A DNA stretch of 57,936 nt from Microbacteriaceae bacterium (lineage in GTDB: Bacteria > Actinomycetota > Actinomycetes > Actinomycetales > Microbacteriaceae). Every line of letters begins with the position of its first letter. The first letter of the stretch is position 1. Below are positions 1 to 57,936 of the stretch, piece by piece. Below the pieces are notes generated by a model. That model did no database searches and was not told the DNA's origin. It was given only the letters and a program-made list of their open reading frames with translations. Position numbers and translations under genes: made by a program. Where the stretch lies: contig CANGGL010000004.1 in assembly GCA_947453465.1 (NCBI GenBank), positions 1 to 57,936 on the forward strand. The letters run 5' to 3'.

Positions 1-2
1 GA

Positions 3-116
3 ATGATAGGCAACAACGACTGCAAGGTCGTGAAGTGTGCGATTTTTACGCGAGCCGACCACACCCAAACGGACAACCGAAAAGCCGACGTGATAATCCC
101 CGTCACGTTCAAATAG
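3..116 (+). CDS. 3' end of a secreted-protein gene, truncated by window edge; NCS/HtaA-associated-like beta-domain tail
   Basis: Frame 3 reads ...MIGNNDCKVVKCAIFTRADHTQTDNRKADVIIPVTFK*; the pattern DCxxVxCxIxxRxDH...IPVTF matches the downstream CDS at 142-840. Confidence 0.6.
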   Translation: MIGNNDCKVVKCAIFTRADHTQTDNRKADVIIPVTFK

Positions 117-141
117 CCCCACCCCAACCCCAAGGAGAAAC

Positions 142-840
142 ATGAACAAGAACCGTTTTGCAAGCATCGCAGTGGCGGCCCTAACCGCAGTGGCGGCATT
201 GGCCTCAGCCGCACCGGCACAGGCAGCTGACTTTGGTGTGACCGCCGACAAGACTCAGCACCTAACCGTTGCCGGCGACATCGTTACCGTCACCGCGGCA
301 AATGTTCCTGCAGGTCAGGGCATCTATCTGCGTCTGTGCGCAGGAACCCTGGCCGATGTTGCCAAGGCCCGCCCAGCAGACTGCGTTGGCATGGACAAGA
401 CCGTCTGGGCTTCAACCGCAGCGTCATCAATTGCGCAGCACGCCAGCGATGCCACCCAACCACTCAAGGTCTCGGTAGTTGCTCAGTTCACCTCGGGTGG
501 CAAGACCATCGACTGCACCATGGTTGCCTGTGGCATCCACGTGCGCCGCGACCACCTAGGTGGCTCAACCGACTTCAGCCTCGACCGTTTCATCCCGGTC
601 ACCTTCGGTGCCCCGGTCCCAGCTGCACACCCATCGGTGGTTGCTGGCAAGGTTCAGATTCACGTTGCTGATGCAAACGGCCAGACCGTGACCTTTGTGG
701 TTGCTGGCAAGAAGTATGTTCGTACCGTCAACTCAGACAGCTACACCTTCACCGTGGCTGCAGCCAAGGGTGCAAAGTCAGTCAAGGTTGCCGCAGTGCT
801 TGCGTCACGCTCAATCGGCGCCGCGACCTTGAAGTTCTAG
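142..840 (+). CDS. Secreted protein with signal peptide, neocarzinostatin-like / HtaA-associated beta-sandwich domain, unknown function
   Basis: Signal peptide MNKNRFASIAVAALTAVAALASAAPAQA; AGGAGAAAC RBS; DCTMVACGIHVRRDHLGGSTDFSLDRFIPVTF motif. Confidence 0.75.
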   Translation: MNKNRFASIAVAALTAVAALASAAPAQAADFGVTADKTQHLTVAGDIVTVTAANVPAGQGIYLRLCAGTLADVAKARPADCVGMDKTVWASTAASSIAQHASDATQPLKVSVVAQFTSGGKTIDCTMVACGIHVRRDHLGGSTDFSLDRFIPVTFGAPVPAAHPSVVAGKVQIHVADANGQTVTFVVAGKKYVRTVNSDSYTFTVAAAKGAKSVKVAAVLASRSIGAATLKF

Positions 841-1406
841 TTAGATGAGCTGGCCACTAGGCCGGCAACGGTGAATTGCTCGAGGGCAGCGGCTTCTCTA
901 ATGAACTCGCTGCCTTCGTCAATTCGCTTAGCGGCTGCCGCAACCGATGCAAAAATCAGGTGAGCGGTGGCCGTTACATCTTTAACGCCAATTTCACCGA
1001 TTGGGCTGAGCAGGGCAAACATAAAGTGACCGTGCATGGCATTGATCATGCCTCGTGATTCCTCAGGCAGCGAGGCTGTTGAAATCTCACGGATGATTCG
1101 GTGCTCGGCGCTCGCCAGGTGAGCGAGCGAATAGTGAATCCAAATCCTGATTCGTTCCATCGGGTCTTTTAGCCCCTCGATGTGACGCTCGATGGCATTG
1201 CTGAGGTCGGCCATCTCGTTGATGACCAGTTCGGCAAGAACATGCTCTTTCGAAGCAAAGTATTGATAGATCGCAGGGCGGCTTAGGCCGGTGGCCTCGG
1301 CGAGTTCTGCCATCGAGACTGCATCTACGCCATCGCGCGCAATCAGGCCCTGAGCGGCTTCAAGAATTGCCTCTTGGCGCTCATCGCTGATTCGGGTTGG
1401 GGTCAC
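837..1406 (-). CDS. TetR/AcrR family transcriptional regulator
   Basis: N-terminal HTH ...RQEAILEAAQGLIARDGVDAVSMAELAEATGLSRPAIYQYFASKEHVLAEL. Confidence 0.9.
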   Translation of the reverse strand: MTPTRISDERQEAILEAAQGLIARDGVDAVSMAELAEATGLSRPAIYQYFASKEHVLAELVINEMADLSNAIERHIEGLKDPMERIRIWIHYSLAHLASAEHRIIREISTASLPEESRGMINAMHGHFMFALLSPIGEIGVKDVTATAHLIFASVAAAAKRIDEGSEFIREAAALEQFTVAGLVASSSN

Positions 1407-1480
1407 GGTCTATCTAACGGTTGGTCGGTGCCGAGTATTCCTAGGGGGTTCAGATTCTCAGGAAAGGTGGGAGCGCCGTT

Positions 1481-2386
1481 TTAGGCAACTTCGCTGGTGA
1501 GGCGCTCGACGAGCTCGGCATACTTATCGGCGGTCTGCGCAACAATCTCGGCAGGCAGCACCGGAGGGGTGCCGTGCTTGTCCCAGTTTTCGGCCAACCA
1601 GTTGCGAACAATCTGCTTGTCGAAAGACTCTTTGCGCTCGCCGCGGTCCCACGCTGCACGGCTCCAGTAACGGCTTGAGTCAGGGGTCAAAACCTCATCG
1701 CCAAGTGTGATTGTGCCCGAGACACCGTTGAACTCAACCACGTCATTGCGGTTGTTTGGGTCAATGCCAAACTCAAACTTGGTGTCGGCAAGAATCAGAC
1801 CGGCGTGTTCAGCAAGCTCACTGGCCTGCTTGAAAACCTTGAGGCTGAGGTCGCGCAGCTTGGCCGCGTTCTCGGCACCAACCAGTTCGACAACGCGCTC
1901 AAAAGTGATGTTCTCGTCGTGCTCGCCCATCGGGGCCTTCCAGGCCGGGGTGAAAATTGGCTCTGGCAATTTGCCGCCGAAGGTCAAACCCTCGGGCAGT
2001 TTGATGCCGCAAATCTCGCCGGTGGCCTGGTATTCCTGCCAGCCCGAACCGCTGATGTAGCCACGAACAACGCACTCCACCGGAAACATCTCAAGCTTCT
2101 TGGCGATCGTGGCACGCCCGGCGACCTCTGCCGGAACCTCAACCTCGGCGGCCAAGTGGTTCGGCACATCCAGGCGGTCAAACCACCAGTTGGTGAGGGT
2201 GGTGAGGTGCTTGCCCTTGCCGGTTATGGCTGGTTCAAGAATCTGGTCAAAAGCGCTCACGCGGTCAGAAGCAACCACCATGATTAGGTGGCTCAGGCTA
2301 GTTTGCTCACTCTCATAGAGGTCGCGAACCTTGCCCGAGTAAACGTGCACCCAGTTGTCGACATGCTGCGCGTTCTGCTCGCCCAT
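1481..2386 (-). CDS. purC: Phosphoribosylaminoimidazole-succinocarboxamide synthase
   Basis: SAICAR synthetase motifs (YSGKVRDLYE, SDRVSAFD, ECVVRGYISGSGWQEY); adjacent to purD. Confidence 0.96.
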   Translation of the reverse strand: MGEQNAQHVDNWVHVYSGKVRDLYESEQTSLSHLIMVVASDRVSAFDQILEPAITGKGKHLTTLTNWWFDRLDVPNHLAAEVEVPAEVAGRATIAKKLEMFPVECVVRGYISGSGWQEYQATGEICGIKLPEGLTFGGKLPEPIFTPAWKAPMGEHDENITFERVVELVGAENAAKLRDLSLKVFKQASELAEHAGLILADTKFEFGIDPNNRNDVVEFNGVSGTITLGDEVLTPDSSRYWSRAAWDRGERKESFDKQIVRNWLAENWDKHGTPPVLPAEIVAQTADKYAELVERLTSEVA

Positions 2387-3657
2387 TAGTTGGCAACCTT
2401 TGCCGCGATGTCTTTGCGGTAGTGCGAGCCTTCGAGGTGAATCTTGGCAATTGCTTCATAGGCGTGGTGGCGAGCGTGGGCAAAAGTCTGGTTCATGGCA
2501 ACCACGCTGAGCACTCGGCCGCCGGTGGCAACGATGTGCTCCTTGCCGGTTTCAGGGTCGGTGGCAAAAGCCGTCGCCGCGTGGCAGATCTCAACGTGAG
2601 GGTTGCTCTCGGCCTCGGCCAGGTGCTTGATTGGGCGGTTTGGCGCCGAAGTGTCTGGGTATCCCTCGCTGGCGAGCACCACGGTGATTGCAACATCCTT
2701 GGTGAAATCAGGGTTGGTGGCACCGTTTAGGCCACCAGTTGCCGCCTTATATAGAAGGTTGCTTAGTGAGCTGGTCAGGCGGCGAAGCACAACCTGAGTC
2801 TCTGGGTCGCCGAAGCGGGCGTTGAATTCAATCACACGGATGCCGCGCTCGGTGAGAATCAGGCCGCAGTAGAGGAGGCCAACAAACGGTGTGCCGAGTT
2901 TGACCATCTCGTCAACGGTTGGCTGAGCCACATCGCGCTGGACTTCTTCAACGAAGCCCTCTGGTAGCCAAGGCAGTGGGCTATAGGCACCCATGCCTCC
3001 GGTGTTCGGGCCCTCATCGTTGTCATAGGCACGCTTGAAATCTTGAGCCGGGCTAAGTGGCACAACGGTTTTGCCGTCGGCGAGGAAGAACAGGCTGACC
3101 TCTTGGCCGGCCAGATACTCTTCAACCAAAATGCCGATGTCCATGAACTTCTCGGCGTGAGCCAAGGCAGCGTCGCGGTCGTTGGTGACAATGACGCCCT
3201 TGCCCGCGGCCAGGCCATCGGCCTTGATCACGTATGGGGCACCGAACTCATCCATGGCGTCGGCCACTTCATCGATGGTCTTGCATTCGCGAGCCATGCC
3301 GGTTGGCACACCAGCTGCGGCCATGACCTCTTTGGCAAAAGACTTTGAACCCTCAAGCTGAGCGGCGGCCTGGCTTGGACCGAAAACAGCGATGCCCTCT
3401 GAGCGCAGTGCGTCTGAAACGCCGGCAACCAATGGGGCCTCTGGGCCGATGATGACCAACTCGGTGCCGTGCTCAAGAGCAAACTTGGCGACCTCAAGCG
3501 GGTCGTTTGGGTTAAGCGATGGCACGCAGTGAGCGTCTGCCGAGATTCCGGCGTTGCCAGGTGCAACGGTCAGGTCATCCTTTGCAGTGCCGGTGCGCAG
3601 AAGCGCCTTAACGATTGCGTGCTCGCGAGCGCCTGCGCCCAAAACTAGAATCTTCAC
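2386..3657 (-). CDS. purD: Phosphoribosylamine--glycine ligase
   Basis: MKILVLGAGAREHAI..., ATP-grasp motifs, EFNARFGDPETQVVL. Confidence 0.97.
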   Translation of the reverse strand: MKILVLGAGAREHAIVKALLRTGTAKDDLTVAPGNAGISADAHCVPSLNPNDPLEVAKFALEHGTELVIIGPEAPLVAGVSDALRSEGIAVFGPSQAAAQLEGSKSFAKEVMAAAGVPTGMARECKTIDEVADAMDEFGAPYVIKADGLAAGKGVIVTNDRDAALAHAEKFMDIGILVEEYLAGQEVSLFFLADGKTVVPLSPAQDFKRAYDNDEGPNTGGMGAYSPLPWLPEGFVEEVQRDVAQPTVDEMVKLGTPFVGLLYCGLILTERGIRVIEFNARFGDPETQVVLRRLTSSLSNLLYKAATGGLNGATNPDFTKDVAITVVLASEGYPDTSAPNRPIKHLAEAESNPHVEICHAATAFATDPETGKEHIVATGGRVLSVVAMNQTFAHARHHAYEAIAKIHLEGSHYRKDIAAKVAN

Positions 3658-3698
3658 TCGACAAGTTTAGCCGAGGCCGTGTGTGACAAACTGGGCTC

Positions 3699-4805
3699 AT
3701 GCTGTTGATCGCGCTGGTTTTGGCCCTGGGGCTGCTTGGCCCGCTTCTCGCCATTCCGCGCCGGCTGGCCGTGCCGGTTGCCATCGGTGAAATTATGGTG
3801 GGCGTTGCCGCCGGAGTTTCGGGCTTCAATTGGGTCGATGGCACAGACCCAACGGTCAAGCTTCTATCGCAAATCGGCTTTGCCCTGGTCATGATGATGA
3901 GCGCCAGCAGCATCAGCCTGCCCGAGGTTGCCAAGAGTGCCGTGATCGGCAAGGCGGCCAGGAACGTTGCCATTTCGCTGTTCCCGGCGGTAGGCATCGC
4001 GTTTGCAATCGCAAGCTTCACCGGCTTTGACCTGGTCTGGGTTTTTGCCATCATCATGTTTTCAAGCTCGGCGGCCATCATTCTGCCTGCCTTTGCCGGT
4101 GCCCGCAGAACCCCGATGTTTTTGCTGTTCAGCACTCAGGTGGCGTTGGCCGACCTCATCTCCATTGTTTCGTTGCCGCTGGCAATAAAGGGTGCAAACT
4201 TTGCGCTAGTGATTGCCGGCGCAGCCATCATCGCGGTTGCGGCCTGGGTGATTTACCAGGTGCTCAACCGCTTCAATGCCAATGGCCGATGGGAGGTTGT
4301 CCGCAGCCTCTCGAAGAAGCGCCGCTTTGGGCTCGAGCTGCGCATCAGTCTGATTGTGCTTTTGGTGATGGCCGGGGTTTCGCAGGTTTTCGGCGTGACC
4401 GTGCTCATCGCCGGGTTTGCCTTTGGTCTGGCCTTTGGCGCCAACGGCCTGCCGCGCCGGCTGGGCAATCAGATTTTTGCCGTTACCGAGGGTTTCTTCT
4501 CACCGCTGTTTTTTGTGGTGCTTGGGTCGCAGATCGACATCCGTGCACTGTTTATTGACCCACAACTGCTGTTTATTTCTGCCGCGCTATTTGCCGGTGC
4601 AATCATCACCCATTTGAGTGCCGCGCTGGTGCGCTTGCCGGTGAACTTTGCCGTTGCCTCGGCCGCTCAACTTGGTGTGCCAACCGCGGTCATCGCCATC
4701 GGGCAGCAGTCGGGTTTAATTTCGTCTGGCCAAGCCGCCGCAATTATGTTGGCGGCGCTGCTAACTATCGGAGCGACGTTAGTGACCCGTCGCCAGATTC
4801 ACTAG
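3699..4805 (+). CDS. Cation:proton antiporter (CPA2/Kef-like) membrane protein
   Basis: ~11 hydrophobic segments, Na/H exchanger-type layout. Confidence 0.75.
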   Translation: MLLIALVLALGLLGPLLAIPRRLAVPVAIGEIMVGVAAGVSGFNWVDGTDPTVKLLSQIGFALVMMMSASSISLPEVAKSAVIGKAARNVAISLFPAVGIAFAIASFTGFDLVWVFAIIMFSSSAAIILPAFAGARRTPMFLLFSTQVALADLISIVSLPLAIKGANFALVIAGAAIIAVAAWVIYQVLNRFNANGRWEVVRSLSKKRRFGLELRISLIVLLVMAGVSQVFGVTVLIAGFAFGLAFGANGLPRRLGNQIFAVTEGFFSPLFFVVLGSQIDIRALFIDPQLLFISAALFAGAIITHLSAALVRLPVNFAVASAAQLGVPTAVIAIGQQSGLISSGQAAAIMLAALLTIGATLVTRRQIH

Positions 4806-5420
4806 CAGCCAGGCTGAGACACCCAAAATCATGCAGCCACCAACCGCAACGATGGAGTGCAGGCGCTTCGGTTCGTTTAAAATCCAATCGCGAACAGCCG
4901 CCGCGGTGAGCACATAAACGGCATCACTCAGGGTGCCGATGATCTCAAAGAGTGCCCCGAGCAACAAAAACTGAATCACAAAATTGCCGGCCGGGTTGAT
5001 GAACTGCGGCAGCACAGCGGTGAAGAAGACCGCGGTCTTTGGGTTGCTCAGGCCAACTAGAAAACCCTCGCGAAAAATCTTGCCCAGTGGTTTTTTGGCG
5101 TCACTCGCACTCATGATGTTGGCGTGCTGTTTGCCCGCGCCGCGCACGGTTTTGAAGCCTAGATAGCCGAGATAAAGCACGCCGCCAATCTTGATGACCT
5201 CGAGCAACCAGGGCAGTGCGGTGACCAAGCCATACAAGCCAAAAGCGGTGCCAACCACCCAAACGCTGGTGCCCACCGAGTTGGCAACCACGGTGACCAA
5301 CCCGGATGAACGGCCGAGCGCAAGCGTGCGCCCGATGGCGAAAACCACGCTTGGCCCAGGAATCACAATGATCACGAGGGCTGTGATCAAGAACATGATC
5401 ATCGCGGCAAGGGTAGGCAT
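4779..5420 (-). CDS. LysE family translocator (RhtB-like)
   Basis: IPGPSVVFAIGRTLALGRSSGLVTVVANSVGTSVW; SNPKTAVFFTAVLPQF. Confidence 0.9.
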   Translation of the reverse strand: MPTLAAMIMFLITALVIIVIPGPSVVFAIGRTLALGRSSGLVTVVANSVGTSVWVVGTAFGLYGLVTALPWLLEVIKIGGVLYLGYLGFKTVRGAGKQHANIMSASDAKKPLGKIFREGFLVGLSNPKTAVFFTAVLPQFINPAGNFVIQFLLLGALFEIIGTLSDAVYVLTAAAVRDWILNEPKRLHSIVAVGGCMILGVSAWLLVNLATGH

Positions 5421-5478
5421 GGGTCAAGTCTAAAGTTTTCGAATGCTTGGCCTTCGGCCAACATGACAAACTAGGGGA

Positions 5479-5811
5479 ATGGCAAGACGAAGAATTAAGC
5501 GCGAAGACGGGCTGGCGGCAATTGCGGCTGGAGACTTGACGACAGCAGTGCGCTTCTTGCTCGAAGAACTTGCCGAGAAGGCACCGGGTAACTCGGTTGA
5601 GGTTCGTGTGCCCCCGTTGGGTGCCACCCAATGCATCGAAGGGCCGCGTCACACCAGAGGCACCCCGCCAAACGTGGTGGAGATGTCGCCAGAGACTTGG
5701 TTTGCCGTTGCCACCGGCGCCATGAGCTGGGCCGGCGCGGTTGCCGCCGGCAAAGTTTCTGCCTCGGGTACGCGTGCCGACCTGGCCGACGTGCTGCCGC
5801 TTAGGCCTTAA
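5479..5811 (+). CDS. Sterol carrier family protein (actinobacterial, purF-proximal)
   Basis: VRVPPLGATQCIEGPRHTRGTPPNVVEMSPETWFAVATG. Confidence 0.8.
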   Translation: MARRRIKREDGLAAIAAGDLTTAVRFLLEELAEKAPGNSVEVRVPPLGATQCIEGPRHTRGTPPNVVEMSPETWFAVATGAMSWAGAVAAGKVSASGTRADLADVLPLRP

Positions 5812-6586
5812 TTTCATCCTTCTTGGTAACGCTCAAGAACGCCACCGAGAACAAGATCAGGGCCAAGAAGACATAGCTGGTGTTGGTGGCGCCAAAGCCC
5901 AAGCCGCCATCCGCAGGGTTCTGTGAGAGCAGGTCGCCAAGCGATGCACCCAAAGGGCGGGTGAGGATGTAGACCACCCAAAAGCCCGTGACTTCGCTAA
6001 CCAAACCGCGCTTCCAAAGCAGCGCCACCAGGGCAATTCCGGCGGCAAAGATGGCCAGCGAAAGGCCAAAGCCAAGGTTGAAAGATTCGGCAAACTGGTC
6101 GCCGGCCGAGGTGCCGAGAGCAAAGGTAAAGAGAATGGCCAACCAATAAAAGGCCTCGCGCTTGCGAGTCTTGATCGACTTCATCGCCAGGGTGCGCTCT
6201 TGGCGGTGCCAGATGGCGAAGATGCCAATCAAGATTGCACCGAAGATCACTGTGGTGACCCAGAGTTCAACACCAAGCCCATCGTGCAGGTTGTCTGTGA
6301 TGAGCGTGCCGGCCACCGAAATTAGCACAATGGTCAACCAATAAATCACCGGGATGTAGCGGCGCACGGAAAACTGAATGATCAGCATGATAGCCAGAGC
6401 GCTTGCCGTAATCAGCGAGATAACCTGCAATCCCTGGGCGTCGCTTAGGTTGAAGGCTCCGGCTAGGTTGCCGTTGAGGAAGTCTGCAAAGGTCTCGCCG
6501 ACCGTGGTGGCCAACACCTTGATGATCCAAAAAAATGCGGTAACCGCCGGAACTTTGACCATCAGGTCTTTACGCAATGAAGTCAT
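5801..6586 (-). CDS. DUF347-like membrane protein (COG4705 type)
   Basis: Repeated TTVGETFADFLN / LGTSAGDQFAESF / RPLGASLGDLLS motifs with TM pairs. Confidence 0.8.
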   Translation of the reverse strand: MTSLRKDLMVKVPAVTAFFWIIKVLATTVGETFADFLNGNLAGAFNLSDAQGLQVISLITASALAIMLIIQFSVRRYIPVIYWLTIVLISVAGTLITDNLHDGLGVELWVTTVIFGAILIGIFAIWHRQERTLAMKSIKTRKREAFYWLAILFTFALGTSAGDQFAESFNLGFGLSLAIFAAGIALVALLWKRGLVSEVTGFWVVYILTRPLGASLGDLLSQNPADGGLGFGATNTSYVFLALILFSVAFLSVTKKDEIKA

Positions 6587-6676
6587 CGCATCAGTTTAGC
6601 CAGTAAGCCTGAGAGGCGGCTGTGAGTGAAAAAACTCGCATCCCAACCGCACCGCAAACTGACCCATAATTGGTCC

Positions 6677-6988
6677 ATGGCCGAATACGACAAATCTCCA
6701 GAGCGCACCAGCGCTGCAACCACATTGAAGACTGAGCAGATTCAGATTCGTCGCTCTCCGAAGTATTTCCCATTCCTCTTGACCGGCGGAATTCTCGGCC
6801 TGATCATCGCCTTTGCACTCAACGCCAGCATCGCGCCAGAGGCACGCAGCGCGGCACCCATCCTTGGTTATTTGGTTGCCTTCTCGGTGGCCATCGGTGC
6901 GGGGCTCGGAGTGGTCGCGGCGATCATCCTTGACCGAATTGGGGCATCTCGTTCGAAGACCCTGGAAGCCACTAAACTAGAGGGGTAA
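6677..6988 (+). CDS. Small two-TM conserved membrane protein, unknown function
   Basis: MAEYDKSPERTS... start preferred over the track start at 6626; two hydrophobic helices. Confidence 0.7.
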   Translation: MAEYDKSPERTSAATTLKTEQIQIRRSPKYFPFLLTGGILGLIIAFALNASIAPEARSAAPILGYLVAFSVAIGAGLGVVAAIILDRIGASRSKTLEATKLEG

Positions 6989-7039
6989 CGGCCTGAGAAA
7001 ACCGGGTTACGCCCCACCTCTAAATGACAGGAAACTGCC

Positions 7040-8614
7040 TTGCTTCGTGGCGACGGAAAACTAAATCTCGACATTGCTGTAAGCGATGACGACAAGTCAC
7101 CTCAAGACCAATGCGGCGTATTCGGCGTATGGGCACCGGGCGAAGAAGTTGCCAAACTAGCCTTCTTCGGCCTCTATTCACTTCAGCACCGCGGACAAGA
7201 ATCTGCGGGCATCGCCACCTCTGATGGCAAGAAAATCTTGGTCTACAAAGACATGGGTTTGGTCTCGCAGGTCTTCTCGGAGTCGGCACTCGAGAGCCTG
7301 GTTGGGCACATCGCAGTTGGCCATAACCGCTATTCAACCACCGGTGCATCACACTGGCGCAACGCGCAGCCGACCCTTGGCCGCACCTCGGCCGGCACCG
7401 TGGCACTTGCTCACAACGGCAACCTGACCAACACCGCAGACCTGCTTGATCTGCTCAAGGCTCGATACCCAAACCAGGGCACCAATGAGATCACCGGTGG
7501 AAACACCACCGACACCGCTGTGCTCACCGCACTGATGGCCGGCGACCAAGACCACTCGCTCGAGGCAACCGCGCTTGAGCTGCTGCCAAAGGTTAAGGGT
7601 GCCTTCTGCCTTGTCTTCATGGATGAGCAGACCTTGTATGCGGCACGCGACCCTCAGGGTGTTCGACCTCTAGTTCTTGGCCGCCTTGACCGTGGTTGGG
7701 TGGTTGCTTCTGAGACCGCAGCACTCGACATCGTTGGTGCCTCACTGGTTCGCGAGATCGAGCCGGGTGAGCTTATTGCCATCGATGAAAACGGCCTGCG
7801 CTCAACCCGATTTGCCGAAACCAAGCGCGCCGGTTGCGTGTTTGAGTATGTCTACCTGGCTCGCCCAGACACAGCCATCAATGGCAAGAACGTTTATGAG
7901 GCTCGCGTTGAGATGGGTCGCCAGCTTGCTCGCGAATACCCGGTCGAAGCCGACCTCGTCATTCCGACCCCTGAATCTGGCACCCCGGCCGCCATCGGTT
8001 TCTCTGAGCAGTCGGGCATCCCATTTGGTCACGGCCTGGTCAAGAACGCCTATGTTGGCCGCACCTTTATTCAGCCTTCGCAGACCATTCGTCAGCGAGG
8101 TATTCGCCTCAAGTTGAACCCGCTGCGCGAGGTCATTCGCGGCAAGCGCATCATCGTTATCGATGACTCAATCGTTCGCGGCAACACCCAGCGTGCCCTG
8201 GTGCAGATGCTGCGTGAGGCCGGTGCCGCCGAGATTCACGTGCGCATTTCATCGCCACCGATCACCTGGCCTTGCTTCTACGGCATCGACTTTGCAACCC
8301 GCGCCGAGCTCATCGCAACCGGCCTTGGGGTCGACGATGTTCGTGCCTCAATCGGTGCAGACAGCCTCGGTTATTTGACCAAGGATGGCATGATTGCCGC
8401 CACGGGTCAGGAAGAGTCGAAGCTTTGCACCGCCTGCTTCACCGGCAAGTACCCAATCGAATTGCCGTTGGCGGCTCGAATGGGCAAGAACTTGCTCGAG
8501 CGCCCAGAGGGCACGCCTTCTGACGACGAAGCGAGCGCTTGCGAGCCAGGGCCAGATTCTGAACTAGACGCAATCGTGCGCAATGCATCGCAACAGGAGA
8601 CTTTGAATGACTAA
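7040..8614 (+). CDS. purF: Amidophosphoribosyltransferase
   Basis: Propeptide then CGVFGVWAPGEEVAKLAFFGLYSLQHRGQESAGIA; PRPP motif IIVIDDSIVRGNT; TTG start. Confidence 0.97.
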   Translation: MLRGDGKLNLDIAVSDDDKSPQDQCGVFGVWAPGEEVAKLAFFGLYSLQHRGQESAGIATSDGKKILVYKDMGLVSQVFSESALESLVGHIAVGHNRYSTTGASHWRNAQPTLGRTSAGTVALAHNGNLTNTADLLDLLKARYPNQGTNEITGGNTTDTAVLTALMAGDQDHSLEATALELLPKVKGAFCLVFMDEQTLYAARDPQGVRPLVLGRLDRGWVVASETAALDIVGASLVREIEPGELIAIDENGLRSTRFAETKRAGCVFEYVYLARPDTAINGKNVYEARVEMGRQLAREYPVEADLVIPTPESGTPAAIGFSEQSGIPFGHGLVKNAYVGRTFIQPSQTIRQRGIRLKLNPLREVIRGKRIIVIDDSIVRGNTQRALVQMLREAGAAEIHVRISSPPITWPCFYGIDFATRAELIATGLGVDDVRASIGADSLGYLTKDGMIAATGQEESKLCTACFTGKYPIELPLAARMGKNLLERPEGTPSDDEASACEPGPDSELDAIVRNASQQETLND

Positions 8615-9710
8615 CGCTTACGCCGCATCCGGTGTTGACACCGAAGCCGGCGACCTAGCCGTCGAACTAATGAAGCGTGCCGTTGGTGCGACTCACAACG
8701 ACCTAGTCATGGGTGGCCTCGGTGGCTTCGCCGGCATGATGGACGTCTCATTCTTGAAGTCTTATGACCGCCCGCTTTTGGCAACCTCAACCGACGGCGT
8801 CGGCACCAAGGTGGCCATCGCTCAGGCAATCGACAAGCACGACACCATCGGCCAAGACCTGGTTGGCATGGTCGTCGACGACATCGTGGTAGTTGGCGCC
8901 AAATCACTCTTCATGACCGATTACATTGCCTGTGGCAAGGTCATTCCTGAGCGCATCGCCGACATCGTTCGCGGCATCGCTGAGGCATGTTCAGCCGTTG
9001 GCGTTGCCCTAGTTGGTGGCGAGACCGCAGAGCACCCGGGCCTTCTGGGCGTTGACGACTATGACGTAGCCGGTGCAGCAGTTGGCGTGGTTGATGCCGC
9101 TAAGTTGCTTGGCCCACAGAACGTGCGCGTTGGCGATGTTGTTTTGGGTATGCAGTCTTCTGGCTTGCACTCAAACGGTTATTCACTGGTTCGCAAGATC
9201 GTTCGCGACATGGGTTATTCATACACCGACCAGGTGCCAGAGTTTGCCGGCATCTCACTTGGTGAAAAGCTTCTCGAGCCAACCGCGCTTTACACAGGCG
9301 TGCTTAACTCACTGCTCGAAAGTGAGCTGGGTTCTGCGGTGCACGCGATGAGCCACATCACTGGCGGCGGCATCGCAGCCAACATCGCGCGCGTTCTGCC
9401 TCAGGGCGTTGCGCTTGATGTTCACCGCTCAACCTGGGCACCTCAAGAGGTCTTCAAGGTTCTTGCCGGCTGGGGTGGATTCTCACTCGAGTCTGTCGAA
9501 GGCACCTGGAACCTTGGCCTCGGCCAGGCAGTTGTGGTTGCCGCCGATAAGGCCGATGAAGTTGCGCACAGCTTGACCAAGCTTGGCGTGCACACCTGGA
9601 ACCTCGGTGAAATCCAGGATGCACCTACCGGCGCGGCACTTGCCGACTACGTTCAGGGTGCCAAGGGTGTTGACGGTGGCGCAGTTCGCCTGGTCGGCGA
9701 ATACAAGTAA
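8607..9710 (+). CDS. purM: Phosphoribosylformylglycinamidine cyclo-ligase
   Basis: AIR synthetase motifs (STDGVGTKVAIAQAIDKHDTIGQDLVGM, LGGETAEHPG-type); 8 nt overlap with purF. Confidence 0.97.
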   Translation: MTNAYAASGVDTEAGDLAVELMKRAVGATHNDLVMGGLGGFAGMMDVSFLKSYDRPLLATSTDGVGTKVAIAQAIDKHDTIGQDLVGMVVDDIVVVGAKSLFMTDYIACGKVIPERIADIVRGIAEACSAVGVALVGGETAEHPGLLGVDDYDVAGAAVGVVDAAKLLGPQNVRVGDVVLGMQSSGLHSNGYSLVRKIVRDMGYSYTDQVPEFAGISLGEKLLEPTALYTGVLNSLLESELGSAVHAMSHITGGGIAANIARVLPQGVALDVHRSTWAPQEVFKVLAGWGGFSLESVEGTWNLGLGQAVVVAADKADEVAHSLTKLGVHTWNLGEIQDAPTGAALADYVQGAKGVDGGAVRLVGEYK

Positions 9711-9743
9711 TTCGCACAACTCTCAGTCAGCTAGCGCAAGTAG

Positions 9744-10193
9744 TTAGTTTTTAGGCCAAGCCCAAATTTCCAGCTGAACTCCGTCTGGGTCGCGCAAGTA
9801 TGCCCAGCGAGAACCAGCCAAGTCGCCGTCGGTCAAAGTCACTGGTGGGGCATTGAACACCGCTCCGCGCTCAAGCAGTGCTGAGTAGGCCGCATCCATG
9901 TCATCAATCTGCAGACAAATGTGGGTTGCGCCGACATCGCCATTGGTCAGGCTGAAGTCCTTGCCGCGCGGGTTGTGATATTCGAGAAACTCGATTCGGG
10001 TTGCGCCAATCTCGATCATTGAGAAAGATAGCTCGGTGCCCTCAACCTGCACGGCGTCAGACAACTCTTTGCCGTGACCATGGTTCACCGGGCCCGGGGT
10101 CAGGTCGAACATCTTCGAATACCAATCGAATGACCGCTTCATGTCTCGCACGGTTATTCCGATGTGATGCACACCTTCAACTTTGAATGACAT
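9744..10193 (-). CDS. VOC family protein (glyoxalase/dioxygenase-fold metalloenzyme)
   Basis: VHHIGITVRDMKRSFDWY...FLEYHNP...THICLQIDDMDAAY...GVQLEIWAWP; start at MSFKVEG. Confidence 0.88.
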   Translation of the reverse strand: MSFKVEGVHHIGITVRDMKRSFDWYSKMFDLTPGPVNHGHGKELSDAVQVEGTELSFSMIEIGATRIEFLEYHNPRGKDFSLTNGDVGATHICLQIDDMDAAYSALLERGAVFNAPPVTLTDGDLAGSRWAYLRDPDGVQLEIWAWPKN

Positions 10194-10465
10194 GGGCGAA
10201 ACCTTTCTCGGGCTATTTACACTCTCAGTCAACATTATTTGTCGGGTGTTCAGGCTCGTCAACCATAACGGTTTGAAAACGTTTGGAGCTGATTTTTTCC
10301 ACGCTCGAGGCGGTAGCCCAGTAAATCAATGGTTTTTCGAGATTCTTGCGAAAGATATTGACACCATTTCACGCCTCAGGAATGTTGATTCCGTTCAAAC
10401 TGTTCATCTAGACTAAACACGCGTCACAGGCCATAACTGGCCTAGACAGTCGAGGAGGACAAGCA

Positions 10466-11845
10466 ATGACAACTGCAACATTCGGCACCAATCAGGTGGA
10501 CTGGGAACAGCGTCTTGATTTTGACAAGTTGCGCACTGAGCGCCTTGCCAAGCTGAAGGTCGAGCTTGAGAAGTCAAGCGTCGGTGCACTCCTTGCCTTC
10601 GACTTCGCCAACATCCGCTACATGTCTTCGACGCACATCGGCACCTGGGCGATCGACAAGGCCATTCGCTTTGCTCTCGTCACCCGCAAGACCGACCCAA
10701 TTGTCTGGGACTTCGGTTCGGCAGCGAAGCACCACCAGCTTTACAACCCTTGGCTAGACACCACCACCGCCGAGGCCGACGCTGACCCACATGCACCTCA
10801 CCACGGGGCAGTTAAGCCACGCGCCGAGTCTGGCGCACGCGCCGGAATCTCGACCCTTCGTGGTGCTTTCAACCCGGATGCCGGCATCGCCGACGAGGTT
10901 GCCTCAAAGATCAAGCGTGAACTAGAGAAGTACGGACTACTAAATGAGCCTCTAGGAATCGACATCGTTGAGCTCCCGATTTTGTTTGCACTTCAGCGTG
11001 CCGGCATCACAGTGGTTGACGGTCAGCAGATCTTCCTAAACGCACGTGCGGTCAAGACCGGCGAAGAGATCGGATTGCTAACCCAGGCTGCTTCGATGGT
11101 TGATGCTGCCTACGAAAAGCTCTACGAGTTCCTTCGCCCAGGCGTCAAAGAGAACGAGGCCGTCGGTCTAGTTTCGAAGGTTCTTTATGACCTCGGTTCA
11201 GAGTATGTAGAGGGCGTAAACGCCATCTCAGGTGAGCGCTGCTCGCCACACCCACACGTTTATTCAGACCGCTTGATTCGCCCTGGCGACCCTGCCTTCT
11301 TCGACATCCTGCACAGCTATCAGGGTTACCGCACCTGCTACTACCGCACCTTCGCGGTTGGCTCGGCAAGCTCGGCCCAGCACGATGCCTATAAACGTGC
11401 CCGTGAATACATGGACCGCGCGATTGCCTTGGTTCGCCCAGGTGCAACCACCGCAGATATCGTTGCCGTCTGGCCGAAGGCCGAGGAGTTTGGCTTTGCC
11501 AACGAAGAAGCAGCATTTGCTCTTCAGTATGGACACGGTGTTGGTCTGTCGATTTGGGAGAAGCCGATCTTCTCTCGCCTCGTTTCATTCGACCACCCAG
11601 AGGTACTTGTCGAAGGCATGGTCTTCGCACTCGAGACCTACTGGCCATCGGCCGACGGTTGGGGTGCTGCCCGAATCGAAGAAGAAGTTGTGGTGACTGC
11701 CACTGGATGCCAGGTCATCACCAAGTTCCCAGCCGAAGACTTGCTAGTCGCCGGCCAGCGCTACTACTCAGTAGGCGGCCCACTACCTTTGCAGCGCGAC
11801 TCACAGTCGCACCTAAACACCCCTGCGGGTCGCGGCGAAATCTAG
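10466..11845 (+). CDS. M24 family (creatinase/aminopeptidase P/DddP-like) hydrolase or lyase
   Basis: AFFDILHSYQGYRTCYYRTFAVG, LQYGHGVGLSIWEKP, GMVFALETYW, ARIEEEVVVT; RBS GGAGGAC. Confidence 0.85.
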   Translation: MTTATFGTNQVDWEQRLDFDKLRTERLAKLKVELEKSSVGALLAFDFANIRYMSSTHIGTWAIDKAIRFALVTRKTDPIVWDFGSAAKHHQLYNPWLDTTTAEADADPHAPHHGAVKPRAESGARAGISTLRGAFNPDAGIADEVASKIKRELEKYGLLNEPLGIDIVELPILFALQRAGITVVDGQQIFLNARAVKTGEEIGLLTQAASMVDAAYEKLYEFLRPGVKENEAVGLVSKVLYDLGSEYVEGVNAISGERCSPHPHVYSDRLIRPGDPAFFDILHSYQGYRTCYYRTFAVGSASSAQHDAYKRAREYMDRAIALVRPGATTADIVAVWPKAEEFGFANEEAAFALQYGHGVGLSIWEKPIFSRLVSFDHPEVLVEGMVFALETYWPSADGWGAARIEEEVVVTATGCQVITKFPAEDLLVAGQRYYSVGGPLPLQRDSQSHLNTPAGRGEI

Positions 11846-11850
11846 GCATC

Positions 11851-12915
11851 ATGACCAACCAGATGATTGCAGCGGTTTACCACGGCAGTGGTGACGTGAG
11901 AGTTGAAAGCATGGACGTGCCAACCCCGGCTCCGGGCGAGGTTCTCCTCAAGATCTTGCGTTCGGGCATGTGCGGAACCGATGCGTCTGAGTACAAGTCG
12001 GGCCCAAAACTGTTCCCGGTCTTTGCCAAGCACCCAAACAGTGGTCACCAGGGCCCAATGGTCATTGGTCACGAGTTCATCGGTGAAATCATCGGCGAGG
12101 TTGACCCGGCCTCAGGTTTCAAGGCTGGGGACATCGTTGCCTCGGGTGCCGGCATCAGCTGTGGCAAATGCAAGCGTTGCGAAGAGGGTCGAACCAACCT
12201 TTGCGACAAGTATGTAACCCTCGGTCTAAACCGTCACGGCGGAATGGCGCAGTTTGTTGCTGCGCCAACCAGCACTTTGGTTAAGGTTCCCGCCGGAATC
12301 AGTCTCGATGCGGCGGGCATCGCCCAGCCGTTAGCGGTTGGCCTGCATGCGGCTCGCCGCTCAGGCGTGCGCAACGGCGACAAGGTCTTGCTGATCGGCT
12401 CTGGGGCAATCGGCACCTTCGTTCTTGCGGGTCTCAAGCACATCGTCGATGCCGAAGTGACCGTGCTTGATTTTGGCGGCAGTCGCCTAGAGCGCGCTGC
12501 TCGACTCGGTGCTGACCACACGGTCGAGGTTGGCCCAGACGCTGTCGAAAACATCAAGAAGATCTTCGGCTCAACCGGCATCGACGTGGTCATCGAGGCC
12601 AGCGGTGCTCCTGGTCAGTTGCCATTTGCGATTGAGATGGTGAAGCGCGGTGGAACCATTTTGCAGGTTGGCTTGCCATCGACGCACCCAGAAATCGACC
12701 TACACAAGTTGGTCTTGAGTGAAATAGACATCATCACCACGTTGGCGCACGTCTGCGGCGAAGACCTAGCTCCCTCACTAGAGATTCTGAACTCCAGCTC
12801 TCTGGCTCAAGAGCTGATCGAAGGCGTTTATCCTTTGTCACAGATAAGCAACCAACTTGAACTTCTAAGCACCGGCAAAATTCAAGGCAAAGTCCTTTTC
12901 GACCCATCGCTTTGA
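11851..12915 (+). CDS. Zinc-dependent medium-chain alcohol/polyol dehydrogenase
   Basis: MCGTDASEYK, GHEFIGEIIG, CGKCKRCEEGRTNLC, GSGAIGTF; ATG 11851 preferred over the track start. Confidence 0.9.
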   Translation: MTNQMIAAVYHGSGDVRVESMDVPTPAPGEVLLKILRSGMCGTDASEYKSGPKLFPVFAKHPNSGHQGPMVIGHEFIGEIIGEVDPASGFKAGDIVASGAGISCGKCKRCEEGRTNLCDKYVTLGLNRHGGMAQFVAAPTSTLVKVPAGISLDAAGIAQPLAVGLHAARRSGVRNGDKVLLIGSGAIGTFVLAGLKHIVDAEVTVLDFGGSRLERAARLGADHTVEVGPDAVENIKKIFGSTGIDVVIEASGAPGQLPFAIEMVKRGGTILQVGLPSTHPEIDLHKLVLSEIDIITTLAHVCGEDLAPSLEILNSSSLAQELIEGVYPLSQISNQLELLSTGKIQGKVLFDPSL

Positions 12916-12943
12916 AACAGTAACTGAGAAATAGGGAGCAAAA

Positions 12944-14002
12944 ATGAAGGCAGCAATTTTTTACGGAGCCAAGGACATTCGTGTTGAGAATGTGGCCGAG
13001 CCTCAGATGGTTGGCCCTGGTGAAGTGCGACTAAAGCCGTTCTGGTGCGGCATCTGCGGCACCGATGTGCACGAGTATGCGATGGGTCCGATTGTTATCC
13101 CATCGAAGCCTCACAAGCTAAACGGCTCAATCTTGCCTCAGATTCTTGGTCATGAATTCTCTGCTGAGGTGCTTGAACTTGGAAGGGGCGTAACCAACGT
13201 CAAGGTTGGCGACCGGGTCTCGGTTATGCCACTACTTTCTTGTGGTGTTTGCTACTTCTGTTCCCGCGGCGACAACCACCTCTGCACTTCGATGGCATGC
13301 ATCGGTTTGAGCTGCGAATGGGGTGGTATCGCCGAGCAGGCTGTTGTTCCGGCCGCCAACGTGTTCAAGCTGCACGATTCAATGTCTGACGTAGCCGGCG
13401 CGCTAGTCGAGCCTTTGGCGGTGGCTGCCTACGGTGTTGACCGCGGCAACGTTCGTCCTGGAGACACCATCCTGATCACCGGTGCCGGCCCAATCGGCGC
13501 CCTGGCCACCATCTATGCGGAGAACCTAGGCGCACGCGTCTTCGTCTCCGAGCTAAACCCAAACCGCAAGAAGTTAATCGATGACCTGGGTGTGGCAACT
13601 CTGCTTGACCCAACCAAGGATGACGTCACCGCGATTCTGAAGGACGCGACCGGCGGCATCGGCGTTGACGCTGTCATCGAATGTTCGGGTAACGAGCGCG
13701 CGTTGCAGACTGCTGTAAAGGCTGTTCGCTCTGGTGGTTACATCGTTCAGACCGGCCTGCACACTCGCCCAGCATCGATTGAGCCAATGGAGTTCTCAGA
13801 GCGCGAGATTACCTACACCGGAACCTGGTGCTACCCGGTAACCGACTGGCCTCGCATCATCGAACTAATCGGCCGCCGCGGCCTTCCGGTTGAAAAGGTG
13901 GTCAGCTCTCAGATCGCTATGGATGACATCGTTGCCAAGGGTTTCGAAGAGTTGGTTTCACCAACCGGCAACGAAACCAAAGTTCTAGTCAGGGGTTACT
14001 AA
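12944..14002 (+). CDS. 2,3-butanediol dehydrogenase-like Zn-dependent alcohol dehydrogenase
   Basis: ICGTDVHEYAMGPIVIP, GHEFSAEVLELG, SCGVCYFCSRGDNHLC, GAGPIGA. Confidence 0.9.
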   Translation: MKAAIFYGAKDIRVENVAEPQMVGPGEVRLKPFWCGICGTDVHEYAMGPIVIPSKPHKLNGSILPQILGHEFSAEVLELGRGVTNVKVGDRVSVMPLLSCGVCYFCSRGDNHLCTSMACIGLSCEWGGIAEQAVVPAANVFKLHDSMSDVAGALVEPLAVAAYGVDRGNVRPGDTILITGAGPIGALATIYAENLGARVFVSELNPNRKKLIDDLGVATLLDPTKDDVTAILKDATGGIGVDAVIECSGNERALQTAVKAVRSGGYIVQTGLHTRPASIEPMEFSEREITYTGTWCYPVTDWPRIIELIGRRGLPVEKVVSSQIAMDDIVAKGFEELVSPTGNETKVLVRGY

Positions 14003-14004
14003 AC

Positions 14005-14979
14005 ATGAAGGCACTTGAATTCGTCTCAGAAGGCGTAGCCAAGGTTAACGAGCTAGACATCCCAGAGATTGGCGATGACGAGGTACTGATTGCCTCTCGC
14101 GCGGTGGGTGTTTGTCACTCAGACATCGAACTGCTTGAGGGTCGCTACATCATCCCGTTCAGCTACCCAATCATCCCTGGCCACGAGTGGTCGGGTGAGG
14201 TAATGCGCGTCGGCTCCAAGGTGACCAACTTCAAGAAGGGTGACCACGTGGTTGGCGACTGCGTGATTGGCGATGACCACTTTGGTTTCTCAATCAGCGG
14301 TGCGGCCGCCGAGTTCTTCATTACGAAGGAATCATGGCTTCACAAGATTCCAAACAACATCTCTTGGAATAACGGAGCGTTGGTCGAGCCATTCAGTGTG
14401 GCTTATTACGCGTTGATGCGCGTTGGCAACGTAAACGCCAGTGACACCTTGGTTGTGCTTGGTGCAGGGCCAATCGGTCTTGCCGTCACCGCTGCTGCCA
14501 AGGCGCTTGGCGCAAAGACCATCGTGGTTGAGCCCGTTGACTTCCGACAGAAGGCGGCTCACGAACTTGGTGCTGACTATGTCTGCTCTCCAGACGAGAT
14601 CGCGGCAGTTCTGGCCAAGGTAACCGAAGGCCGCGGCGCAAACGTTGTTGTTGAGGCCACCGGCCGCCCAGATGTGATGGCAACCGCGCTTGAGCTGGCT
14701 GGCTTCAAGGGCCGCGTCGCTTACATTGGCATTGATGTTGGTAAGTCTGCGCCGGCACAACTTGGTTTGATCCAGTCAAAGGAGCTCACCATCACCGGGT
14801 CGATTGGTTCACCTGGTGTGTGGGAAGAAACCATTCGATTCATGTCCAACAAGAACATCGATCTTTCACCATTGGTGACAGCTCGATTCACGGTTGATGA
14901 AGCACTCGGCGCAGTAGAGGCGGCACAGCGCCCGATGGAGAACATCAAGGCTCACATTGAGTTCAACGCCAGCATCTAG
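14005..14979 (+). CDS. Zn-type alcohol dehydrogenase (MDR family)
   Basis: VCHSDIELLEG, GHEWSGEVMRVG, LGAGPIGLAV; the four-Cys structural zinc loop seen in the two preceding genes is missing. Confidence 0.88.
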   Translation: MKALEFVSEGVAKVNELDIPEIGDDEVLIASRAVGVCHSDIELLEGRYIIPFSYPIIPGHEWSGEVMRVGSKVTNFKKGDHVVGDCVIGDDHFGFSISGAAAEFFITKESWLHKIPNNISWNNGALVEPFSVAYYALMRVGNVNASDTLVVLGAGPIGLAVTAAAKALGAKTIVVEPVDFRQKAAHELGADYVCSPDEIAAVLAKVTEGRGANVVVEATGRPDVMATALELAGFKGRVAYIGIDVGKSAPAQLGLIQSKELTITGSIGSPGVWEETIRFMSNKNIDLSPLVTARFTVDEALGAVEAAQRPMENIKAHIEFNASI

Positions 14980-14984
14980 GCATA

Positions 14985-15020
14985 AAAAAATGGCCCGTCC
15001 GATTGGACGGGCCATTTTTT
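14985..15020. terminator. Bidirectional Rho-independent terminator
   Basis: AAAAAATGGCCCGTCC-GATT-GGACGGGCCATTTTTT between convergent genes. Confidence 0.93.
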
Positions 15021-15044
15021 GTCCCCTGGAAAGGGAGGAGACGC

Positions 15045-16121
15045 TTACTTTGGAAGAATGTTTGCGTCGCGGTATGCCTGAACGTTTGAGAAGAAGCTCT
15101 TTGGGCTTGATCGGAAGTTCAGGAAGCCAGCTTCGCGAGACTTGGTCATGTCGGTGAAGCACTCTATCTGACGACCTAGGTCGCTGTCGCTGTGCCACCA
15201 TGAAGCCAACTTCGTCACGTCATGCACCGCCAGACCGTGCTTCTTAGCAATCTCTTCCCAGACCGGAGCAGCGTCTTTCATCTGCTCTTCTAGTGGCTGG
15301 AAGTGCTCCGCCTTCGGGCCCTCATACTCGACGCCGAAGTGCTCGGCGATCTGGGGCCATAGCCAGCGCCAGCGGAAGGTATCTCCGTTAGCGATGTTGA
15401 ACGCCTGGTTCTCGCCGGCTGGGTTGGTGGATGCCCAAACCAACTGCTCGCCGAGAAGGTCGGCATCTGTGACGTCGACCACGCCGTTCCAAGCCTGGGT
15501 TGAACCAGGGAAGATGAATGGCTTGCCAAGGGCCTTCTGAATCTCGGCGTAAACCGAAAGGGTCAGCACCATGTTCATGGCGTTGTCTACCGCGTAGCCA
15601 AAGATTGTGTGTGAGCGGTGAACGCTCCAGGTGAAGCCCTGCTTCTTCGCAGCAGAGAATAGCTCGTCTTCTTGGGTGTAGTAGAAGTTAGGGACGTCGA
15701 GGCGAGGCTCATCCTCGTGGAATGGGGTCTCGGCCATCACAGCGTTTGCGTAGTTATCGAATGGGCCGAGGTAGTGCTTCAGGCCGGTCTGAAGGGCGAC
15801 GTGGCGCACTCCACCGTCTGGCTCTAGGGCGGCAAGGAGGTTGCGAATGGTTGCACCATTCACCTCGATGTTCTCAGCCTCGGTGTCCTTCTTGATCCAA
15901 GCGGTCATGAACACGATCTCTGGCTTGAGGCCTGAAAGTGCACTCTTGACGCCTTCTGCGTCTAGGAGGTCTGCCTTGATGTGGTGAACACCAGCCGGAA
16001 GGCCTTCGGTTCTGCGGGAAAGCCCGTGGACATCCCAACCATCCTTCAGAAGCTGCTTAGCGATTACCTGGCCCGAAATGCCGGTTACGCCGACGATGAG
16101 AGCGCGTTTATTGGTGCTCAT
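15045..16121 (-). CDS. SDR family oxidoreductase, PRISE (progesterone 5beta-reductase/iridoid synthase)-like
   Basis: LIVGVTGISGQVIAKQLL; ALQTGLKHYLGPFDNY; PNFYYTQEDELF; TWSVHRSHTIFGYAVDNAMNM; NIANGDTFRWRWLWPQIAEHFGVEYEG; start at MSTNKRAL. Confidence 0.85.
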   Translation of the reverse strand: MSTNKRALIVGVTGISGQVIAKQLLKDGWDVHGLSRRTEGLPAGVHHIKADLLDAEGVKSALSGLKPEIVFMTAWIKKDTEAENIEVNGATIRNLLAALEPDGGVRHVALQTGLKHYLGPFDNYANAVMAETPFHEDEPRLDVPNFYYTQEDELFSAAKKQGFTWSVHRSHTIFGYAVDNAMNMVLTLSVYAEIQKALGKPFIFPGSTQAWNGVVDVTDADLLGEQLVWASTNPAGENQAFNIANGDTFRWRWLWPQIAEHFGVEYEGPKAEHFQPLEEQMKDAAPVWEEIAKKHGLAVHDVTKLASWWHSDSDLGRQIECFTDMTKSREAGFLNFRSSPKSFFSNVQAYRDANILPK

Positions 16122-16203
16122 TCTGAATATCTCCATTTCATCAGTGGTGTTCACTTGAGATGAACGTTACCAGTAAACATTGGGTCAAGATATAGACAAA
16201 TAA

Positions 16204-16396
16204 ATAACGATTTGGTCAGAAATACGCCTAGGGCGAATTGGACGGCTAAATAAATTAGCGGCGACGCACAAGCGCTCTTAAAACCTTGATAAACAGGGGT
16301 TTTCACTCGAAACCAAAATTTATACCACCGGGAATAAAAGCCCGGTCATCGCGCAAGAAAACTGACCTAGAAATAGAAATGTCGCCGAATCGTTAT
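16204..16396. promoter_or_regulatory. Divergent promoter region with an inverted pair of ATAACGATTyGG motifs (16204-16215; 16385-16396 reverse)
   Basis: Direct reading: ataacgatttgg and reverse complement of ccgaatcgttat; 11/12 match. Confidence 0.4.
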
Positions 16397-16486
16397 CGTA
16401 AGTGTGCCTAAACGTTGTCAAGGTTTCATAAAGTAGGACTCAACACAGTGGTAAAGATTCCACGAAAGATGCTTCAAGGAGAACAA

Positions 16487-17524
16487 ATGGCAGATCGAAG
16501 TGCCGCAACCCTTTCAACGGGTTCGCGCTTTCAGGTTTCGAAAGGCCTATTGACTGTCTTGGTTTCGACCGCAGTCCTGTTTGCACTTAGCGCAGCACTT
16601 GCACCAACCAGCGTCGCTCCAGGCACTCTAAGTGGAATGCTCCCATTCGCGGCGATTCTAGCCATCGTCGGTCTTGGTCAGATGCTGGTAATCCAGCAGG
16701 CCGGCATCGACCTATCTGTTGCTGGTTCCGTTTCTCTAGCTGCGGTTATCGTCACCGTGTATCCGACCGGCGACAACAGCAGATTAGTTCCAGCCCTTCT
16801 TATGGCTTTCGGAGTTTCGCTAGCCACCGGACTTCTAAATGGTGTGCTCATCGGTTTCATCAAGTTGAACCCAATCATCGCCACTCTTGGCACCAACTCA
16901 CTTCTATACGGCCTAGTAATGGCGATCTCGCAGGGCATCCCTCGCCAGACCACCTCACGCCTTCAGAGCATCGTCACCAGTGCAACTTTTGGTATTCCCA
17001 ACACCGTTTACTTCGCTCTTGCCACTCTCTTGATTGTGATTCTCTTCTTGCGCAAAACCGTGGCAGGTCGTCGTTTCGAATCAATCGGAGCCAGCCCTGC
17101 GGTGGCGAGCATCTCAGGTCTGCGAGTTCGTACCCACCTAGGTCTTGCCTATGTCTGGGGTCAGTTGCTCTACACGCTTGCCGGTGTCTTGATTGCCGGA
17201 GTTATCTCATCGCCAAACGGTTCGATGGGTGACGCCTACCTACTGCCTTCAGTTGCCGTGGTAGTTCTTGGTGGCACATCACTTCTCGGTGGTCGCGGTT
17301 TGCCAACGGCAACCGTTATCGCTGCTGTCTTCTTGTCTCAGCTAGACCAGTTCGTCTTGGCCCTCGGCGTGAACTTTGCGGTTCGCACCCTGGTACAGGC
17401 TGCTGCGCTAGCGATTGGTGTCGCTATCTACACCGTGGACTGGTCTCGAGTGAGAGCAGTTCTCAACAAACTCCTGTCGGCGAACAGCCGCGGGCAGAAC
17501 CAAGCTTCTTTGCCTTCGGCTTAG
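16487..17524 (+). CDS. RbsC-family sugar-type ABC transporter permease
   Basis: GLGQMLVIQQAGIDLSVAGSVSLAAVI; VVVLGGTSLLGGRG; ATG 16487 with GGAG RBS. Confidence 0.9.
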   Translation: MADRSAATLSTGSRFQVSKGLLTVLVSTAVLFALSAALAPTSVAPGTLSGMLPFAAILAIVGLGQMLVIQQAGIDLSVAGSVSLAAVIVTVYPTGDNSRLVPALLMAFGVSLATGLLNGVLIGFIKLNPIIATLGTNSLLYGLVMAISQGIPRQTTSRLQSIVTSATFGIPNTVYFALATLLIVILFLRKTVAGRRFESIGASPAVASISGLRVRTHLGLAYVWGQLLYTLAGVLIAGVISSPNGSMGDAYLLPSVAVVVLGGTSLLGGRGLPTATVIAAVFLSQLDQFVLALGVNFAVRTLVQAAALAIGVAIYTVDWSRVRAVLNKLLSANSRGQNQASLPSA

Positions 17525-17577
17525 AGGTCAAAAAAGGCGCGACATTGATGTCACGCTGTTAGATGGAGGAAACAAAG

Positions 17578-18672
17578 ATGATTCGTCGTCGTAAAATCGC
17601 CGCGGTAATTTCCGCAGCGGCAGCAGCATCGATGCTTTTGACCGGCGCCGTCGCCGGCGTAGCATCAAGCGCATCAGCAGCAACCACCCCTTCATGGTGT
17701 GGCCCTAAGAAGATCACCATGGGTCTAACCGATGGTTTCGGTGGCAACAACTGGCGTCTAGTAACCACAGCTTCTGCTCGCGCAGAGGTTGCAAAGTGCA
17801 AGAGCGTTACCAAGCTTCTATATGCAGATGGCCAGGGAAACACTACTAAGGCAATCTCAGACATCAAGGGCATGGTTGCCAAGGGCGTCAAGGCTCTGGT
17901 TGTATTCCCAGATGCTGGTAAGGCAATCCTTCCAACCCTTCGCGCTGCATACAAGGCCGGCGTTGTAACCGTTCCTTACCGCGTTGACCCATCAGGCGTC
18001 AATGGCAAGGACTACACCATCTGGATCGGCGGAGACTTCGTCACCGACGGTAAGAACTGGGGTACCTGGACCAAGAAGAACTTCCCTAACGGTGCAAACA
18101 TCCTGTTCTTGTCAGGTCCTGCTGGAAACAGCCAGGGTGTCGACGAGCGCAAGGGCTTCGAGTCAGTTCTTGGCAACGGAAGCGGTGCCTACAAGTACAT
18201 CGGCGAGAAGCCTTTCGAAGTTACTAACTGGGACCCAGCTCTAACTCAGAAGGTTCTAACCGCAGCAATCGCGAAGTACCCAAAGATCGACGTTATCTTC
18301 TCCGACTTCGGCCCAGTTATGGTTTCATCTCTAGGCGAGTTCGCAAAGAGCGGTCGCTCAATCCCAGCACTAGCAACCTCAGATGGCAACATCCTTGGCT
18401 GCTTCTACCAGGACAACGTGAAGGCTAACAAGGACTTCAAGTTGATGACCGTTGCAACCGGAAACGACCACGTACGTCTAGCAGTTCAGCAGGCCGTTGC
18501 TCGCGCAACTGGCGGCAAGATTCCAACTGCAACCTCGTTCAAGGCTCCAATTTTCGAGGACTCAACCACCGGCAAGCCGCACCCAGTGCAGTGTAACCGC
18601 AGCATCAACGACTGGACCTTCTTGTCAGCTCAGATGGCTGGCGCAGACCAGGAAGCACTACTAAAGAAGTAA
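17578..18672 (+). CDS. RbsB-type periplasmic substrate-binding protein
   Basis: Signal peptide MIRRRKIAAVISAAAAASMLLTGAVAGVASSASA; periplasmic-binding-protein fold segments; GATGGAGGAAAC RBS. Confidence 0.9.
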   Translation: MIRRRKIAAVISAAAAASMLLTGAVAGVASSASAATTPSWCGPKKITMGLTDGFGGNNWRLVTTASARAEVAKCKSVTKLLYADGQGNTTKAISDIKGMVAKGVKALVVFPDAGKAILPTLRAAYKAGVVTVPYRVDPSGVNGKDYTIWIGGDFVTDGKNWGTWTKKNFPNGANILFLSGPAGNSQGVDERKGFESVLGNGSGAYKYIGEKPFEVTNWDPALTQKVLTAAIAKYPKIDVIFSDFGPVMVSSLGEFAKSGRSIPALATSDGNILGCFYQDNVKANKDFKLMTVATGNDHVRLAVQQAVARATGGKIPTATSFKAPIFEDSTTGKPHPVQCNRSINDWTFLSAQMAGADQEALLKK

Positions 18673-18708
18673 TGAACTAAAGCAGTAAAGAAGTAGCTCC
18701 ACAGGTTG

Positions 18709-18738
18709 CTGGGCCGGCTTAGAAATAGGCCGGCCCAG
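18709..18738 (+). other. Intra-operonic strong hairpin without poly-U, between binding-protein and ATPase genes
   Basis: CTGGGCCGGC-ttagaaatag-GCCGGCCCAG, perfect 10 bp stem. Confidence 0.75.
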
Positions 18739-18778
18739 TGCACCGTCTAAAACAACTTGAAATACCAGGAGAAGCAAA

Positions 18779-21292
18779 GTGGCCCAGAGTGCATCTAAGA
18801 CCGTAGTCATGGAACTACGGGGAATCTCGAAAAACTACTCGGGTGTAGCCGCACTCACCGATGTGAGCCTGCAGATCAAAGCCGGAGAAGTTCACGCCCT
18901 CCTAGGTGAGAACGGTGCGGGCAAGTCGACCCTGATGAACGTTGCCTCAGGAACCGTTGCTCCTTCATCTGGCGACCTTGTAATTCACGGCGAGCGTTAT
19001 GACGCTCTAACTCCTGCCCTTGCCAATCAACTTGGCATCGCCATCGTTCACCAGCACCCAGCAGTGCTGAAGGACCTAACGGTCTTAGAGAACCTTCAGG
19101 TTGCTCTACCAAGCTCAATCTTCAAGGGCCGCCCAGCTGACAAGGTTGGTGTCGAACTTCTCGAACGTGTAGGTCTAAAGATCTCGCTCAAGCTTCGCGT
19201 CGAAGACCTAACCATCGCCCAGAAGCACCTACTTGAAATCGCCAAAGCGCTGGCCACCTCACCAAAGATTTTGGTTCTTGACGAACCAACCGCTGCCCTT
19301 GGCCAAGACTCAGTTGAACTGCTGTTCCAGCTGGTCGCAAATGAAATCGCCAGTGGCACCGCAGTTATTTACATCACTCACCGCTTGGCTGAAGTTCGTG
19401 AACTAGCCGACATCGTTACCGTCTTGCGAGATGGTCACCTGATGGCTACATCGGACATCGGCAAGATAACGGATGCTGAACTATTGGCTCAGATTATTGG
19501 GCGCGAACTAAAGTCAGCCTTTCCTAGCAAGCACACCGTTGCCGAGGGGGCAAAGCCAAACCTCGTGGTCACGGGTCTTAGTGGCAATGGTTTCAACGAT
19601 GTGAGCATCGAAGCTTATCCCGGCCAAATCATCGGCATCGCCGGCGTTGTTGGTAACGGCCAGTCGGAATTCTTGAAGGCGCTATCAGGCCAGGCAGAGT
19701 TCACCGGTTCAATCGAAATCAACGGGCAGAAGAAGTCGGCTCACTCGCTGAATGGTAAGGCGGCGTTGATGCCGGCCGACCGCCAGCGTGAAGGCGTGAT
19801 GATGCGCATGTCGGTTCGCGAGAACTCCGCTCTGGCGTCACTGAAGAAGTTCAAGAACTTCGGTCTGCTGAGCCGCAGGAAGGAAGTCACCAGTGTTCAC
19901 GACACCCTGACTTCGCTATCAATCAAGGCTCCGGGTCTTGAAGCGCCGGTCTCGGCTTTGTCTGGTGGAAACCAGCAGAAGGTAGTGATGGCCCGTGCGC
20001 TGCTATCTAACCCGGTGATGATTCTGGCTGATGAGCCAACCCAGGGCGTTGACGTCGGTGCCCGCTCAGAGCTCTACGAAATTCTTCGACAGGCATCAGC
20101 CGACGGCATCCCTGTTGTGGTTGCGTCTTCAGACGCGAAGGAGCTCGAGGGTCTCTGCGACACCGTTTATGTCTTGTCTCGAGGCCAGGTCGTCAAGACT
20201 CTTCGCGACGGCGAGAACCGTGAGGAGGCCATGATTGAGGCTGCGGTCACCTCGACCACCAAGGTGATCCGCGTTGAGCGTCAACAGCGTGAACAGCGAA
20301 TGGCAAACGAAACCTTCTTTGTGAAGTTCCGTCGCTTCCTTCGCGGTGACTATGCTCCGCCGGCCATGCTCGCGCTGGTTATGGTTGCGCTTTCAGCCCT
20401 GATTATGACGAAGACTGACAGCTACTTCAGCGACTTCAATATGAACTCAATTCTTCTGTTGGTTAGCGCGCTTGGCTTCGTGGCAATTGGTCAAACCACG
20501 GTCATGATGACCGGTGGAATCGACCTATCGACTGGCCCGCTGGTCGGGTTCCTAGTGGTCATTGCCTCGTTCTTCATCAATGATGATGCGCCGTTCACCG
20601 CAATCATGATGGGCCTAGTAACTATGGCTCTAGTGGCCGTGCTTGTCGGCCTCGCCAACAGCGCACTGATTAGGTTCGTTAAGTTCACTGCGATTGCTGC
20701 GACGCTAACTACCTACATCGCAATCGGTGGTTTCGCATTCTTGCTTCGCCCACAGCCAGATGGCTACATCAGCCAGGCGATTTCAGATGTCCTGAACTCG
20801 GCAATCGGCCCGATCCCTTATGTCTTCATCGCTTTGATCGTGGCCACCGTTGCGATGGAATATTTGCTCCGCAAGTCTCGTTGGGGTTGGCAGCTGCGCG
20901 CTGTGGGCTCGAACGAAGAGGCGGCTCGCAAGGTTGGTGTCCGCACCACTCGCAGCATCATCGGCGCATACGTGATCTCGTCGCTATTTGTGTTCCTAGG
21001 CTCGTTGTTGCTGATGGTTCAGCTGGGCATCGGCGATGCCTCTCAGGGCGTCACCTACACATTGACCGGCATCACCGCGGTTGTTCTAGGTGGTACCTCA
21101 TTGATGGGAGGCCGCGGTACCTACATCGGTACCTTCATGGGTTCCATCCTTTTGATTCAGGTCTTGAACGCAACCGTGTTCCTCGACCTCGACCAGACCT
21201 GGCAGTACCTACTGCAAGCAATCCTGATCTTGGTTGCTGCGGTGGTTTACAGCACGGCTCGAAACCGCAAGGCTTCGAAGAAAAACTCCTAG
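18779..21292 (+). CDS. Fused RbsA-like dual ATPase plus RbsC-like permease
   Basis: Walker A GENGAGKSTLMN; signature LSGGNQQKVVMARALL; from ~aa 508 RbsC-like TM domain (GQTTVMMTGGIDLSTGPLVGFLVV; GGTSLMGGRGTYIGTFMG); GTG start. Confidence 0.92.
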   Translation: MAQSASKTVVMELRGISKNYSGVAALTDVSLQIKAGEVHALLGENGAGKSTLMNVASGTVAPSSGDLVIHGERYDALTPALANQLGIAIVHQHPAVLKDLTVLENLQVALPSSIFKGRPADKVGVELLERVGLKISLKLRVEDLTIAQKHLLEIAKALATSPKILVLDEPTAALGQDSVELLFQLVANEIASGTAVIYITHRLAEVRELADIVTVLRDGHLMATSDIGKITDAELLAQIIGRELKSAFPSKHTVAEGAKPNLVVTGLSGNGFNDVSIEAYPGQIIGIAGVVGNGQSEFLKALSGQAEFTGSIEINGQKKSAHSLNGKAALMPADRQREGVMMRMSVRENSALASLKKFKNFGLLSRRKEVTSVHDTLTSLSIKAPGLEAPVSALSGGNQQKVVMARALLSNPVMILADEPTQGVDVGARSELYEILRQASADGIPVVVASSDAKELEGLCDTVYVLSRGQVVKTLRDGENREEAMIEAAVTSTTKVIRVERQQREQRMANETFFVKFRRFLRGDYAPPAMLALVMVALSALIMTKTDSYFSDFNMNSILLLVSALGFVAIGQTTVMMTGGIDLSTGPLVGFLVVIASFFINDDAPFTAIMMGLVTMALVAVLVGLANSALIRFVKFTAIAATLTTYIAIGGFAFLLRPQPDGYISQAISDVLNSAIGPIPYVFIALIVATVAMEYLLRKSRWGWQLRAVGSNEEAARKVGVRTTRSIIGAYVISSLFVFLGSLLLMVQLGIGDASQGVTYTLTGITAVVLGGTSLMGGRGTYIGTFMGSILLIQVLNATVFLDLDQTWQYLLQAILILVAAVVYSTARNRKASKKNS

Positions 21293-21304
21293 TAAGAGCA
21301 AAAG

Positions 21305-21336
21305 AAAAAGGCCCACAGAGATGCGGGCCTTTTTTT
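21305..21336 (+). terminator. Rho-independent terminator
   Basis: AAAAAGGCCC-acagagatgc-GGGCCTTTTTTT. Confidence 0.88.
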
Positions 21337-21382
21337 GCTAGTCGATCGGCGATTGCGCATAGCGCTCGCGCCGCGAGTTGCC

Positions 21383-22261
21383 TTAGAGCTTGCGCTGTCT
21401 GGTGAGCTCTGCGATTGCCGACCAGTCTAGGTCGCGCAGTTCAGGGTCTTCAAGCGCGCTTTCAAATAGCCCACGCAAGACACCGGCAACCGGAAGCTTA
21501 AGGTCTAGGTCAGCCGCAGCGTCTTCGACCAGTTTCACATCCTTGAGGCCAAGGGCAATCGAGAAGCCCGGAGGGGTGTAGTTGCGATTGACGATCATTG
21601 GGCCGTAGCCGGTATAGGCGGCGCCGGTGAAGGCGGTGTGGGTAATGATCTCGATGAAGGTGTTTGGGTCAACGCCGCCAGACTCAACCAAAGCAACCGA
21701 TTCGCCAATGGCCTGAAGCGCATGGATGAGGTTGTAGTTGACGCCTAATTTCACCAGAATCGACTGCGAGTGATCTTCGCCAACATTCCAGTGCTGCGCT
21801 GAAACCTTGTCAAAAACGACAGCCGCAGCCGAGACGTCGGACGCTTTACCAGCTGCAACGATCAAGAGCTTGCCGTTCAAAATTGCGGCAGGGCGGCCGA
21901 GCACCGGCGCTGCCACATAGCCAAGTGCAGCGCTGGCGTGACGCTCGGCCAGCGTCTTAGATGCGGCTGGGCTCAGCGTTGACATGTTTAGGTGAATGCT
22001 GCCCGGCTTTGCATTTGCTAGGTTCTCATCACTGAAAACCTCAAGCGCAGCGGCATCATTGCTCAGCATCGAAATAAAGAACTCATTCTGCAGGGCGCCG
22101 ACCAGGTCAACCTTGCGAGCACCTAGATCTAGAAGGTCGCCGATCTCTTTGGGCGAGCGGTTCCAGACATCAACATCAAAGCCTTGTTCGAGCAATTTGG
22201 TTGCCATGGCTGTGCCCATCGAGCCCAGGCCTAGAACGGAAATACGAAGCTTTGCAGTCAT
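21383..22261 (-). CDS. NAD(P)-dependent oxidoreductase, 3-hydroxyisobutyrate dehydrogenase family
   Basis: ISVLGLGSMGTAMATKLLEQGFDVDVWNRSP; catalytic-type LVKLGVNYNLIHALQAIGE. Confidence 0.9.
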   Translation of the reverse strand: MTAKLRISVLGLGSMGTAMATKLLEQGFDVDVWNRSPKEIGDLLDLGARKVDLVGALQNEFFISMLSNDAAALEVFSDENLANAKPGSIHLNMSTLSPAASKTLAERHASAALGYVAAPVLGRPAAILNGKLLIVAAGKASDVSAAAVVFDKVSAQHWNVGEDHSQSILVKLGVNYNLIHALQAIGESVALVESGGVDPNTFIEIITHTAFTGAAYTGYGPMIVNRNYTPPGFSIALGLKDVKLVEDAAADLDLKLPVAGVLRGLFESALEDPELRDLDWSAIAELTRQRKL

Positions 22262-22264
22262 TTA

Positions 22265-23518
22265 CTAGCCAATCAATTCCGAGCGAACGAACTCGAGTTC
22301 GCGGCTCACATAGTCGATGATGTCTCCGGTTTTTAGCTCTGGCGGCAGAACATCCCAGGTATAGGTCTCGATCTCGAGGTGATCTGATAGCGGGGTTGCT
22401 CGGTGCATCTTGAGCGCCTCTTGCACTCCAAAGCGTGTGGTGCGGAAGGGCCCGAGCTCTTCGAGGAAGACAGGGACGTGGAAGTGGGTGCGCATTTCCG
22501 TCTTGATCGGGTTTGCCTCATAGGCGTCGAGGGCTTCGCCGAGGTTCAAAAACTTGGTGATCTTGCCGTCTTGCTTGAGAGAGGTCTGGCTCAAATAAAT
22601 GGTGTCGGTGAAACGGCGCAGCGAAGCAATCTTGTCTTGGGTGAGGTCTTCAACCCATAGCGATGCCGCCTCTTGCAACTTGAAGATTGGGATGCCGGCC
22701 TCGACCAGCTTGTTCAACGACTCGGTGATGTTCTCGAAGCCAACCGACTGGTGGCCGATGTCAAAGACGATGCCAAGGTAGCGGCGAATCACGCCCTCGG
22801 CTTCGCTCAGCGGGATGCCAGCAACTTCGGCAAGCTCGCGGATGCCGGCGATCGAATAAATGCGCTCCTTGAAGAAGCTCACTGTTTCATCCGTGGTTTC
22901 TAGGTAGCAGGCGGGTTCTGGCTCGATTGCCAACTTGACCCGGCGGCCGGTTCTTTCTTCGAGCTCAAGCAGGTGCTTGACCACACGAAATACGTTGCGA
23001 GTGAAGGTCTTCACATACGCTTCGTCGGCCACATTCGGCTTGAACGCGAGCGGTGCGGTTTGAATCGATGGGTTCACATTCGCCGGTGAAATCTCGGCAA
23101 GTATGTCGGCTACCGAGTTTGTGTAGTTCACGCGAGCATCCGTGGTCCAGTCTGGTTCGTAGACCCGCTCCATCACGATGTCGCCCTTGAATGGGCCATA
23201 CGGAAAAGCGTTGACGGTATAAACGTAGAGGTCCTCTTGCTTTAAGAACGCGGCTAAGGAGACACGCTCTTCGGCGCTTTCGGTCAGGGTTTTTGCCGAG
23301 GCAGCCGAGATTCGCAGCGAAACGGCAAACGGATGATTTGGTGAGATCCTTCGCTTCACCTGCGGCACAAATTCACGCAAGCTGGCATTCATTTCGGCCC
23401 AGGTGTCACCTGCGTGAACCAATGTCGAGTAGCTGAGGTGGCCTAAGCCGTTTCCAAGATCCATGGGACCCTCCATCATCGTTGACGGTTTAAGTTTATG
23501 TGCAGTTTCACTTAACAA
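22265..23518 (-). CDS. EboE-like metabolite traffic protein / TIM-barrel sugar phosphate isomerase-like
   Basis: GHLSYSTLVHAGDTWAEMNASLREFVPQVKRRISPNHPFAVSLRISA; NAFPYGPFKGDIVMERVYEPDW; AIEPEPACYLETTDETVSFF; VFDIGHQSVGFE. Confidence 0.8.
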   Translation of the reverse strand: MLSETAHKLKPSTMMEGPMDLGNGLGHLSYSTLVHAGDTWAEMNASLREFVPQVKRRISPNHPFAVSLRISAASAKTLTESAEERVSLAAFLKQEDLYVYTVNAFPYGPFKGDIVMERVYEPDWTTDARVNYTNSVADILAEISPANVNPSIQTAPLAFKPNVADEAYVKTFTRNVFRVVKHLLELEERTGRRVKLAIEPEPACYLETTDETVSFFKERIYSIAGIRELAEVAGIPLSEAEGVIRRYLGIVFDIGHQSVGFENITESLNKLVEAGIPIFKLQEAASLWVEDLTQDKIASLRRFTDTIYLSQTSLKQDGKITKFLNLGEALDAYEANPIKTEMRTHFHVPVFLEELGPFRTTRFGVQEALKMHRATPLSDHLEIETYTWDVLPPELKTGDIIDYVSRELEFVRSELIG

Positions 23519-23637
23519 AGCCAGGTTTTATAACCAATAAATACCGATTTCTTGCAGACTGGGTGAGTTTCGGCGTCGGAATCTGTAAAGTATGGGTAAA
23601 GAAAGAGTGCACCAGGCGCTCGAGTAGAGGAGATTCG

Positions 23638-24351
23638 ATGCAGTTCGATATTGGGGACGAACTTCGCCGAGTGCGCGTATCGCGCAAGCTGAGCCTTAGA
23701 AGCGTTGCGACCGCCGTTGGTGTTTCAGCCAGCCTGCTCTCGCAGGTTGAAACCGGCAAGACTCAGCCATCTGTGAGCACACTTTATGCACTGGTAAACC
23801 ACCTAGGAATTTCACTCGACGGCCTTATGAAAGGCCAGGCACAGACCGACCTGCCGGCAGACCCATCTGGGTATGAAGATGGTCACCACGGAATTGTGCA
23901 GCGACGCAACGAGAACCCGTTGATTGAGATGGAGAACGGTGTTGTCTGGGAGCGACTGGCCGATGGCGGTCGAGAAGATGCCGACCCGCTGATGGTGACC
24001 TATGAGCCAGGCAGCTCGAGCTCAGTTGATGGCAAAATGATGCGTCACGACGCGCTGGAATATGGCGTAATCATTGAAGGAACTCTGACCCTAAAGATTG
24101 AGTCTGAAGTTCACGAGATCTACCCAGGCGACTCATTCAGCTTCGACGCCAACCGTTTGCACATGTATGAGAACAACTCAGCAAAGCCCGCTCGAGGCAT
24201 CTGGTTTGTTATCGGCAACAAGGAAGCCGCGACTCAGAACCTGAGTAACCTTGGCCCAGCCAAGACCAGTAGCTCAACCCTGCCAGCAAAATCTGCTGTG
24301 GACGTCTTGAACGTCATGGGTGACGCCAAGGCTCGCAAACTTCGCAGCTAA
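23638..24351 (+). CDS. XRE-family HTH regulator with C-terminal cupin domain
   Basis: LRRVRVSRKLSLRSVATAVGVSASLLSQVETGKTQPSVSTLYALVNHLGISLDGL; cupin YGVIIEGTLTLKI...YPGDSFSFDANRLHMYEN; ATG 23638 preferred. Confidence 0.9.
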   Translation: MQFDIGDELRRVRVSRKLSLRSVATAVGVSASLLSQVETGKTQPSVSTLYALVNHLGISLDGLMKGQAQTDLPADPSGYEDGHHGIVQRRNENPLIEMENGVVWERLADGGREDADPLMVTYEPGSSSSVDGKMMRHDALEYGVIIEGTLTLKIESEVHEIYPGDSFSFDANRLHMYENNSAKPARGIWFVIGNKEAATQNLSNLGPAKTSSSTLPAKSAVDVLNVMGDAKARKLRS

Positions 24352-24381
24352 AACGGCTTGCCCGGTTAACCGGTTTCCCGG

Positions 24382-25719
24382 CTAAACCAGCATGCTGAGT
24401 GGGTTCTCGATTCGCTTCACAAACGCGGCCAGCCACTGAGCTGCCAACGCTCCATCAACTGCGCGGTGGTCGGCCGACAAGGTCACGGTCATGACGTTGG
24501 CAATCACAATTTGCCCGTCCTCGACAACTGCGCGCGGCGCTGCCGCGCCAACAGCCAGGATGCCAGACTGCGGTGGGTTCAAGATTGCGGTGAATTCCTT
24601 GGTGCCAAACATTCCCAGGTTGGTGACCGCAAAGCTGCCACCCTCAAGTTCCTCTTGGCGAAGCTTGCCAGCGCGTGCGCGCCCGGCCAGCTCAGCGATC
24701 TCCATGCTGAGGTTGCTCAGTTGACGTTTTTCAACTCCGCGAATTACCGGGGTGAGCAACCCGCCATCGGTGGCAACCGCAACGGCGATGTCTGCCGACT
24801 CAAACTTATGCATGGCCTCTGGGTTCCAGATGACGTTAGCCTCGGGCACATCCATCAGCGCCGAAGCAACTGCCTTAACCACGATGTCATTGACCGAGAT
24901 CTTGACCGGTGACGACTCATTGATGCGCTTGCGCAGCTCGAGAAGTGAGTCGACCTTGCAGTCTGCCGTCACATAGAAGTGCGGAACGGTTGACTTGCTC
25001 TCGGTCAAGCGGCGAGCGATTGCGCGACGCATACCTGAGTGAGGAACCGTGACGTAGCCGCTCGAGTATTCCTGCTTGGCAATTGCCGAGCCAGGTGTGG
25101 CAGCAGAGGTTTGGGTTGGAGCGGCTGCAGCAACGGCCTCAGCGGCCGGCGCAGTGCCTGAAGCGGCTGCCGCTGGAGCGCCGTTTGCCAAGTAGTGCTC
25201 TAGGTCGCGACGAACAACACGGCCGTCGGGGCCGGTGCCAACAATCTGGTTGAAGTCCACGCCGCGCTCAGCGCCTAGCTTGCGAACGATTGGGCTGACA
25301 AACTTGCGGCCGCCTTCGTGGGCGATTGTTGCCGAAACCTCGATGACCGGAGATGCTGCCGAAACCTCGATGACCGGAGATGCTGCCGAAACCTCGATGA
25401 CCGGAGATGCTGCCACGGCTGCCTCGGCAACCGGAGCTGCCGCTCCGCCCAATAGTGCATCGCCGGCGGAGCCGTCCTCGCCTGCGCCAAGCAAGATCAT
25501 GATTGGTGCGCCAACTTCGACCGATGCACCATCGGCGACTAGCACCTTATAGACGGTGCCTTCGGCGTCTGATTCATAGTCGACTACGGCCTTCTCGGTC
25601 TCCATCTCGGCGATTACGTCGCCAACCTTGACCGAAGCGCCAACTTCAACCTGCCACCTGGACAAGACGATTTCGGTGGCGCCTGCGGCAACCTCCGGCA
25701 TGCGAATGAGAGTTGCCAT
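24382..25719 (-). CDS. Dihydrolipoamide acyltransferase (E2) of a 2-oxoacid/acetoin-type dehydrogenase complex
   Basis: Lipoyl domain with METEKAVVDYESDAEG; E3-binding domain FVSPIVRKLGAERGVDFNQIVGTGPDGRVVRRDLEHYL; catalytic SADHRAVDGA. Confidence 0.93.
   Translation of the reverse strand: MATLIRMPEVAAGATEIVLSRWQVEVGASVKVGDVIAEMETEKAVVDYESDAEGTVYKVLVADGASVEVGAPIMILLGAGEDGSAGDALLGGAAAPVAEAAVAASPVIEVSAASPVIEVSAASPVIEVSATIAHEGGRKFVSPIVRKLGAERGVDFNQIVGTGPDGRVVRRDLEHYLANGAPAAAASGTAPAAEAVAAAAPTQTSAATPGSAIAKQEYSSGYVTVPHSGMRRAIARRLTESKSTVPHFYVTADCKVDSLLELRKRINESSPVKISVNDIVVKAVASALMDVPEANVIWNPEAMHKFESADIAVAVATDGGLLTPVIRGVEKRQLSNLSMEIAELAGRARAGKLRQEELEGGSFAVTNLGMFGTKEFTAILNPPQSGILAVGAAAPRAVVEDGQIVIANVMTVTLSADHRAVDGALAAQWLAAFVKRIENPLSMLV
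25331..25411. repeat. Three exact 27-bp tandem repeats in the E2 linker (9 aa units of type ASPVIEVSA)
   Basis: gccgaaacctcgatgaccggagatgct x3. Confidence 0.97.
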
Positions 25720-27905
25720 TAGTTCTTACCAAACCCTTCGGCCGAGCGCTTTAGGCCGGCAACGACTTCCTCGGTCTTAGCGATTGCGGCACGCTCAAGC
25801 ACCTTAGAGATGCTTGGTGAAGCCTCGCCGCCGTGAACTCGCTGAACCGGCTGGTCAAGATAGTCAAAGAATCGACGCTGAATTTCGTCAGATAGCCAGC
25901 TGCCATAGCTGGTTCCCTGCGCGCCCTGCTCGACAATCATGACGGCGTTGGTCTTCTTGATGCTGGCTTCGATGGTGTCCCAGTCGAGGCTGGCACGGTC
26001 TAGCCAACGAAGGTCGATGACTTCGGCGTCAACGCCGGTCTGCTCGACTGCTTCGAGTGAGTGGTTGACCATCGAAAGGTAGCTCAGAACGGTCAGGTCG
26101 TTGCCTGCACGCTTGATTGCTGCCTTGCCAAAAGGAATCTGGTAGTCATAGTCACCCACCGCGATCTGGCCCTTTGAGGCATACAGGTCAACGTGCTCAA
26201 TAACCAAAACTGGGTCTTCGAGGGCCAGCGCCGCGTTCATCAAGCCGATGTAGTCGAACGGGTTTGAGGCAGCAACGATGCGCCAGCCCGGTGCAGTGGC
26301 CATGATGCCGGCTGGGTCCATGAGGTGCTGTGAACCGTAGCCCGAGCCCATGGCAACCTTGGTGCGGATAACCACTGGAACCGCAGCGTCGCCACCAAAC
26401 ATGTGACGAGCCTTACCAATCTGGTTGAACACCTGGTCGGCGGCGACCCACATGAAGTCTGGGTACATGAATTCGATAACCGGGCGGAAGCGACCATCCA
26501 AGGCCATGCCGCCACCGAGACCGGCAAATGCGTTCTCGCTGATAGGGGTGCCAAGGATACGGTCCGGGTACTTCTCAACCAAGCCCTTGGTTGCGCCGTT
26601 GGTGCCACCTTTGAGTCGGTGGATATCTTCACCGAGAACGACGATGCGAGAGTCTGTCTCCATGCGGCGGTCCATTACGGCTGCTACGGCATCGACGAAT
26701 CGAACCTCTTCCTTCTCGCCAGTGTGGGTGGCAAATTCTTCGGTGCGGGCACCGTTCAGTTCGCTCGCGTCACCGCGAACACCAACGTTGACGAAGTCAA
26801 CGCTAGGCCACAGCTCTTCGCGAATCTTGCGCGCACCAGGCTTGCCGTTTGCGTCGGCTTCGAGAAGCTCGTTAACGGCCTTTTCCATCGCCGCCTGGGC
26901 CTGAACGCGCACGTTGTCGACCATCTGCTGGTCTAGCAGGCCTAGGTTAATCATTTCGTTGGCTACGCGAACCAGTGGGTCGCGCTGACGCCAAGACTCT
27001 TCTTCGTCCTTCGGGCGATAGCCGAATGCGCTGCCTGGGAATGGGCCATTCTGGTGGAAGAAGCGGTAGACCTCGGCCTCGATGACCGCCGGGCCCTTGC
27101 CGGCACGAACGTGCTCGGCGATTTCCTGCATCGCTAGGTGAACGGCAAGTGGGTCCATGCCATCAACGCGCCAGCTCGGTATTCCGAAGCCGGTGCCGCG
27201 ACCAGATAGTCGCTCTTCTGCGGTTACCTCTGAAACGTGGGTCGAAACCGCATAGAGGTTGTTTTCGATGAAGAACACCAACGGGATGTCCCATGCGGCA
27301 GTTAGGTTCATGGTCTCGAGAACTGACCCGATGTTCACTGCGCCATCGCCGAAGTAGCTGACGGTTAGGTCGCTGGTGCCCGAGTGCTGCTGAGCCCAAG
27401 CGTTTCCAGCGCCAAGTGGCACACCGCCACCAACGATGGCATTGGTTCCCAGCGCTCCGGCTTCCTTCCACTGAAGGTGCATCGATCCGCCGCGACCGCG
27501 GCAGTAACCCTGGGCTAGGCCAAGAATCTCGGCGAGGGTGCGCTGAAGCACAACCTGAATGTCTTCATTGACCAAGTTGGTGACGTCAAGGTTTGGCGCC
27601 ACATAGCCGATGGCCTTGGCCAAGAACTGGTGGTGGCCGCGGTGCGAACCGTTGACGGCGTCGGTGCCGCGAAGGCCAACGATTGAGCCGACTGCGCCAC
27701 CCTCTTGACCGATGCTCGAGTGGGCTGGGCCGTGAACCAAGCCTTCGCCGGCAAGCTGAAGTACTGTCTCTTCAAAGGCACGAATCAGGTGCATCTGGCC
27801 AAGCATGTTTTCAAGCAGGCTTGGGTCGGCATTGCGCCAGTCCTCAGGGGTTGTGCGAAGTTCGATCCAAGGTTCTTTAGGTGAGAGCTGAATCTTCTCG
27901 GTCAT
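25719..27905 (-). CDS. Fused E1 alpha/beta TPP-dependent dehydrogenase
   Basis: Alpha motifs GRGGSMHL, GDGAVNIGS...ENNLYAVST; beta motifs VLGEDIHRLKGGTNGATKGL, TPISENAFAGLGGGMALDGRFRPVIEFMYPDF; start at MTEKIQL. Confidence 0.93.
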   Translation of the reverse strand: MTEKIQLSPKEPWIELRTTPEDWRNADPSLLENMLGQMHLIRAFEETVLQLAGEGLVHGPAHSSIGQEGGAVGSIVGLRGTDAVNGSHRGHHQFLAKAIGYVAPNLDVTNLVNEDIQVVLQRTLAEILGLAQGYCRGRGGSMHLQWKEAGALGTNAIVGGGVPLGAGNAWAQQHSGTSDLTVSYFGDGAVNIGSVLETMNLTAAWDIPLVFFIENNLYAVSTHVSEVTAEERLSGRGTGFGIPSWRVDGMDPLAVHLAMQEIAEHVRAGKGPAVIEAEVYRFFHQNGPFPGSAFGYRPKDEEESWRQRDPLVRVANEMINLGLLDQQMVDNVRVQAQAAMEKAVNELLEADANGKPGARKIREELWPSVDFVNVGVRGDASELNGARTEEFATHTGEKEEVRFVDAVAAVMDRRMETDSRIVVLGEDIHRLKGGTNGATKGLVEKYPDRILGTPISENAFAGLGGGMALDGRFRPVIEFMYPDFMWVAADQVFNQIGKARHMFGGDAAVPVVIRTKVAMGSGYGSQHLMDPAGIMATAPGWRIVAASNPFDYIGLMNAALALEDPVLVIEHVDLYASKGQIAVGDYDYQIPFGKAAIKRAGNDLTVLSYLSMVNHSLEAVEQTGVDAEVIDLRWLDRASLDWDTIEASIKKTNAVMIVEQGAQGTSYGSWLSDEIQRRFFDYLDQPVQRVHGGEASPSISKVLERAAIAKTEEVVAGLKRSAEGFGKN

Positions 27906-27967
27906 CTTTGACTCCAATGTCGGGCTGGGTGAAAACTGTGGATTTACCTAAACTCAAGAATAGCCAA

Positions 27968-28041
27968 ATGTATCCAATTCATTCCAATAAATCTCTAAAT
28001 ACTTATAAAAATGAGATTTATGCGCAAAGATGTATCCAATT
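27968..28041. promoter_or_regulatory. Pair of exact 12-bp direct repeats ATGTATCCAATT in a divergent promoter region
   Basis: Copies at 27968-27979 and 28030-28041 between E1 and VOC/GntR genes. Confidence 0.5.
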
Positions 28042-28059
28042 AGGACTTTAGGAGTCGAA

Positions 28060-28596
28060 ATGAGCAAGGGCATCCCTACTCTTCGCGGAACCGATCACAT
28101 CGGATTCACCGTGCCCGATATTGAAGAGGCAACGCTCTTCTTCAGAGACGTCATCGGCTGCGAACTGGTCTACAGCCTCGGTCCGTTTCAAAGCGATGAC
28201 AACTGGATGGCCGAGCACCTAAACGTCAACCCGCGCACCATCATGAAAGAGATCAGATTCTTCAGATGCCAGTTCGGTTCTAACTTCGAGATCTTTGAAT
28301 ACAAGTCAGCGGATGCTGATGGCCCACGGCCTCAGCCGCGCAATAGTGACATTGGCGGCCACCACCTTTGCTTCTATGTCGATGACATGGATGCGGCGGT
28401 TTCTTATCTAAAGGAGAACAACATCCGAGTCTTGGGCGAACCGACCAAGAGCTCGAATGCGAGTCTCGGCCAGACTTGGGTATATTTCTTAAGTCCGTGG
28501 GGAATGCAGTTTGAACTTTGCACCTATCCGGAAGGCAAGGCCTATGAGAAAGATGCGAAGGTAAAGTTGTGGCACCCAGCTCACCCAGCAGAGTAG
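28060..28596 (+). CDS. VOC family protein (extradiol dioxygenase/glyoxalase-like)
   Basis: TDHIGFTVPDIEEATLFFRDVIG...FEIFEYK...HHLCFYVDDMDAAVSYL...GMQFELCTYP. Confidence 0.9.
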   Translation: MSKGIPTLRGTDHIGFTVPDIEEATLFFRDVIGCELVYSLGPFQSDDNWMAEHLNVNPRTIMKEIRFFRCQFGSNFEIFEYKSADADGPRPQPRNSDIGGHHLCFYVDDMDAAVSYLKENNIRVLGEPTKSSNASLGQTWVYFLSPWGMQFELCTYPEGKAYEKDAKVKLWHPAHPAE

Positions 28597-29210
28597 CTGA
28601 GACTCTTCGCGAAGAAATTCTCAACGGCACTCTGGCGCCGGGCGACCGACTAAGCCAAGAAGACATAGCCCTTAGATTCGGCGTGAGCCGACAGCCCGTG
28701 CGCGATGCACTTCGACAACTCGAAGGCGATGGACTAATAACCATGGTTGCCAACTCTGGCGCCTGGGTTTCCAAGCTCTCAGAGAGCGAGTGCTACGAGG
28801 CTTACCAGGTGCGCGAGCACCTGGAGCCATTGCTACTTTCGCAGAGCATCCCAAACCTCAAGACGGCGCAGATTCAGCGCTTAATTGAGTTGGTTGCCGA
28901 GATTGAACAAGCCACCGATCTTGAGCAGTTCTTGCGTCTAGACCGCGAGTTCCACCTGTTGTCTTATGCCGGTGCCGCACCAGGAATGCTTCGAGAGTTC
29001 GTCGAGCGCATCTGGAACACGACTCAGCACTATCGCCGTGCTTTCGCAAAGCTGAGCGGATTCACTACTTCAGAGGTGACTCACATGGAGCACAAACTCA
29101 TCCTCGACGGGATTGTGCGTCGTGATTCACCGCAGGCCGAAAAGGCGCTTGAGGGGCACATCCGTAGAACTCGCATCACGCTCTCAGAGCATAAGGAAAT
29201 CTTTACCTAG
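28569..29210 (+). CDS. GntR family regulator, FCD (FadR) type
   Basis: RVAETLREEILNGTLAPGDRLSQEDIALRFGVSRQPVRDALRQLEGDGLI; C-terminal FCD-like helices; GTG start overlapping the VOC gene. Confidence 0.92.
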   Translation: MAPSSPSRVAETLREEILNGTLAPGDRLSQEDIALRFGVSRQPVRDALRQLEGDGLITMVANSGAWVSKLSESECYEAYQVREHLEPLLLSQSIPNLKTAQIQRLIELVAEIEQATDLEQFLRLDREFHLLSYAGAAPGMLREFVERIWNTTQHYRRAFAKLSGFTTSEVTHMEHKLILDGIVRRDSPQAEKALEGHIRRTRITLSEHKEIFT

Positions 29211-30997
29211 GCCAAATTGGCTTTCAAAATCTCAAGCTGCCCGCGCATCGCTGCTGGCAGGCGCTCGCCGAATTGGTTGAAGTAAGCCTCGGTCATGTTG
29301 GTCTCCTGAAGCCAGGCAGAGCGATCAATCCGAAAGATTTCATCAAGATCCTCAGTGGTCACGGTCAGGCCCTCGAGGTTTAGGTCTGAAAGCGCTGGGA
29401 GATTGCCAATTGGAGAGGCGCTTGCTGCAACCGATCCATCCAGGCGTCTCGAAATCCATTCAAGAACGCGAGTGTTTTCGCCGAAACCTGGCCAGAGAAA
29501 CTTGCCATCCTGACCTTTTCGGAACCAGTTAACCTGAAACACCTGCGGGCGATTTTCGGCCGATAACCCGAGCCCCACGTCAAGCCAGTGCTGCCAGTAA
29601 TCGGCCATGTTGTAACCGCAAAATGGCAACATCGCAAACGGGTCGCGTCGAAGGGTGCCGACCACGCCTTCCGCTGCCGCGGTCTGCTCAGATGAGATCG
29701 TCGCTCCCATGAAAACTCCGTGCTCCCAGTCGCGCGCTTCGACGACCAGTGGAACATTGGTTGCCCGGCGGCCGCCAAACAAGATCGCGTCAATCTCAAC
29801 ACCCTCGGGTGAATTCCATGCTGCGTCGATGGTGGGGCACTGTTCCAACGAAACCGTAAATCTTGAATTTGGGTGGGCTGCTGGCGTATCCGACTTGGGG
29901 GTCCAGTCGGCTCCGGTCCAGTCAATCAGGTGCTCTGGAGCCTCATTGGTCAACCCTTCCCACCAAACATCGCCTTCATCGGTCAGCGCAACGTTTGTGA
30001 AAAGCGTGTTGGCTCGAATTGTTTCGATCGCCACCGGGTTGGTCTTTATGCCTGTTCCCGGAGCCACTCCGAAGAATCCGGCTTCAGGGTTGATCGCCCG
30101 CAGTTTTCCGTTGGTGTCCGGCGCAATCCAGGCAATGTCGTCGCCAATGGTGGAGACCTTCCATCCTGGGAGCGTTGGGCGAAGCATGGCGAGGTTTGTC
30201 TTTCCGCACGCGGACGGGAACGCTGCTGCGATGTGAAAGTCTTTGCCTGCTGGTGAGGTTAGGCGCACCAAGAGCATATGTTCGGCCAACCAACCTTCGC
30301 GTCGGCCGAGAGCCGACCCGATTCGAAGAGACATGCACTTCTTGCCGAGCAGCGCATTTCCACCATAGCCCGAGCCGAATGACCAGATTTCATTGGTCTC
30401 AGGGAAGTGGGCGATGTACTTTTCGACGTTGCAAGGCCAGGTGGTCTCAGGGGTTCTTACGCCAACTTCATCAATCAGGGGCGCTCCAACTGAATGCAGG
30501 GCTGGAACCCAGTCGTCACCCGATTTAATCTTGGTCAGCACTTCCGATGAAACTCGCGTCATCAACTTCATGCTGAGAACCACGTAAGGGGAGTCCGTGA
30601 TTTCAATTCCGAAACGTGCCTGAGGAGAGTCAATCGGGCCCATAGAAAATGGCACAACGTACATCGTGCGTCCACGCATGCTGCCCTTGAACAGGCTGCG
30701 CAGCAGGTTCTTCATCCAGAGGGGGTCGCGCCAGTTATTAGTCGGGCCGGCATCTTCTTCGTGTGCGCTACAGATGAACGTTCGGTCTTCAACGCGGGCT
30801 ACATCGGCCTTGTCGGTTCGGGCTAGGAAGCTGTTTGGGCGAAGATCGGGGTTTAGTCGGATCAAGGTACCGTTCTCAACTAGTAATTCAGTCAATTCTG
30901 TCCACTCGCGCTGAGATCCGTCACACCACACAATTTCATCCGGCATGGTCAATTTAGCGGTTTCTGCAACCCAATTTTCGACGGTGAGCTTAGTCAT
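29207..30997 (-). CDS. pckG: Phosphoenolpyruvate carboxykinase (GTP)
   Basis: FPSACGKTNLAMLRPTLPGWKVSTIGDDIAWI; FGGRRATNVPLVVEARDWEHGVFMGATISSEQTAA. Confidence 0.97.
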   Translation of the reverse strand: MTKLTVENWVAETAKLTMPDEIVWCDGSQREWTELTELLVENGTLIRLNPDLRPNSFLARTDKADVARVEDRTFICSAHEEDAGPTNNWRDPLWMKNLLRSLFKGSMRGRTMYVVPFSMGPIDSPQARFGIEITDSPYVVLSMKLMTRVSSEVLTKIKSGDDWVPALHSVGAPLIDEVGVRTPETTWPCNVEKYIAHFPETNEIWSFGSGYGGNALLGKKCMSLRIGSALGRREGWLAEHMLLVRLTSPAGKDFHIAAAFPSACGKTNLAMLRPTLPGWKVSTIGDDIAWIAPDTNGKLRAINPEAGFFGVAPGTGIKTNPVAIETIRANTLFTNVALTDEGDVWWEGLTNEAPEHLIDWTGADWTPKSDTPAAHPNSRFTVSLEQCPTIDAAWNSPEGVEIDAILFGGRRATNVPLVVEARDWEHGVFMGATISSEQTAAAEGVVGTLRRDPFAMLPFCGYNMADYWQHWLDVGLGLSAENRPQVFQVNWFRKGQDGKFLWPGFGENTRVLEWISRRLDGSVAASASPIGNLPALSDLNLEGLTVTTEDLDEIFRIDRSAWLQETNMTEAYFNQFGERLPAAMRGQLEILKANLA

Positions 30998-31118
30998 TTT
31001 TCTGGACCCCTTTGTCCGTAATCAATTCAGGCGTTCAGTATAGGTGAACATAAGTGACAATTCAACCGATTAATGCCTAGAATGTTAAACACAGGTGAAA
31101 AGTTCGAAGGAGAACTAA

Positions 31119-32600
31119 ATGTCTATCAGTGCTCAAGACGAAGCTCGAGTTCTTGCCAGCGTGCCGAAAGGCGTCTTTATTGATGGTGTTTGGCGTGACT
31201 CCTCGGACGGATCGACTCTTGATGTGACTGACCCAGCCACCGGTGCGGTTGTCGCCACGATTGCCAGCGCTACCGCCGCTGATGGCTTGGCTGCGCTTGA
31301 TGCGGCACACCGCGCCCAGGCGGCTTGGGCAAAAACGGCCCCTCGCTACCGTGCCGAACTGTTGAGGTCAGCTTTCGATCGAGTAATCGAGCTGGCCGAT
31401 GACTTTGCAATTCTGATGTCAATTGAGATGGGTAAACCATTCGCTGAAGCCAAGGGTGAGGTGCTTTACGGCGCAGAGTTCTTGCGCTGGTTCAGCGAAG
31501 AAGCTGCCCGCGTCGCCGGTCGATTCGGCACCGCACCAGACGGCAAGATGCGCTTGATGGTTCAAAAGCGCCCAGTTGGACCGAGTCTTTTTATAACCCC
31601 TTGGAACTTTCCGCTTGCAATGGCTACTAGAAAGATAGCCCCTGCAATCGCTGCAGGTTGCACCAGTGTGCTCAAGCCTGCCGCTCTGACCCCGCTAACC
31701 TCGCTGCTGTTCGCGAAGGTGCTGCAAGAAGTTGGCGTGCCAGCTGGTGTGATCAACGTGATTCCCACATCTTCGTCAGGCGCAGTAACTGGCCCGATTA
31801 TCAAGGATGAGCGACTTCGCAAACTTTCATTCACCGGCTCAACCCCGGTCGGTCGCCGCCTAATTGCCGACTCGGCTGACCGCGTGCTTCGCGTCTCGAT
31901 GGAACTTGGTGGCAATGCGCCATTCTTGGTTTTCGAAGATGCCGATATCGATAAGGCTGTTAACGGCGCGATGCTCGCAAAACTACGCAACATGGGTGAG
32001 GCCTGCACCGCTGCCAATCGCATGATCGTGCACGAGAGCGTGGCAGCCGAGTTCTCAACCAAGTTAACCGCCAAGATGAGCGAACTAAAGGTTCAGCGTG
32101 GCCTGAGCGATGGCGCCAACATCGGTCCGATCATTGATGAGAAGAGCCGCCGCTCGATTCACGAGCTGGTTACCGATGCCGTATCAAAGGGCGCAACGGT
32201 TCTTACTGGCGGTGAGATTCCGACTGGCGTTGGCTATTTCTACCCACCTACAGTGCTCACGGGTGTGAGCAAGGATGCTCGAATTCTTCAGGAAGAAGTC
32301 TTCGGCCCGGTTGCACCGATTGTGACCTTCAGCACCGAGGCAGAGGCTGTGGCCTTGGCTAACAACACCGAATATGGTCTGGTTGCCTATGCCTTCACCA
32401 AGGATCTGAACCGCGGTCTACGTTTGGCCGAAAGCCTCGAAATCGGAATGTTCGGTTTGAACACAGGTATTGTCTCGAACCCAGCTGCACCATTCGGCGG
32501 AGTCAAGGCATCCGGTGTTGGTCGCGAAGGCGGCCGCGAAGGCATCGAAGAATATCTAGAGACCGTTTACATCGGAATCGCTGACCCATTCGAAGACTAA
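31119..32600 (+). CDS. gabD: NAD(P)-dependent aldehyde dehydrogenase, succinate-semialdehyde dehydrogenase-like
   Basis: ITPWNFPLAMATRKIAPAIAAGCT; MELGGNAPFLVF; GEACTAANR active Cys; EEVFGPVAPI. Confidence 0.9.
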   Translation: MSISAQDEARVLASVPKGVFIDGVWRDSSDGSTLDVTDPATGAVVATIASATAADGLAALDAAHRAQAAWAKTAPRYRAELLRSAFDRVIELADDFAILMSIEMGKPFAEAKGEVLYGAEFLRWFSEEAARVAGRFGTAPDGKMRLMVQKRPVGPSLFITPWNFPLAMATRKIAPAIAAGCTSVLKPAALTPLTSLLFAKVLQEVGVPAGVINVIPTSSSGAVTGPIIKDERLRKLSFTGSTPVGRRLIADSADRVLRVSMELGGNAPFLVFEDADIDKAVNGAMLAKLRNMGEACTAANRMIVHESVAAEFSTKLTAKMSELKVQRGLSDGANIGPIIDEKSRRSIHELVTDAVSKGATVLTGGEIPTGVGYFYPPTVLTGVSKDARILQEEVFGPVAPIVTFSTEAEAVALANNTEYGLVAYAFTKDLNRGLRLAESLEIGMFGLNTGIVSNPAAPFGGVKASGVGREGGREGIEEYLETVYIGIADPFED

Positions 32601-32619
32601 GCGCTAGCGTTTTGGCGAG

Positions 32620-33456
32620 CTAGATTGGTTCGATGCCGTACGCGCGGGCCAGCTTGTCGATCTTCTCGGCGCGACCAAGGCGAGGCATGTCTGAGCCATC
32701 GCGAATCACGCGGCCGCGGGCCTCGAAATCGTTGAGGAAGTCGCGAGCCCAGGTCACATCGGCCTGAGTGGGGCAGATGGTCTCGTTGATTACAGGTATC
32801 TGACCGGCGTCCACGGTGAGTTTGCCGGTGAGGCCAAGAACCACGGTGTGTTCCGAGGCAACGCGCAGCTGGCTGTAGCTGGTGGTTATGGTTGGGCCAT
32901 CGATTGGGCCAGGCAATCCACCGATGCGGCTGGCGGTGACCAGGCGTGAACGTGGATAAAGCATCGCCATGTCGTCGGCCGCGGTGCCGGTGTCTCGGCG
33001 ATAGTCTCCACTGCCGAAGGCCAGCCTGAAAGTTCCGCGGGCAGAGGCAATGTTGCGCGCCTCCTCGATTCCGAGAGCCGATTCGACCAGCGCGACAACC
33101 GGAGTTGACCCACCAAGGGCATCGAAGGTCGCCTCGACTTGAGAGGCATCTTCAACCTTGGCGAGCATGACGCCGAGAAGGTTCTCGACACCCTTGAGGG
33201 CTGCGCAATCGGCCGCCCAGAATGGCGTGGTGTAGTCATTGATTCGAACCCAGGCTTTATTGCCCGCATTGAGCCAGGCGATGACATCGACGAGGGCTTG
33301 AGGTTTTAGCTTCGGGTCAACGGCGTCTTCAACGTCAAGCACCAACTGGTCCGCGCCAGAAGCGGCCGCCTTGTCAAAGTTGTCTACCTTGGTCGCTGCA
33401 AACAGCAGCCAAGAACGCGAAATTTCGGCGGGGATATGCTTCTTCTTTGAGGACAT
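32620..33456 (-). CDS. CoA ester lyase / HpcH-HpaI/CitE-like protein
   Basis: SWLLFAATKVDNFDKAAASGADQLVLDVEDAVDP; ALVESALGIEEARNIA. Confidence 0.88.
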   Translation of the reverse strand: MSSKKKHIPAEISRSWLLFAATKVDNFDKAAASGADQLVLDVEDAVDPKLKPQALVDVIAWLNAGNKAWVRINDYTTPFWAADCAALKGVENLLGVMLAKVEDASQVEATFDALGGSTPVVALVESALGIEEARNIASARGTFRLAFGSGDYRRDTGTAADDMAMLYPRSRLVTASRIGGLPGPIDGPTITTSYSQLRVASEHTVVLGLTGKLTVDAGQIPVINETICPTQADVTWARDFLNDFEARGRVIRDGSDMPRLGRAEKIDKLARAYGIEPI

Positions 33457-33514
33457 ATTCCGAGCCTAACAGCGGATGGAATTCTCCGCGCCGACGAGAT
33501 CTTCTTGGTGCCGA

Positions 33515-34558
33515 CTAGATCTTCTGAGCGTCAATCACAAAGCGGTAGCGAATGTCGCTGGCGACGACGCGCTCGTACGCTGCGTCAATAGCTGCCGCAT
33601 CCGAACCATCCAAGAGTTCGATGGTGGCACCGATCTTGTGCTTGGCACAGAAGTCGAGCATCTCTTGGGTTGCCTTCATGCCACCGGTGTTTGAGCCGGC
33701 GATTGACTTGCGGCCATCGACAATGCTGAATGGGTTGTATGACTGGCGGGTGCCAGGCAGGCCAACGTTCACCAAGGCTCCATCGACGCGGAGCATAGCT
33801 AGAAGGCCGTCGACATTTAGGTCGGCAGAGGTGGTGTTCAAAATCATGTCGAACTTATTTTTGACGATTCCGATTGACTCGGCGGTGGTTAGGTAATCAA
33901 CCGCGCCGAATGCCAAGGCGTCTGCCTTCTTCGATGCAGAGTGGCCAAGCACGGTTACTTCGGCACCGAGGGCAATGGCAATCTTGACGCCGAGGTGGCC
34001 GAGGCCACCCATGCCAAGGATGGCAACCTTCTTGCCTGGCCCGGCGTTCCAGTGGGTTAGCGGGGTATAGACGGTGATACCGGCGCACAGCAGCGGCGCG
34101 GTTTCGGCCAGGTCAACATCGTCGGCGATGTGAACGGCAAATCGCTCTTCAACCACGGTCTCGCGCGCGTAGCCACCGAATGCCGGCTCACCATCGTAGT
34201 GACGGCTGTTGTAGCTGGCGACCGGGCCCTTGATGCAGTAGTTCTCCATGTCGGCCAGGCAGTATTCACACTCGCGGCATGAGTCGACAAAGACGCCAAC
34301 GCCGATTCGGTCGCCGACCTTGAACTTGGTTACGGCCGAGCCAACCTCGGTGACGATTCCCGCCATCTCGTGGCCCGGGACCATCGGGAAGATGCCGGCT
34401 GACCACTCGTTGCGAACCTGGTGGATGTCACTGTGACAGATTCCAGAAAACTTGATGTCCAACTTCACGCTGGTTGGGCCCATCGGCCGAAGCTTCATGT
34501 CTTGTGCGGTTAGCTTGGCGCTGGCGGTTGCTGCAACGAGTGATCGAGTAGTAGTCAT
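33515..34558 (-). CDS. NAD(P)-dependent alcohol dehydrogenase (YahK/cinnamyl-alcohol dehydrogenase type)
   Basis: GICHSDIHQVRNEW; VPGHEMAGIVTEVG; VGVFVDSCRECEYCLADMENYC; GLGHLGVKIA. Confidence 0.93.
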   Translation of the reverse strand: MTTTRSLVAATASAKLTAQDMKLRPMGPTSVKLDIKFSGICHSDIHQVRNEWSAGIFPMVPGHEMAGIVTEVGSAVTKFKVGDRIGVGVFVDSCRECEYCLADMENYCIKGPVASYNSRHYDGEPAFGGYARETVVEERFAVHIADDVDLAETAPLLCAGITVYTPLTHWNAGPGKKVAILGMGGLGHLGVKIAIALGAEVTVLGHSASKKADALAFGAVDYLTTAESIGIVKNKFDMILNTTSADLNVDGLLAMLRVDGALVNVGLPGTRQSYNPFSIVDGRKSIAGSNTGGMKATQEMLDFCAKHKIGATIELLDGSDAAAIDAAYERVVASDIRYRFVIDAQKI

Positions 34559-34636
34559 GTCAAAATGCTACGCCTGATAACGGTTTCATAAAAACCATTC
34601 AAGTAATAGGTATTGGCGCTAGGCTGGAAAAAGTTT

Positions 34637-34658
34637 TTGCGCACACGGCCGTGCGCAA
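34637..34658. other. Perfect hairpin/palindrome upstream of small ORF
   Basis: TTGCGCAC-ACGGCC-GTGCGCAA, about 2-7 nt before GAAGGAGCGCAAGTG. Confidence 0.6.
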
Positions 34659-34672
34659 CAGAAGGAGCGCAA

Positions 34673-34837
34673 GTGACCGACCTAACCAACCGCATCGATG
34701 TGTTGCACAACCCAAGGCTGGCCAAGGGTCGCCTGCCGATTGAGTTGCCGTCATCAACTGCTGCCGTTTTGGCAAGCAAGAGCGATGTGCCGTATGACAC
34801 CGTGGCGCCACTGTTTGCCTATGGCTTCGGACTGTAA
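34673..34837 (+). CDS. Putative 54-aa small protein, unknown function
   Basis: GTG start with GAAGGAG RBS; (V/M)TDLTNRIDVLHNPRLAKGRLPIELPSSTAAVLASKSDVPYDTVAPLFAYGFGL*. Confidence 0.45.
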   Translation: MTDLTNRIDVLHNPRLAKGRLPIELPSSTAAVLASKSDVPYDTVAPLFAYGFGL

Positions 34838-34853
34838 AGGGCAAAATCAAGGT

Positions 34854-35726
34854 TTAGCGGCAGGCGACTAGGCACCCTGCGGCACAACCGACGAATAGCT
34901 CGCCGCGCAAGCCACTGAGGCAGCCGGTGGTTTTGCCGTCGTTGATGGCCGCCCTAAAGCGATCGACGATGATGTCAACGAGCTGCTGCGGAGGCTCAGC
35001 TCCCTCGACCAAAAGCGGCTCGCTGGCTAAATGCGCGCCAACCTTTTTGGTTAGCCCGGCGAAGAAACCATCTGCCAAGAGATATGTCGAAATGACCACG
35101 CGCTTGCGTGGGTGCTGAAATTTGAGCCTAGGAATCAAGTCTTTAAGCTTTGGTTCGGCCGCAGAAAGAAATGCCAACTCGACGTTGGTGGCGATTGCGT
35201 TTCTGGCGGTCAAACCCTCTTCAAGCATCAACTTCACGAGCTCTGATTCGGCTTGCGCACGCGCATCGCTCGAACCGGCTACGGCTAGAACAATCAAGTC
35301 ATCCGGGGCTGTCACCGAAGTTGCGCCCAGCTCATCTAGGCGCTGAATCAAAACCTCAACCATTCGCACATCGGGGCCGAGTGCCGGGCTGATCAAAACC
35401 TCTGTGCCGGCGTGGGTTTCGTTGAACTCGAAGGCGGCATCGGCGATGTCTTGGCGCACGTGAAAACCAGTTGCCAACAACAGCGGAACGATGGTGATGT
35501 CGGTGACGCCGAACGAGGCGGCTTCAGAGAAGGTAGTCGGCACATCCGGCTCTTGAACGTCGACGAAGGCCTCGAGAACCTTCACGTCGGGCAGAGTTTT
35601 GCCAACTTTCTTCACTAGGTCAGAAATCGACTTTGCACCACCGAGGTTATCGGTGCCGTGCGATGCCGCAACCAGTGATTTCAAGTTGTCCTCAGTATCT
35701 AAAAGGGATTCCGAAAAGCCTACCAA
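34854..35726 (-). CDS. Sirohydrochlorin chelatase (CbiX/SirB family)
   Basis: LVAASHGTDNLGG...ITIVPLLLATGFHVRQDIADA; second half HPRKRVVISTYLLADGFF; neighbours sulfite reductase and cysG. Confidence 0.88.
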   Translation of the reverse strand: MVGFSESLLDTEDNLKSLVAASHGTDNLGGAKSISDLVKKVGKTLPDVKVLEAFVDVQEPDVPTTFSEAASFGVTDITIVPLLLATGFHVRQDIADAAFEFNETHAGTEVLISPALGPDVRMVEVLIQRLDELGATSVTAPDDLIVLAVAGSSDARAQAESELVKLMLEEGLTARNAIATNVELAFLSAAEPKLKDLIPRLKFQHPRKRVVISTYLLADGFFAGLTKKVGAHLASEPLLVEGAEPPQQLVDIIVDRFRAAINDGKTTGCLSGLRGELFVGCAAGCLVACR

Positions 35727-35847
35727 AACGGTAGGGAAGTCAAACCCGACTTCGGGCCGGAATCCTTGATCTGGCGCGGAAGTCTTGTGTTACGCAGTGT
35801 TGCGACCGCCCCTCTTTTAAACCTAGTAGATGGGGCAAACTTGAGGG

Positions 35848-37542
35848 ATGACTGAAGCAAAAGGCATCGCTCGCCCACCTCGCGAAGCGCGCTCGAATGG
35901 GCAATGGAAAGTTGACGGCAAAGAGCCGCTCAACGCCAACGAAACTTGGAAGCAGGAAGACGGCGGCCTTTCGGTTCGTGAACGCGTCGAATCGATCTAC
36001 TCGAAAGAGGGCTTCGACAGCATCCCAGGAACAGACCTCCACGGCCGCATGCGCTGGTGGGGTCTTTACACCCAGCGCAAGCCGGGCATCGATGGCGGCA
36101 AGACCGCAACCCTCGAGCCGCACGAGCTCGAGGACAAATACTTCATGCTTCGCGTTCGCATCGATGGCGGTCAGCTAACCACCGATCAGCTTCGCGTAAT
36201 CGCCGGCATTTCAAAAGATTTTGGTCGTAACACCGCAGACGTAACCGACCGCCAGAACATTCAGTTGCACTGGATCGACATCGTTGACGTGCCTGAAATT
36301 TGGCGCCGCCTTGAGGCCGTTGGCCTAGAGACCACCGAGGCTTGCGGTGATGTGCCACGCGTCATTCTTGGTTCCCCAGTTGCCGGCGTTGCAGCTGACG
36401 AGCTGATTGACCCGACCGACATCATTGAGCAGATCAAAGACAAGTACATCGGTGACCCCGAGCTGGCCAACTTGCCGCGCAAGTTCAAGTCGGCAATTAC
36501 CGGCCACCCGAGCCAAGACATTGTTCACGAAATTAACGATGTTGCGTTCCTGGGCATCGAGCACCCTGAGTTGGGTATCGGCTTCGACCTCTGGGTCGGC
36601 GGTGGCCTATCGACCGCGCCTCGCCTGGCCGAGCGTCTGGGCGTCTTTGTGAGCCCGGATCGCGTGGCCGATGTTTGGTATGCAGTTTGCTGCATCTTCC
36701 GCGACTATGGCTTCCGTCGCATGCGCACCAAGGCCCGCCTAAAGTTCTTACTGGCTGAGTGGGGCACTGAGAAGTTCCGTCAGATTCTCCAGGATGAATA
36801 CCTTGGGTATGCGCTGCCCGATGGCCCGGCCGCACCAACCCCTGAAACCGTGGGTGATCACGTGGGTGTTCACAAGCAGAAGGACGGCCGATTCTTCATT
36901 GGTGTCACTCCTTTTGTTGGCCGCGTCTCTGGGCAGATTCTTGCCGATCTAGCCGACATCCTTGAAAAGTATGGTTCGAAGCGCCTGCGCACCACACCAC
37001 ACCAGAAGTTGGTTCTTCTAGACATCGCCGAAGAGCACGTCGAGAACATCATTGTTGACCTCGAAGCGATTGGTCTGAGCGCCCGCCCGAGCCAATTCAA
37101 ACGCTCCACCATTGCCTGCACCGGCATTGAGTTCTGCAAGTTGGCCATCGTTGAGACCAAGGCCACCGCAACCGAGACTGTCAAGACTCTCGAGCGCAAA
37201 CTGGTTGACGTTCAGATCGGTCGCCCAATCAGCCTGCACATCAATGGTTGCCCAAACTCGTGTGCCCGCATTCAAACAGCAGACATCGGCCTCAAGGGTC
37301 AGCTTCTGCCGGATGGCAACGGCGGCACCGCACCAGGCTTCCAGGTTCACCTCGGTGGCGGCTTGGCGACCAAAGATCGCGATGAGGCTGGCCTTGGCCG
37401 CACCGTTCGCGGACTGAAGGTCACCGCTGACGAACTACCTGATTATGTTGAGCGCCTGGTTCGCCGCTTTGAAGCCGACAAGGATGGCGATGAGACCTTC
37501 GCCACCTGGGCTCACCGCGCAGAAGAGGAGGCCCTCCAGTGA
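35848..37542 (+). CDS. sir: Ferredoxin-dependent sulfite (nitrite/sulfite) reductase
   Basis: MRWWGLYTQRKPG; DRQNIQLHWI; TTEACGDVPRVILGSP; CTGIEFCKLAIVETK...INGCPNSCAR siroheme/4Fe-4S motif. Confidence 0.95.
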   Translation: MTEAKGIARPPREARSNGQWKVDGKEPLNANETWKQEDGGLSVRERVESIYSKEGFDSIPGTDLHGRMRWWGLYTQRKPGIDGGKTATLEPHELEDKYFMLRVRIDGGQLTTDQLRVIAGISKDFGRNTADVTDRQNIQLHWIDIVDVPEIWRRLEAVGLETTEACGDVPRVILGSPVAGVAADELIDPTDIIEQIKDKYIGDPELANLPRKFKSAITGHPSQDIVHEINDVAFLGIEHPELGIGFDLWVGGGLSTAPRLAERLGVFVSPDRVADVWYAVCCIFRDYGFRRMRTKARLKFLLAEWGTEKFRQILQDEYLGYALPDGPAAPTPETVGDHVGVHKQKDGRFFIGVTPFVGRVSGQILADLADILEKYGSKRLRTTPHQKLVLLDIAEEHVENIIVDLEAIGLSARPSQFKRSTIACTGIEFCKLAIVETKATATETVKTLERKLVDVQIGRPISLHINGCPNSCARIQTADIGLKGQLLPDGNGGTAPGFQVHLGGGLATKDRDEAGLGRTVRGLKVTADELPDYVERLVRRFEADKDGDETFATWAHRAEEEALQ

Positions 37543-38282
37543 GCGTCTCAACCACCACTCGCCGCACCAACGATGAATTGCAGGCAATTGTCGAGGCCGG
37601 GCTTTCCGAGCTAAACGACCTCGGTGCCGCCAACCAGAGTGGTGAAGCCACCGCTGCCCAGGTTGTTGACTGGGTCGCCCGCAACTTCTCAGTTGATGCG
37701 GTTGCCGTGGCCTGCTCGATGGCAGACTCGGTCTTGCCGCACATCGTCTCGCAGAGCATCCCTGATGTTGAAGTTTTGTTCCTGGAGACCGGCTATCACT
37801 TCATCGAGACCAAGGTCACCAGAGATGAAGTTCAGCGTCAGTTGCCGGTGCGAGTCATCGATGTAAAAGCTAAGCAAAGCGTTGCCGAGCAAGACGCGCA
37901 GTATGGCGAGAAGCTCTATGAGCGCGACCCTGCGCTTTGCTGCCAGTTGCGCAAGGTTGACCCGCTTAGCGAGAGCCTCAAGGGTTATGAGCTTTGGTTC
38001 ACCGGCGTGCGCCGCGATGAGGCGCCGACCCGCGCCAACACCCCGCTGATCACCTGGGATGAAAAGAACGGCCTAGTCAAGGTCAACCCGGTTGCCGCGT
38101 GGACCTTCGACGAACTCAATGCCTATGCCGTCGAGCACAAGGTTCCGATGAACCTACTGCTAGACCACGGTTATCCATCAATCGGTTGTGCCCCATGCAC
38201 CAAGCAGGTCGCCCCTGGCGAAGACCCTCGCTCTGGCCGCTGGGCTGGCACCGGAAAAGTAGAGTGCGGGTTACACGTATGA
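37539..38282 (+). CDS. cysH: Adenylylsulfate/phosphoadenylylsulfate reductase, Fe-S type
   Basis: LETGYHFIETK; CCQLRKVDPL; CAPCTKQVAPGEDPRSGRW; KVECGLHV. Confidence 0.95.
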   Translation: MSVSTTTRRTNDELQAIVEAGLSELNDLGAANQSGEATAAQVVDWVARNFSVDAVAVACSMADSVLPHIVSQSIPDVEVLFLETGYHFIETKVTRDEVQRQLPVRVIDVKAKQSVAEQDAQYGEKLYERDPALCCQLRKVDPLSESLKGYELWFTGVRRDEAPTRANTPLITWDEKNGLVKVNPVAAWTFDELNAYAVEHKVPMNLLLDHGYPSIGCAPCTKQVAPGEDPRSGRWAGTGKVECGLHV

Positions 38283-39214
38283 GCAAGTCCAATCTAAAAT
38301 CTGGGCAGAAACTCGCCGAGCATCGCCTCGGTCTTCTTGACACGCTTGAGTCAGAGGCAATCCACATCATCCGTGAAGTGGTGGCCGAGTTTGAGCGCCC
38401 GGTGCTGTTGTTCTCGGGCGGCAAAGATTCAGTGGTTGTGCTTCACCTGGCTGCGAAGGCCTTTTGGCCTGGCAAGGTGCCGTTCCCGGTGCTGCACGTA
38501 GACACCGGTCACAACTTCCCCGAGGTCATCGAGTTCCGTGACCGCACGGTTGAAAAACTCGGGCTTCGACTCGAGGTTGCCAGCGTGCAGGACTACATCG
38601 ACCGCGGTGTCTTGCAAGAGCGCCCGGATGGCACCCGCAACCCGCTGCAGACTTTGCCTTTGCTCGAGGCCATCACCAACGGCAAATTTGACGCCGTCTT
38701 CGGTGGCGCTCGCCGCGATGAAGACAAGGCCCGTGCCAAGGAGCGCATCCTCAGCATGCGTGACGAGTTTGGTCAGTGGGACCCACGCAACCAGCGCCCA
38801 GAACTTTGGAACCTATACAACGGCCGCCACCTACCAGGCCAGCACGTGCGCGCGTTCCCGATTTCAAACTGGACCGAGCTAGACATTTGGCGCTATATCG
38901 AGCGTGAAAACATCGAGTTGCCTCCGCTTTATTTGGCGCATGAGCGCGAGGTTTATAGCCGAGATGGCATGTGGCGCGCGGTTGGCCCGGTTTCAATGCC
39001 GACTGCCGATGAGGTTGTCGAGACCCGCCTGGTTCGCTATCGCACGGTGGGTGACATGAGCTGCACCGGTGCCGTCGAGTCATCGGCGGTGTTGATCTCA
39101 GATGTTGTGTTAGAGGTTGCCGGTTCAACTCTGACCGAACGTGGCGCCACCCGCGCCGATGACCGCATCTCTGAAGCGGCAATGGAAGACCGTAAGAAAG
39201 AGGGCTACTTCTAA
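38279..39214 (+). CDS. cysD: Sulfate adenylyltransferase subunit 2
   Basis: LLFSGGKDSVVVLHLAAKAFWPGKVPFPVLHVDTGHNFPEVIEFRD; ATG 38279 overlapping the cysH stop. Confidence 0.97.
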   Translation: MSKSNLKSGQKLAEHRLGLLDTLESEAIHIIREVVAEFERPVLLFSGGKDSVVVLHLAAKAFWPGKVPFPVLHVDTGHNFPEVIEFRDRTVEKLGLRLEVASVQDYIDRGVLQERPDGTRNPLQTLPLLEAITNGKFDAVFGGARRDEDKARAKERILSMRDEFGQWDPRNQRPELWNLYNGRHLPGQHVRAFPISNWTELDIWRYIERENIELPPLYLAHEREVYSRDGMWRAVGPVSMPTADEVVETRLVRYRTVGDMSCTGAVESSAVLISDVVLEVAGSTLTERGATRADDRISEAAMEDRKKEGYF

Positions 39215-40614
39215 TGCCACAGACTTCATCGCAGGCCCCGGCCGGCGCATTCGTTGACGCGGCCGGCACCTTGGTAGTTGGCGGAGCCGACATTTTGAAA
39301 CAGTCCCGTACCCTGCTTCGCTTCGCAACCGCAGGTTCGGTTGACGATGGCAAGTCGACCCTGGTTGGTCGCCTACTTCACGACAGCAAGTCGGTTCTAA
39401 TCGACCAGCTCGAGGCGGTTGCTCGCACCTCAGCCGAGCGTGGATTCGGTGGCGAGGCCGGCGGTCTTGACCTTGCTTTGCTCACCGATGGCCTTCGCGC
39501 CGAGCGCGAGCAGGGCATCACCATCGATGTTGCCTACCGCTATTTCTCAACCGCCGAGCGCAGCTTCATCCTGGCCGACTGCCCGGGTCACGTTCAGTAC
39601 ACCCGCAACATGGTCACCGGTTCGGCAACCGCTGACGCCGTGGTTGTGCTCATCGATGCTCGAAAAGGCGTGCTTGAGCAGACTCGTCGCCACCTATCGG
39701 TGGTTGCGCTTCTTCGTGTTCCAAACGTCATCGTTGCCGTCAACAAGATCGACCTGGTTGACTTCAGCGAAAGCGTCTACACCGAAATTCTTGACCAGTT
39801 GCGAACCGTCACGGCCGAACTTGGTCTTGAGCAGGTACACGCCATCCCGGTTTCAGCCCTCGAAGGTGACAACGTGGTTGAGCGCTCGACTCGCACTCCT
39901 TGGTACACCGGCCCGACAGTGATTGAGCTGCTCGAGACCCTGCCTGCCATTGATGAGATTGAGTCAGACAACGACCCATTCCGTTTCCCGGTTCAGCTAA
40001 TCATTCGCCCACAGGGTGGTTTGGTTGCCGGCCTGAACGCCGATGAGTTCCGTGACTACCGCGGCTATGCCGGCCAGGTGGCATCGGGGTCAATCAAGGT
40101 TGGCGATGAGGTTGAGGTTACCCCTGGCAACTTCAAGACCAAGGTCGTTGGCATCGATCTGGCTGGCAAGGCAATCGACACTGCCTTTGCCCCGCAGTCG
40201 GTCAGCCTTCGCCTGGCCGACGAATTTGACTTGGCTCGCGGTGCCGTCATCGGTGCAGTTGGAACCTTGCCTGAACCGACTACAGAGATTCACGCCGAGC
40301 TGTTCTGGCTTGACTCGCGCTCGGCCGTGCCTGGCACCCGTGTTCTTGTGAAGGCCGGCACCCAGACCGTTCAGGCCATCATTTCTTCGGTCATTGGTCG
40401 TCGCAACCTCGACACCCTTGCCATCGAGGGCACGGATGAGTTGAAGGTCAACGACATTGGCACCGTGGTGTTGCGCCTAGCCACCCCGGTTCCGATTGGC
40501 GACTACAACCAAAACCGTCGCGCCGGTGCGTTCTTAATCATTCAGCCGCAGGATGGCTCGACCCTGGCCGCCGGAATCAACACCAACGCCCAGTTCGACG
40601 AATTCGACATCTAA
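39214..40614 (+). CDS. cysN: Sulfate adenylyltransferase subunit 1 (GTPase)
   Basis: GSVDDGKSTLVGRLLHDSK; EREQGITIDVAYRYFST; DCPGHVQYTRNMVTGSATAD; no C-terminal APS kinase. Confidence 0.97.
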   Translation: MPQTSSQAPAGAFVDAAGTLVVGGADILKQSRTLLRFATAGSVDDGKSTLVGRLLHDSKSVLIDQLEAVARTSAERGFGGEAGGLDLALLTDGLRAEREQGITIDVAYRYFSTAERSFILADCPGHVQYTRNMVTGSATADAVVVLIDARKGVLEQTRRHLSVVALLRVPNVIVAVNKIDLVDFSESVYTEILDQLRTVTAELGLEQVHAIPVSALEGDNVVERSTRTPWYTGPTVIELLETLPAIDEIESDNDPFRFPVQLIIRPQGGLVAGLNADEFRDYRGYAGQVASGSIKVGDEVEVTPGNFKTKVVGIDLAGKAIDTAFAPQSVSLRLADEFDLARGAVIGAVGTLPEPTTEIHAELFWLDSRSAVPGTRVLVKAGTQTVQAIISSVIGRRNLDTLAIEGTDELKVNDIGTVVLRLATPVPIGDYNQNRRAGAFLIIQPQDGSTLAAGINTNAQFDEFDI

Positions 40615-40632
40615 AAACACTCGAAAGAAATC

Positions 40633-41847
40633 ATGCCCCGCAACGAAACTATTTACCCGATCGGCCTGCGCCTCGCAGGTCGCACGGTTGTCGTGGTCGG
40701 CGGCGGTGTGGTTGGCACTCGAAGGGTTCGGGGGTTGATCGAAGTCGGTGCTCGCGTGGTGGTCATTTCACCTGCGGTCACCGATGAACTGTCGCGCTTG
40801 GCCGATGCCGGCGAAATTGAATGGTTTGATCGCGAGTTTCAGTCGGGTGACCTGGATGGGGCTTGGCTCGCGCACACAGCCACCGGCGTTGCCGATGTTG
40901 ACGCGCTGGTTACGGCCGAGGCCGAGGCTCACCAAATTCTGACCGTGAACGCCGCCGAAGCAGAGAAATCAACCGCCTGGGTTCCGGCAATCGCCCGCCA
41001 TGGCGCGCTCACTGCGGCTGCTTTTGGCGGCGGTGAACCTCGCCGAGCCACGGCCCTTCGCGACCAGATCGTTTCATCGGTGTTCAATGAACAACCCCAG
41101 ATTGCCGGCACGGTTGCCCTAATCGGTGGTGGCCCCGGCAACCCAGAGTTAATCACGCTGCGGGCCAAAAAGCTTCTCGCCGGCGCCGAAGTTGTGGTCT
41201 TTGACCGCCTCTCGCCGAGGCAACTGGTTGACGAACTCGCACCGCGTGCGGTTTCAGGTTTGGTTGAACTCATCGATGTCGGCAAGGCGCCTGATAATCA
41301 CCCGGTGCCACAAGATGAAATCAACGCCATCCTGGTTCGAGAGGCCAAGGCCGGCAAGCGTGTGGTTCGGCTAAAGGGCGGCGACCCATACGTGTTTGGT
41401 CGCGGTGGCGAAGAACTGATTGCCTGTGCCGAGGCCGGCGTTGAGGTTGAGGTTGTCTCGGGCATCTCGAGTTCTATTTCGGTTCCGGCCATCGCCGGCA
41501 TCCCGGTGACCCATCGAGGCATTGCCACCAGTTTCACCGTTGTCACCGGTCATGAAGCAGTTCTCAATATTCCCGGCGGTCGCGACCATACTGTGGTGAT
41601 ATTGATGGGTGTTAGCACGCTTGCCGAATCGGCAGACGCGCTTGCCACCGAAGGCCGCGGCAGTGATTGCCCGGTTGCCATCATCGAGGATGGCTTTGGC
41701 CCAAATCAGCGAGTAACCATTGCAACGCTTGGCACGATTGCGAGTATTGCCGAGGCGCTAGGAATCAAAGCGCCTGCCGTGATTGTTATCGGTGACGTGG
41801 TTTCGCTCAGCGGGCACAAAAGTTTTTTGAAAGAAGGAAACAAATGA
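40633..41847 (+). CDS. cysG: Siroheme synthase (precorrin-2 dehydrogenase/uroporphyrinogen-III C-methyltransferase)
   Basis: VVVVGGGVVGTRRVRGLIEVGARVVVISP; VALIGGGPGNPELITLRAKKLL; RLKGGDPYVFGRGGEE. Confidence 0.95.
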   Translation: MPRNETIYPIGLRLAGRTVVVVGGGVVGTRRVRGLIEVGARVVVISPAVTDELSRLADAGEIEWFDREFQSGDLDGAWLAHTATGVADVDALVTAEAEAHQILTVNAAEAEKSTAWVPAIARHGALTAAAFGGGEPRRATALRDQIVSSVFNEQPQIAGTVALIGGGPGNPELITLRAKKLLAGAEVVVFDRLSPRQLVDELAPRAVSGLVELIDVGKAPDNHPVPQDEINAILVREAKAGKRVVRLKGGDPYVFGRGGEELIACAEAGVEVEVVSGISSSISVPAIAGIPVTHRGIATSFTVVTGHEAVLNIPGGRDHTVVILMGVSTLAESADALATEGRGSDCPVAIIEDGFGPNQRVTIATLGTIASIAEALGIKAPAVIVIGDVVSLSGHKSFLKEGNK

Positions 41848-43199
41848 CAAAGCAGCTTCGCGTAGCGATTATCGGTGCCGGCCCGGCGGGTATCTATGCC
41901 GGCAACATCCTGGCTGGGCAATATCCAGAGGTTGAGATTGATCTGTTCGACATGCTGCCTGCGCCATATGGTCTGATTCGCTACGGTGTTTCGCCTGACC
42001 ACCCGCGCATCAAAGGCATCGTCAACTCGCTGCACGAAATGCTCAACTCTGGCAAGATTCGCTTCTTCGGCAACGTCAACTTCGGCACCGACCTTCACCT
42101 GGCTGACATTCGCAAGCACTACCACGCGGTGATTTTTGCCACCGGCGCAATCAAGGATGCCCAGCTGAACATCCCGGGTGTCGACCTCGATGGCTCTTAT
42201 GGCGCCGCCGACTTCGTCTCATGGTTTGACGGTCACCCAGATGTGCCTCGCACCTGGCCCCTAGAGGCCGAGCAGGTTGCGGTTTTGGGCAACGGCAACG
42301 TGGCGCTGGACGTGGCCCGAATGCTGGCCAAGCACGCCGATGACCTGCTGGTCACCGACATCCCAGACAACGTTTATCAGGGCTTCAAGACCTCACCGGT
42401 CACCGACGTTCATATCTTTGGCCGCCGTGGCCCAGCCAGCATCAAGTTCACCCCGATTGAGCTTCGCGAACTTGGCGAGCTGAACGACGTCGACATCGTG
42501 CTTTATGACGAAGACTTCCCGGATGGCTGGTTCGACGAGGATGCCGAGGGCGTCACCAACCAGCACAAGGTGATGGCACGCGTGATGGAATCATGGCGTG
42601 AAGAGAAGCCAGAGGGCGCGAGCCGCCGTTTGCATCTTCACTTCTGGCACAAGCCCGTGGCCATCTTGGGTGAAGACGGCAAGGTTGCCGGCATGAAGTT
42701 TGAGCGCACTCAGGCGGCCGAAGCCGGTTCTATTGCAGAGACCGGTGTCTTCGTGAACTACCCGCTGCAGGCTGTTTATCGCGCGATTGGCTACTTCGGC
42801 AGCGAGATCCCTGGCGTTCCATTTGACGACAAGTATGGCGTGATCAAGAACGATGGCGGCCGCGTGGTCGACGAGCACGGCAAGCGCGTGACCGGCCTAT
42901 ACGCAACCGGTTGGATCAAGCGTGGCCCAGTCGGCCTCATCGGTCACACCAAGAGCGATGCCCTCGAGACCATCGAGAACCTGGTCTCCGACCTAGACAC
43001 CTTGGTTGACCCTGCAGAGCCATCTACCGATGCCGTTTTGGCCACATTCGCCGAGCGCGGCGTTGCCTTCACCACCTGGGATGGTTGGCTAAAGCTTAAC
43101 CAGCACGAGATCGCCCTGGGCGAGGCTTTTGACGGCGTCGACCGTGAGCGCGTCAAGGTTGTGGACCGAGACGAACAGGTCGACATCTCAACTAAATAG
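41844..43199 (+). CDS. fprA: Ferredoxin--NADP reductase, FprA (adrenodoxin reductase) type
   Basis: RVAIIGAGPAGIYAGNIL; YGVSPDHPRIKGIVNSL; VAVLGNGNVALDVARML; GWIKRGPVGLIGHTKSDA. Confidence 0.95.
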   Translation: MTKQLRVAIIGAGPAGIYAGNILAGQYPEVEIDLFDMLPAPYGLIRYGVSPDHPRIKGIVNSLHEMLNSGKIRFFGNVNFGTDLHLADIRKHYHAVIFATGAIKDAQLNIPGVDLDGSYGAADFVSWFDGHPDVPRTWPLEAEQVAVLGNGNVALDVARMLAKHADDLLVTDIPDNVYQGFKTSPVTDVHIFGRRGPASIKFTPIELRELGELNDVDIVLYDEDFPDGWFDEDAEGVTNQHKVMARVMESWREEKPEGASRRLHLHFWHKPVAILGEDGKVAGMKFERTQAAEAGSIAETGVFVNYPLQAVYRAIGYFGSEIPGVPFDDKYGVIKNDGGRVVDEHGKRVTGLYATGWIKRGPVGLIGHTKSDALETIENLVSDLDTLVDPAEPSTDAVLATFAERGVAFTTWDGWLKLNQHEIALGEAFDGVDRERVKVVDRDEQVDISTK

Positions 43200-43207
43200 T
43201 TCAAATG

Positions 43208-43241
43208 AAAAACCCCAACAGTTTTGGCTGTTGGGGTTTTT
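43208..43241. terminator. Bidirectional Rho-independent terminator
   Basis: AAAAACCCCAACAG-ttttgg-CTGTTGGGGTTTTT between convergent fprA and ABC operon. Confidence 0.95.
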
Positions 43242-43254
43242 CTATGTCTGAAAC

Positions 43255-44157
43255 TTAACGGCCGACTACAAGCCCGCGGTTCTTTAGGGTTCTCTGACGA
43301 ACCGGTGAAAAGACCAATCGTTCGATGAGCACACCGACAATCATGATGACAATGATTGAGCCGAGCACGAGGGACATGTCGCCGAGCTGACGACCGGTGT
43401 CTAGCATTTGGCCAAGTCCTGGGCCAAGGGCTGGGCTAATGGCGATGAGTTCGGCGGCCATGAGGGAACGCCAGGCGAAGGCCCATCCCTGTTCAAGACC
43501 AGCTAGATAACCAGGCCAAGCTGCCGGGATGACGATGTGGCGAATTGACGAGAAGCCACGGGCGCCAAGCACCTTGCCGGCGCGAAGGTAAAGTGGCGGA
43601 ATTTGGTCGATGCCAGAGATCAAGCCGTTGGCGATTGAAGGCACTGCACCGAGAAGAACCACGGCAAAGATGGTTACGTCTGAAAGCCCGAACCAGATGA
43701 TGGCCGCCGGCACCCAAGCCACCGAAGGCAACTGCTGAAGGCCGGTTAGCAAGGGGCGAGCGATGCCGCGCAGGGCTGAGTTGAGGCCGAGGGCGATGCC
43801 AATCGGCGTGGCGATGACGAGCGAGATTGCGAAGCCCTGAACGCCCTTGCGAAGGCTGTTGAATGCAGAGGCAAAGAGGATGCCCTGGTTGGCCTGATCG
43901 ACCAAGGAATTCCAAACCATCAGTGGGGTTGGTAACACCCAGACCGGCGCCAACTGCAGCGCGGTGGCAACCTGCCAGACGATAAGGACAACGGCAACTG
44001 CGGCGAGTGGGGCAAGTGCCTTAAGCACGCGCTTGCGAAGACTTCGCTGCGGTGCGACATTGGTTTCGAGCGCGTCAAGACCCGCTGAGAGCGAGACGAT
44101 CGCCTCTTTACGCGCCTCGAGCGGCTGGCCTGAAGTCTGCTTGACATTAGTTGGCAT
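43255..44157 (-). CDS. ABC transporter permease, SsuC/TauC-like
   Basis: GLQQLPSVAWVPAAIIWFGLSDVTIFAVVLLGAVPSI. Confidence 0.92.
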   Translation of the reverse strand: MPTNVKQTSGQPLEARKEAIVSLSAGLDALETNVAPQRSLRKRVLKALAPLAAVAVVLIVWQVATALQLAPVWVLPTPLMVWNSLVDQANQGILFASAFNSLRKGVQGFAISLVIATPIGIALGLNSALRGIARPLLTGLQQLPSVAWVPAAIIWFGLSDVTIFAVVLLGAVPSIANGLISGIDQIPPLYLRAGKVLGARGFSSIRHIVIPAAWPGYLAGLEQGWAFAWRSLMAAELIAISPALGPGLGQMLDTGRQLGDMSLVLGSIIVIMIVGVLIERLVFSPVRQRTLKNRGLVVGR

Positions 44158-44890
44158 GGCGGCGAATCTCGTTTCTCAAACGGTCGGTAATCTCGTGGGC
44201 AAGTGAAGCAACGTTGGCCTCATCGATGCGACGTGGTTCATTGAAGTCAACGTCCCATTCCTGGATGATGCGACCAGGCTTCGATGACATCAGAATCACG
44301 CGCTGACCAAGGCGAACAGCCTCGCGCACGTTGTGGGTGACGAAGATAACGGTAAGACCGGTTTCTTCCCAGATGCGAATCAGTTCGTCGTGAAGAAGGT
44401 CACGGGTGATCGCGTCTAGGGCGGCGAATGGTTCATCCATGAGCAGAACCTTGCGACCCTGCGAAAGCGCGCGGGCGATCGCAACACGCTGGCGCATGCC
44501 ACCCGAGAGCTCGTGCGGGCGCTGGGTGTAGGCGTTTGGCAGGTGAACCAGTTCAAGAAGTTCCTGGGCGCGAGCCTTGCGGCCATCCTTCGGGAAACCG
44601 CTCAGTTTGAGTGCCAACTCGATGTTTTTGCCCGCGGTCAACCAAGGCAAAAGAGCTGACTCCTGAAACATCAGGGTCGACTGCTCGGCCATCTCAACGG
44701 TGCCGGTGGTGGCGTTATCGAGGCCAGACAGGATGTTTAGCAGGGTTGATTTACCACAACCCGAGGCACCTACCAGTGACACAAACTCGCCAGCGCGAAC
44801 CTCTAGGTTTAGATCATCGATGATGATAGGCCCATTGGTGGCATATTGCTTGCTGAGGTGTTTGATCGAAACTGCAGGTGCCTGGGTCAT
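44147..44890 (-). CDS. ABC transporter ATP-binding protein, SsuB/TauB-like
   Basis: GASGCGKSTLLNILSGL; LSGGMRQRVAIARALSQGRKVLLMDEPFAALDA. Confidence 0.95.
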   Translation of the reverse strand: MTQAPAVSIKHLSKQYATNGPIIIDDLNLEVRAGEFVSLVGASGCGKSTLLNILSGLDNATTGTVEMAEQSTLMFQESALLPWLTAGKNIELALKLSGFPKDGRKARAQELLELVHLPNAYTQRPHELSGGMRQRVAIARALSQGRKVLLMDEPFAALDAITRDLLHDELIRIWEETGLTVIFVTHNVREAVRLGQRVILMSSKPGRIIQEWDVDFNEPRRIDEANVASLAHEITDRLRNEIRRHAN

Positions 44891-44893
44891 TGG

Positions 44894-46024
44894 CTATTCC
44901 TTACCGAAACCAGCCGCCGTAACCGGCTTCTGCTTTGTTGCTTTTAGTAGGCCATTCAAGATGCGCAGATCAAAGATCCCCTTGATGTCGTTTGCGGTTA
45001 GTGAACCGCCGATAACCTTGGCGTTCACACCGCTGATGAAGTTGGCCTTCAGAGTTGCCGCTAGCGGGTCGGCGGTGAAGCTCAGCGATGGCCAGGCCTT
45101 ATTGATGGTGGCATCAGCCAAGTTCTTGCCGGTGCGAACCTTTAGCTCGGCCTGAACGGTGTCTTTAGCCGCGGTTAGGTTGGCTTTGTTGTTCAAGAAC
45201 GCGATGGCCTCGTTGTTGGCCTGAAGCACTGCCTTCACCGTCGCCGGTGAAGCGCTCAAGAACTTCTGGCTGGCAACGATGTCGGTGGTGATAAATTTTC
45301 CGCCAGGCCAAAGCGTGGCCTCATCCAAGAACAACTTGCCCTTGCCCTCATCGATTAGGCGGGTTGCCCAAGGCTCCGGCACCCAGGCTCCATCGATCGC
45401 ACCTTTCTGCAAGAGCGCCAAGGTGCTGGCGTTATCGGTTGGTGCAATGCTGACGGTGCCCGAGCCCAAACCGATGACTAGCGAGTTCTGTCGCAGGTAG
45501 TTGCGCAAGGCAACATCCTGGGTGCCACCGAGCCCTGGGGTTGCAAAGGTGTGCCCCTTCAACCCGTTGATCTCGGCCTTGGTTGGCTTGCCGGCGGTGG
45601 CAATCAGCGATGGCTTGACGATGAACTTGGCGCCACCAGAAACCGCACCAGAAATCACGCGAAGCAGAGTGCCCTGAGTGGTGGTGTAGCCAGAGATAGA
45701 TGGGTTTGGGCCGATGTAGGCGATGTCGAGGGCGCCGCCCTTGAGAGCCTCAACCTCGGCGGTGCCGACGCTGAAGATGCTGAACTCAACCTTGGTCTTG
45801 CCCAGGTACTTCTCAAACAGTGCCTTTTGGCGAGCGATGAGCGCGGGGGCGTGAGTGATGTTTGCGAAGTAACCGATGCGAACGGTGTCAGCGGTGCCGG
45901 CTGCGGTGTGTGCGCGGGAGGCGACCTGTGCTGCTTCGGCTGGCACGACGAAAGAAGCGGCAAGCATCATGGCAACAGCTCCGGCGACGAGGCCGACACG
46001 TGTTGCTCTAGATAACTTGCTCAT
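44894..46024 (-). CDS. ABC substrate-binding protein, SsuA/NMT1-like (sulfonate/sulfate-type)
   Basis: Signal peptide; VRIGYFANITHAPALIARQKALFEKYLGKTKVEFSIFSVGTAEVEALKGGALDIAYIGPNPSI; start at MSKLSRATRV. Confidence 0.9.
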   Translation of the reverse strand: MSKLSRATRVGLVAGAVAMMLAASFVVPAEAAQVASRAHTAAGTADTVRIGYFANITHAPALIARQKALFEKYLGKTKVEFSIFSVGTAEVEALKGGALDIAYIGPNPSISGYTTTQGTLLRVISGAVSGGAKFIVKPSLIATAGKPTKAEINGLKGHTFATPGLGGTQDVALRNYLRQNSLVIGLGSGTVSIAPTDNASTLALLQKGAIDGAWVPEPWATRLIDEGKGKLFLDEATLWPGGKFITTDIVASQKFLSASPATVKAVLQANNEAIAFLNNKANLTAAKDTVQAELKVRTGKNLADATINKAWPSLSFTADPLAATLKANFISGVNAKVIGGSLTANDIKGIFDLRILNGLLKATKQKPVTAAGFGKE

Positions 46025-46161
46025 TTTTCTTGCTTTCTTTTCGTTAGATTGGGTATTACCACTATTCCTAGTGGGTAAGTAGAGAATAAATCGGATCAAG
46101 AATCGTCGAGCATTTGTGACGCTTTGTTTCGGTTCGTTCAGCCAGGCCGATCAGCATTCGG

Positions 46162-46194
46162 TAGCTGGCCGATAGCTGGCCGATAGCTGGCCGA
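46162..46194. repeat. Three 11-bp tandem repeats TAGCTGGCCGA in a divergent promoter region
   Basis: 46162-46172, 46173-46183, 46184-46194 between substrate-binding protein and Rrf2 genes. Confidence 0.9.
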
Positions 46195-46213
46195 TAGGTG
46201 GTTGGATAGAGGC

Positions 46214-46699
46214 ATGCAGGTTTCGGCGAAGGTTGACTACGGGATGAGAGCGATGCTCTTCTTGGCCGAGTCGTATCAGGCCGACCCTGCCGGGCTAGTC
46301 AAGGGCGATTCCATCTCGAAGTCGCAGTCGATTCCGGTGAAGTTTCTAGAGGCCATTCTCACCGAGCTTCGTCACGCCGGTTTTGTGATCAGCCAGCGCG
46401 GTGCCGTCGGCGGATATCGCCTGAGCCGCAACCCAGAGAAGATTTCTGTTGCTGACCTCATCCGAGTTCTCGATGGCCCACTCGCCGCAGTTCGTGGCCA
46501 GCGCCCAGAGAACGTCCACTATGAAGGCCCGGCCGAGCGCCTGCAAGACGTTTGGGTTGGCATTCGGGTTGCACTGCGCAACGTGCTCGAAGGGGTCAGC
46601 TTGGCCGACATCCTGGCTGGGCAATTTGGCGAGACACTGAGCACACTGTTGGCTGCGCCGGATGCCTGGGTGAGTCGCCCAGGATACGAATCGAACTAG
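46214..46699 (+). CDS. Rrf2 family transcriptional regulator
   Basis: MQVSAKVDYGMRAMLFLAESY...SIPVKFLEAILTELRHAGFVISQRGAVGGYRLSRNPEKISVADLIRVLDGPLA. Confidence 0.93.
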   Translation: MQVSAKVDYGMRAMLFLAESYQADPAGLVKGDSISKSQSIPVKFLEAILTELRHAGFVISQRGAVGGYRLSRNPEKISVADLIRVLDGPLAAVRGQRPENVHYEGPAERLQDVWVGIRVALRNVLEGVSLADILAGQFGETLSTLLAAPDAWVSRPGYESN

Positions 46700-46750
46700 C
46701 CTCCGGCGCCATCTTCGACAGCGCATTCATATTGCGTCTGAACGTTAGGC

Positions 46751-48091
46751 CTAAGCAGACACTTTCGCCGCGACCTTTGCGGCCAACTTTGCGGCGGCAG
46801 CGATCTTCTCGATGTCTGCGTCGGTGATCGCGCCCGAGACAAACCAGGCTTCGAAGGCCGAAGGTGGCAGTGAAACCCCGTTTTCAAGCATCGCGTGGAA
46901 GAACGCATTGAAGGCGGCCACATTCTGACTTTGAGCGTCGGCAAAATTGCGTACCGGCTTATCGGTGAAAAAGAAAGAGAACAGGTTGCCGCCAGTTTGC
47001 AGCTGGTGGGCGACGCCCTCAGCGGTTAGGGCTTCGCTGATTACCCGACCAGTCTGCTTCGCTCGGGTGTCGAGAGTGGCATACAGGTTGGCGTCACAAA
47101 GTTCAAGGGTGGCCAGGCCGGCAGCAGTCGCCACCGGGTTGCCGCTAAGTGTGCCGGCTTGATAGACATTGCCAATCGGGGCAAGCAAATCCATGATTTT
47201 CGCCGAACCAGCCACCGCAGCAACTGGGTAACCGCCACCTATCACCTTGCCATAGGTGAATAAATCGGGGGTCCAAGTCTCAGGCGCAAAACCTTCATCA
47301 AGGATGTGCTGTGGCGGGTTCTGAACCGCGTGCCACCAGCCACCGCTCGATATCCTGAAACCGGTCATCACTTCATCCAAGATGAAAAGCGCGCCGGCGG
47401 CCTTGGTCAGCTTCGAGATTTCGCCATTGAAACCGATGATTGGACTCACAACACCCATGTTGGCCGGCGCCGGTTCGGTGATCACAGCGGCAATTTCGCC
47501 ACCGCGGTGGGCGAACAAATCGCGCAGCGCATCGAAGTCGTTGTATGGCAAAACTACGGTGTCTTGGGCCTGGCCCGGGGTCACGCCAGGGGAGTTTGGC
47601 AGGCCAAGCGTGACTACACCAGAACCGGCCTGAACTAGAAGGGCATCGCTGTGTCCGTGGTAGCAACCGGCAAATTTGACGATGACGTTGCGGCCGGTTG
47701 CGGCGCGCGCCAGGCGAATCGCGGTCATCACGGCCTCTGTGCCAGATGACACGAAGCGCACGCGCTCAACAGCCGAAACTCGGCGAACCATTTCTTCGGC
47801 TAGCAAAACCTCGTTCGGGCTCGGTGCTCCAAACGATGCAGAAAGTGCTGCCGCTTCGGTAACCTTGGCAACCACCTGCGGGTGCGCGTGGCCGAGAATC
47901 ATCGGACCCCAAGAGCCAACCAGGTCAACATACTGATTGCCGTCTACATCCCAGATCTGCGAACCTTCGCCGCGCACAAAATATCGCGGGCTTCCGCCTA
48001 CGCCTTTGAAGGCTCGAACCGGTGAGCTAACTCCGCCAGGGATGACGCGCTGCGCACGTTCGTGCCAGGCCTGCGAACCAGAGATGTTCAT
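46751..48091 (-). CDS. hemL: Glutamate-1-semialdehyde 2,1-aminomutase
   Basis: [56 protein letters not shown]. Confidence 0.97.
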
Positions 48092-49080
48092 TTCAACCAA
48101 CCGGCAACCTCGATGGCCCAGTAGGTGCAGATGATGTTGGCGCCGGCACGGTGAACCGAGGCAAGCGCTTCAAGGATGGCTGGCTCGCGGTTGATTAGCC
48201 CCTGGGCGGCAGCGGCCTCGATCATCGCCATTTCACCCGAAACCACATAGCTGGCGATCGGTAGGTCGACGATCTGGCTTGCCTGATAAATGACATCGAG
48301 ATAGGACAAAGCCGGCTTCACCATAATGATGTCGGCACCCTCGGCAGCATCGAGTTTGATCTCGCGAAGTGATTCGCGTGTGTTGCGAGGGTCCTGTTGA
48401 TAGGTCTTGCGGTCGCCATCCAACTGCGACTCAACGGCCTCTCGGAATGGGCCATAGAAAGCCGAGGCATACTTGGCGGCATAGGCCAAGATTGAAACGT
48501 CTTCGTGACCGGCAGCATCAAGTGCTCGACGAGTTGCCGCAACCTGACCATCCATCATGCCGCTGGTGCCAAGCATGTGGGCGCCGGCCTCGGCAAGAAC
48601 CACTGCCATCTGGCCATAAATCTCAAGGGTCGCATCGTTGTCGACCTCGCAGTTGCCGTGCAAATCTGGGCTCCCCAGCACACCGCAGTGGCCGTGGCTG
48701 GTGAACTCATCCAGGCAAAGATCAGCGATGACCACCAGGCGGTCGCCAACCTGGGCACGAATGTCACGGATGGCTTTTGACAGCACACCGTTAGGGTTCA
48801 GCGCTTCGCTGCCCATCACATCGCGATGGTTTGGAATGCCGAAGACCATGACGCCGCCGATGCCAGCTTCGAGGGCTCGGTCAATTTCTGCACGGAGCGA
48901 AGTTTCGGTGTGCTGAACCACGCCCGGGAGGCCGGTGATCGGCTTGGGTTCCGCGAGCCCTTCGCGAATGAATAGCGGCAGAATCAGCTGCTCGGCGCGA
49001 ATCTGAGTTTCGCTAACCAGGTTGCGAATGGCAGGGTTGGCACGAAGGCGACGAGGGCGTTGGGAAAGGTCGTTGCTCAT
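48088..49080 (-). CDS. hemB: Porphobilinogen synthase
   Basis: [57 protein letters not shown]. Confidence 0.97.
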
Positions 49081-49841
49081 CGTTCTCCTTCCAACAGCAA
49101 CTGGAGCGCTGCCGCAACCGATTTTGGGGTCGGGTTCGATGGTATCGAAGCAACGGCCAGCCCCGCATCCTTGATGACTTTTGCCGTAGTAAAACCGGCT
49201 GCCACCAGCGGCATTCTCGGTTTCGGCACGAATGACAAGAATGCGCGCGCAGCGCTTGGCGAACGGAAAATAACGGCCGAGAAGTCACCCGCGTTGGCCG
49301 CTACAACCGAAGCTGGCGGCGTTTCAACGGTGACCGTGGTGTAGACCACACCTTGGATGAGGTTCCAACCGGCCGCCTGAAGTTTGCTCGGTAGGGTCTT
49401 CATCGCCAACAGTCCCGATGGAATGATCGCGGTTTGAGCGTCACCGATACCGGCCAATTGTTCGGCCAAGGCTGCCGAGTCAGACAGTTCCGGAGTCAAT
49501 ACGTCAACCGCACCGAGCTCACGCAGAGATTCGGCAGTTCGAGCTCCGACTGCTGCGAATCGAAGGTTCTCCGCAGCCGCGATTGCAGCCTGCAAGTTAT
49601 CCACACCAACCAGCTCAGTGAAGCAGCGAATCGCGTTCACCGAGGTTGCCACTAGCCACTTCGCACCATTGGCTTTCAAGGCATCCAGCATTCGAAGGGC
49701 TTCGGCGTTGTTCTCTGCCTTGTCGATTCGAATGTATGGGTCAATCACCGTTTCGATGCCAAGCTCGGCGAGTGCAGCAGCGTCATCCTGGTTGCCATCG
49801 GCACGGATGAGCAGCACCGGCTTTTGCTCTGAACTAGTCAT
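49077..49841 (-). CDS. hemD: Uroporphyrinogen-III synthase
   Basis: From [28 protein letters not shown]...; HemD-like fold between hemC and hemB; track start at 50102 lies inside hemC. Confidence 0.85.
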
Positions 49842-50787
49842 CACTTGGCGCCTCGGTCGACGCGCGGCTGGCCACATTAATGCCGGTGGTGTCGAGTTTC
49901 TTGGCCACCATGAGCCCGAGCTGGACTGCTTCGTCGAGCATGGTGTCGCCATTTTCGAGAACGATTGCCGCTTCGACTCGTGAGTGGGTGTTGGTCTCGC
50001 CATCGCTGAGTTCGGCGACCAATGAAAGGCGGTTGCCGTCGAGAGTGGCCAGAGCGCCCAGGGCGGTTTGACAGCTGGCATCCAGCCCAACCAAAACGGC
50101 ACGCTCGGCCGTTGTGATTAGCCGGGTTTCGATGTGGTCAAGTTTCTCGAGCGCCTTGCTGAGGTCGCGGTCAAACCCTCTGATCTCAATGGCCAGGGCT
50201 CCTTGGGCGGGGGCTGGCAGCAGTTGTTCGCTGGTCAGATATTCCGTTATTTCACTTGCGCGGTTCAAGCGCTTGACCCCGGCGGCGGCCAGGATAACGG
50301 CATCGAATTCGCCATCTCGCACCTTCTGGATGCGGGTGTCGACGTTGCCTCGAATCGGGGCGGTCACTAGATCTGGTCGTAAAAACTTGATGCGAGCGGC
50401 ACGACGAGGTGACGAGGTGCCGACGATGGCGCCAGCCGGCAGCTCCATCAGAGTTTGGCCGTGCTTCGAAATCACAATATCGCGGTGGTCTTCGCGCGGA
50501 GGAATGGCCACCAGTTTTAGGCCAAGCAACCGTGCCGAAGGCAGGTCTTTCATTGAGTGAACAATGAGGTCAACTTCGTTGGCAATCAGGGCATCTCGAA
50601 TGGATGAAACGAAGACCCCCGGGCGAATCGGGTTCATCAGAGAGCCGGCGGTCTCATCGCCTTCGGTTGAAATGACAATGATTTCAACTTCACCCTTAGT
50701 GATTTTCTTGAGTGCATCGGCCACATAGTTGGCTTGCCAGAGAGCCAGCTTGCTGCCGCGGGTGCCGAGGCGATAGTTCTTAGACAC
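49834..50787 (-). CDS. hemC: Hydroxymethylbilane synthase (porphobilinogen deaminase)
   Basis: YRLGTRGSKLALWQANYVADALKK; VHSMKDLP; GTSSPRRAARI; GLDASCQTALGA; GTG start 50787. Confidence 0.95.
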   Translation of the reverse strand: MSKNYRLGTRGSKLALWQANYVADALKKITKGEVEIIVISTEGDETAGSLMNPIRPGVFVSSIRDALIANEVDLIVHSMKDLPSARLLGLKLVAIPPREDHRDIVISKHGQTLMELPAGAIVGTSSPRRAARIKFLRPDLVTAPIRGNVDTRIQKVRDGEFDAVILAAAGVKRLNRASEITEYLTSEQLLPAPAQGALAIEIRGFDRDLSKALEKLDHIETRLITTAERAVLVGLDASCQTALGALATLDGNRLSLVAELSDGETNTHSRVEAAIVLENGDTMLDEAVQLGLMVAKKLDTTGINVASRASTEAPSDD

Positions 50788-52042
50788 TGTAATCTCCGAA
50801 CAGCGCAAGCAGCGCCTTGCGATAGTCGTCTTCATCGCCGGTGGCAGCGAGAGACTTGGCTTTGGTGATTGGTTCGTGGAGCATCTGATTGGTGCTCGAG
50901 GTGAGGTTGGCTCGCGCAGCCTCAGCTGCTTCGGCTCCGTCGCGCTTGAGAATGCGGTCAACCTCTTCGTCGATCCACAGGGCTATTTTGCCGCGTATCG
51001 CCGAGACAAACGGGCCTAGGTTGCGTTCGAGTTTCTCGCGCTCGAAGGCCTCGACTCCCTGGCCAACGAGGTTTTGAGCCGACAGGATGGCATCGCTGTG
51101 CTCGACCGGTGCGTGACGCTTGATGACATCGAGGTTCACTAGGTCAACGTTCGGCATCGATTCAACCTCTGGCGAAACATCGCGCGAGAGCGAAACATCG
51201 ATGACCATAAGTGGTTTAGCGGGGTTGGCGCCTGCTGGAGCAGTGCGAAGTGCGGTTTCAAGTGCCGCCTTGGTGAGCAAATCGCCGGCGTTGCCGCTGC
51301 AGCTAACCAATAGGTCGGCTATCGCGATGGATGCACTCAGACCGTCGTGCTCGATTGAAATGAGCCCGCGTGAGAGGGCGAAGTCTTGAGCGCGGCCGCT
51401 TGGTGAGAAGACTGAAATGTCTTCGATGCCGCTGCGCTTGAGGGCAGCAACCACCACGCGTGCGTGGGCGCCGGTGCCAATGAGGAGGGCTCGTTTGCCC
51501 GAGTGTGAACCATGCCGTTGTTCTAGATAATCGAGTGCCACCGTGATGGTTGACCGCCCGGCTGAGCCGAGGCCGGTCTCGCTGGTGACCCGCTTGGCAA
51601 CCTCTGCCGCCTTTTGAAATGCCTGCACCAATGCGGTTGAAGCATGCCCCGATTGCATGGCCGAGGTGAATGAACGCTTGACCTGGCCGGCAATTTCCTC
51701 TTCACCGATGACCATAGATTCGAGACCCGAGGTCACTGAGAAAAGGTGCTGAGCCGCGGTTGAATCACTTATCGATTTAAAAATTTGACCGCAATATTCC
51801 GGTTCAAAATTTGACTGGTCGGCGATGGTTTGCAGGGCAAACTTGGTGGCCGCCTCAAAGTCTTCGCAGTCGAGATAAACCTCGAAGCGGTTGCAGGTGC
51901 TGATGATTACCGCGCCAGAGACGGTTGATTCCTGGGTTTTTGAAACCAGCGATGATTCGATCGATTCGCGCGCCTGACTCAGGCGGTCTAGATCTTCGAG
52001 CGGGACCTCACGATAGTCGGTTCCGATCAAGACGAGAGTCAC
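50780..52042 (-). CDS. hemA: Glutamyl-tRNA reductase
   Basis: VIISTCNRFEVYLDC; VTSGLESMVIGEEEIAGQVKRSF; LLIGTGAHARVVVAALKRSG. Confidence 0.96.
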   Translation of the reverse strand: MTLVLIGTDYREVPLEDLDRLSQARESIESSLVSKTQESTVSGAVIISTCNRFEVYLDCEDFEAATKFALQTIADQSNFEPEYCGQIFKSISDSTAAQHLFSVTSGLESMVIGEEEIAGQVKRSFTSAMQSGHASTALVQAFQKAAEVAKRVTSETGLGSAGRSTITVALDYLEQRHGSHSGKRALLIGTGAHARVVVAALKRSGIEDISVFSPSGRAQDFALSRGLISIEHDGLSASIAIADLLVSCSGNAGDLLTKAALETALRTAPAGANPAKPLMVIDVSLSRDVSPEVESMPNVDLVNLDVIKRHAPVEHSDAILSAQNLVGQGVEAFEREKLERNLGPFVSAIRGKIALWIDEEVDRILKRDGAEAAEAARANLTSSTNQMLHEPITKAKSLAATGDEDDYRKALLALFGDYSV

Positions 52043-52263
52043 TTCTCGTCTTCATCCTCTTCGTCAGACTCTTCATCGCCTTCGGCGTAGAGGTCGGCCC
52101 ACTTGTCTTCGTACTCTGGTTCTGCATCGCCGGCGAAGCCAGTGTTTGCCGGTGGAATGTGACCAATTTCCTTTTCAAGCGCGGTCAAATCGGTGTTCGG
52201 GCTGAAGTACTTCAGCTCACGAGCCACCTTGGTGTGCTTTGCCTTTTGACGGCCACGCCCCAT
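52039..52263 (-). CDS. DUF3073 family protein
   Basis: MGRGRQKAKHTKVARELKYFSPNTDLTALEKEIG; acidic C-terminus. Confidence 0.92.
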   Translation of the reverse strand: MGRGRQKAKHTKVARELKYFSPNTDLTALEKEIGHIPPANTGFAGDAEPEYEDKWADLYAEGDEESDEEDEDEK

Positions 52264-52333
52264 GGCGAGACCCCCTTACACGTGCTTGGGCGAACATGCT
52301 GTTCGCGCGGATACGAGTTTCTAAACGAAGCCT

Positions 52334-52693
52334 TTATTTTAGCAGGGTGTAGGCCAGGTAAAGCCCGGCTAGCGCTGCCAGTGTGGGTAACGCGAAATTA
52401 AGTGCGATGTTAGCAACGCCGCGCCAGATTTGTTTGGACTTGAAATATTCAACTGTCTGGGCTGAGAAGGTGCTGAAGGTTGACAGGCCGCCGCAAAAAC
52501 CGGTAACTACCAAAGCAACCACGAAACCACTAGCGTCTGCCGATCTCAAAACATAGCCGACCACGAACGAGGCAGCCGTGTTTACAACCAGCGTGCCCCA
52601 AGGCAGTTTTCCAATCCAGCCGGCAAGCAAAAATCTAAGTACGGCTCCGAGGCCACCGGCCAGTGCAATCAAACCGAATGCGACGACGATCAT
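52334..52693 (-). CDS. crcB: CrcB/FEX family fluoride exporter subunit
   Basis: GGLGAVLRFLLAGW; WGTLVVNTAASFVVGYV; GFCGGLSTFSTFSAQ. Confidence 0.93.
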   Translation of the reverse strand: MIVVAFGLIALAGGLGAVLRFLLAGWIGKLPWGTLVVNTAASFVVGYVLRSADASGFVVALVVTGFCGGLSTFSTFSAQTVEYFKSKQIWRGVANIALNFALPTLAALAGLYLAYTLLK

Positions 52694-53130
52694 TCTGTTA
52701 CCTCTTCAACATCGTGGCTAACCGCTGCATTGTTGCCGGTCAGGCGCTGCCCAAGTGCGTGAGCACCCCAATAGCCAAGAAGGCTGGCGGCAAAAATTCC
52801 AAACACGTAGCCAAATAGGCCCAAACTGATTGGTTGACCGGCAGATAGCGGCGCGGCAATTCCAGAAGCAGTTAGCAGTGCAACACCACTCATCGTTGTG
52901 AAACCACCCGAGAAGCCAATGGCCCAAAACTGGCGGCGGCCGACCCGTGAAACGCGAGGGTCGCTATTTAGCCAACCGATGATGATTGAGCCGAGGATGT
53001 TAACCGCGGCCACTGAAAATAATGAGCCAAGGTTGATGTCGAAGCTGAAGCGGAGCAATGTGCCAAGGGTTCCGCCGGCAAAAACCAGTGCCAGGCTCTT
53101 CCAGTTGATAGTCAAGTTTTTAGTCCTCAT
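52690..53130 (-). CDS. crcB: CrcB family fluoride exporter subunit (second, divergent)
   Basis: GGTLGTLLRFSFD; VNILGSIIIGWL; GFSGGFTTMSGVAL. Confidence 0.88.
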   Translation of the reverse strand: MRTKNLTINWKSLALVFAGGTLGTLLRFSFDINLGSLFSVAAVNILGSIIIGWLNSDPRVSRVGRRQFWAIGFSGGFTTMSGVALLTASGIAAPLSAGQPISLGLFGYVFGIFAASLLGYWGAHALGQRLTGNNAAVSHDVEEVTE

Positions 53131-55162
53131 CTATGCGCTTTGCGCGCACCTTGGTTACGCCGCCACCAAGACGGTGTCTGCGCAGGGCCGGGCGGATGAA
53201 CTCTCCACGGCGCGCATCACCCGGAAGTGGGCGACGGTTAAGTGGGTTGGCGTATTCGGCCGACTCAAGGCGCCAAGGAACGAGGGTAACCATTACACCG
53301 CGAACATACATGAGCTGCTTGCGAATGCGGTTGGCTCGGTGGTTGTGCAGCACGTGCTCCCACCAGTGGCCAACCACAAGCTTCGGCATGTAAACCGAGA
53401 TGCGCTCAGAGCCGAACTCGGTGCGGTGTGCCTCTAGGTACTCAACCAGTGGTGCACCGAACTCTCGATAAGGGCTCTCGATGATCTTGAGTGGAACCTC
53501 TAGGCCAAACTTCTTCCAGTCGCGCTCAAACTTCTTTGATGCGGCTGGGTCGGCTGCCACGTGCAAAACATCCAAGCGGGTGTGGCGGCTTGAAAGGGCG
53601 TAGTCAAGGGCCTTGAGCTGTGGCTTGTTGAGCTTGTCCATTAGGACCACCGCATAGTCACCCTTGCTGCCGAACTTAATGTTTGGGTCAAGCGCAATCT
53701 CGAGGTTGACGGCCTTGTAGTAGCGGCCGGTTGCCCACATGACCACCCAGAGGAACGGCATGATGATGAAGACCATCCAGGCACCGTGGGTGAACTTGGT
53801 GACCGAAACGATGACCAAAACGGCCGCGGTTAGTGAGGCACCAAAACCGTTGATGAGGCGGCCAGAGAGGGCTTCCTTCTTCGAGATCGTGCCCTTCTTG
53901 AGGCCGCGTCGCCAGTGCTTGAGCATGCCCATTTGGCCAAGCGTGAACGATGTGAAAACACCTAGAACGTAAAGCTGAATCAGAGCGGTCACCGATGCCT
54001 GGAAGACCAGGATCATGGCCAGTGCGGCCAGGGTCAGCGAAAGCATTCCGTTTGAGTAAACCAAGCGGTCACCGCGGGTGAGCAGCGCCTTAGGGGCATA
54101 GCCATCCTTTGCGAGAACTGAGGTGAGCAGCGGGAAACCGTTGAAGGCGGTGTTTGCCGCAAGCAACAAGATGGCCGCGGTGGCAGCCTGCAGAATGTAG
54201 AACAAGACTGAGCCGCCGCCGAAGATTGCGGTGCCCAGCTGAGCGATGACCGACATCTGTGGGCCGACGATTGCGTGGCCCTGAAGCTCAGGGTCTTCTA
54301 GATACTTGACGCCCGAAATCAGCGCGAAGGCAACGATGCCGATGAACATGAAGATTGCGCTGGCGCCCATCCATGACATGGTGATCTGCGCGTTCTTGAC
54401 CTTTGGGTGACGGAAGGCCGGGACGCCGTTGGCGATTGCCTCAACGCCGGTAAGGGCAGCCGAACCGGATGCGAATGATCGGAGGAGCAGCATGACGATT
54501 AGGAACGGTGTGGCCACCAGGGTTGATTCTGGAACCAATTCATAGCCCGCCGATGGAGCGACGATTGCCTGGCCGGTCATCAGCTTGATGATGCCTGAAA
54601 CGATCATGATGACGACTGTGGTTAGGAACAGGTAAGTCGGCACGGCAAAAGCAAAGCCTGACTCGCGAACACCACGAAGGTTGATTGCCAAAAGTAAGAC
54701 GATGAACGCCACGGCAATTTCAACGCGCCACGGGTCAAGGCCTGGGAAGGCTGAGATCAGGTTGTCGACACCAGATGCAATCGACACGGCCACGGTCATT
54801 ACGTAGTCGAGCAGCAGGGCCGAAGCAACTGTGAGAGCGGCCTTTTCGCCGAGGTTCTTCTGAGCAACTTCATAATCGCCACCGCCAGATGGGTATGCGG
54901 CGACGACCTTGCGATAGCTGAGGATGATGACAAAAAGCAGGAGGACCACGATGGCCGCGATCCATGGCGCGAAGGCCAGGAAGCTTGCGCCACCCAGGGT
55001 AAGAATCATGAGGAGTTCTTGAGGACCGTAGGCAACCGATGAAAGTGGGTCGCTAGAGAAGATCGGAAGAGCGATGGTCTTCGGCAGAAGTTGGCCTTCG
55101 AGGCTCTTATTCGAAAGTTTCTTGCCGAGAAAAATTCTCTTTGGTTTCAATGAGTCAATCAC
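53120..55162 (-). CDS. APC superfamily permease with cytoplasmic C-terminal region
   Basis: SSDPLSSVAYGPQELLMILTLGG; SGGGDYEVAQKNLGEKAAL; 12 TM-like segments. Confidence 0.9.
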   Translation of the reverse strand: MIDSLKPKRIFLGKKLSNKSLEGQLLPKTIALPIFSSDPLSSVAYGPQELLMILTLGGASFLAFAPWIAAIVVLLLFVIILSYRKVVAAYPSGGGDYEVAQKNLGEKAALTVASALLLDYVMTVAVSIASGVDNLISAFPGLDPWRVEIAVAFIVLLLAINLRGVRESGFAFAVPTYLFLTTVVIMIVSGIIKLMTGQAIVAPSAGYELVPESTLVATPFLIVMLLLRSFASGSAALTGVEAIANGVPAFRHPKVKNAQITMSWMGASAIFMFIGIVAFALISGVKYLEDPELQGHAIVGPQMSVIAQLGTAIFGGGSVLFYILQAATAAILLLAANTAFNGFPLLTSVLAKDGYAPKALLTRGDRLVYSNGMLSLTLAALAMILVFQASVTALIQLYVLGVFTSFTLGQMGMLKHWRRGLKKGTISKKEALSGRLINGFGASLTAAVLVIVSVTKFTHGAWMVFIIMPFLWVVMWATGRYYKAVNLEIALDPNIKFGSKGDYAVVLMDKLNKPQLKALDYALSSRHTRLDVLHVAADPAASKKFERDWKKFGLEVPLKIIESPYREFGAPLVEYLEAHRTEFGSERISVYMPKLVVGHWWEHVLHNHRANRIRKQLMYVRGVMVTLVPWRLESAEYANPLNRRPLPGDARRGEFIRPALRRHRLGGGVTKVRAKRIDED

Positions 55163-55187
55163 GAGAGACCAATCTACTCTTAAACGG

Positions 55188-55223
55188 CGATGGCCTCCTC
55201 CCTTTTGGGGGCGGAGGCCATCG
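55188..55223 (-). terminator. Strong stem-loop between MFS gene and APC gene (terminator-like)
   Basis: CGATGGCCTCC ... GGAGGCCATCG with inner CCCC/GGGG; no clear U-tract. Confidence 0.55.
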
Positions 55224-55240
55224 AACGAATCGGGTTTGAA

Positions 55241-56908
55241 CTAGGCGTTTGCCTTGGCAACCTTCTTATCTTCTGGGCGGCGACGTGCACCCATCGAGAA
55301 TGTTGAAAGTAGGCCTAGGAAGAGGAATCCTGCTGCTGCCCACCCGGTGGCCTTAACGCCATCGGTGAACGAATCATTTGCAGCCTTCTGAATCTCCACT
55401 GCAACATCTTCTGGAGCGCCGGCATCCAATAGGGTTCCCTTGATCATTGGCAAGAAACCACCAGATGAATCAACCACTGTCGAGCTAATGCCTTCAATGA
55501 AGGTTGCTCGCTGGTCAGAAGGCATGCTTTGAAGCGCCTGAGTGTCGTTCAGGCGAGTGTCTGCAGCAGCCTGGGTTGCGGTGAACAAGATGGTACCCAA
55601 GACCGCGATGCCCAGTGCTGAACCGATCTGACGAACGGTTGACTGCGAGCCAGAAGCCTGGCCGATCTTGGTCATCGGAACATCGACCATGATCACACCG
55701 GTTAGCTGTGCGGTTGCTAGACCAACACCGATTCCATAGAGCAGCAGGAACGGAGCAACTGGCCACCAGCCGCCACCGGTCGATGCGATCAGTGAAATGC
55801 CGGCAACGCCGATGAGCTCGAAGAGCACACCAATCTGAACTGCGCGAACTGCTGGCAGCTTGCCGCTCAACGCGCCACCGACACCTGAAGCCAAGAAGGC
55901 TCCGCCGGCAAGCCACAGTAGGACAAGGCCAGATGAAATCGGGGTTAGGCCTTCAACGTTCTGAAGCCATAGGGGAATCGCGAATAGTAAGCCAAACTCG
56001 CCCATCGAAATGATTAGGGCAGCGAATGAGCCGTTGCGGAACGAGCTGATCTTGAAAAGGTCTAGGTCAAGCAAGACGTTCTTGTGAGCCTTCTCGCGCG
56101 ACTTCTCCCAAAGCACAAAGAGCACAATGAAGATCACCGAGATTGCTAGCGAAACCGGGATGATCGAGATGCCATCGGTTGGCCACTTGAAGCCGCCAAC
56201 CTCGAAAGGGTGGGCCGCACTGGCGGTGAACCAGCCATAGACACGACCTTCGATCAGGCCGAACACCAAGGTTGCGAACATCACGACAGACAGCAGTGCA
56301 CCGACTACGTCGATGCCACCTTCGCGCTGTTCCTGCTTAGACTCAGAAACCCAAATCAATAGACCGGCAATAACGATTAGGCCCAGGGGAAGGTTGATGT
56401 TGAAGGCCAGGCGCCAGCCATCGGTGCCAAAGTCGGTGGCAAGCCAGCCGCCAAGAACAGGACCTAGGGCAACCATTCCACCGATGGTCGAACCCCAAAC
56501 GGCAAACGCGATGCCACGTTCTTTGCCCTGGAAGTTGGCGTTAACCAACGAAAGTGTGGTTGGTAGCACCATTGCGCCACCGAAGCCCTGAGCTACACGT
56601 GCCATGATCATCGTGGTTGCATCGGTGCTGAAACCAGCCCAAACCGAAGCGGCAACGAAGATTCCCAAACCGATGACAAGTAGGCGTCGGCGACCGATGC
56701 GGTCGGCGAGCGAGCCCCAAACCAAAAGCAGAGAGGCGAATACGAGAACGTAGCTCTCCTGAACCCACTGAACCTGAGTTGAGGTGAGCTTTAGCGCTTC
56801 GATTACGTGCGGAAAAATGGTGTTGACGATGGTTCCGTCGATGATTACTAGAGAGATGGCCATCGAAATGAAGACAAGGCCAATCCAGCGATTGCGTGTT
56901 TTAGTCAT
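55241..56908 (-). CDS. MFS transporter, DHA2 family
   Basis: 14-TM layout; WVQESYVLVFASLLLVWGSLADRIGRRRLLVIG; GFGGAMVLPTTLSLVNANF. Confidence 0.94.
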   Translation of the reverse strand: MTKTRNRWIGLVFISMAISLVIIDGTIVNTIFPHVIEALKLTSTQVQWVQESYVLVFASLLLVWGSLADRIGRRRLLVIGLGIFVAASVWAGFSTDATTMIMARVAQGFGGAMVLPTTLSLVNANFQGKERGIAFAVWGSTIGGMVALGPVLGGWLATDFGTDGWRLAFNINLPLGLIVIAGLLIWVSESKQEQREGGIDVVGALLSVVMFATLVFGLIEGRVYGWFTASAAHPFEVGGFKWPTDGISIIPVSLAISVIFIVLFVLWEKSREKAHKNVLLDLDLFKISSFRNGSFAALIISMGEFGLLFAIPLWLQNVEGLTPISSGLVLLWLAGGAFLASGVGGALSGKLPAVRAVQIGVLFELIGVAGISLIASTGGGWWPVAPFLLLYGIGVGLATAQLTGVIMVDVPMTKIGQASGSQSTVRQIGSALGIAVLGTILFTATQAAADTRLNDTQALQSMPSDQRATFIEGISSTVVDSSGGFLPMIKGTLLDAGAPEDVAVEIQKAANDSFTDGVKATGWAAAGFLFLGLLSTFSMGARRRPEDKKVAKANA

Positions 56909-56912
56909 GCTC

Positions 56913-57794
56913 CTAGGCTACGGCAAGCAGCGCCGAACAGCAGAGTGCCAAGATGATTCCAGCAAGCTGAGTTTTGGCAATTCTTTCTTTCAAAATGATG
57001 CGAGCCAGGATGATTGTGCCGAGCGGATAGAGCGCGGTGAGCACTGCCACTACCGAAAGGGAACCAGTCCGGCTGGCCAGGGTGAAGAAAATGTTCGCAC
57101 TTGAGTCAAAGAAACCGGCGAAAATCACTGCCCACCAGAAACGCATCGAAGTCTTTAGTTTTGGGCTGTCGGCCTGACCGCCGGAGGCATACCTGTTTTT
57201 TGTCTTTGACAAAGTGACTGCCATGAAGACACCTAACAGGCCAGCGCTGGTCGCGCGCATAAAGATGACCGAGGTCAAGCCGGTGTCGTGCGGCGCACGG
57301 GCCAGAGCGCTCAATACGAGGCCGATTCCCGCGCCTGCCGCTAAACCTAGCAGAGTGCCTTTAGGGGTCGGCAGGCGAACATCTTTGCCCGGTACAAAGC
57401 CGACCAAAATAACGGCAACCAAGATGCCGGCTAGTGCGACCCAACCCCAGAGCGAGAAACGGTCGCCCTGCAGGGCGCCGAAGATCATTGGCACGATTGC
57501 CGACACCACGGCGCTCAATGGGGAGATGATCGAGATCGGTCCGATGGCCAGCGAGGCATAAAGACAGGTCATAGCAACCGCCGAGGCAACGCCGGCGGTG
57601 AGCCCCCAAAGGATGCCTGCCGTTGAGAAGTCGGCGCCAAGAAATAGTGAGGCGAAGAACACCAGGCTGAGGCCGGAGATCCCAGCCCAAGAGGTCACTA
57701 CAACGGGTTGAATTCGCTTGGATGCGACTGCACCGAAGAAATCTGCAAAGCCATACACCAGAGCGGTCGCAAAGCCGAGAATGATGGTGAGCAC
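56913..57794 (-). CDS. EamA/DMT family transporter
   Basis: 10 TM-like segments; internal duplication typical of EamA; IILKERIAKTQLAGIILAL. Confidence 0.9.
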   Translation of the reverse strand: MLTIILGFATALVYGFADFFGAVASKRIQPVVVTSWAGISGLSLVFFASLFLGADFSTAGILWGLTAGVASAVAMTCLYASLAIGPISIISPLSAVVSAIVPMIFGALQGDRFSLWGWVALAGILVAVILVGFVPGKDVRLPTPKGTLLGLAAGAGIGLVLSALARAPHDTGLTSVIFMRATSAGLLGVFMAVTLSKTKNRYASGGQADSPKLKTSMRFWWAVIFAGFFDSSANIFFTLASRTGSLSVVAVLTALYPLGTIILARIILKERIAKTQLAGIILALCCSALLAVA

Positions 57795-57808
57795 GGCATA
57801 AGCCTAGT

Positions 57809-57843
57809 TAAAAAGAAAAACCCAAGACTGCGATGGTCTTGGG
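57809..57843 (-). terminator. Rho-independent terminator downstream of tRNA-Phe
   Basis: Minus strand CCCAAGAC-CATCGCA-GTCTTGGG followed by TTTTTCTTTTT. Confidence 0.9.
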
Positions 57844-57851
57844 AGTTTCAG

Positions 57852-57924
57852 TGGCTCCGACGGGCGTCGATCCCGTGACCTCACGATTTTCAGTCGTGCG
57901 CTCTACCAACTGAGCTACAGAGCC
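57852..57924 (-). tRNA. tRNA-Phe (GAA)
   Basis: 73-nt cloverleaf GGCTCTG TA GCTC AGTTGGTA GAGC G CACGA CTGAAAA TCGTG AGGTC ACGGG ATCGACG CCCGT CGGAGCC A; CCA not encoded. Confidence 0.97.
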
Positions 57925-57936
57925 GAAGATGGAAAA

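Follow-up and report, generated by a model that had tools for sequence, protein, structure and literature searches.

A set of about 17 genes in a small freshwater bacterium of the Microbacteriaceae forms a conserved cluster of two modules, which we read, with moderate confidence, as an accessory catabolic system for a cyclitol-like ring compound whose ring would be remodelled and then split to acetyl-CoA and a C4 semialdehyde. The cluster lies in a window of 57,936 nucleotides (the whole stretch of DNA analysed) and makes up ~1.5% of a streamlined 1.4-Mb genome. The gene set is widely shared yet undescribed: it also occurs outside Microbacteriaceae, and no pathway of the same content was found in the literature searched, in agreement with a preliminary description of this DNA.

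Gene content and conservation

Profile matches confirmed the genes and family assignments of the preliminary description as intact open reading frames at roughly the positions proposed (Table 1). Gene starts were corrected for ADH1 (11854, not 11554), the XRE-cupin gene (near 23635) and the EboE-like gene (probably 23464). The span 10466-29210 is a real unit and not a chance gathering. An aldehyde-oxidation and PEPCK part had been proposed for the same system; PEPCK (15/80 EboE loci) and the SSADH-like aldehyde dehydrogenase (out to 32600) are indeed recurrent satellites, outside the core. A CitE-like gene and the last ADH (ADH4; 32620-34558), initially listed as members, are excluded from the unit because they are absent from 80/80 related loci. 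VOC1 is a variable member, and many EboE loci have a similar VOC gene close by, mostly at 28-36% identity. The region holds four Zn-ADHs, three of them in tandem.

Table 1 Features of the cluster and its satellites
Feature	Coordinates	Strand	Family or other support
VOC1, glyoxalase/epimerase-type metalloprotein	9744..10262	-	PF13669/PF00903
M24 'pita-bread' protein, lower module	10466..11845	+	PF00557
ADH1, Zn-dependent medium-chain dehydrogenase	11854..12915	+	PF08240/PF00107; conserved in clusters
ADH2, Zn-dependent medium-chain dehydrogenase	12944..14002	+	second-best NCBIfam match IolM
ADH3, Zn-type dehydrogenase, short form	14005..14979	+	best NCBIfam match IolM
PRISE enone (1,4-) reductase, predicted	15045..16154	-	PF22917
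Importer permease	16415..17524	+	PF02653
Sugar-type substrate-binding protein	17563..18672	+	PF13407
Importer ATPase (two ABC domains) fused to second permease	18779..21292	+	PF00005 x2 + PF02653
HIBADH-like beta-hydroxyacid dehydrogenase	21383..22261	-	PF03446/PF14833
EboE-like TIM barrel, xylose-isomerase-like fold	22265..23518, probable start 23464	-	NF035939
XRE-cupin regulator	23635..24351	+	PF01381 + PF07883
E2 acyltransferase: lipoyl, E3-binding and catalytic domains	24382..25719	-	PF00364/PF02817/PF00198
Fused E1 alpha+beta (TPP)	25719..27917	-	PF00676/PF02779/PF02780
VOC2, paired with E1/E2	28030..28596	+	invariant residues, plasmid neighbours
GntR-FCD regulator, lower module	28569..29210	+	PF00392 + PF07729; adjoins VOC2/E1 in relatives
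GTP-dependent PEPCK, recurrent satellite	29207..30997	-	NF003253
SSADH-like aldehyde dehydrogenase, recurrent satellite	31119..32600	+	TIGR01780

Genes of the unit co-recur across Microbacteriaceae, Nocardioidaceae, Nanopelagicales and other freshwater actinobacteria; Proteobacteria and Acidobacteria have a reduced version. This clustering is far beyond chance: the block is syntenic in MAGs (for example, L038, L041 and L065), and in Cryobacterium, Galbitalea, Agromyces, Lacisediminihabitans, Marmoricola and Nocardioides it stays complete in a changed gene order. The RbsABC-type importer, serial dehydrogenases, EboE-like TIM barrel and E1/E2 had been proposed to form one catabolic system, with neighbourhood conservation as the check and a failure to co-occur as the sign against it; the genes do co-occur in relatives and are conserved as a unit. 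Given its share of the genome and its recurrence in Nanopelagicales and related freshwater actinobacteria, the substrate of the cluster is probably important in lakes. The cluster is accessory, because close EboE orthologues occur in only 6/250 family genomes and 15/67 genus genomes.

The upper module comprises the importer, ADH1-3, PRISE and EboE-like genes, and the lower, far more widespread module comprises the M24, XRE-cupin, VOC2, GntR, E1/E2 and HIBADH-like genes. ADH3 is present in all 15 long Microbacteriaceae and Nocardioidaceae loci, and the ATPase-permease fusion is also seen in relatives. Of 250 family genomes, 49 have M24, 60 have fused E1 and 48 have both (P = 8e-39), with a median gap of 7.5 kb between the two genes; where fused E1 is lacking, M24 adjoins split E1 alpha/beta. 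Homologues of the fused E1 (59-72%) are found in catabolic plasmid modules, a VOC gene neighbours E1/E2 on several plasmids, and a 54% homologue of the XRE-cupin regulator adjoins M24 in Paenarthrobacter R1. The predicted ring-splitting half of the system recurs in degraders of other ring compounds.

Upper-module proteins

The top PDB sequence matches of the binding protein are 4irx and 4rxm, which we take to be myo-inositol binders, and its distinctive residue set is invariant in 36/36 homologues. Myo-inositol itself is doubtful as the ligand because the binding protein has Glu where its nearest solved relatives align Arg. ADH3 and ADH2 score 192 and 186 bits, respectively, against the IolM scyllo-inosose dehydrogenase family (NCBIfam; cut-off 450), and ADH2 has a 54% orthologue in a Paraburkholderia locus. 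Gfo/Idh partners in relatives' loci are closest to IolG.

PRISE is a true family member (progesterone 5-beta-reductase match, E = 1e-86; PDB 6el3/2v6f), with catalytic K126 and Y159 (TGLKHY and NFYY motifs) invariant in 21/21. An enone step was placed in the scheme because these residues are intact, and by its sequence the enzyme implies a conjugated enone intermediate. Its closest solved structures, plant progesterone 5-beta-reductase and iridoid synthase, would suit degradation of a terpenoid, iridoid or steroid-like plant enone, with PRISE acting on the natural enone. We consider this improbable: the plant matches mirror which structures have been solved, the importer family serves small hydrophilic ligands, oxygenase and beta-oxidation genes are missing, and the relatives of EboE and the ADHs are cyclitol or sugar enzymes.

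The EboE-like protein scores 392 bits against NF035939 (cut-off 250). A PDB sequence search with it returned nothing significant; its AF2 model (pLDDT 87.5) matched UlaE, AsbF, IolI and DTE in Foldseek, and E201, D253, H256, H345, H347 and E384 are invariant in 80/80. Instead of a plain isomerization, the protein may catalyse a dehydration. Its score above the family cut-off would fit an ebo-type biosynthesis or trafficking cluster in which EboE serves metabolite export. Like the scytonemin-associated ebo cluster (PMC6282210), where the ebo partners are cyclitol-type cyclases, the present one encodes an EboE family protein. However, EboA, TatD-like EboB, UbiA-like EboC, the cyclase EboD and EboF, present in the true ebo clusters examined, are all missing from 9744-34558, the neighbours are instead an importer and catabolic enzymes, and the protein falls in a clade of its own, separate from ebo-cluster EboE (100/100, on long branches flagged by the program). 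Given the missing partners and the separate clade, ebo biosynthesis was rejected as highly improbable. For the EboE family, the cluster offers a catabolic context open to testing, together with a lead towards cyclitols.

Lower-module proteins

The M24 protein is 74-96% identical in related family clusters and departs from the five-ligand dinuclear metallopeptidase pattern (D, D, H, E, E): D280, C291, H357, E390 and E406 are invariant in 35/35, with Cys291 replacing the second metal-ligand Asp found at 291 in prolidases. One metal ligand has been lost. Identity with DMSP lyase (DddP) was rejected (100 bits versus an equivalog cut-off of 600), and we know of no M24 enzyme demonstrated to open carbocycles. 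K171 of the HIBADH-like protein, the likely catalytic residue, is invariant in 23/23, as are H23, E87, H111, H112 and E162 of VOC2 in 22/22.

E1/E2 carry the complete domain set of 2-oxoacid/acetoin dehydrogenase complexes (E1 alpha/beta; E2 lipoyl, E3-binding and catalytic domains; Pfam), and reach no equivalog cut-off for pyruvate, branched-chain oxoacid or acetoin complexes. An acetyl product is proposed because E2 comes close to the cut-off for the PDH E2 acetyltransferase (TIGR01349; 433 versus 445 bits), and a C4 product because an SSADH-type aldehyde dehydrogenase adjoins M24/E1/E2 in other bacteria. The satellite SSADH-like protein scores 548 bits against TIGR01780 (cut-off 646) and PEPCK 936 bits against NF003253 (cut-off 504).

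Substrate and proposed pathway

A ring near the cyclitol/hydroxyquinol level is indicated as the substrate by three sets of neighbourhoods: the Paraburkholderia hydroxyquinol dioxygenase locus, the Paenarthrobacter plasmid modules and the ebo-cluster partners of EboE. The Paraburkholderia EboE/PRISE/ADH2/ADH3 locus encodes two pairs of hydroxyquinol dioxygenase and maleylacetate reductase and one BKACE gene; among 15 EboE genomes tested, this one alone lacks M24. The swap is known from that single genome, and a search of 350 Burkholderiaceae genomes for another close EboE found none. A Paenarthrobacter R1 plasmid has M24/RidA/HIBADH/SDR/lpdA beside sulR, and P. ureafaciens SD-1 has E2/E1/VOC beside a 73% identical flavin monooxygenase; the published sad sulfonamide route yields 1,2,4-trihydroxybenzene (PMC10873849). 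In classical ebo clusters, EboE is paired with DHQ synthase or inositol-phosphate synthase, and the cyclitol lead follows from these partners, the IolG-closest Gfo/Idh partners and the IolM-closest ADH3. No cluster enzyme reaches the equivalog cut-off of any cyclitol enzyme. Of the polyol or cyclic diol suggested in the preliminary description, the ring is retained at this level, and a generic polyol or terpenoid diol is disfavoured by the relatives' neighbours.

Several features would also accord with import of an acyclic polyol or sugar, its oxidation, isomerization by an EboE-like ketose isomerase and conversion of a 2-oxoacid to acyl-CoA by E1/E2: RbsABC-type importers are usually sugar carriers, the EboE-like fold matches sugar isomerases and the E1/E2 domains are of the 2-oxoacid dehydrogenase type. 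This alternative is unlikely, as it leaves unexplained PRISE, the hydroxyquinol dioxygenase/maleylacetate reductase swap, the sulfonamide-plasmid context and the cyclitol-synthase partners of EboE, and the conserved unit encodes no kinase or aldolase. Amidohydrolases in some lower-module loci mean that the shared node could be an N-containing ring. The lower module would then serve an N-containing ring or aminophenol-derived compound and the cluster an amino-cyclitol or N-heterocycle, with the amine removed by enzymes encoded elsewhere; amidases, RidA, flavin monooxygenases and amidohydrolases near the module in Paenarthrobacter, Salipiger, Streptomyces and other Microbacteriaceae are consistent with this. 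We regard it as unlikely, because the importer is sugar-type and the window cluster has no amidase, RidA, aminotransferase or amidohydrolase genes.

For the favoured cyclitol-like ring, probably an inositol relative, we infer the order of steps and the products, like the substrate itself, from the observed gene families, conservation, modularity and partner swaps. The RbsABC-type importer would bring the substrate in, and ADH1-3 would oxidize hydroxyl groups on the ring to ketones. The metal-binding EboE-like TIM barrel, sharing its fold with IolI and the dehydratase AsbF, could isomerize or dehydrate the keto-cyclitol, and PRISE would reduce the resulting conjugated enone. M24, VOC2 and the HIBADH-like enzyme are candidates for opening a cyclohexane-polyone at the hydroxyquinol oxidation level and for its redox adjustment. 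Cleavage of an acyloin or alpha-diketone by the TPP/lipoyl E1/E2 complex would then give acetyl-CoA plus a C4 semialdehyde, which the SSADH-like enzyme would oxidize to succinate, with PEPCK returning carbon to gluconeogenesis. One balanced example, a proposal of low probability, runs from 4-hydroxycyclohexane-1,3-dione via 4-hydroxy-5-oxohexanoate to acetyl-CoA and succinate semialdehyde.

We tentatively propose that freshwater actinobacteria may possess an undescribed dioxygenase-free cyclitol route through hydroxyquinol-level polyones, with opening by a ligand-altered M24 protein and cleavage by a dedicated E1/E2, and that the same lower module may finish 1,2,4-trihydroxybenzene in sulfonamide degraders. 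Dioxygenase-free ring cleavage of hydroxyquinol-level compounds is the resulting prediction, and the module is a candidate lower pathway for 4-aminophenol and sulfonamide degradation.

Comparison with known systems

The canonical and Thermotoga-type iol systems resemble the cluster in a sugar-type importer, IolM-like ADHs, IolG-like Gfo/Idh proteins (in relatives), a TIM-barrel isomerase/dehydratase fold and TPP-dependent C-C cleavage. PRISE, M24 and the E1/E2 complex set the cluster apart from them, and the cluster's best IolM match stays below the cut-off; a family search found no IolD, IolB, IolC, IolE or IolJ-type enzymes among its 20 proteins. The anaerobic resorcinol pathway of Azoarcus anaerobius reportedly uses an E1/E2/E3-like hydroxybenzoquinone-cleaving complex on a hydroxyhydroquinone-derived ring compound, a likeness in gene content, whereas resorcinol hydroxylase is missing here. 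Literature on freshwater-actinobacterial inositol use, mycosporine catabolism and resorcinol bqd genes yielded nothing usable. The anaerobic phloroglucinol pathway (PMC10470551) likewise reduces a ring enone/keto tautomer, opens the ring by hydrolysis and employs a hydroxyacid dehydrogenase; its cyclohydrolase and dehydrogenase belong, however, to the 'cyclase' and 3-hydroxyacyl-CoA families rather than to the EboE and HIBADH families, and identity with that pathway was rejected on account of the cyclohydrolase.

The hydroxyquinol pathway is linked to the cluster by the dioxygenase and maleylacetate reductase genes of the Paraburkholderia EboE/PRISE locus, and the sad pathway by M24/HIBADH/E1/E2/VOC sets adjoining sad-type monooxygenase genes. 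Unlike in these pathways, ring fission here would be hydrolysis plus E1/E2, and the source genome (85% complete) has no match to intradiol dioxygenases (PF00775). Intradiol dioxygenases, hydroxyquinol-type or other, exist in further EboE genomes, those of Lacisediminihabitans, Marmoricola, Nocardioides, Kribbella, Nonomuraea and an acidobacterial MAG; they were not counted as evidence, being on other contigs, ~20 kb or more away, or with no established link. The connection to the Paenarthrobacter sulfonamide plasmids is one of gene neighbourhood, and amidase and RidA genes, which would fit N-compounds, are found on these plasmids as well.

Gene content and conservation of the cluster

Open reading frames across 9744-34558 are all intact and belong to the families assigned in the preliminary description; the source metagenome-assembled genome (MAG) comprises 1.43 Mb in 74 contigs and is 85% complete. 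The originally listed frame of ADH1, one of three Zn-type dehydrogenases (ADH1-3), extends back into the M24 gene. Packing is tight, with only 3 bases between the HIBADH and EboE genes, a one-base overlap between E2 and the fused, TPP-type E1, and a 28-base overlap between GntR and VOC2.

A close EboE orthologue was found in 6/250 family genomes and 15/67 genomes of the genus (own genome included in both), so the cluster is accessory. The region around EboE holds most cluster genes, in varying order, in all five other EboE-bearing family genomes. A scan of 84,980 genomes for EboE returned 80 loci with names. Across 15 long loci from Microbacteriaceae and Nocardioidaceae (among L038-L066 of the related loci), ADH3 is present in 15/15, E1, E2, VOC2, GntR and the enone reductase PRISE in 14/15 each, ADH1 and ADH2 in 13/15 each, HIBADH and the ABC-permease fusion in 11/15 each, M24 in 8/15 (with flanks stopping at 10 kb), PEPCK in 5/15 and the ALDH in 3/15; PEPCK lies within 15/80 EboE loci. 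The importer is retained in remoter loci (EboE 58-62% identical) from Nanopelagicales, Kribbella, Nonomuraea, Terrabacter and Phycicoccus, most of which also have ADH2 and M24. In Proteobacteria and Acidobacteria, EboE, a HIBADH and a Gfo/Idh oxidoreductase stay near one another. The genes thus co-occur in relatives, and the cluster is a real, conserved catabolic system whose enzymes belong to known families, undescribed so far as the literature searched shows. The CitE-like and ADH4 genes, originally counted within it, occur in 0/80 related loci and lie outside the unit; the nearest NCBIfam model to the CitE-like protein is RipC (108 bits versus a cut-off of 375).

Three same-genus MAGs carry EboE-like copies with an in-frame stop, either decaying genes or assembly errors. 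Another, G294, has two EboE-like copies, on contigs C19 and C43 (L048 and L050 may be the same records), reflecting duplication or strain mixture.

Coordinates of cluster genes and related features
Sequence	Position	Feature
Window	11854	ADH1 start
Window	near 23635	XRE-cupin start, corrected
Window	23464	EboE start (probable; most family members begin here)
Window	32620-34558	CitE-like protein and Ahr-like ADH (ADH4) adjoining the cluster
G287:C7	10898-12139	EboE-like, one in-frame stop
G307:C10	9445-10692	EboE-like, one in-frame stop
G295:C11	27248-28465	EboE-like, one in-frame stop
L114	4529-5710	MetE-like gene near EboE-like gene
L161 (Paenarthrobacter R1 plasmid NZ_CP127116.1)	15205-22473	sulR, then RidA, M24, HIBADH, SDR, lpdA
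L197	1494-7137	Actinobacterial ebo, EboD replaced
L036	15033-16328	Actinobacterial ebo, EboD replaced
L037	4943-6223	Actinobacterial ebo, EboD replaced

Upper and lower modules

The lower module contains M24, XRE-cupin, VOC2, GntR, E1, E2, a HIBADH and often SSADH. M24 was detected in 14/15 EboE-bearing genomes tested, including unlinked cases, the sole exception being Paraburkholderia. Fused E1 (65-78% identity) is encoded in 19/26 EboE genomes, and six of the other seven encode a split E1 alpha/beta pair adjoining M24, near EboE or elsewhere; Paraburkholderia is the only EboE genome tested with neither. Of the 250 sampled family genomes, 49 have M24, 60 have E1 and 48 have both (hypergeometric P = 8e-39; counts without phylogenetic correction, though 29 genera are represented for M24 and 34 for E1), with 36/40 measured M24-E1 pairs ≤20 kb apart (median 7.5 kb). 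Close EboE orthologues in this sample fall only within the M24/E1 set. This wide pairing, with EboE nested inside it, makes the lower module the more ancient or the more mobile of the two, and other upper modules feed it. Proteobacterial loci L154, L155 and L157 encode fused E1 (65-71% identity) alongside SDRs and a shikimate-dehydrogenase-like protein, joined in two of the three by VOC, E2 and lpdA. These loci may represent a hydroaromatic pathway that uses the same ring-cleaving complex.

Neighbourhoods pointing to hydroxyquinol as the likely meeting point

Paraburkholderia BL9I2N2 encodes orthologues of EboE (61% identity), PRISE (52%), ADH2 (54%) and ADH3 (47%), alongside Gfo/Idh, SDRs, two ketopantoate-reductase-like proteins and two RbsABC-type importers. 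The same ~33 kb holds two pairs of hydroxyquinol 1,2-dioxygenase (HQD; match to 1tmx, E = 5e-96, versus just ~1e-33 for catechol types) and maleylacetate reductase (matches to 3w5s and 3hl0), and a BKACE protein nearest to 3-oxoadipate:acetyl-CoA acetyltransferase; PRISE, reductase and dioxygenase genes are co-linear on a single strand. In Paenarthrobacter sp. R1, sulR is adjoined by M24 (78%), HIBADH (44%), RidA, SDR and lpdA, a set that may form the lower pathway by which sulfonamide degraders process 4-aminophenol/trihydroxybenzene; the sad pathway proceeds through 4-aminophenol, then 1,2,4-trihydroxybenzene (PMC10873849). In P. ureafaciens SD-1, E1/E2/VOC2 adjoin a flavin monooxygenase 73% identical to that of R1, and the 42-kb plasmid that carries them also encodes M24 (81%). 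In Rhodococcus opacus 1CP, M24, VOC2 and XRE lie amid transposons, no more than ~17 kb from maleylacetate reductase and HQD homologues, and a Nanopelagicales MAG has HQD 4 kb from EboE. Together, these neighbourhoods point to hydroxyquinol, or an equally oxidized cyclohexane-polyone, as the likely place where the modules meet.

The EboE-like protein and its probable substrate

The AlphaFold model is a confident xylose-isomerase-like barrel (pLDDT 87.5), with Foldseek matches to UlaE, SCO6571, Art22, AsbF (3-dehydroshikimate dehydratase), AtHYD, IolI and tagatose epimerase. Residues E199, E201, D253, H256, K280, Q282, H345, H347, E382 and E384 are invariant (80/80), as in isomerases or dehydratases that depend on a metal. 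The family scores above the EboE model cut-off, yet forms a separate clade (100/100; some ebo branches are long). EboE in true ebo clusters adjoins a 3-dehydroquinate (DHQ)-synthase homologue, and in those of Streptomyces and Microbacteriaceae a myo-inositol-phosphate-synthase homologue; in actinobacterial ebo clusters the latter takes the place of the DHQ-synthase-like EboD, which suggests a cyclitol-containing ebo product. Since both cyclases build polyhydroxylated rings, a cyclitol is the natural reading of the EboE substrate. A MetE-like gene (cobalamin-independent methionine synthase family) accompanies EboE in L114 and nine other proteobacterial/acidobacterial loci, which might indicate an O-methylated cyclitol. 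In the binding protein, a distinctive set of residues is invariant (36/36), and an Arg present in its nearest solved relatives is absent; plain ribose or myo-inositol is therefore an unlikely ligand.

Proposed pathway

The original proposal of an undescribed catabolic region stands, with its boundary and polyol or cyclic-diol substrate revised. Beyond gene identification, we infer every step. After uptake, ADH1-3 would oxidize ring hydroxyls and EboE would catalyse isomerization or dehydration. PRISE would then reduce an enone, a likely step given both catalytic residues in 21/21 sequences. M24, VOC2 and HIBADH would provide ring hydrolysis and redox adjustment; M24 has Cys where the second metal Asp is expected (35/35) and is thus not an ordinary M24 peptidase, and its role as ring hydrolase is the weakest assignment of the scheme. 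E1/E2 cleavage would yield acetyl-CoA and a C4 semialdehyde. Separate AceE and KGDH genes in this genome rule out a housekeeping role for the fused E1, and the E2 score (433 bits versus 445 needed for PDH acetyltransferase) favours acetyl as the acyl group. The semialdehyde would be oxidized to succinate, followed by PEPCK, giving a C6 balance of 2 + 4. SSADH-type ALDHs adjoin M24/E1/E2 in Streptomyces and Phaeobacter, and one lies near the cluster in the window.
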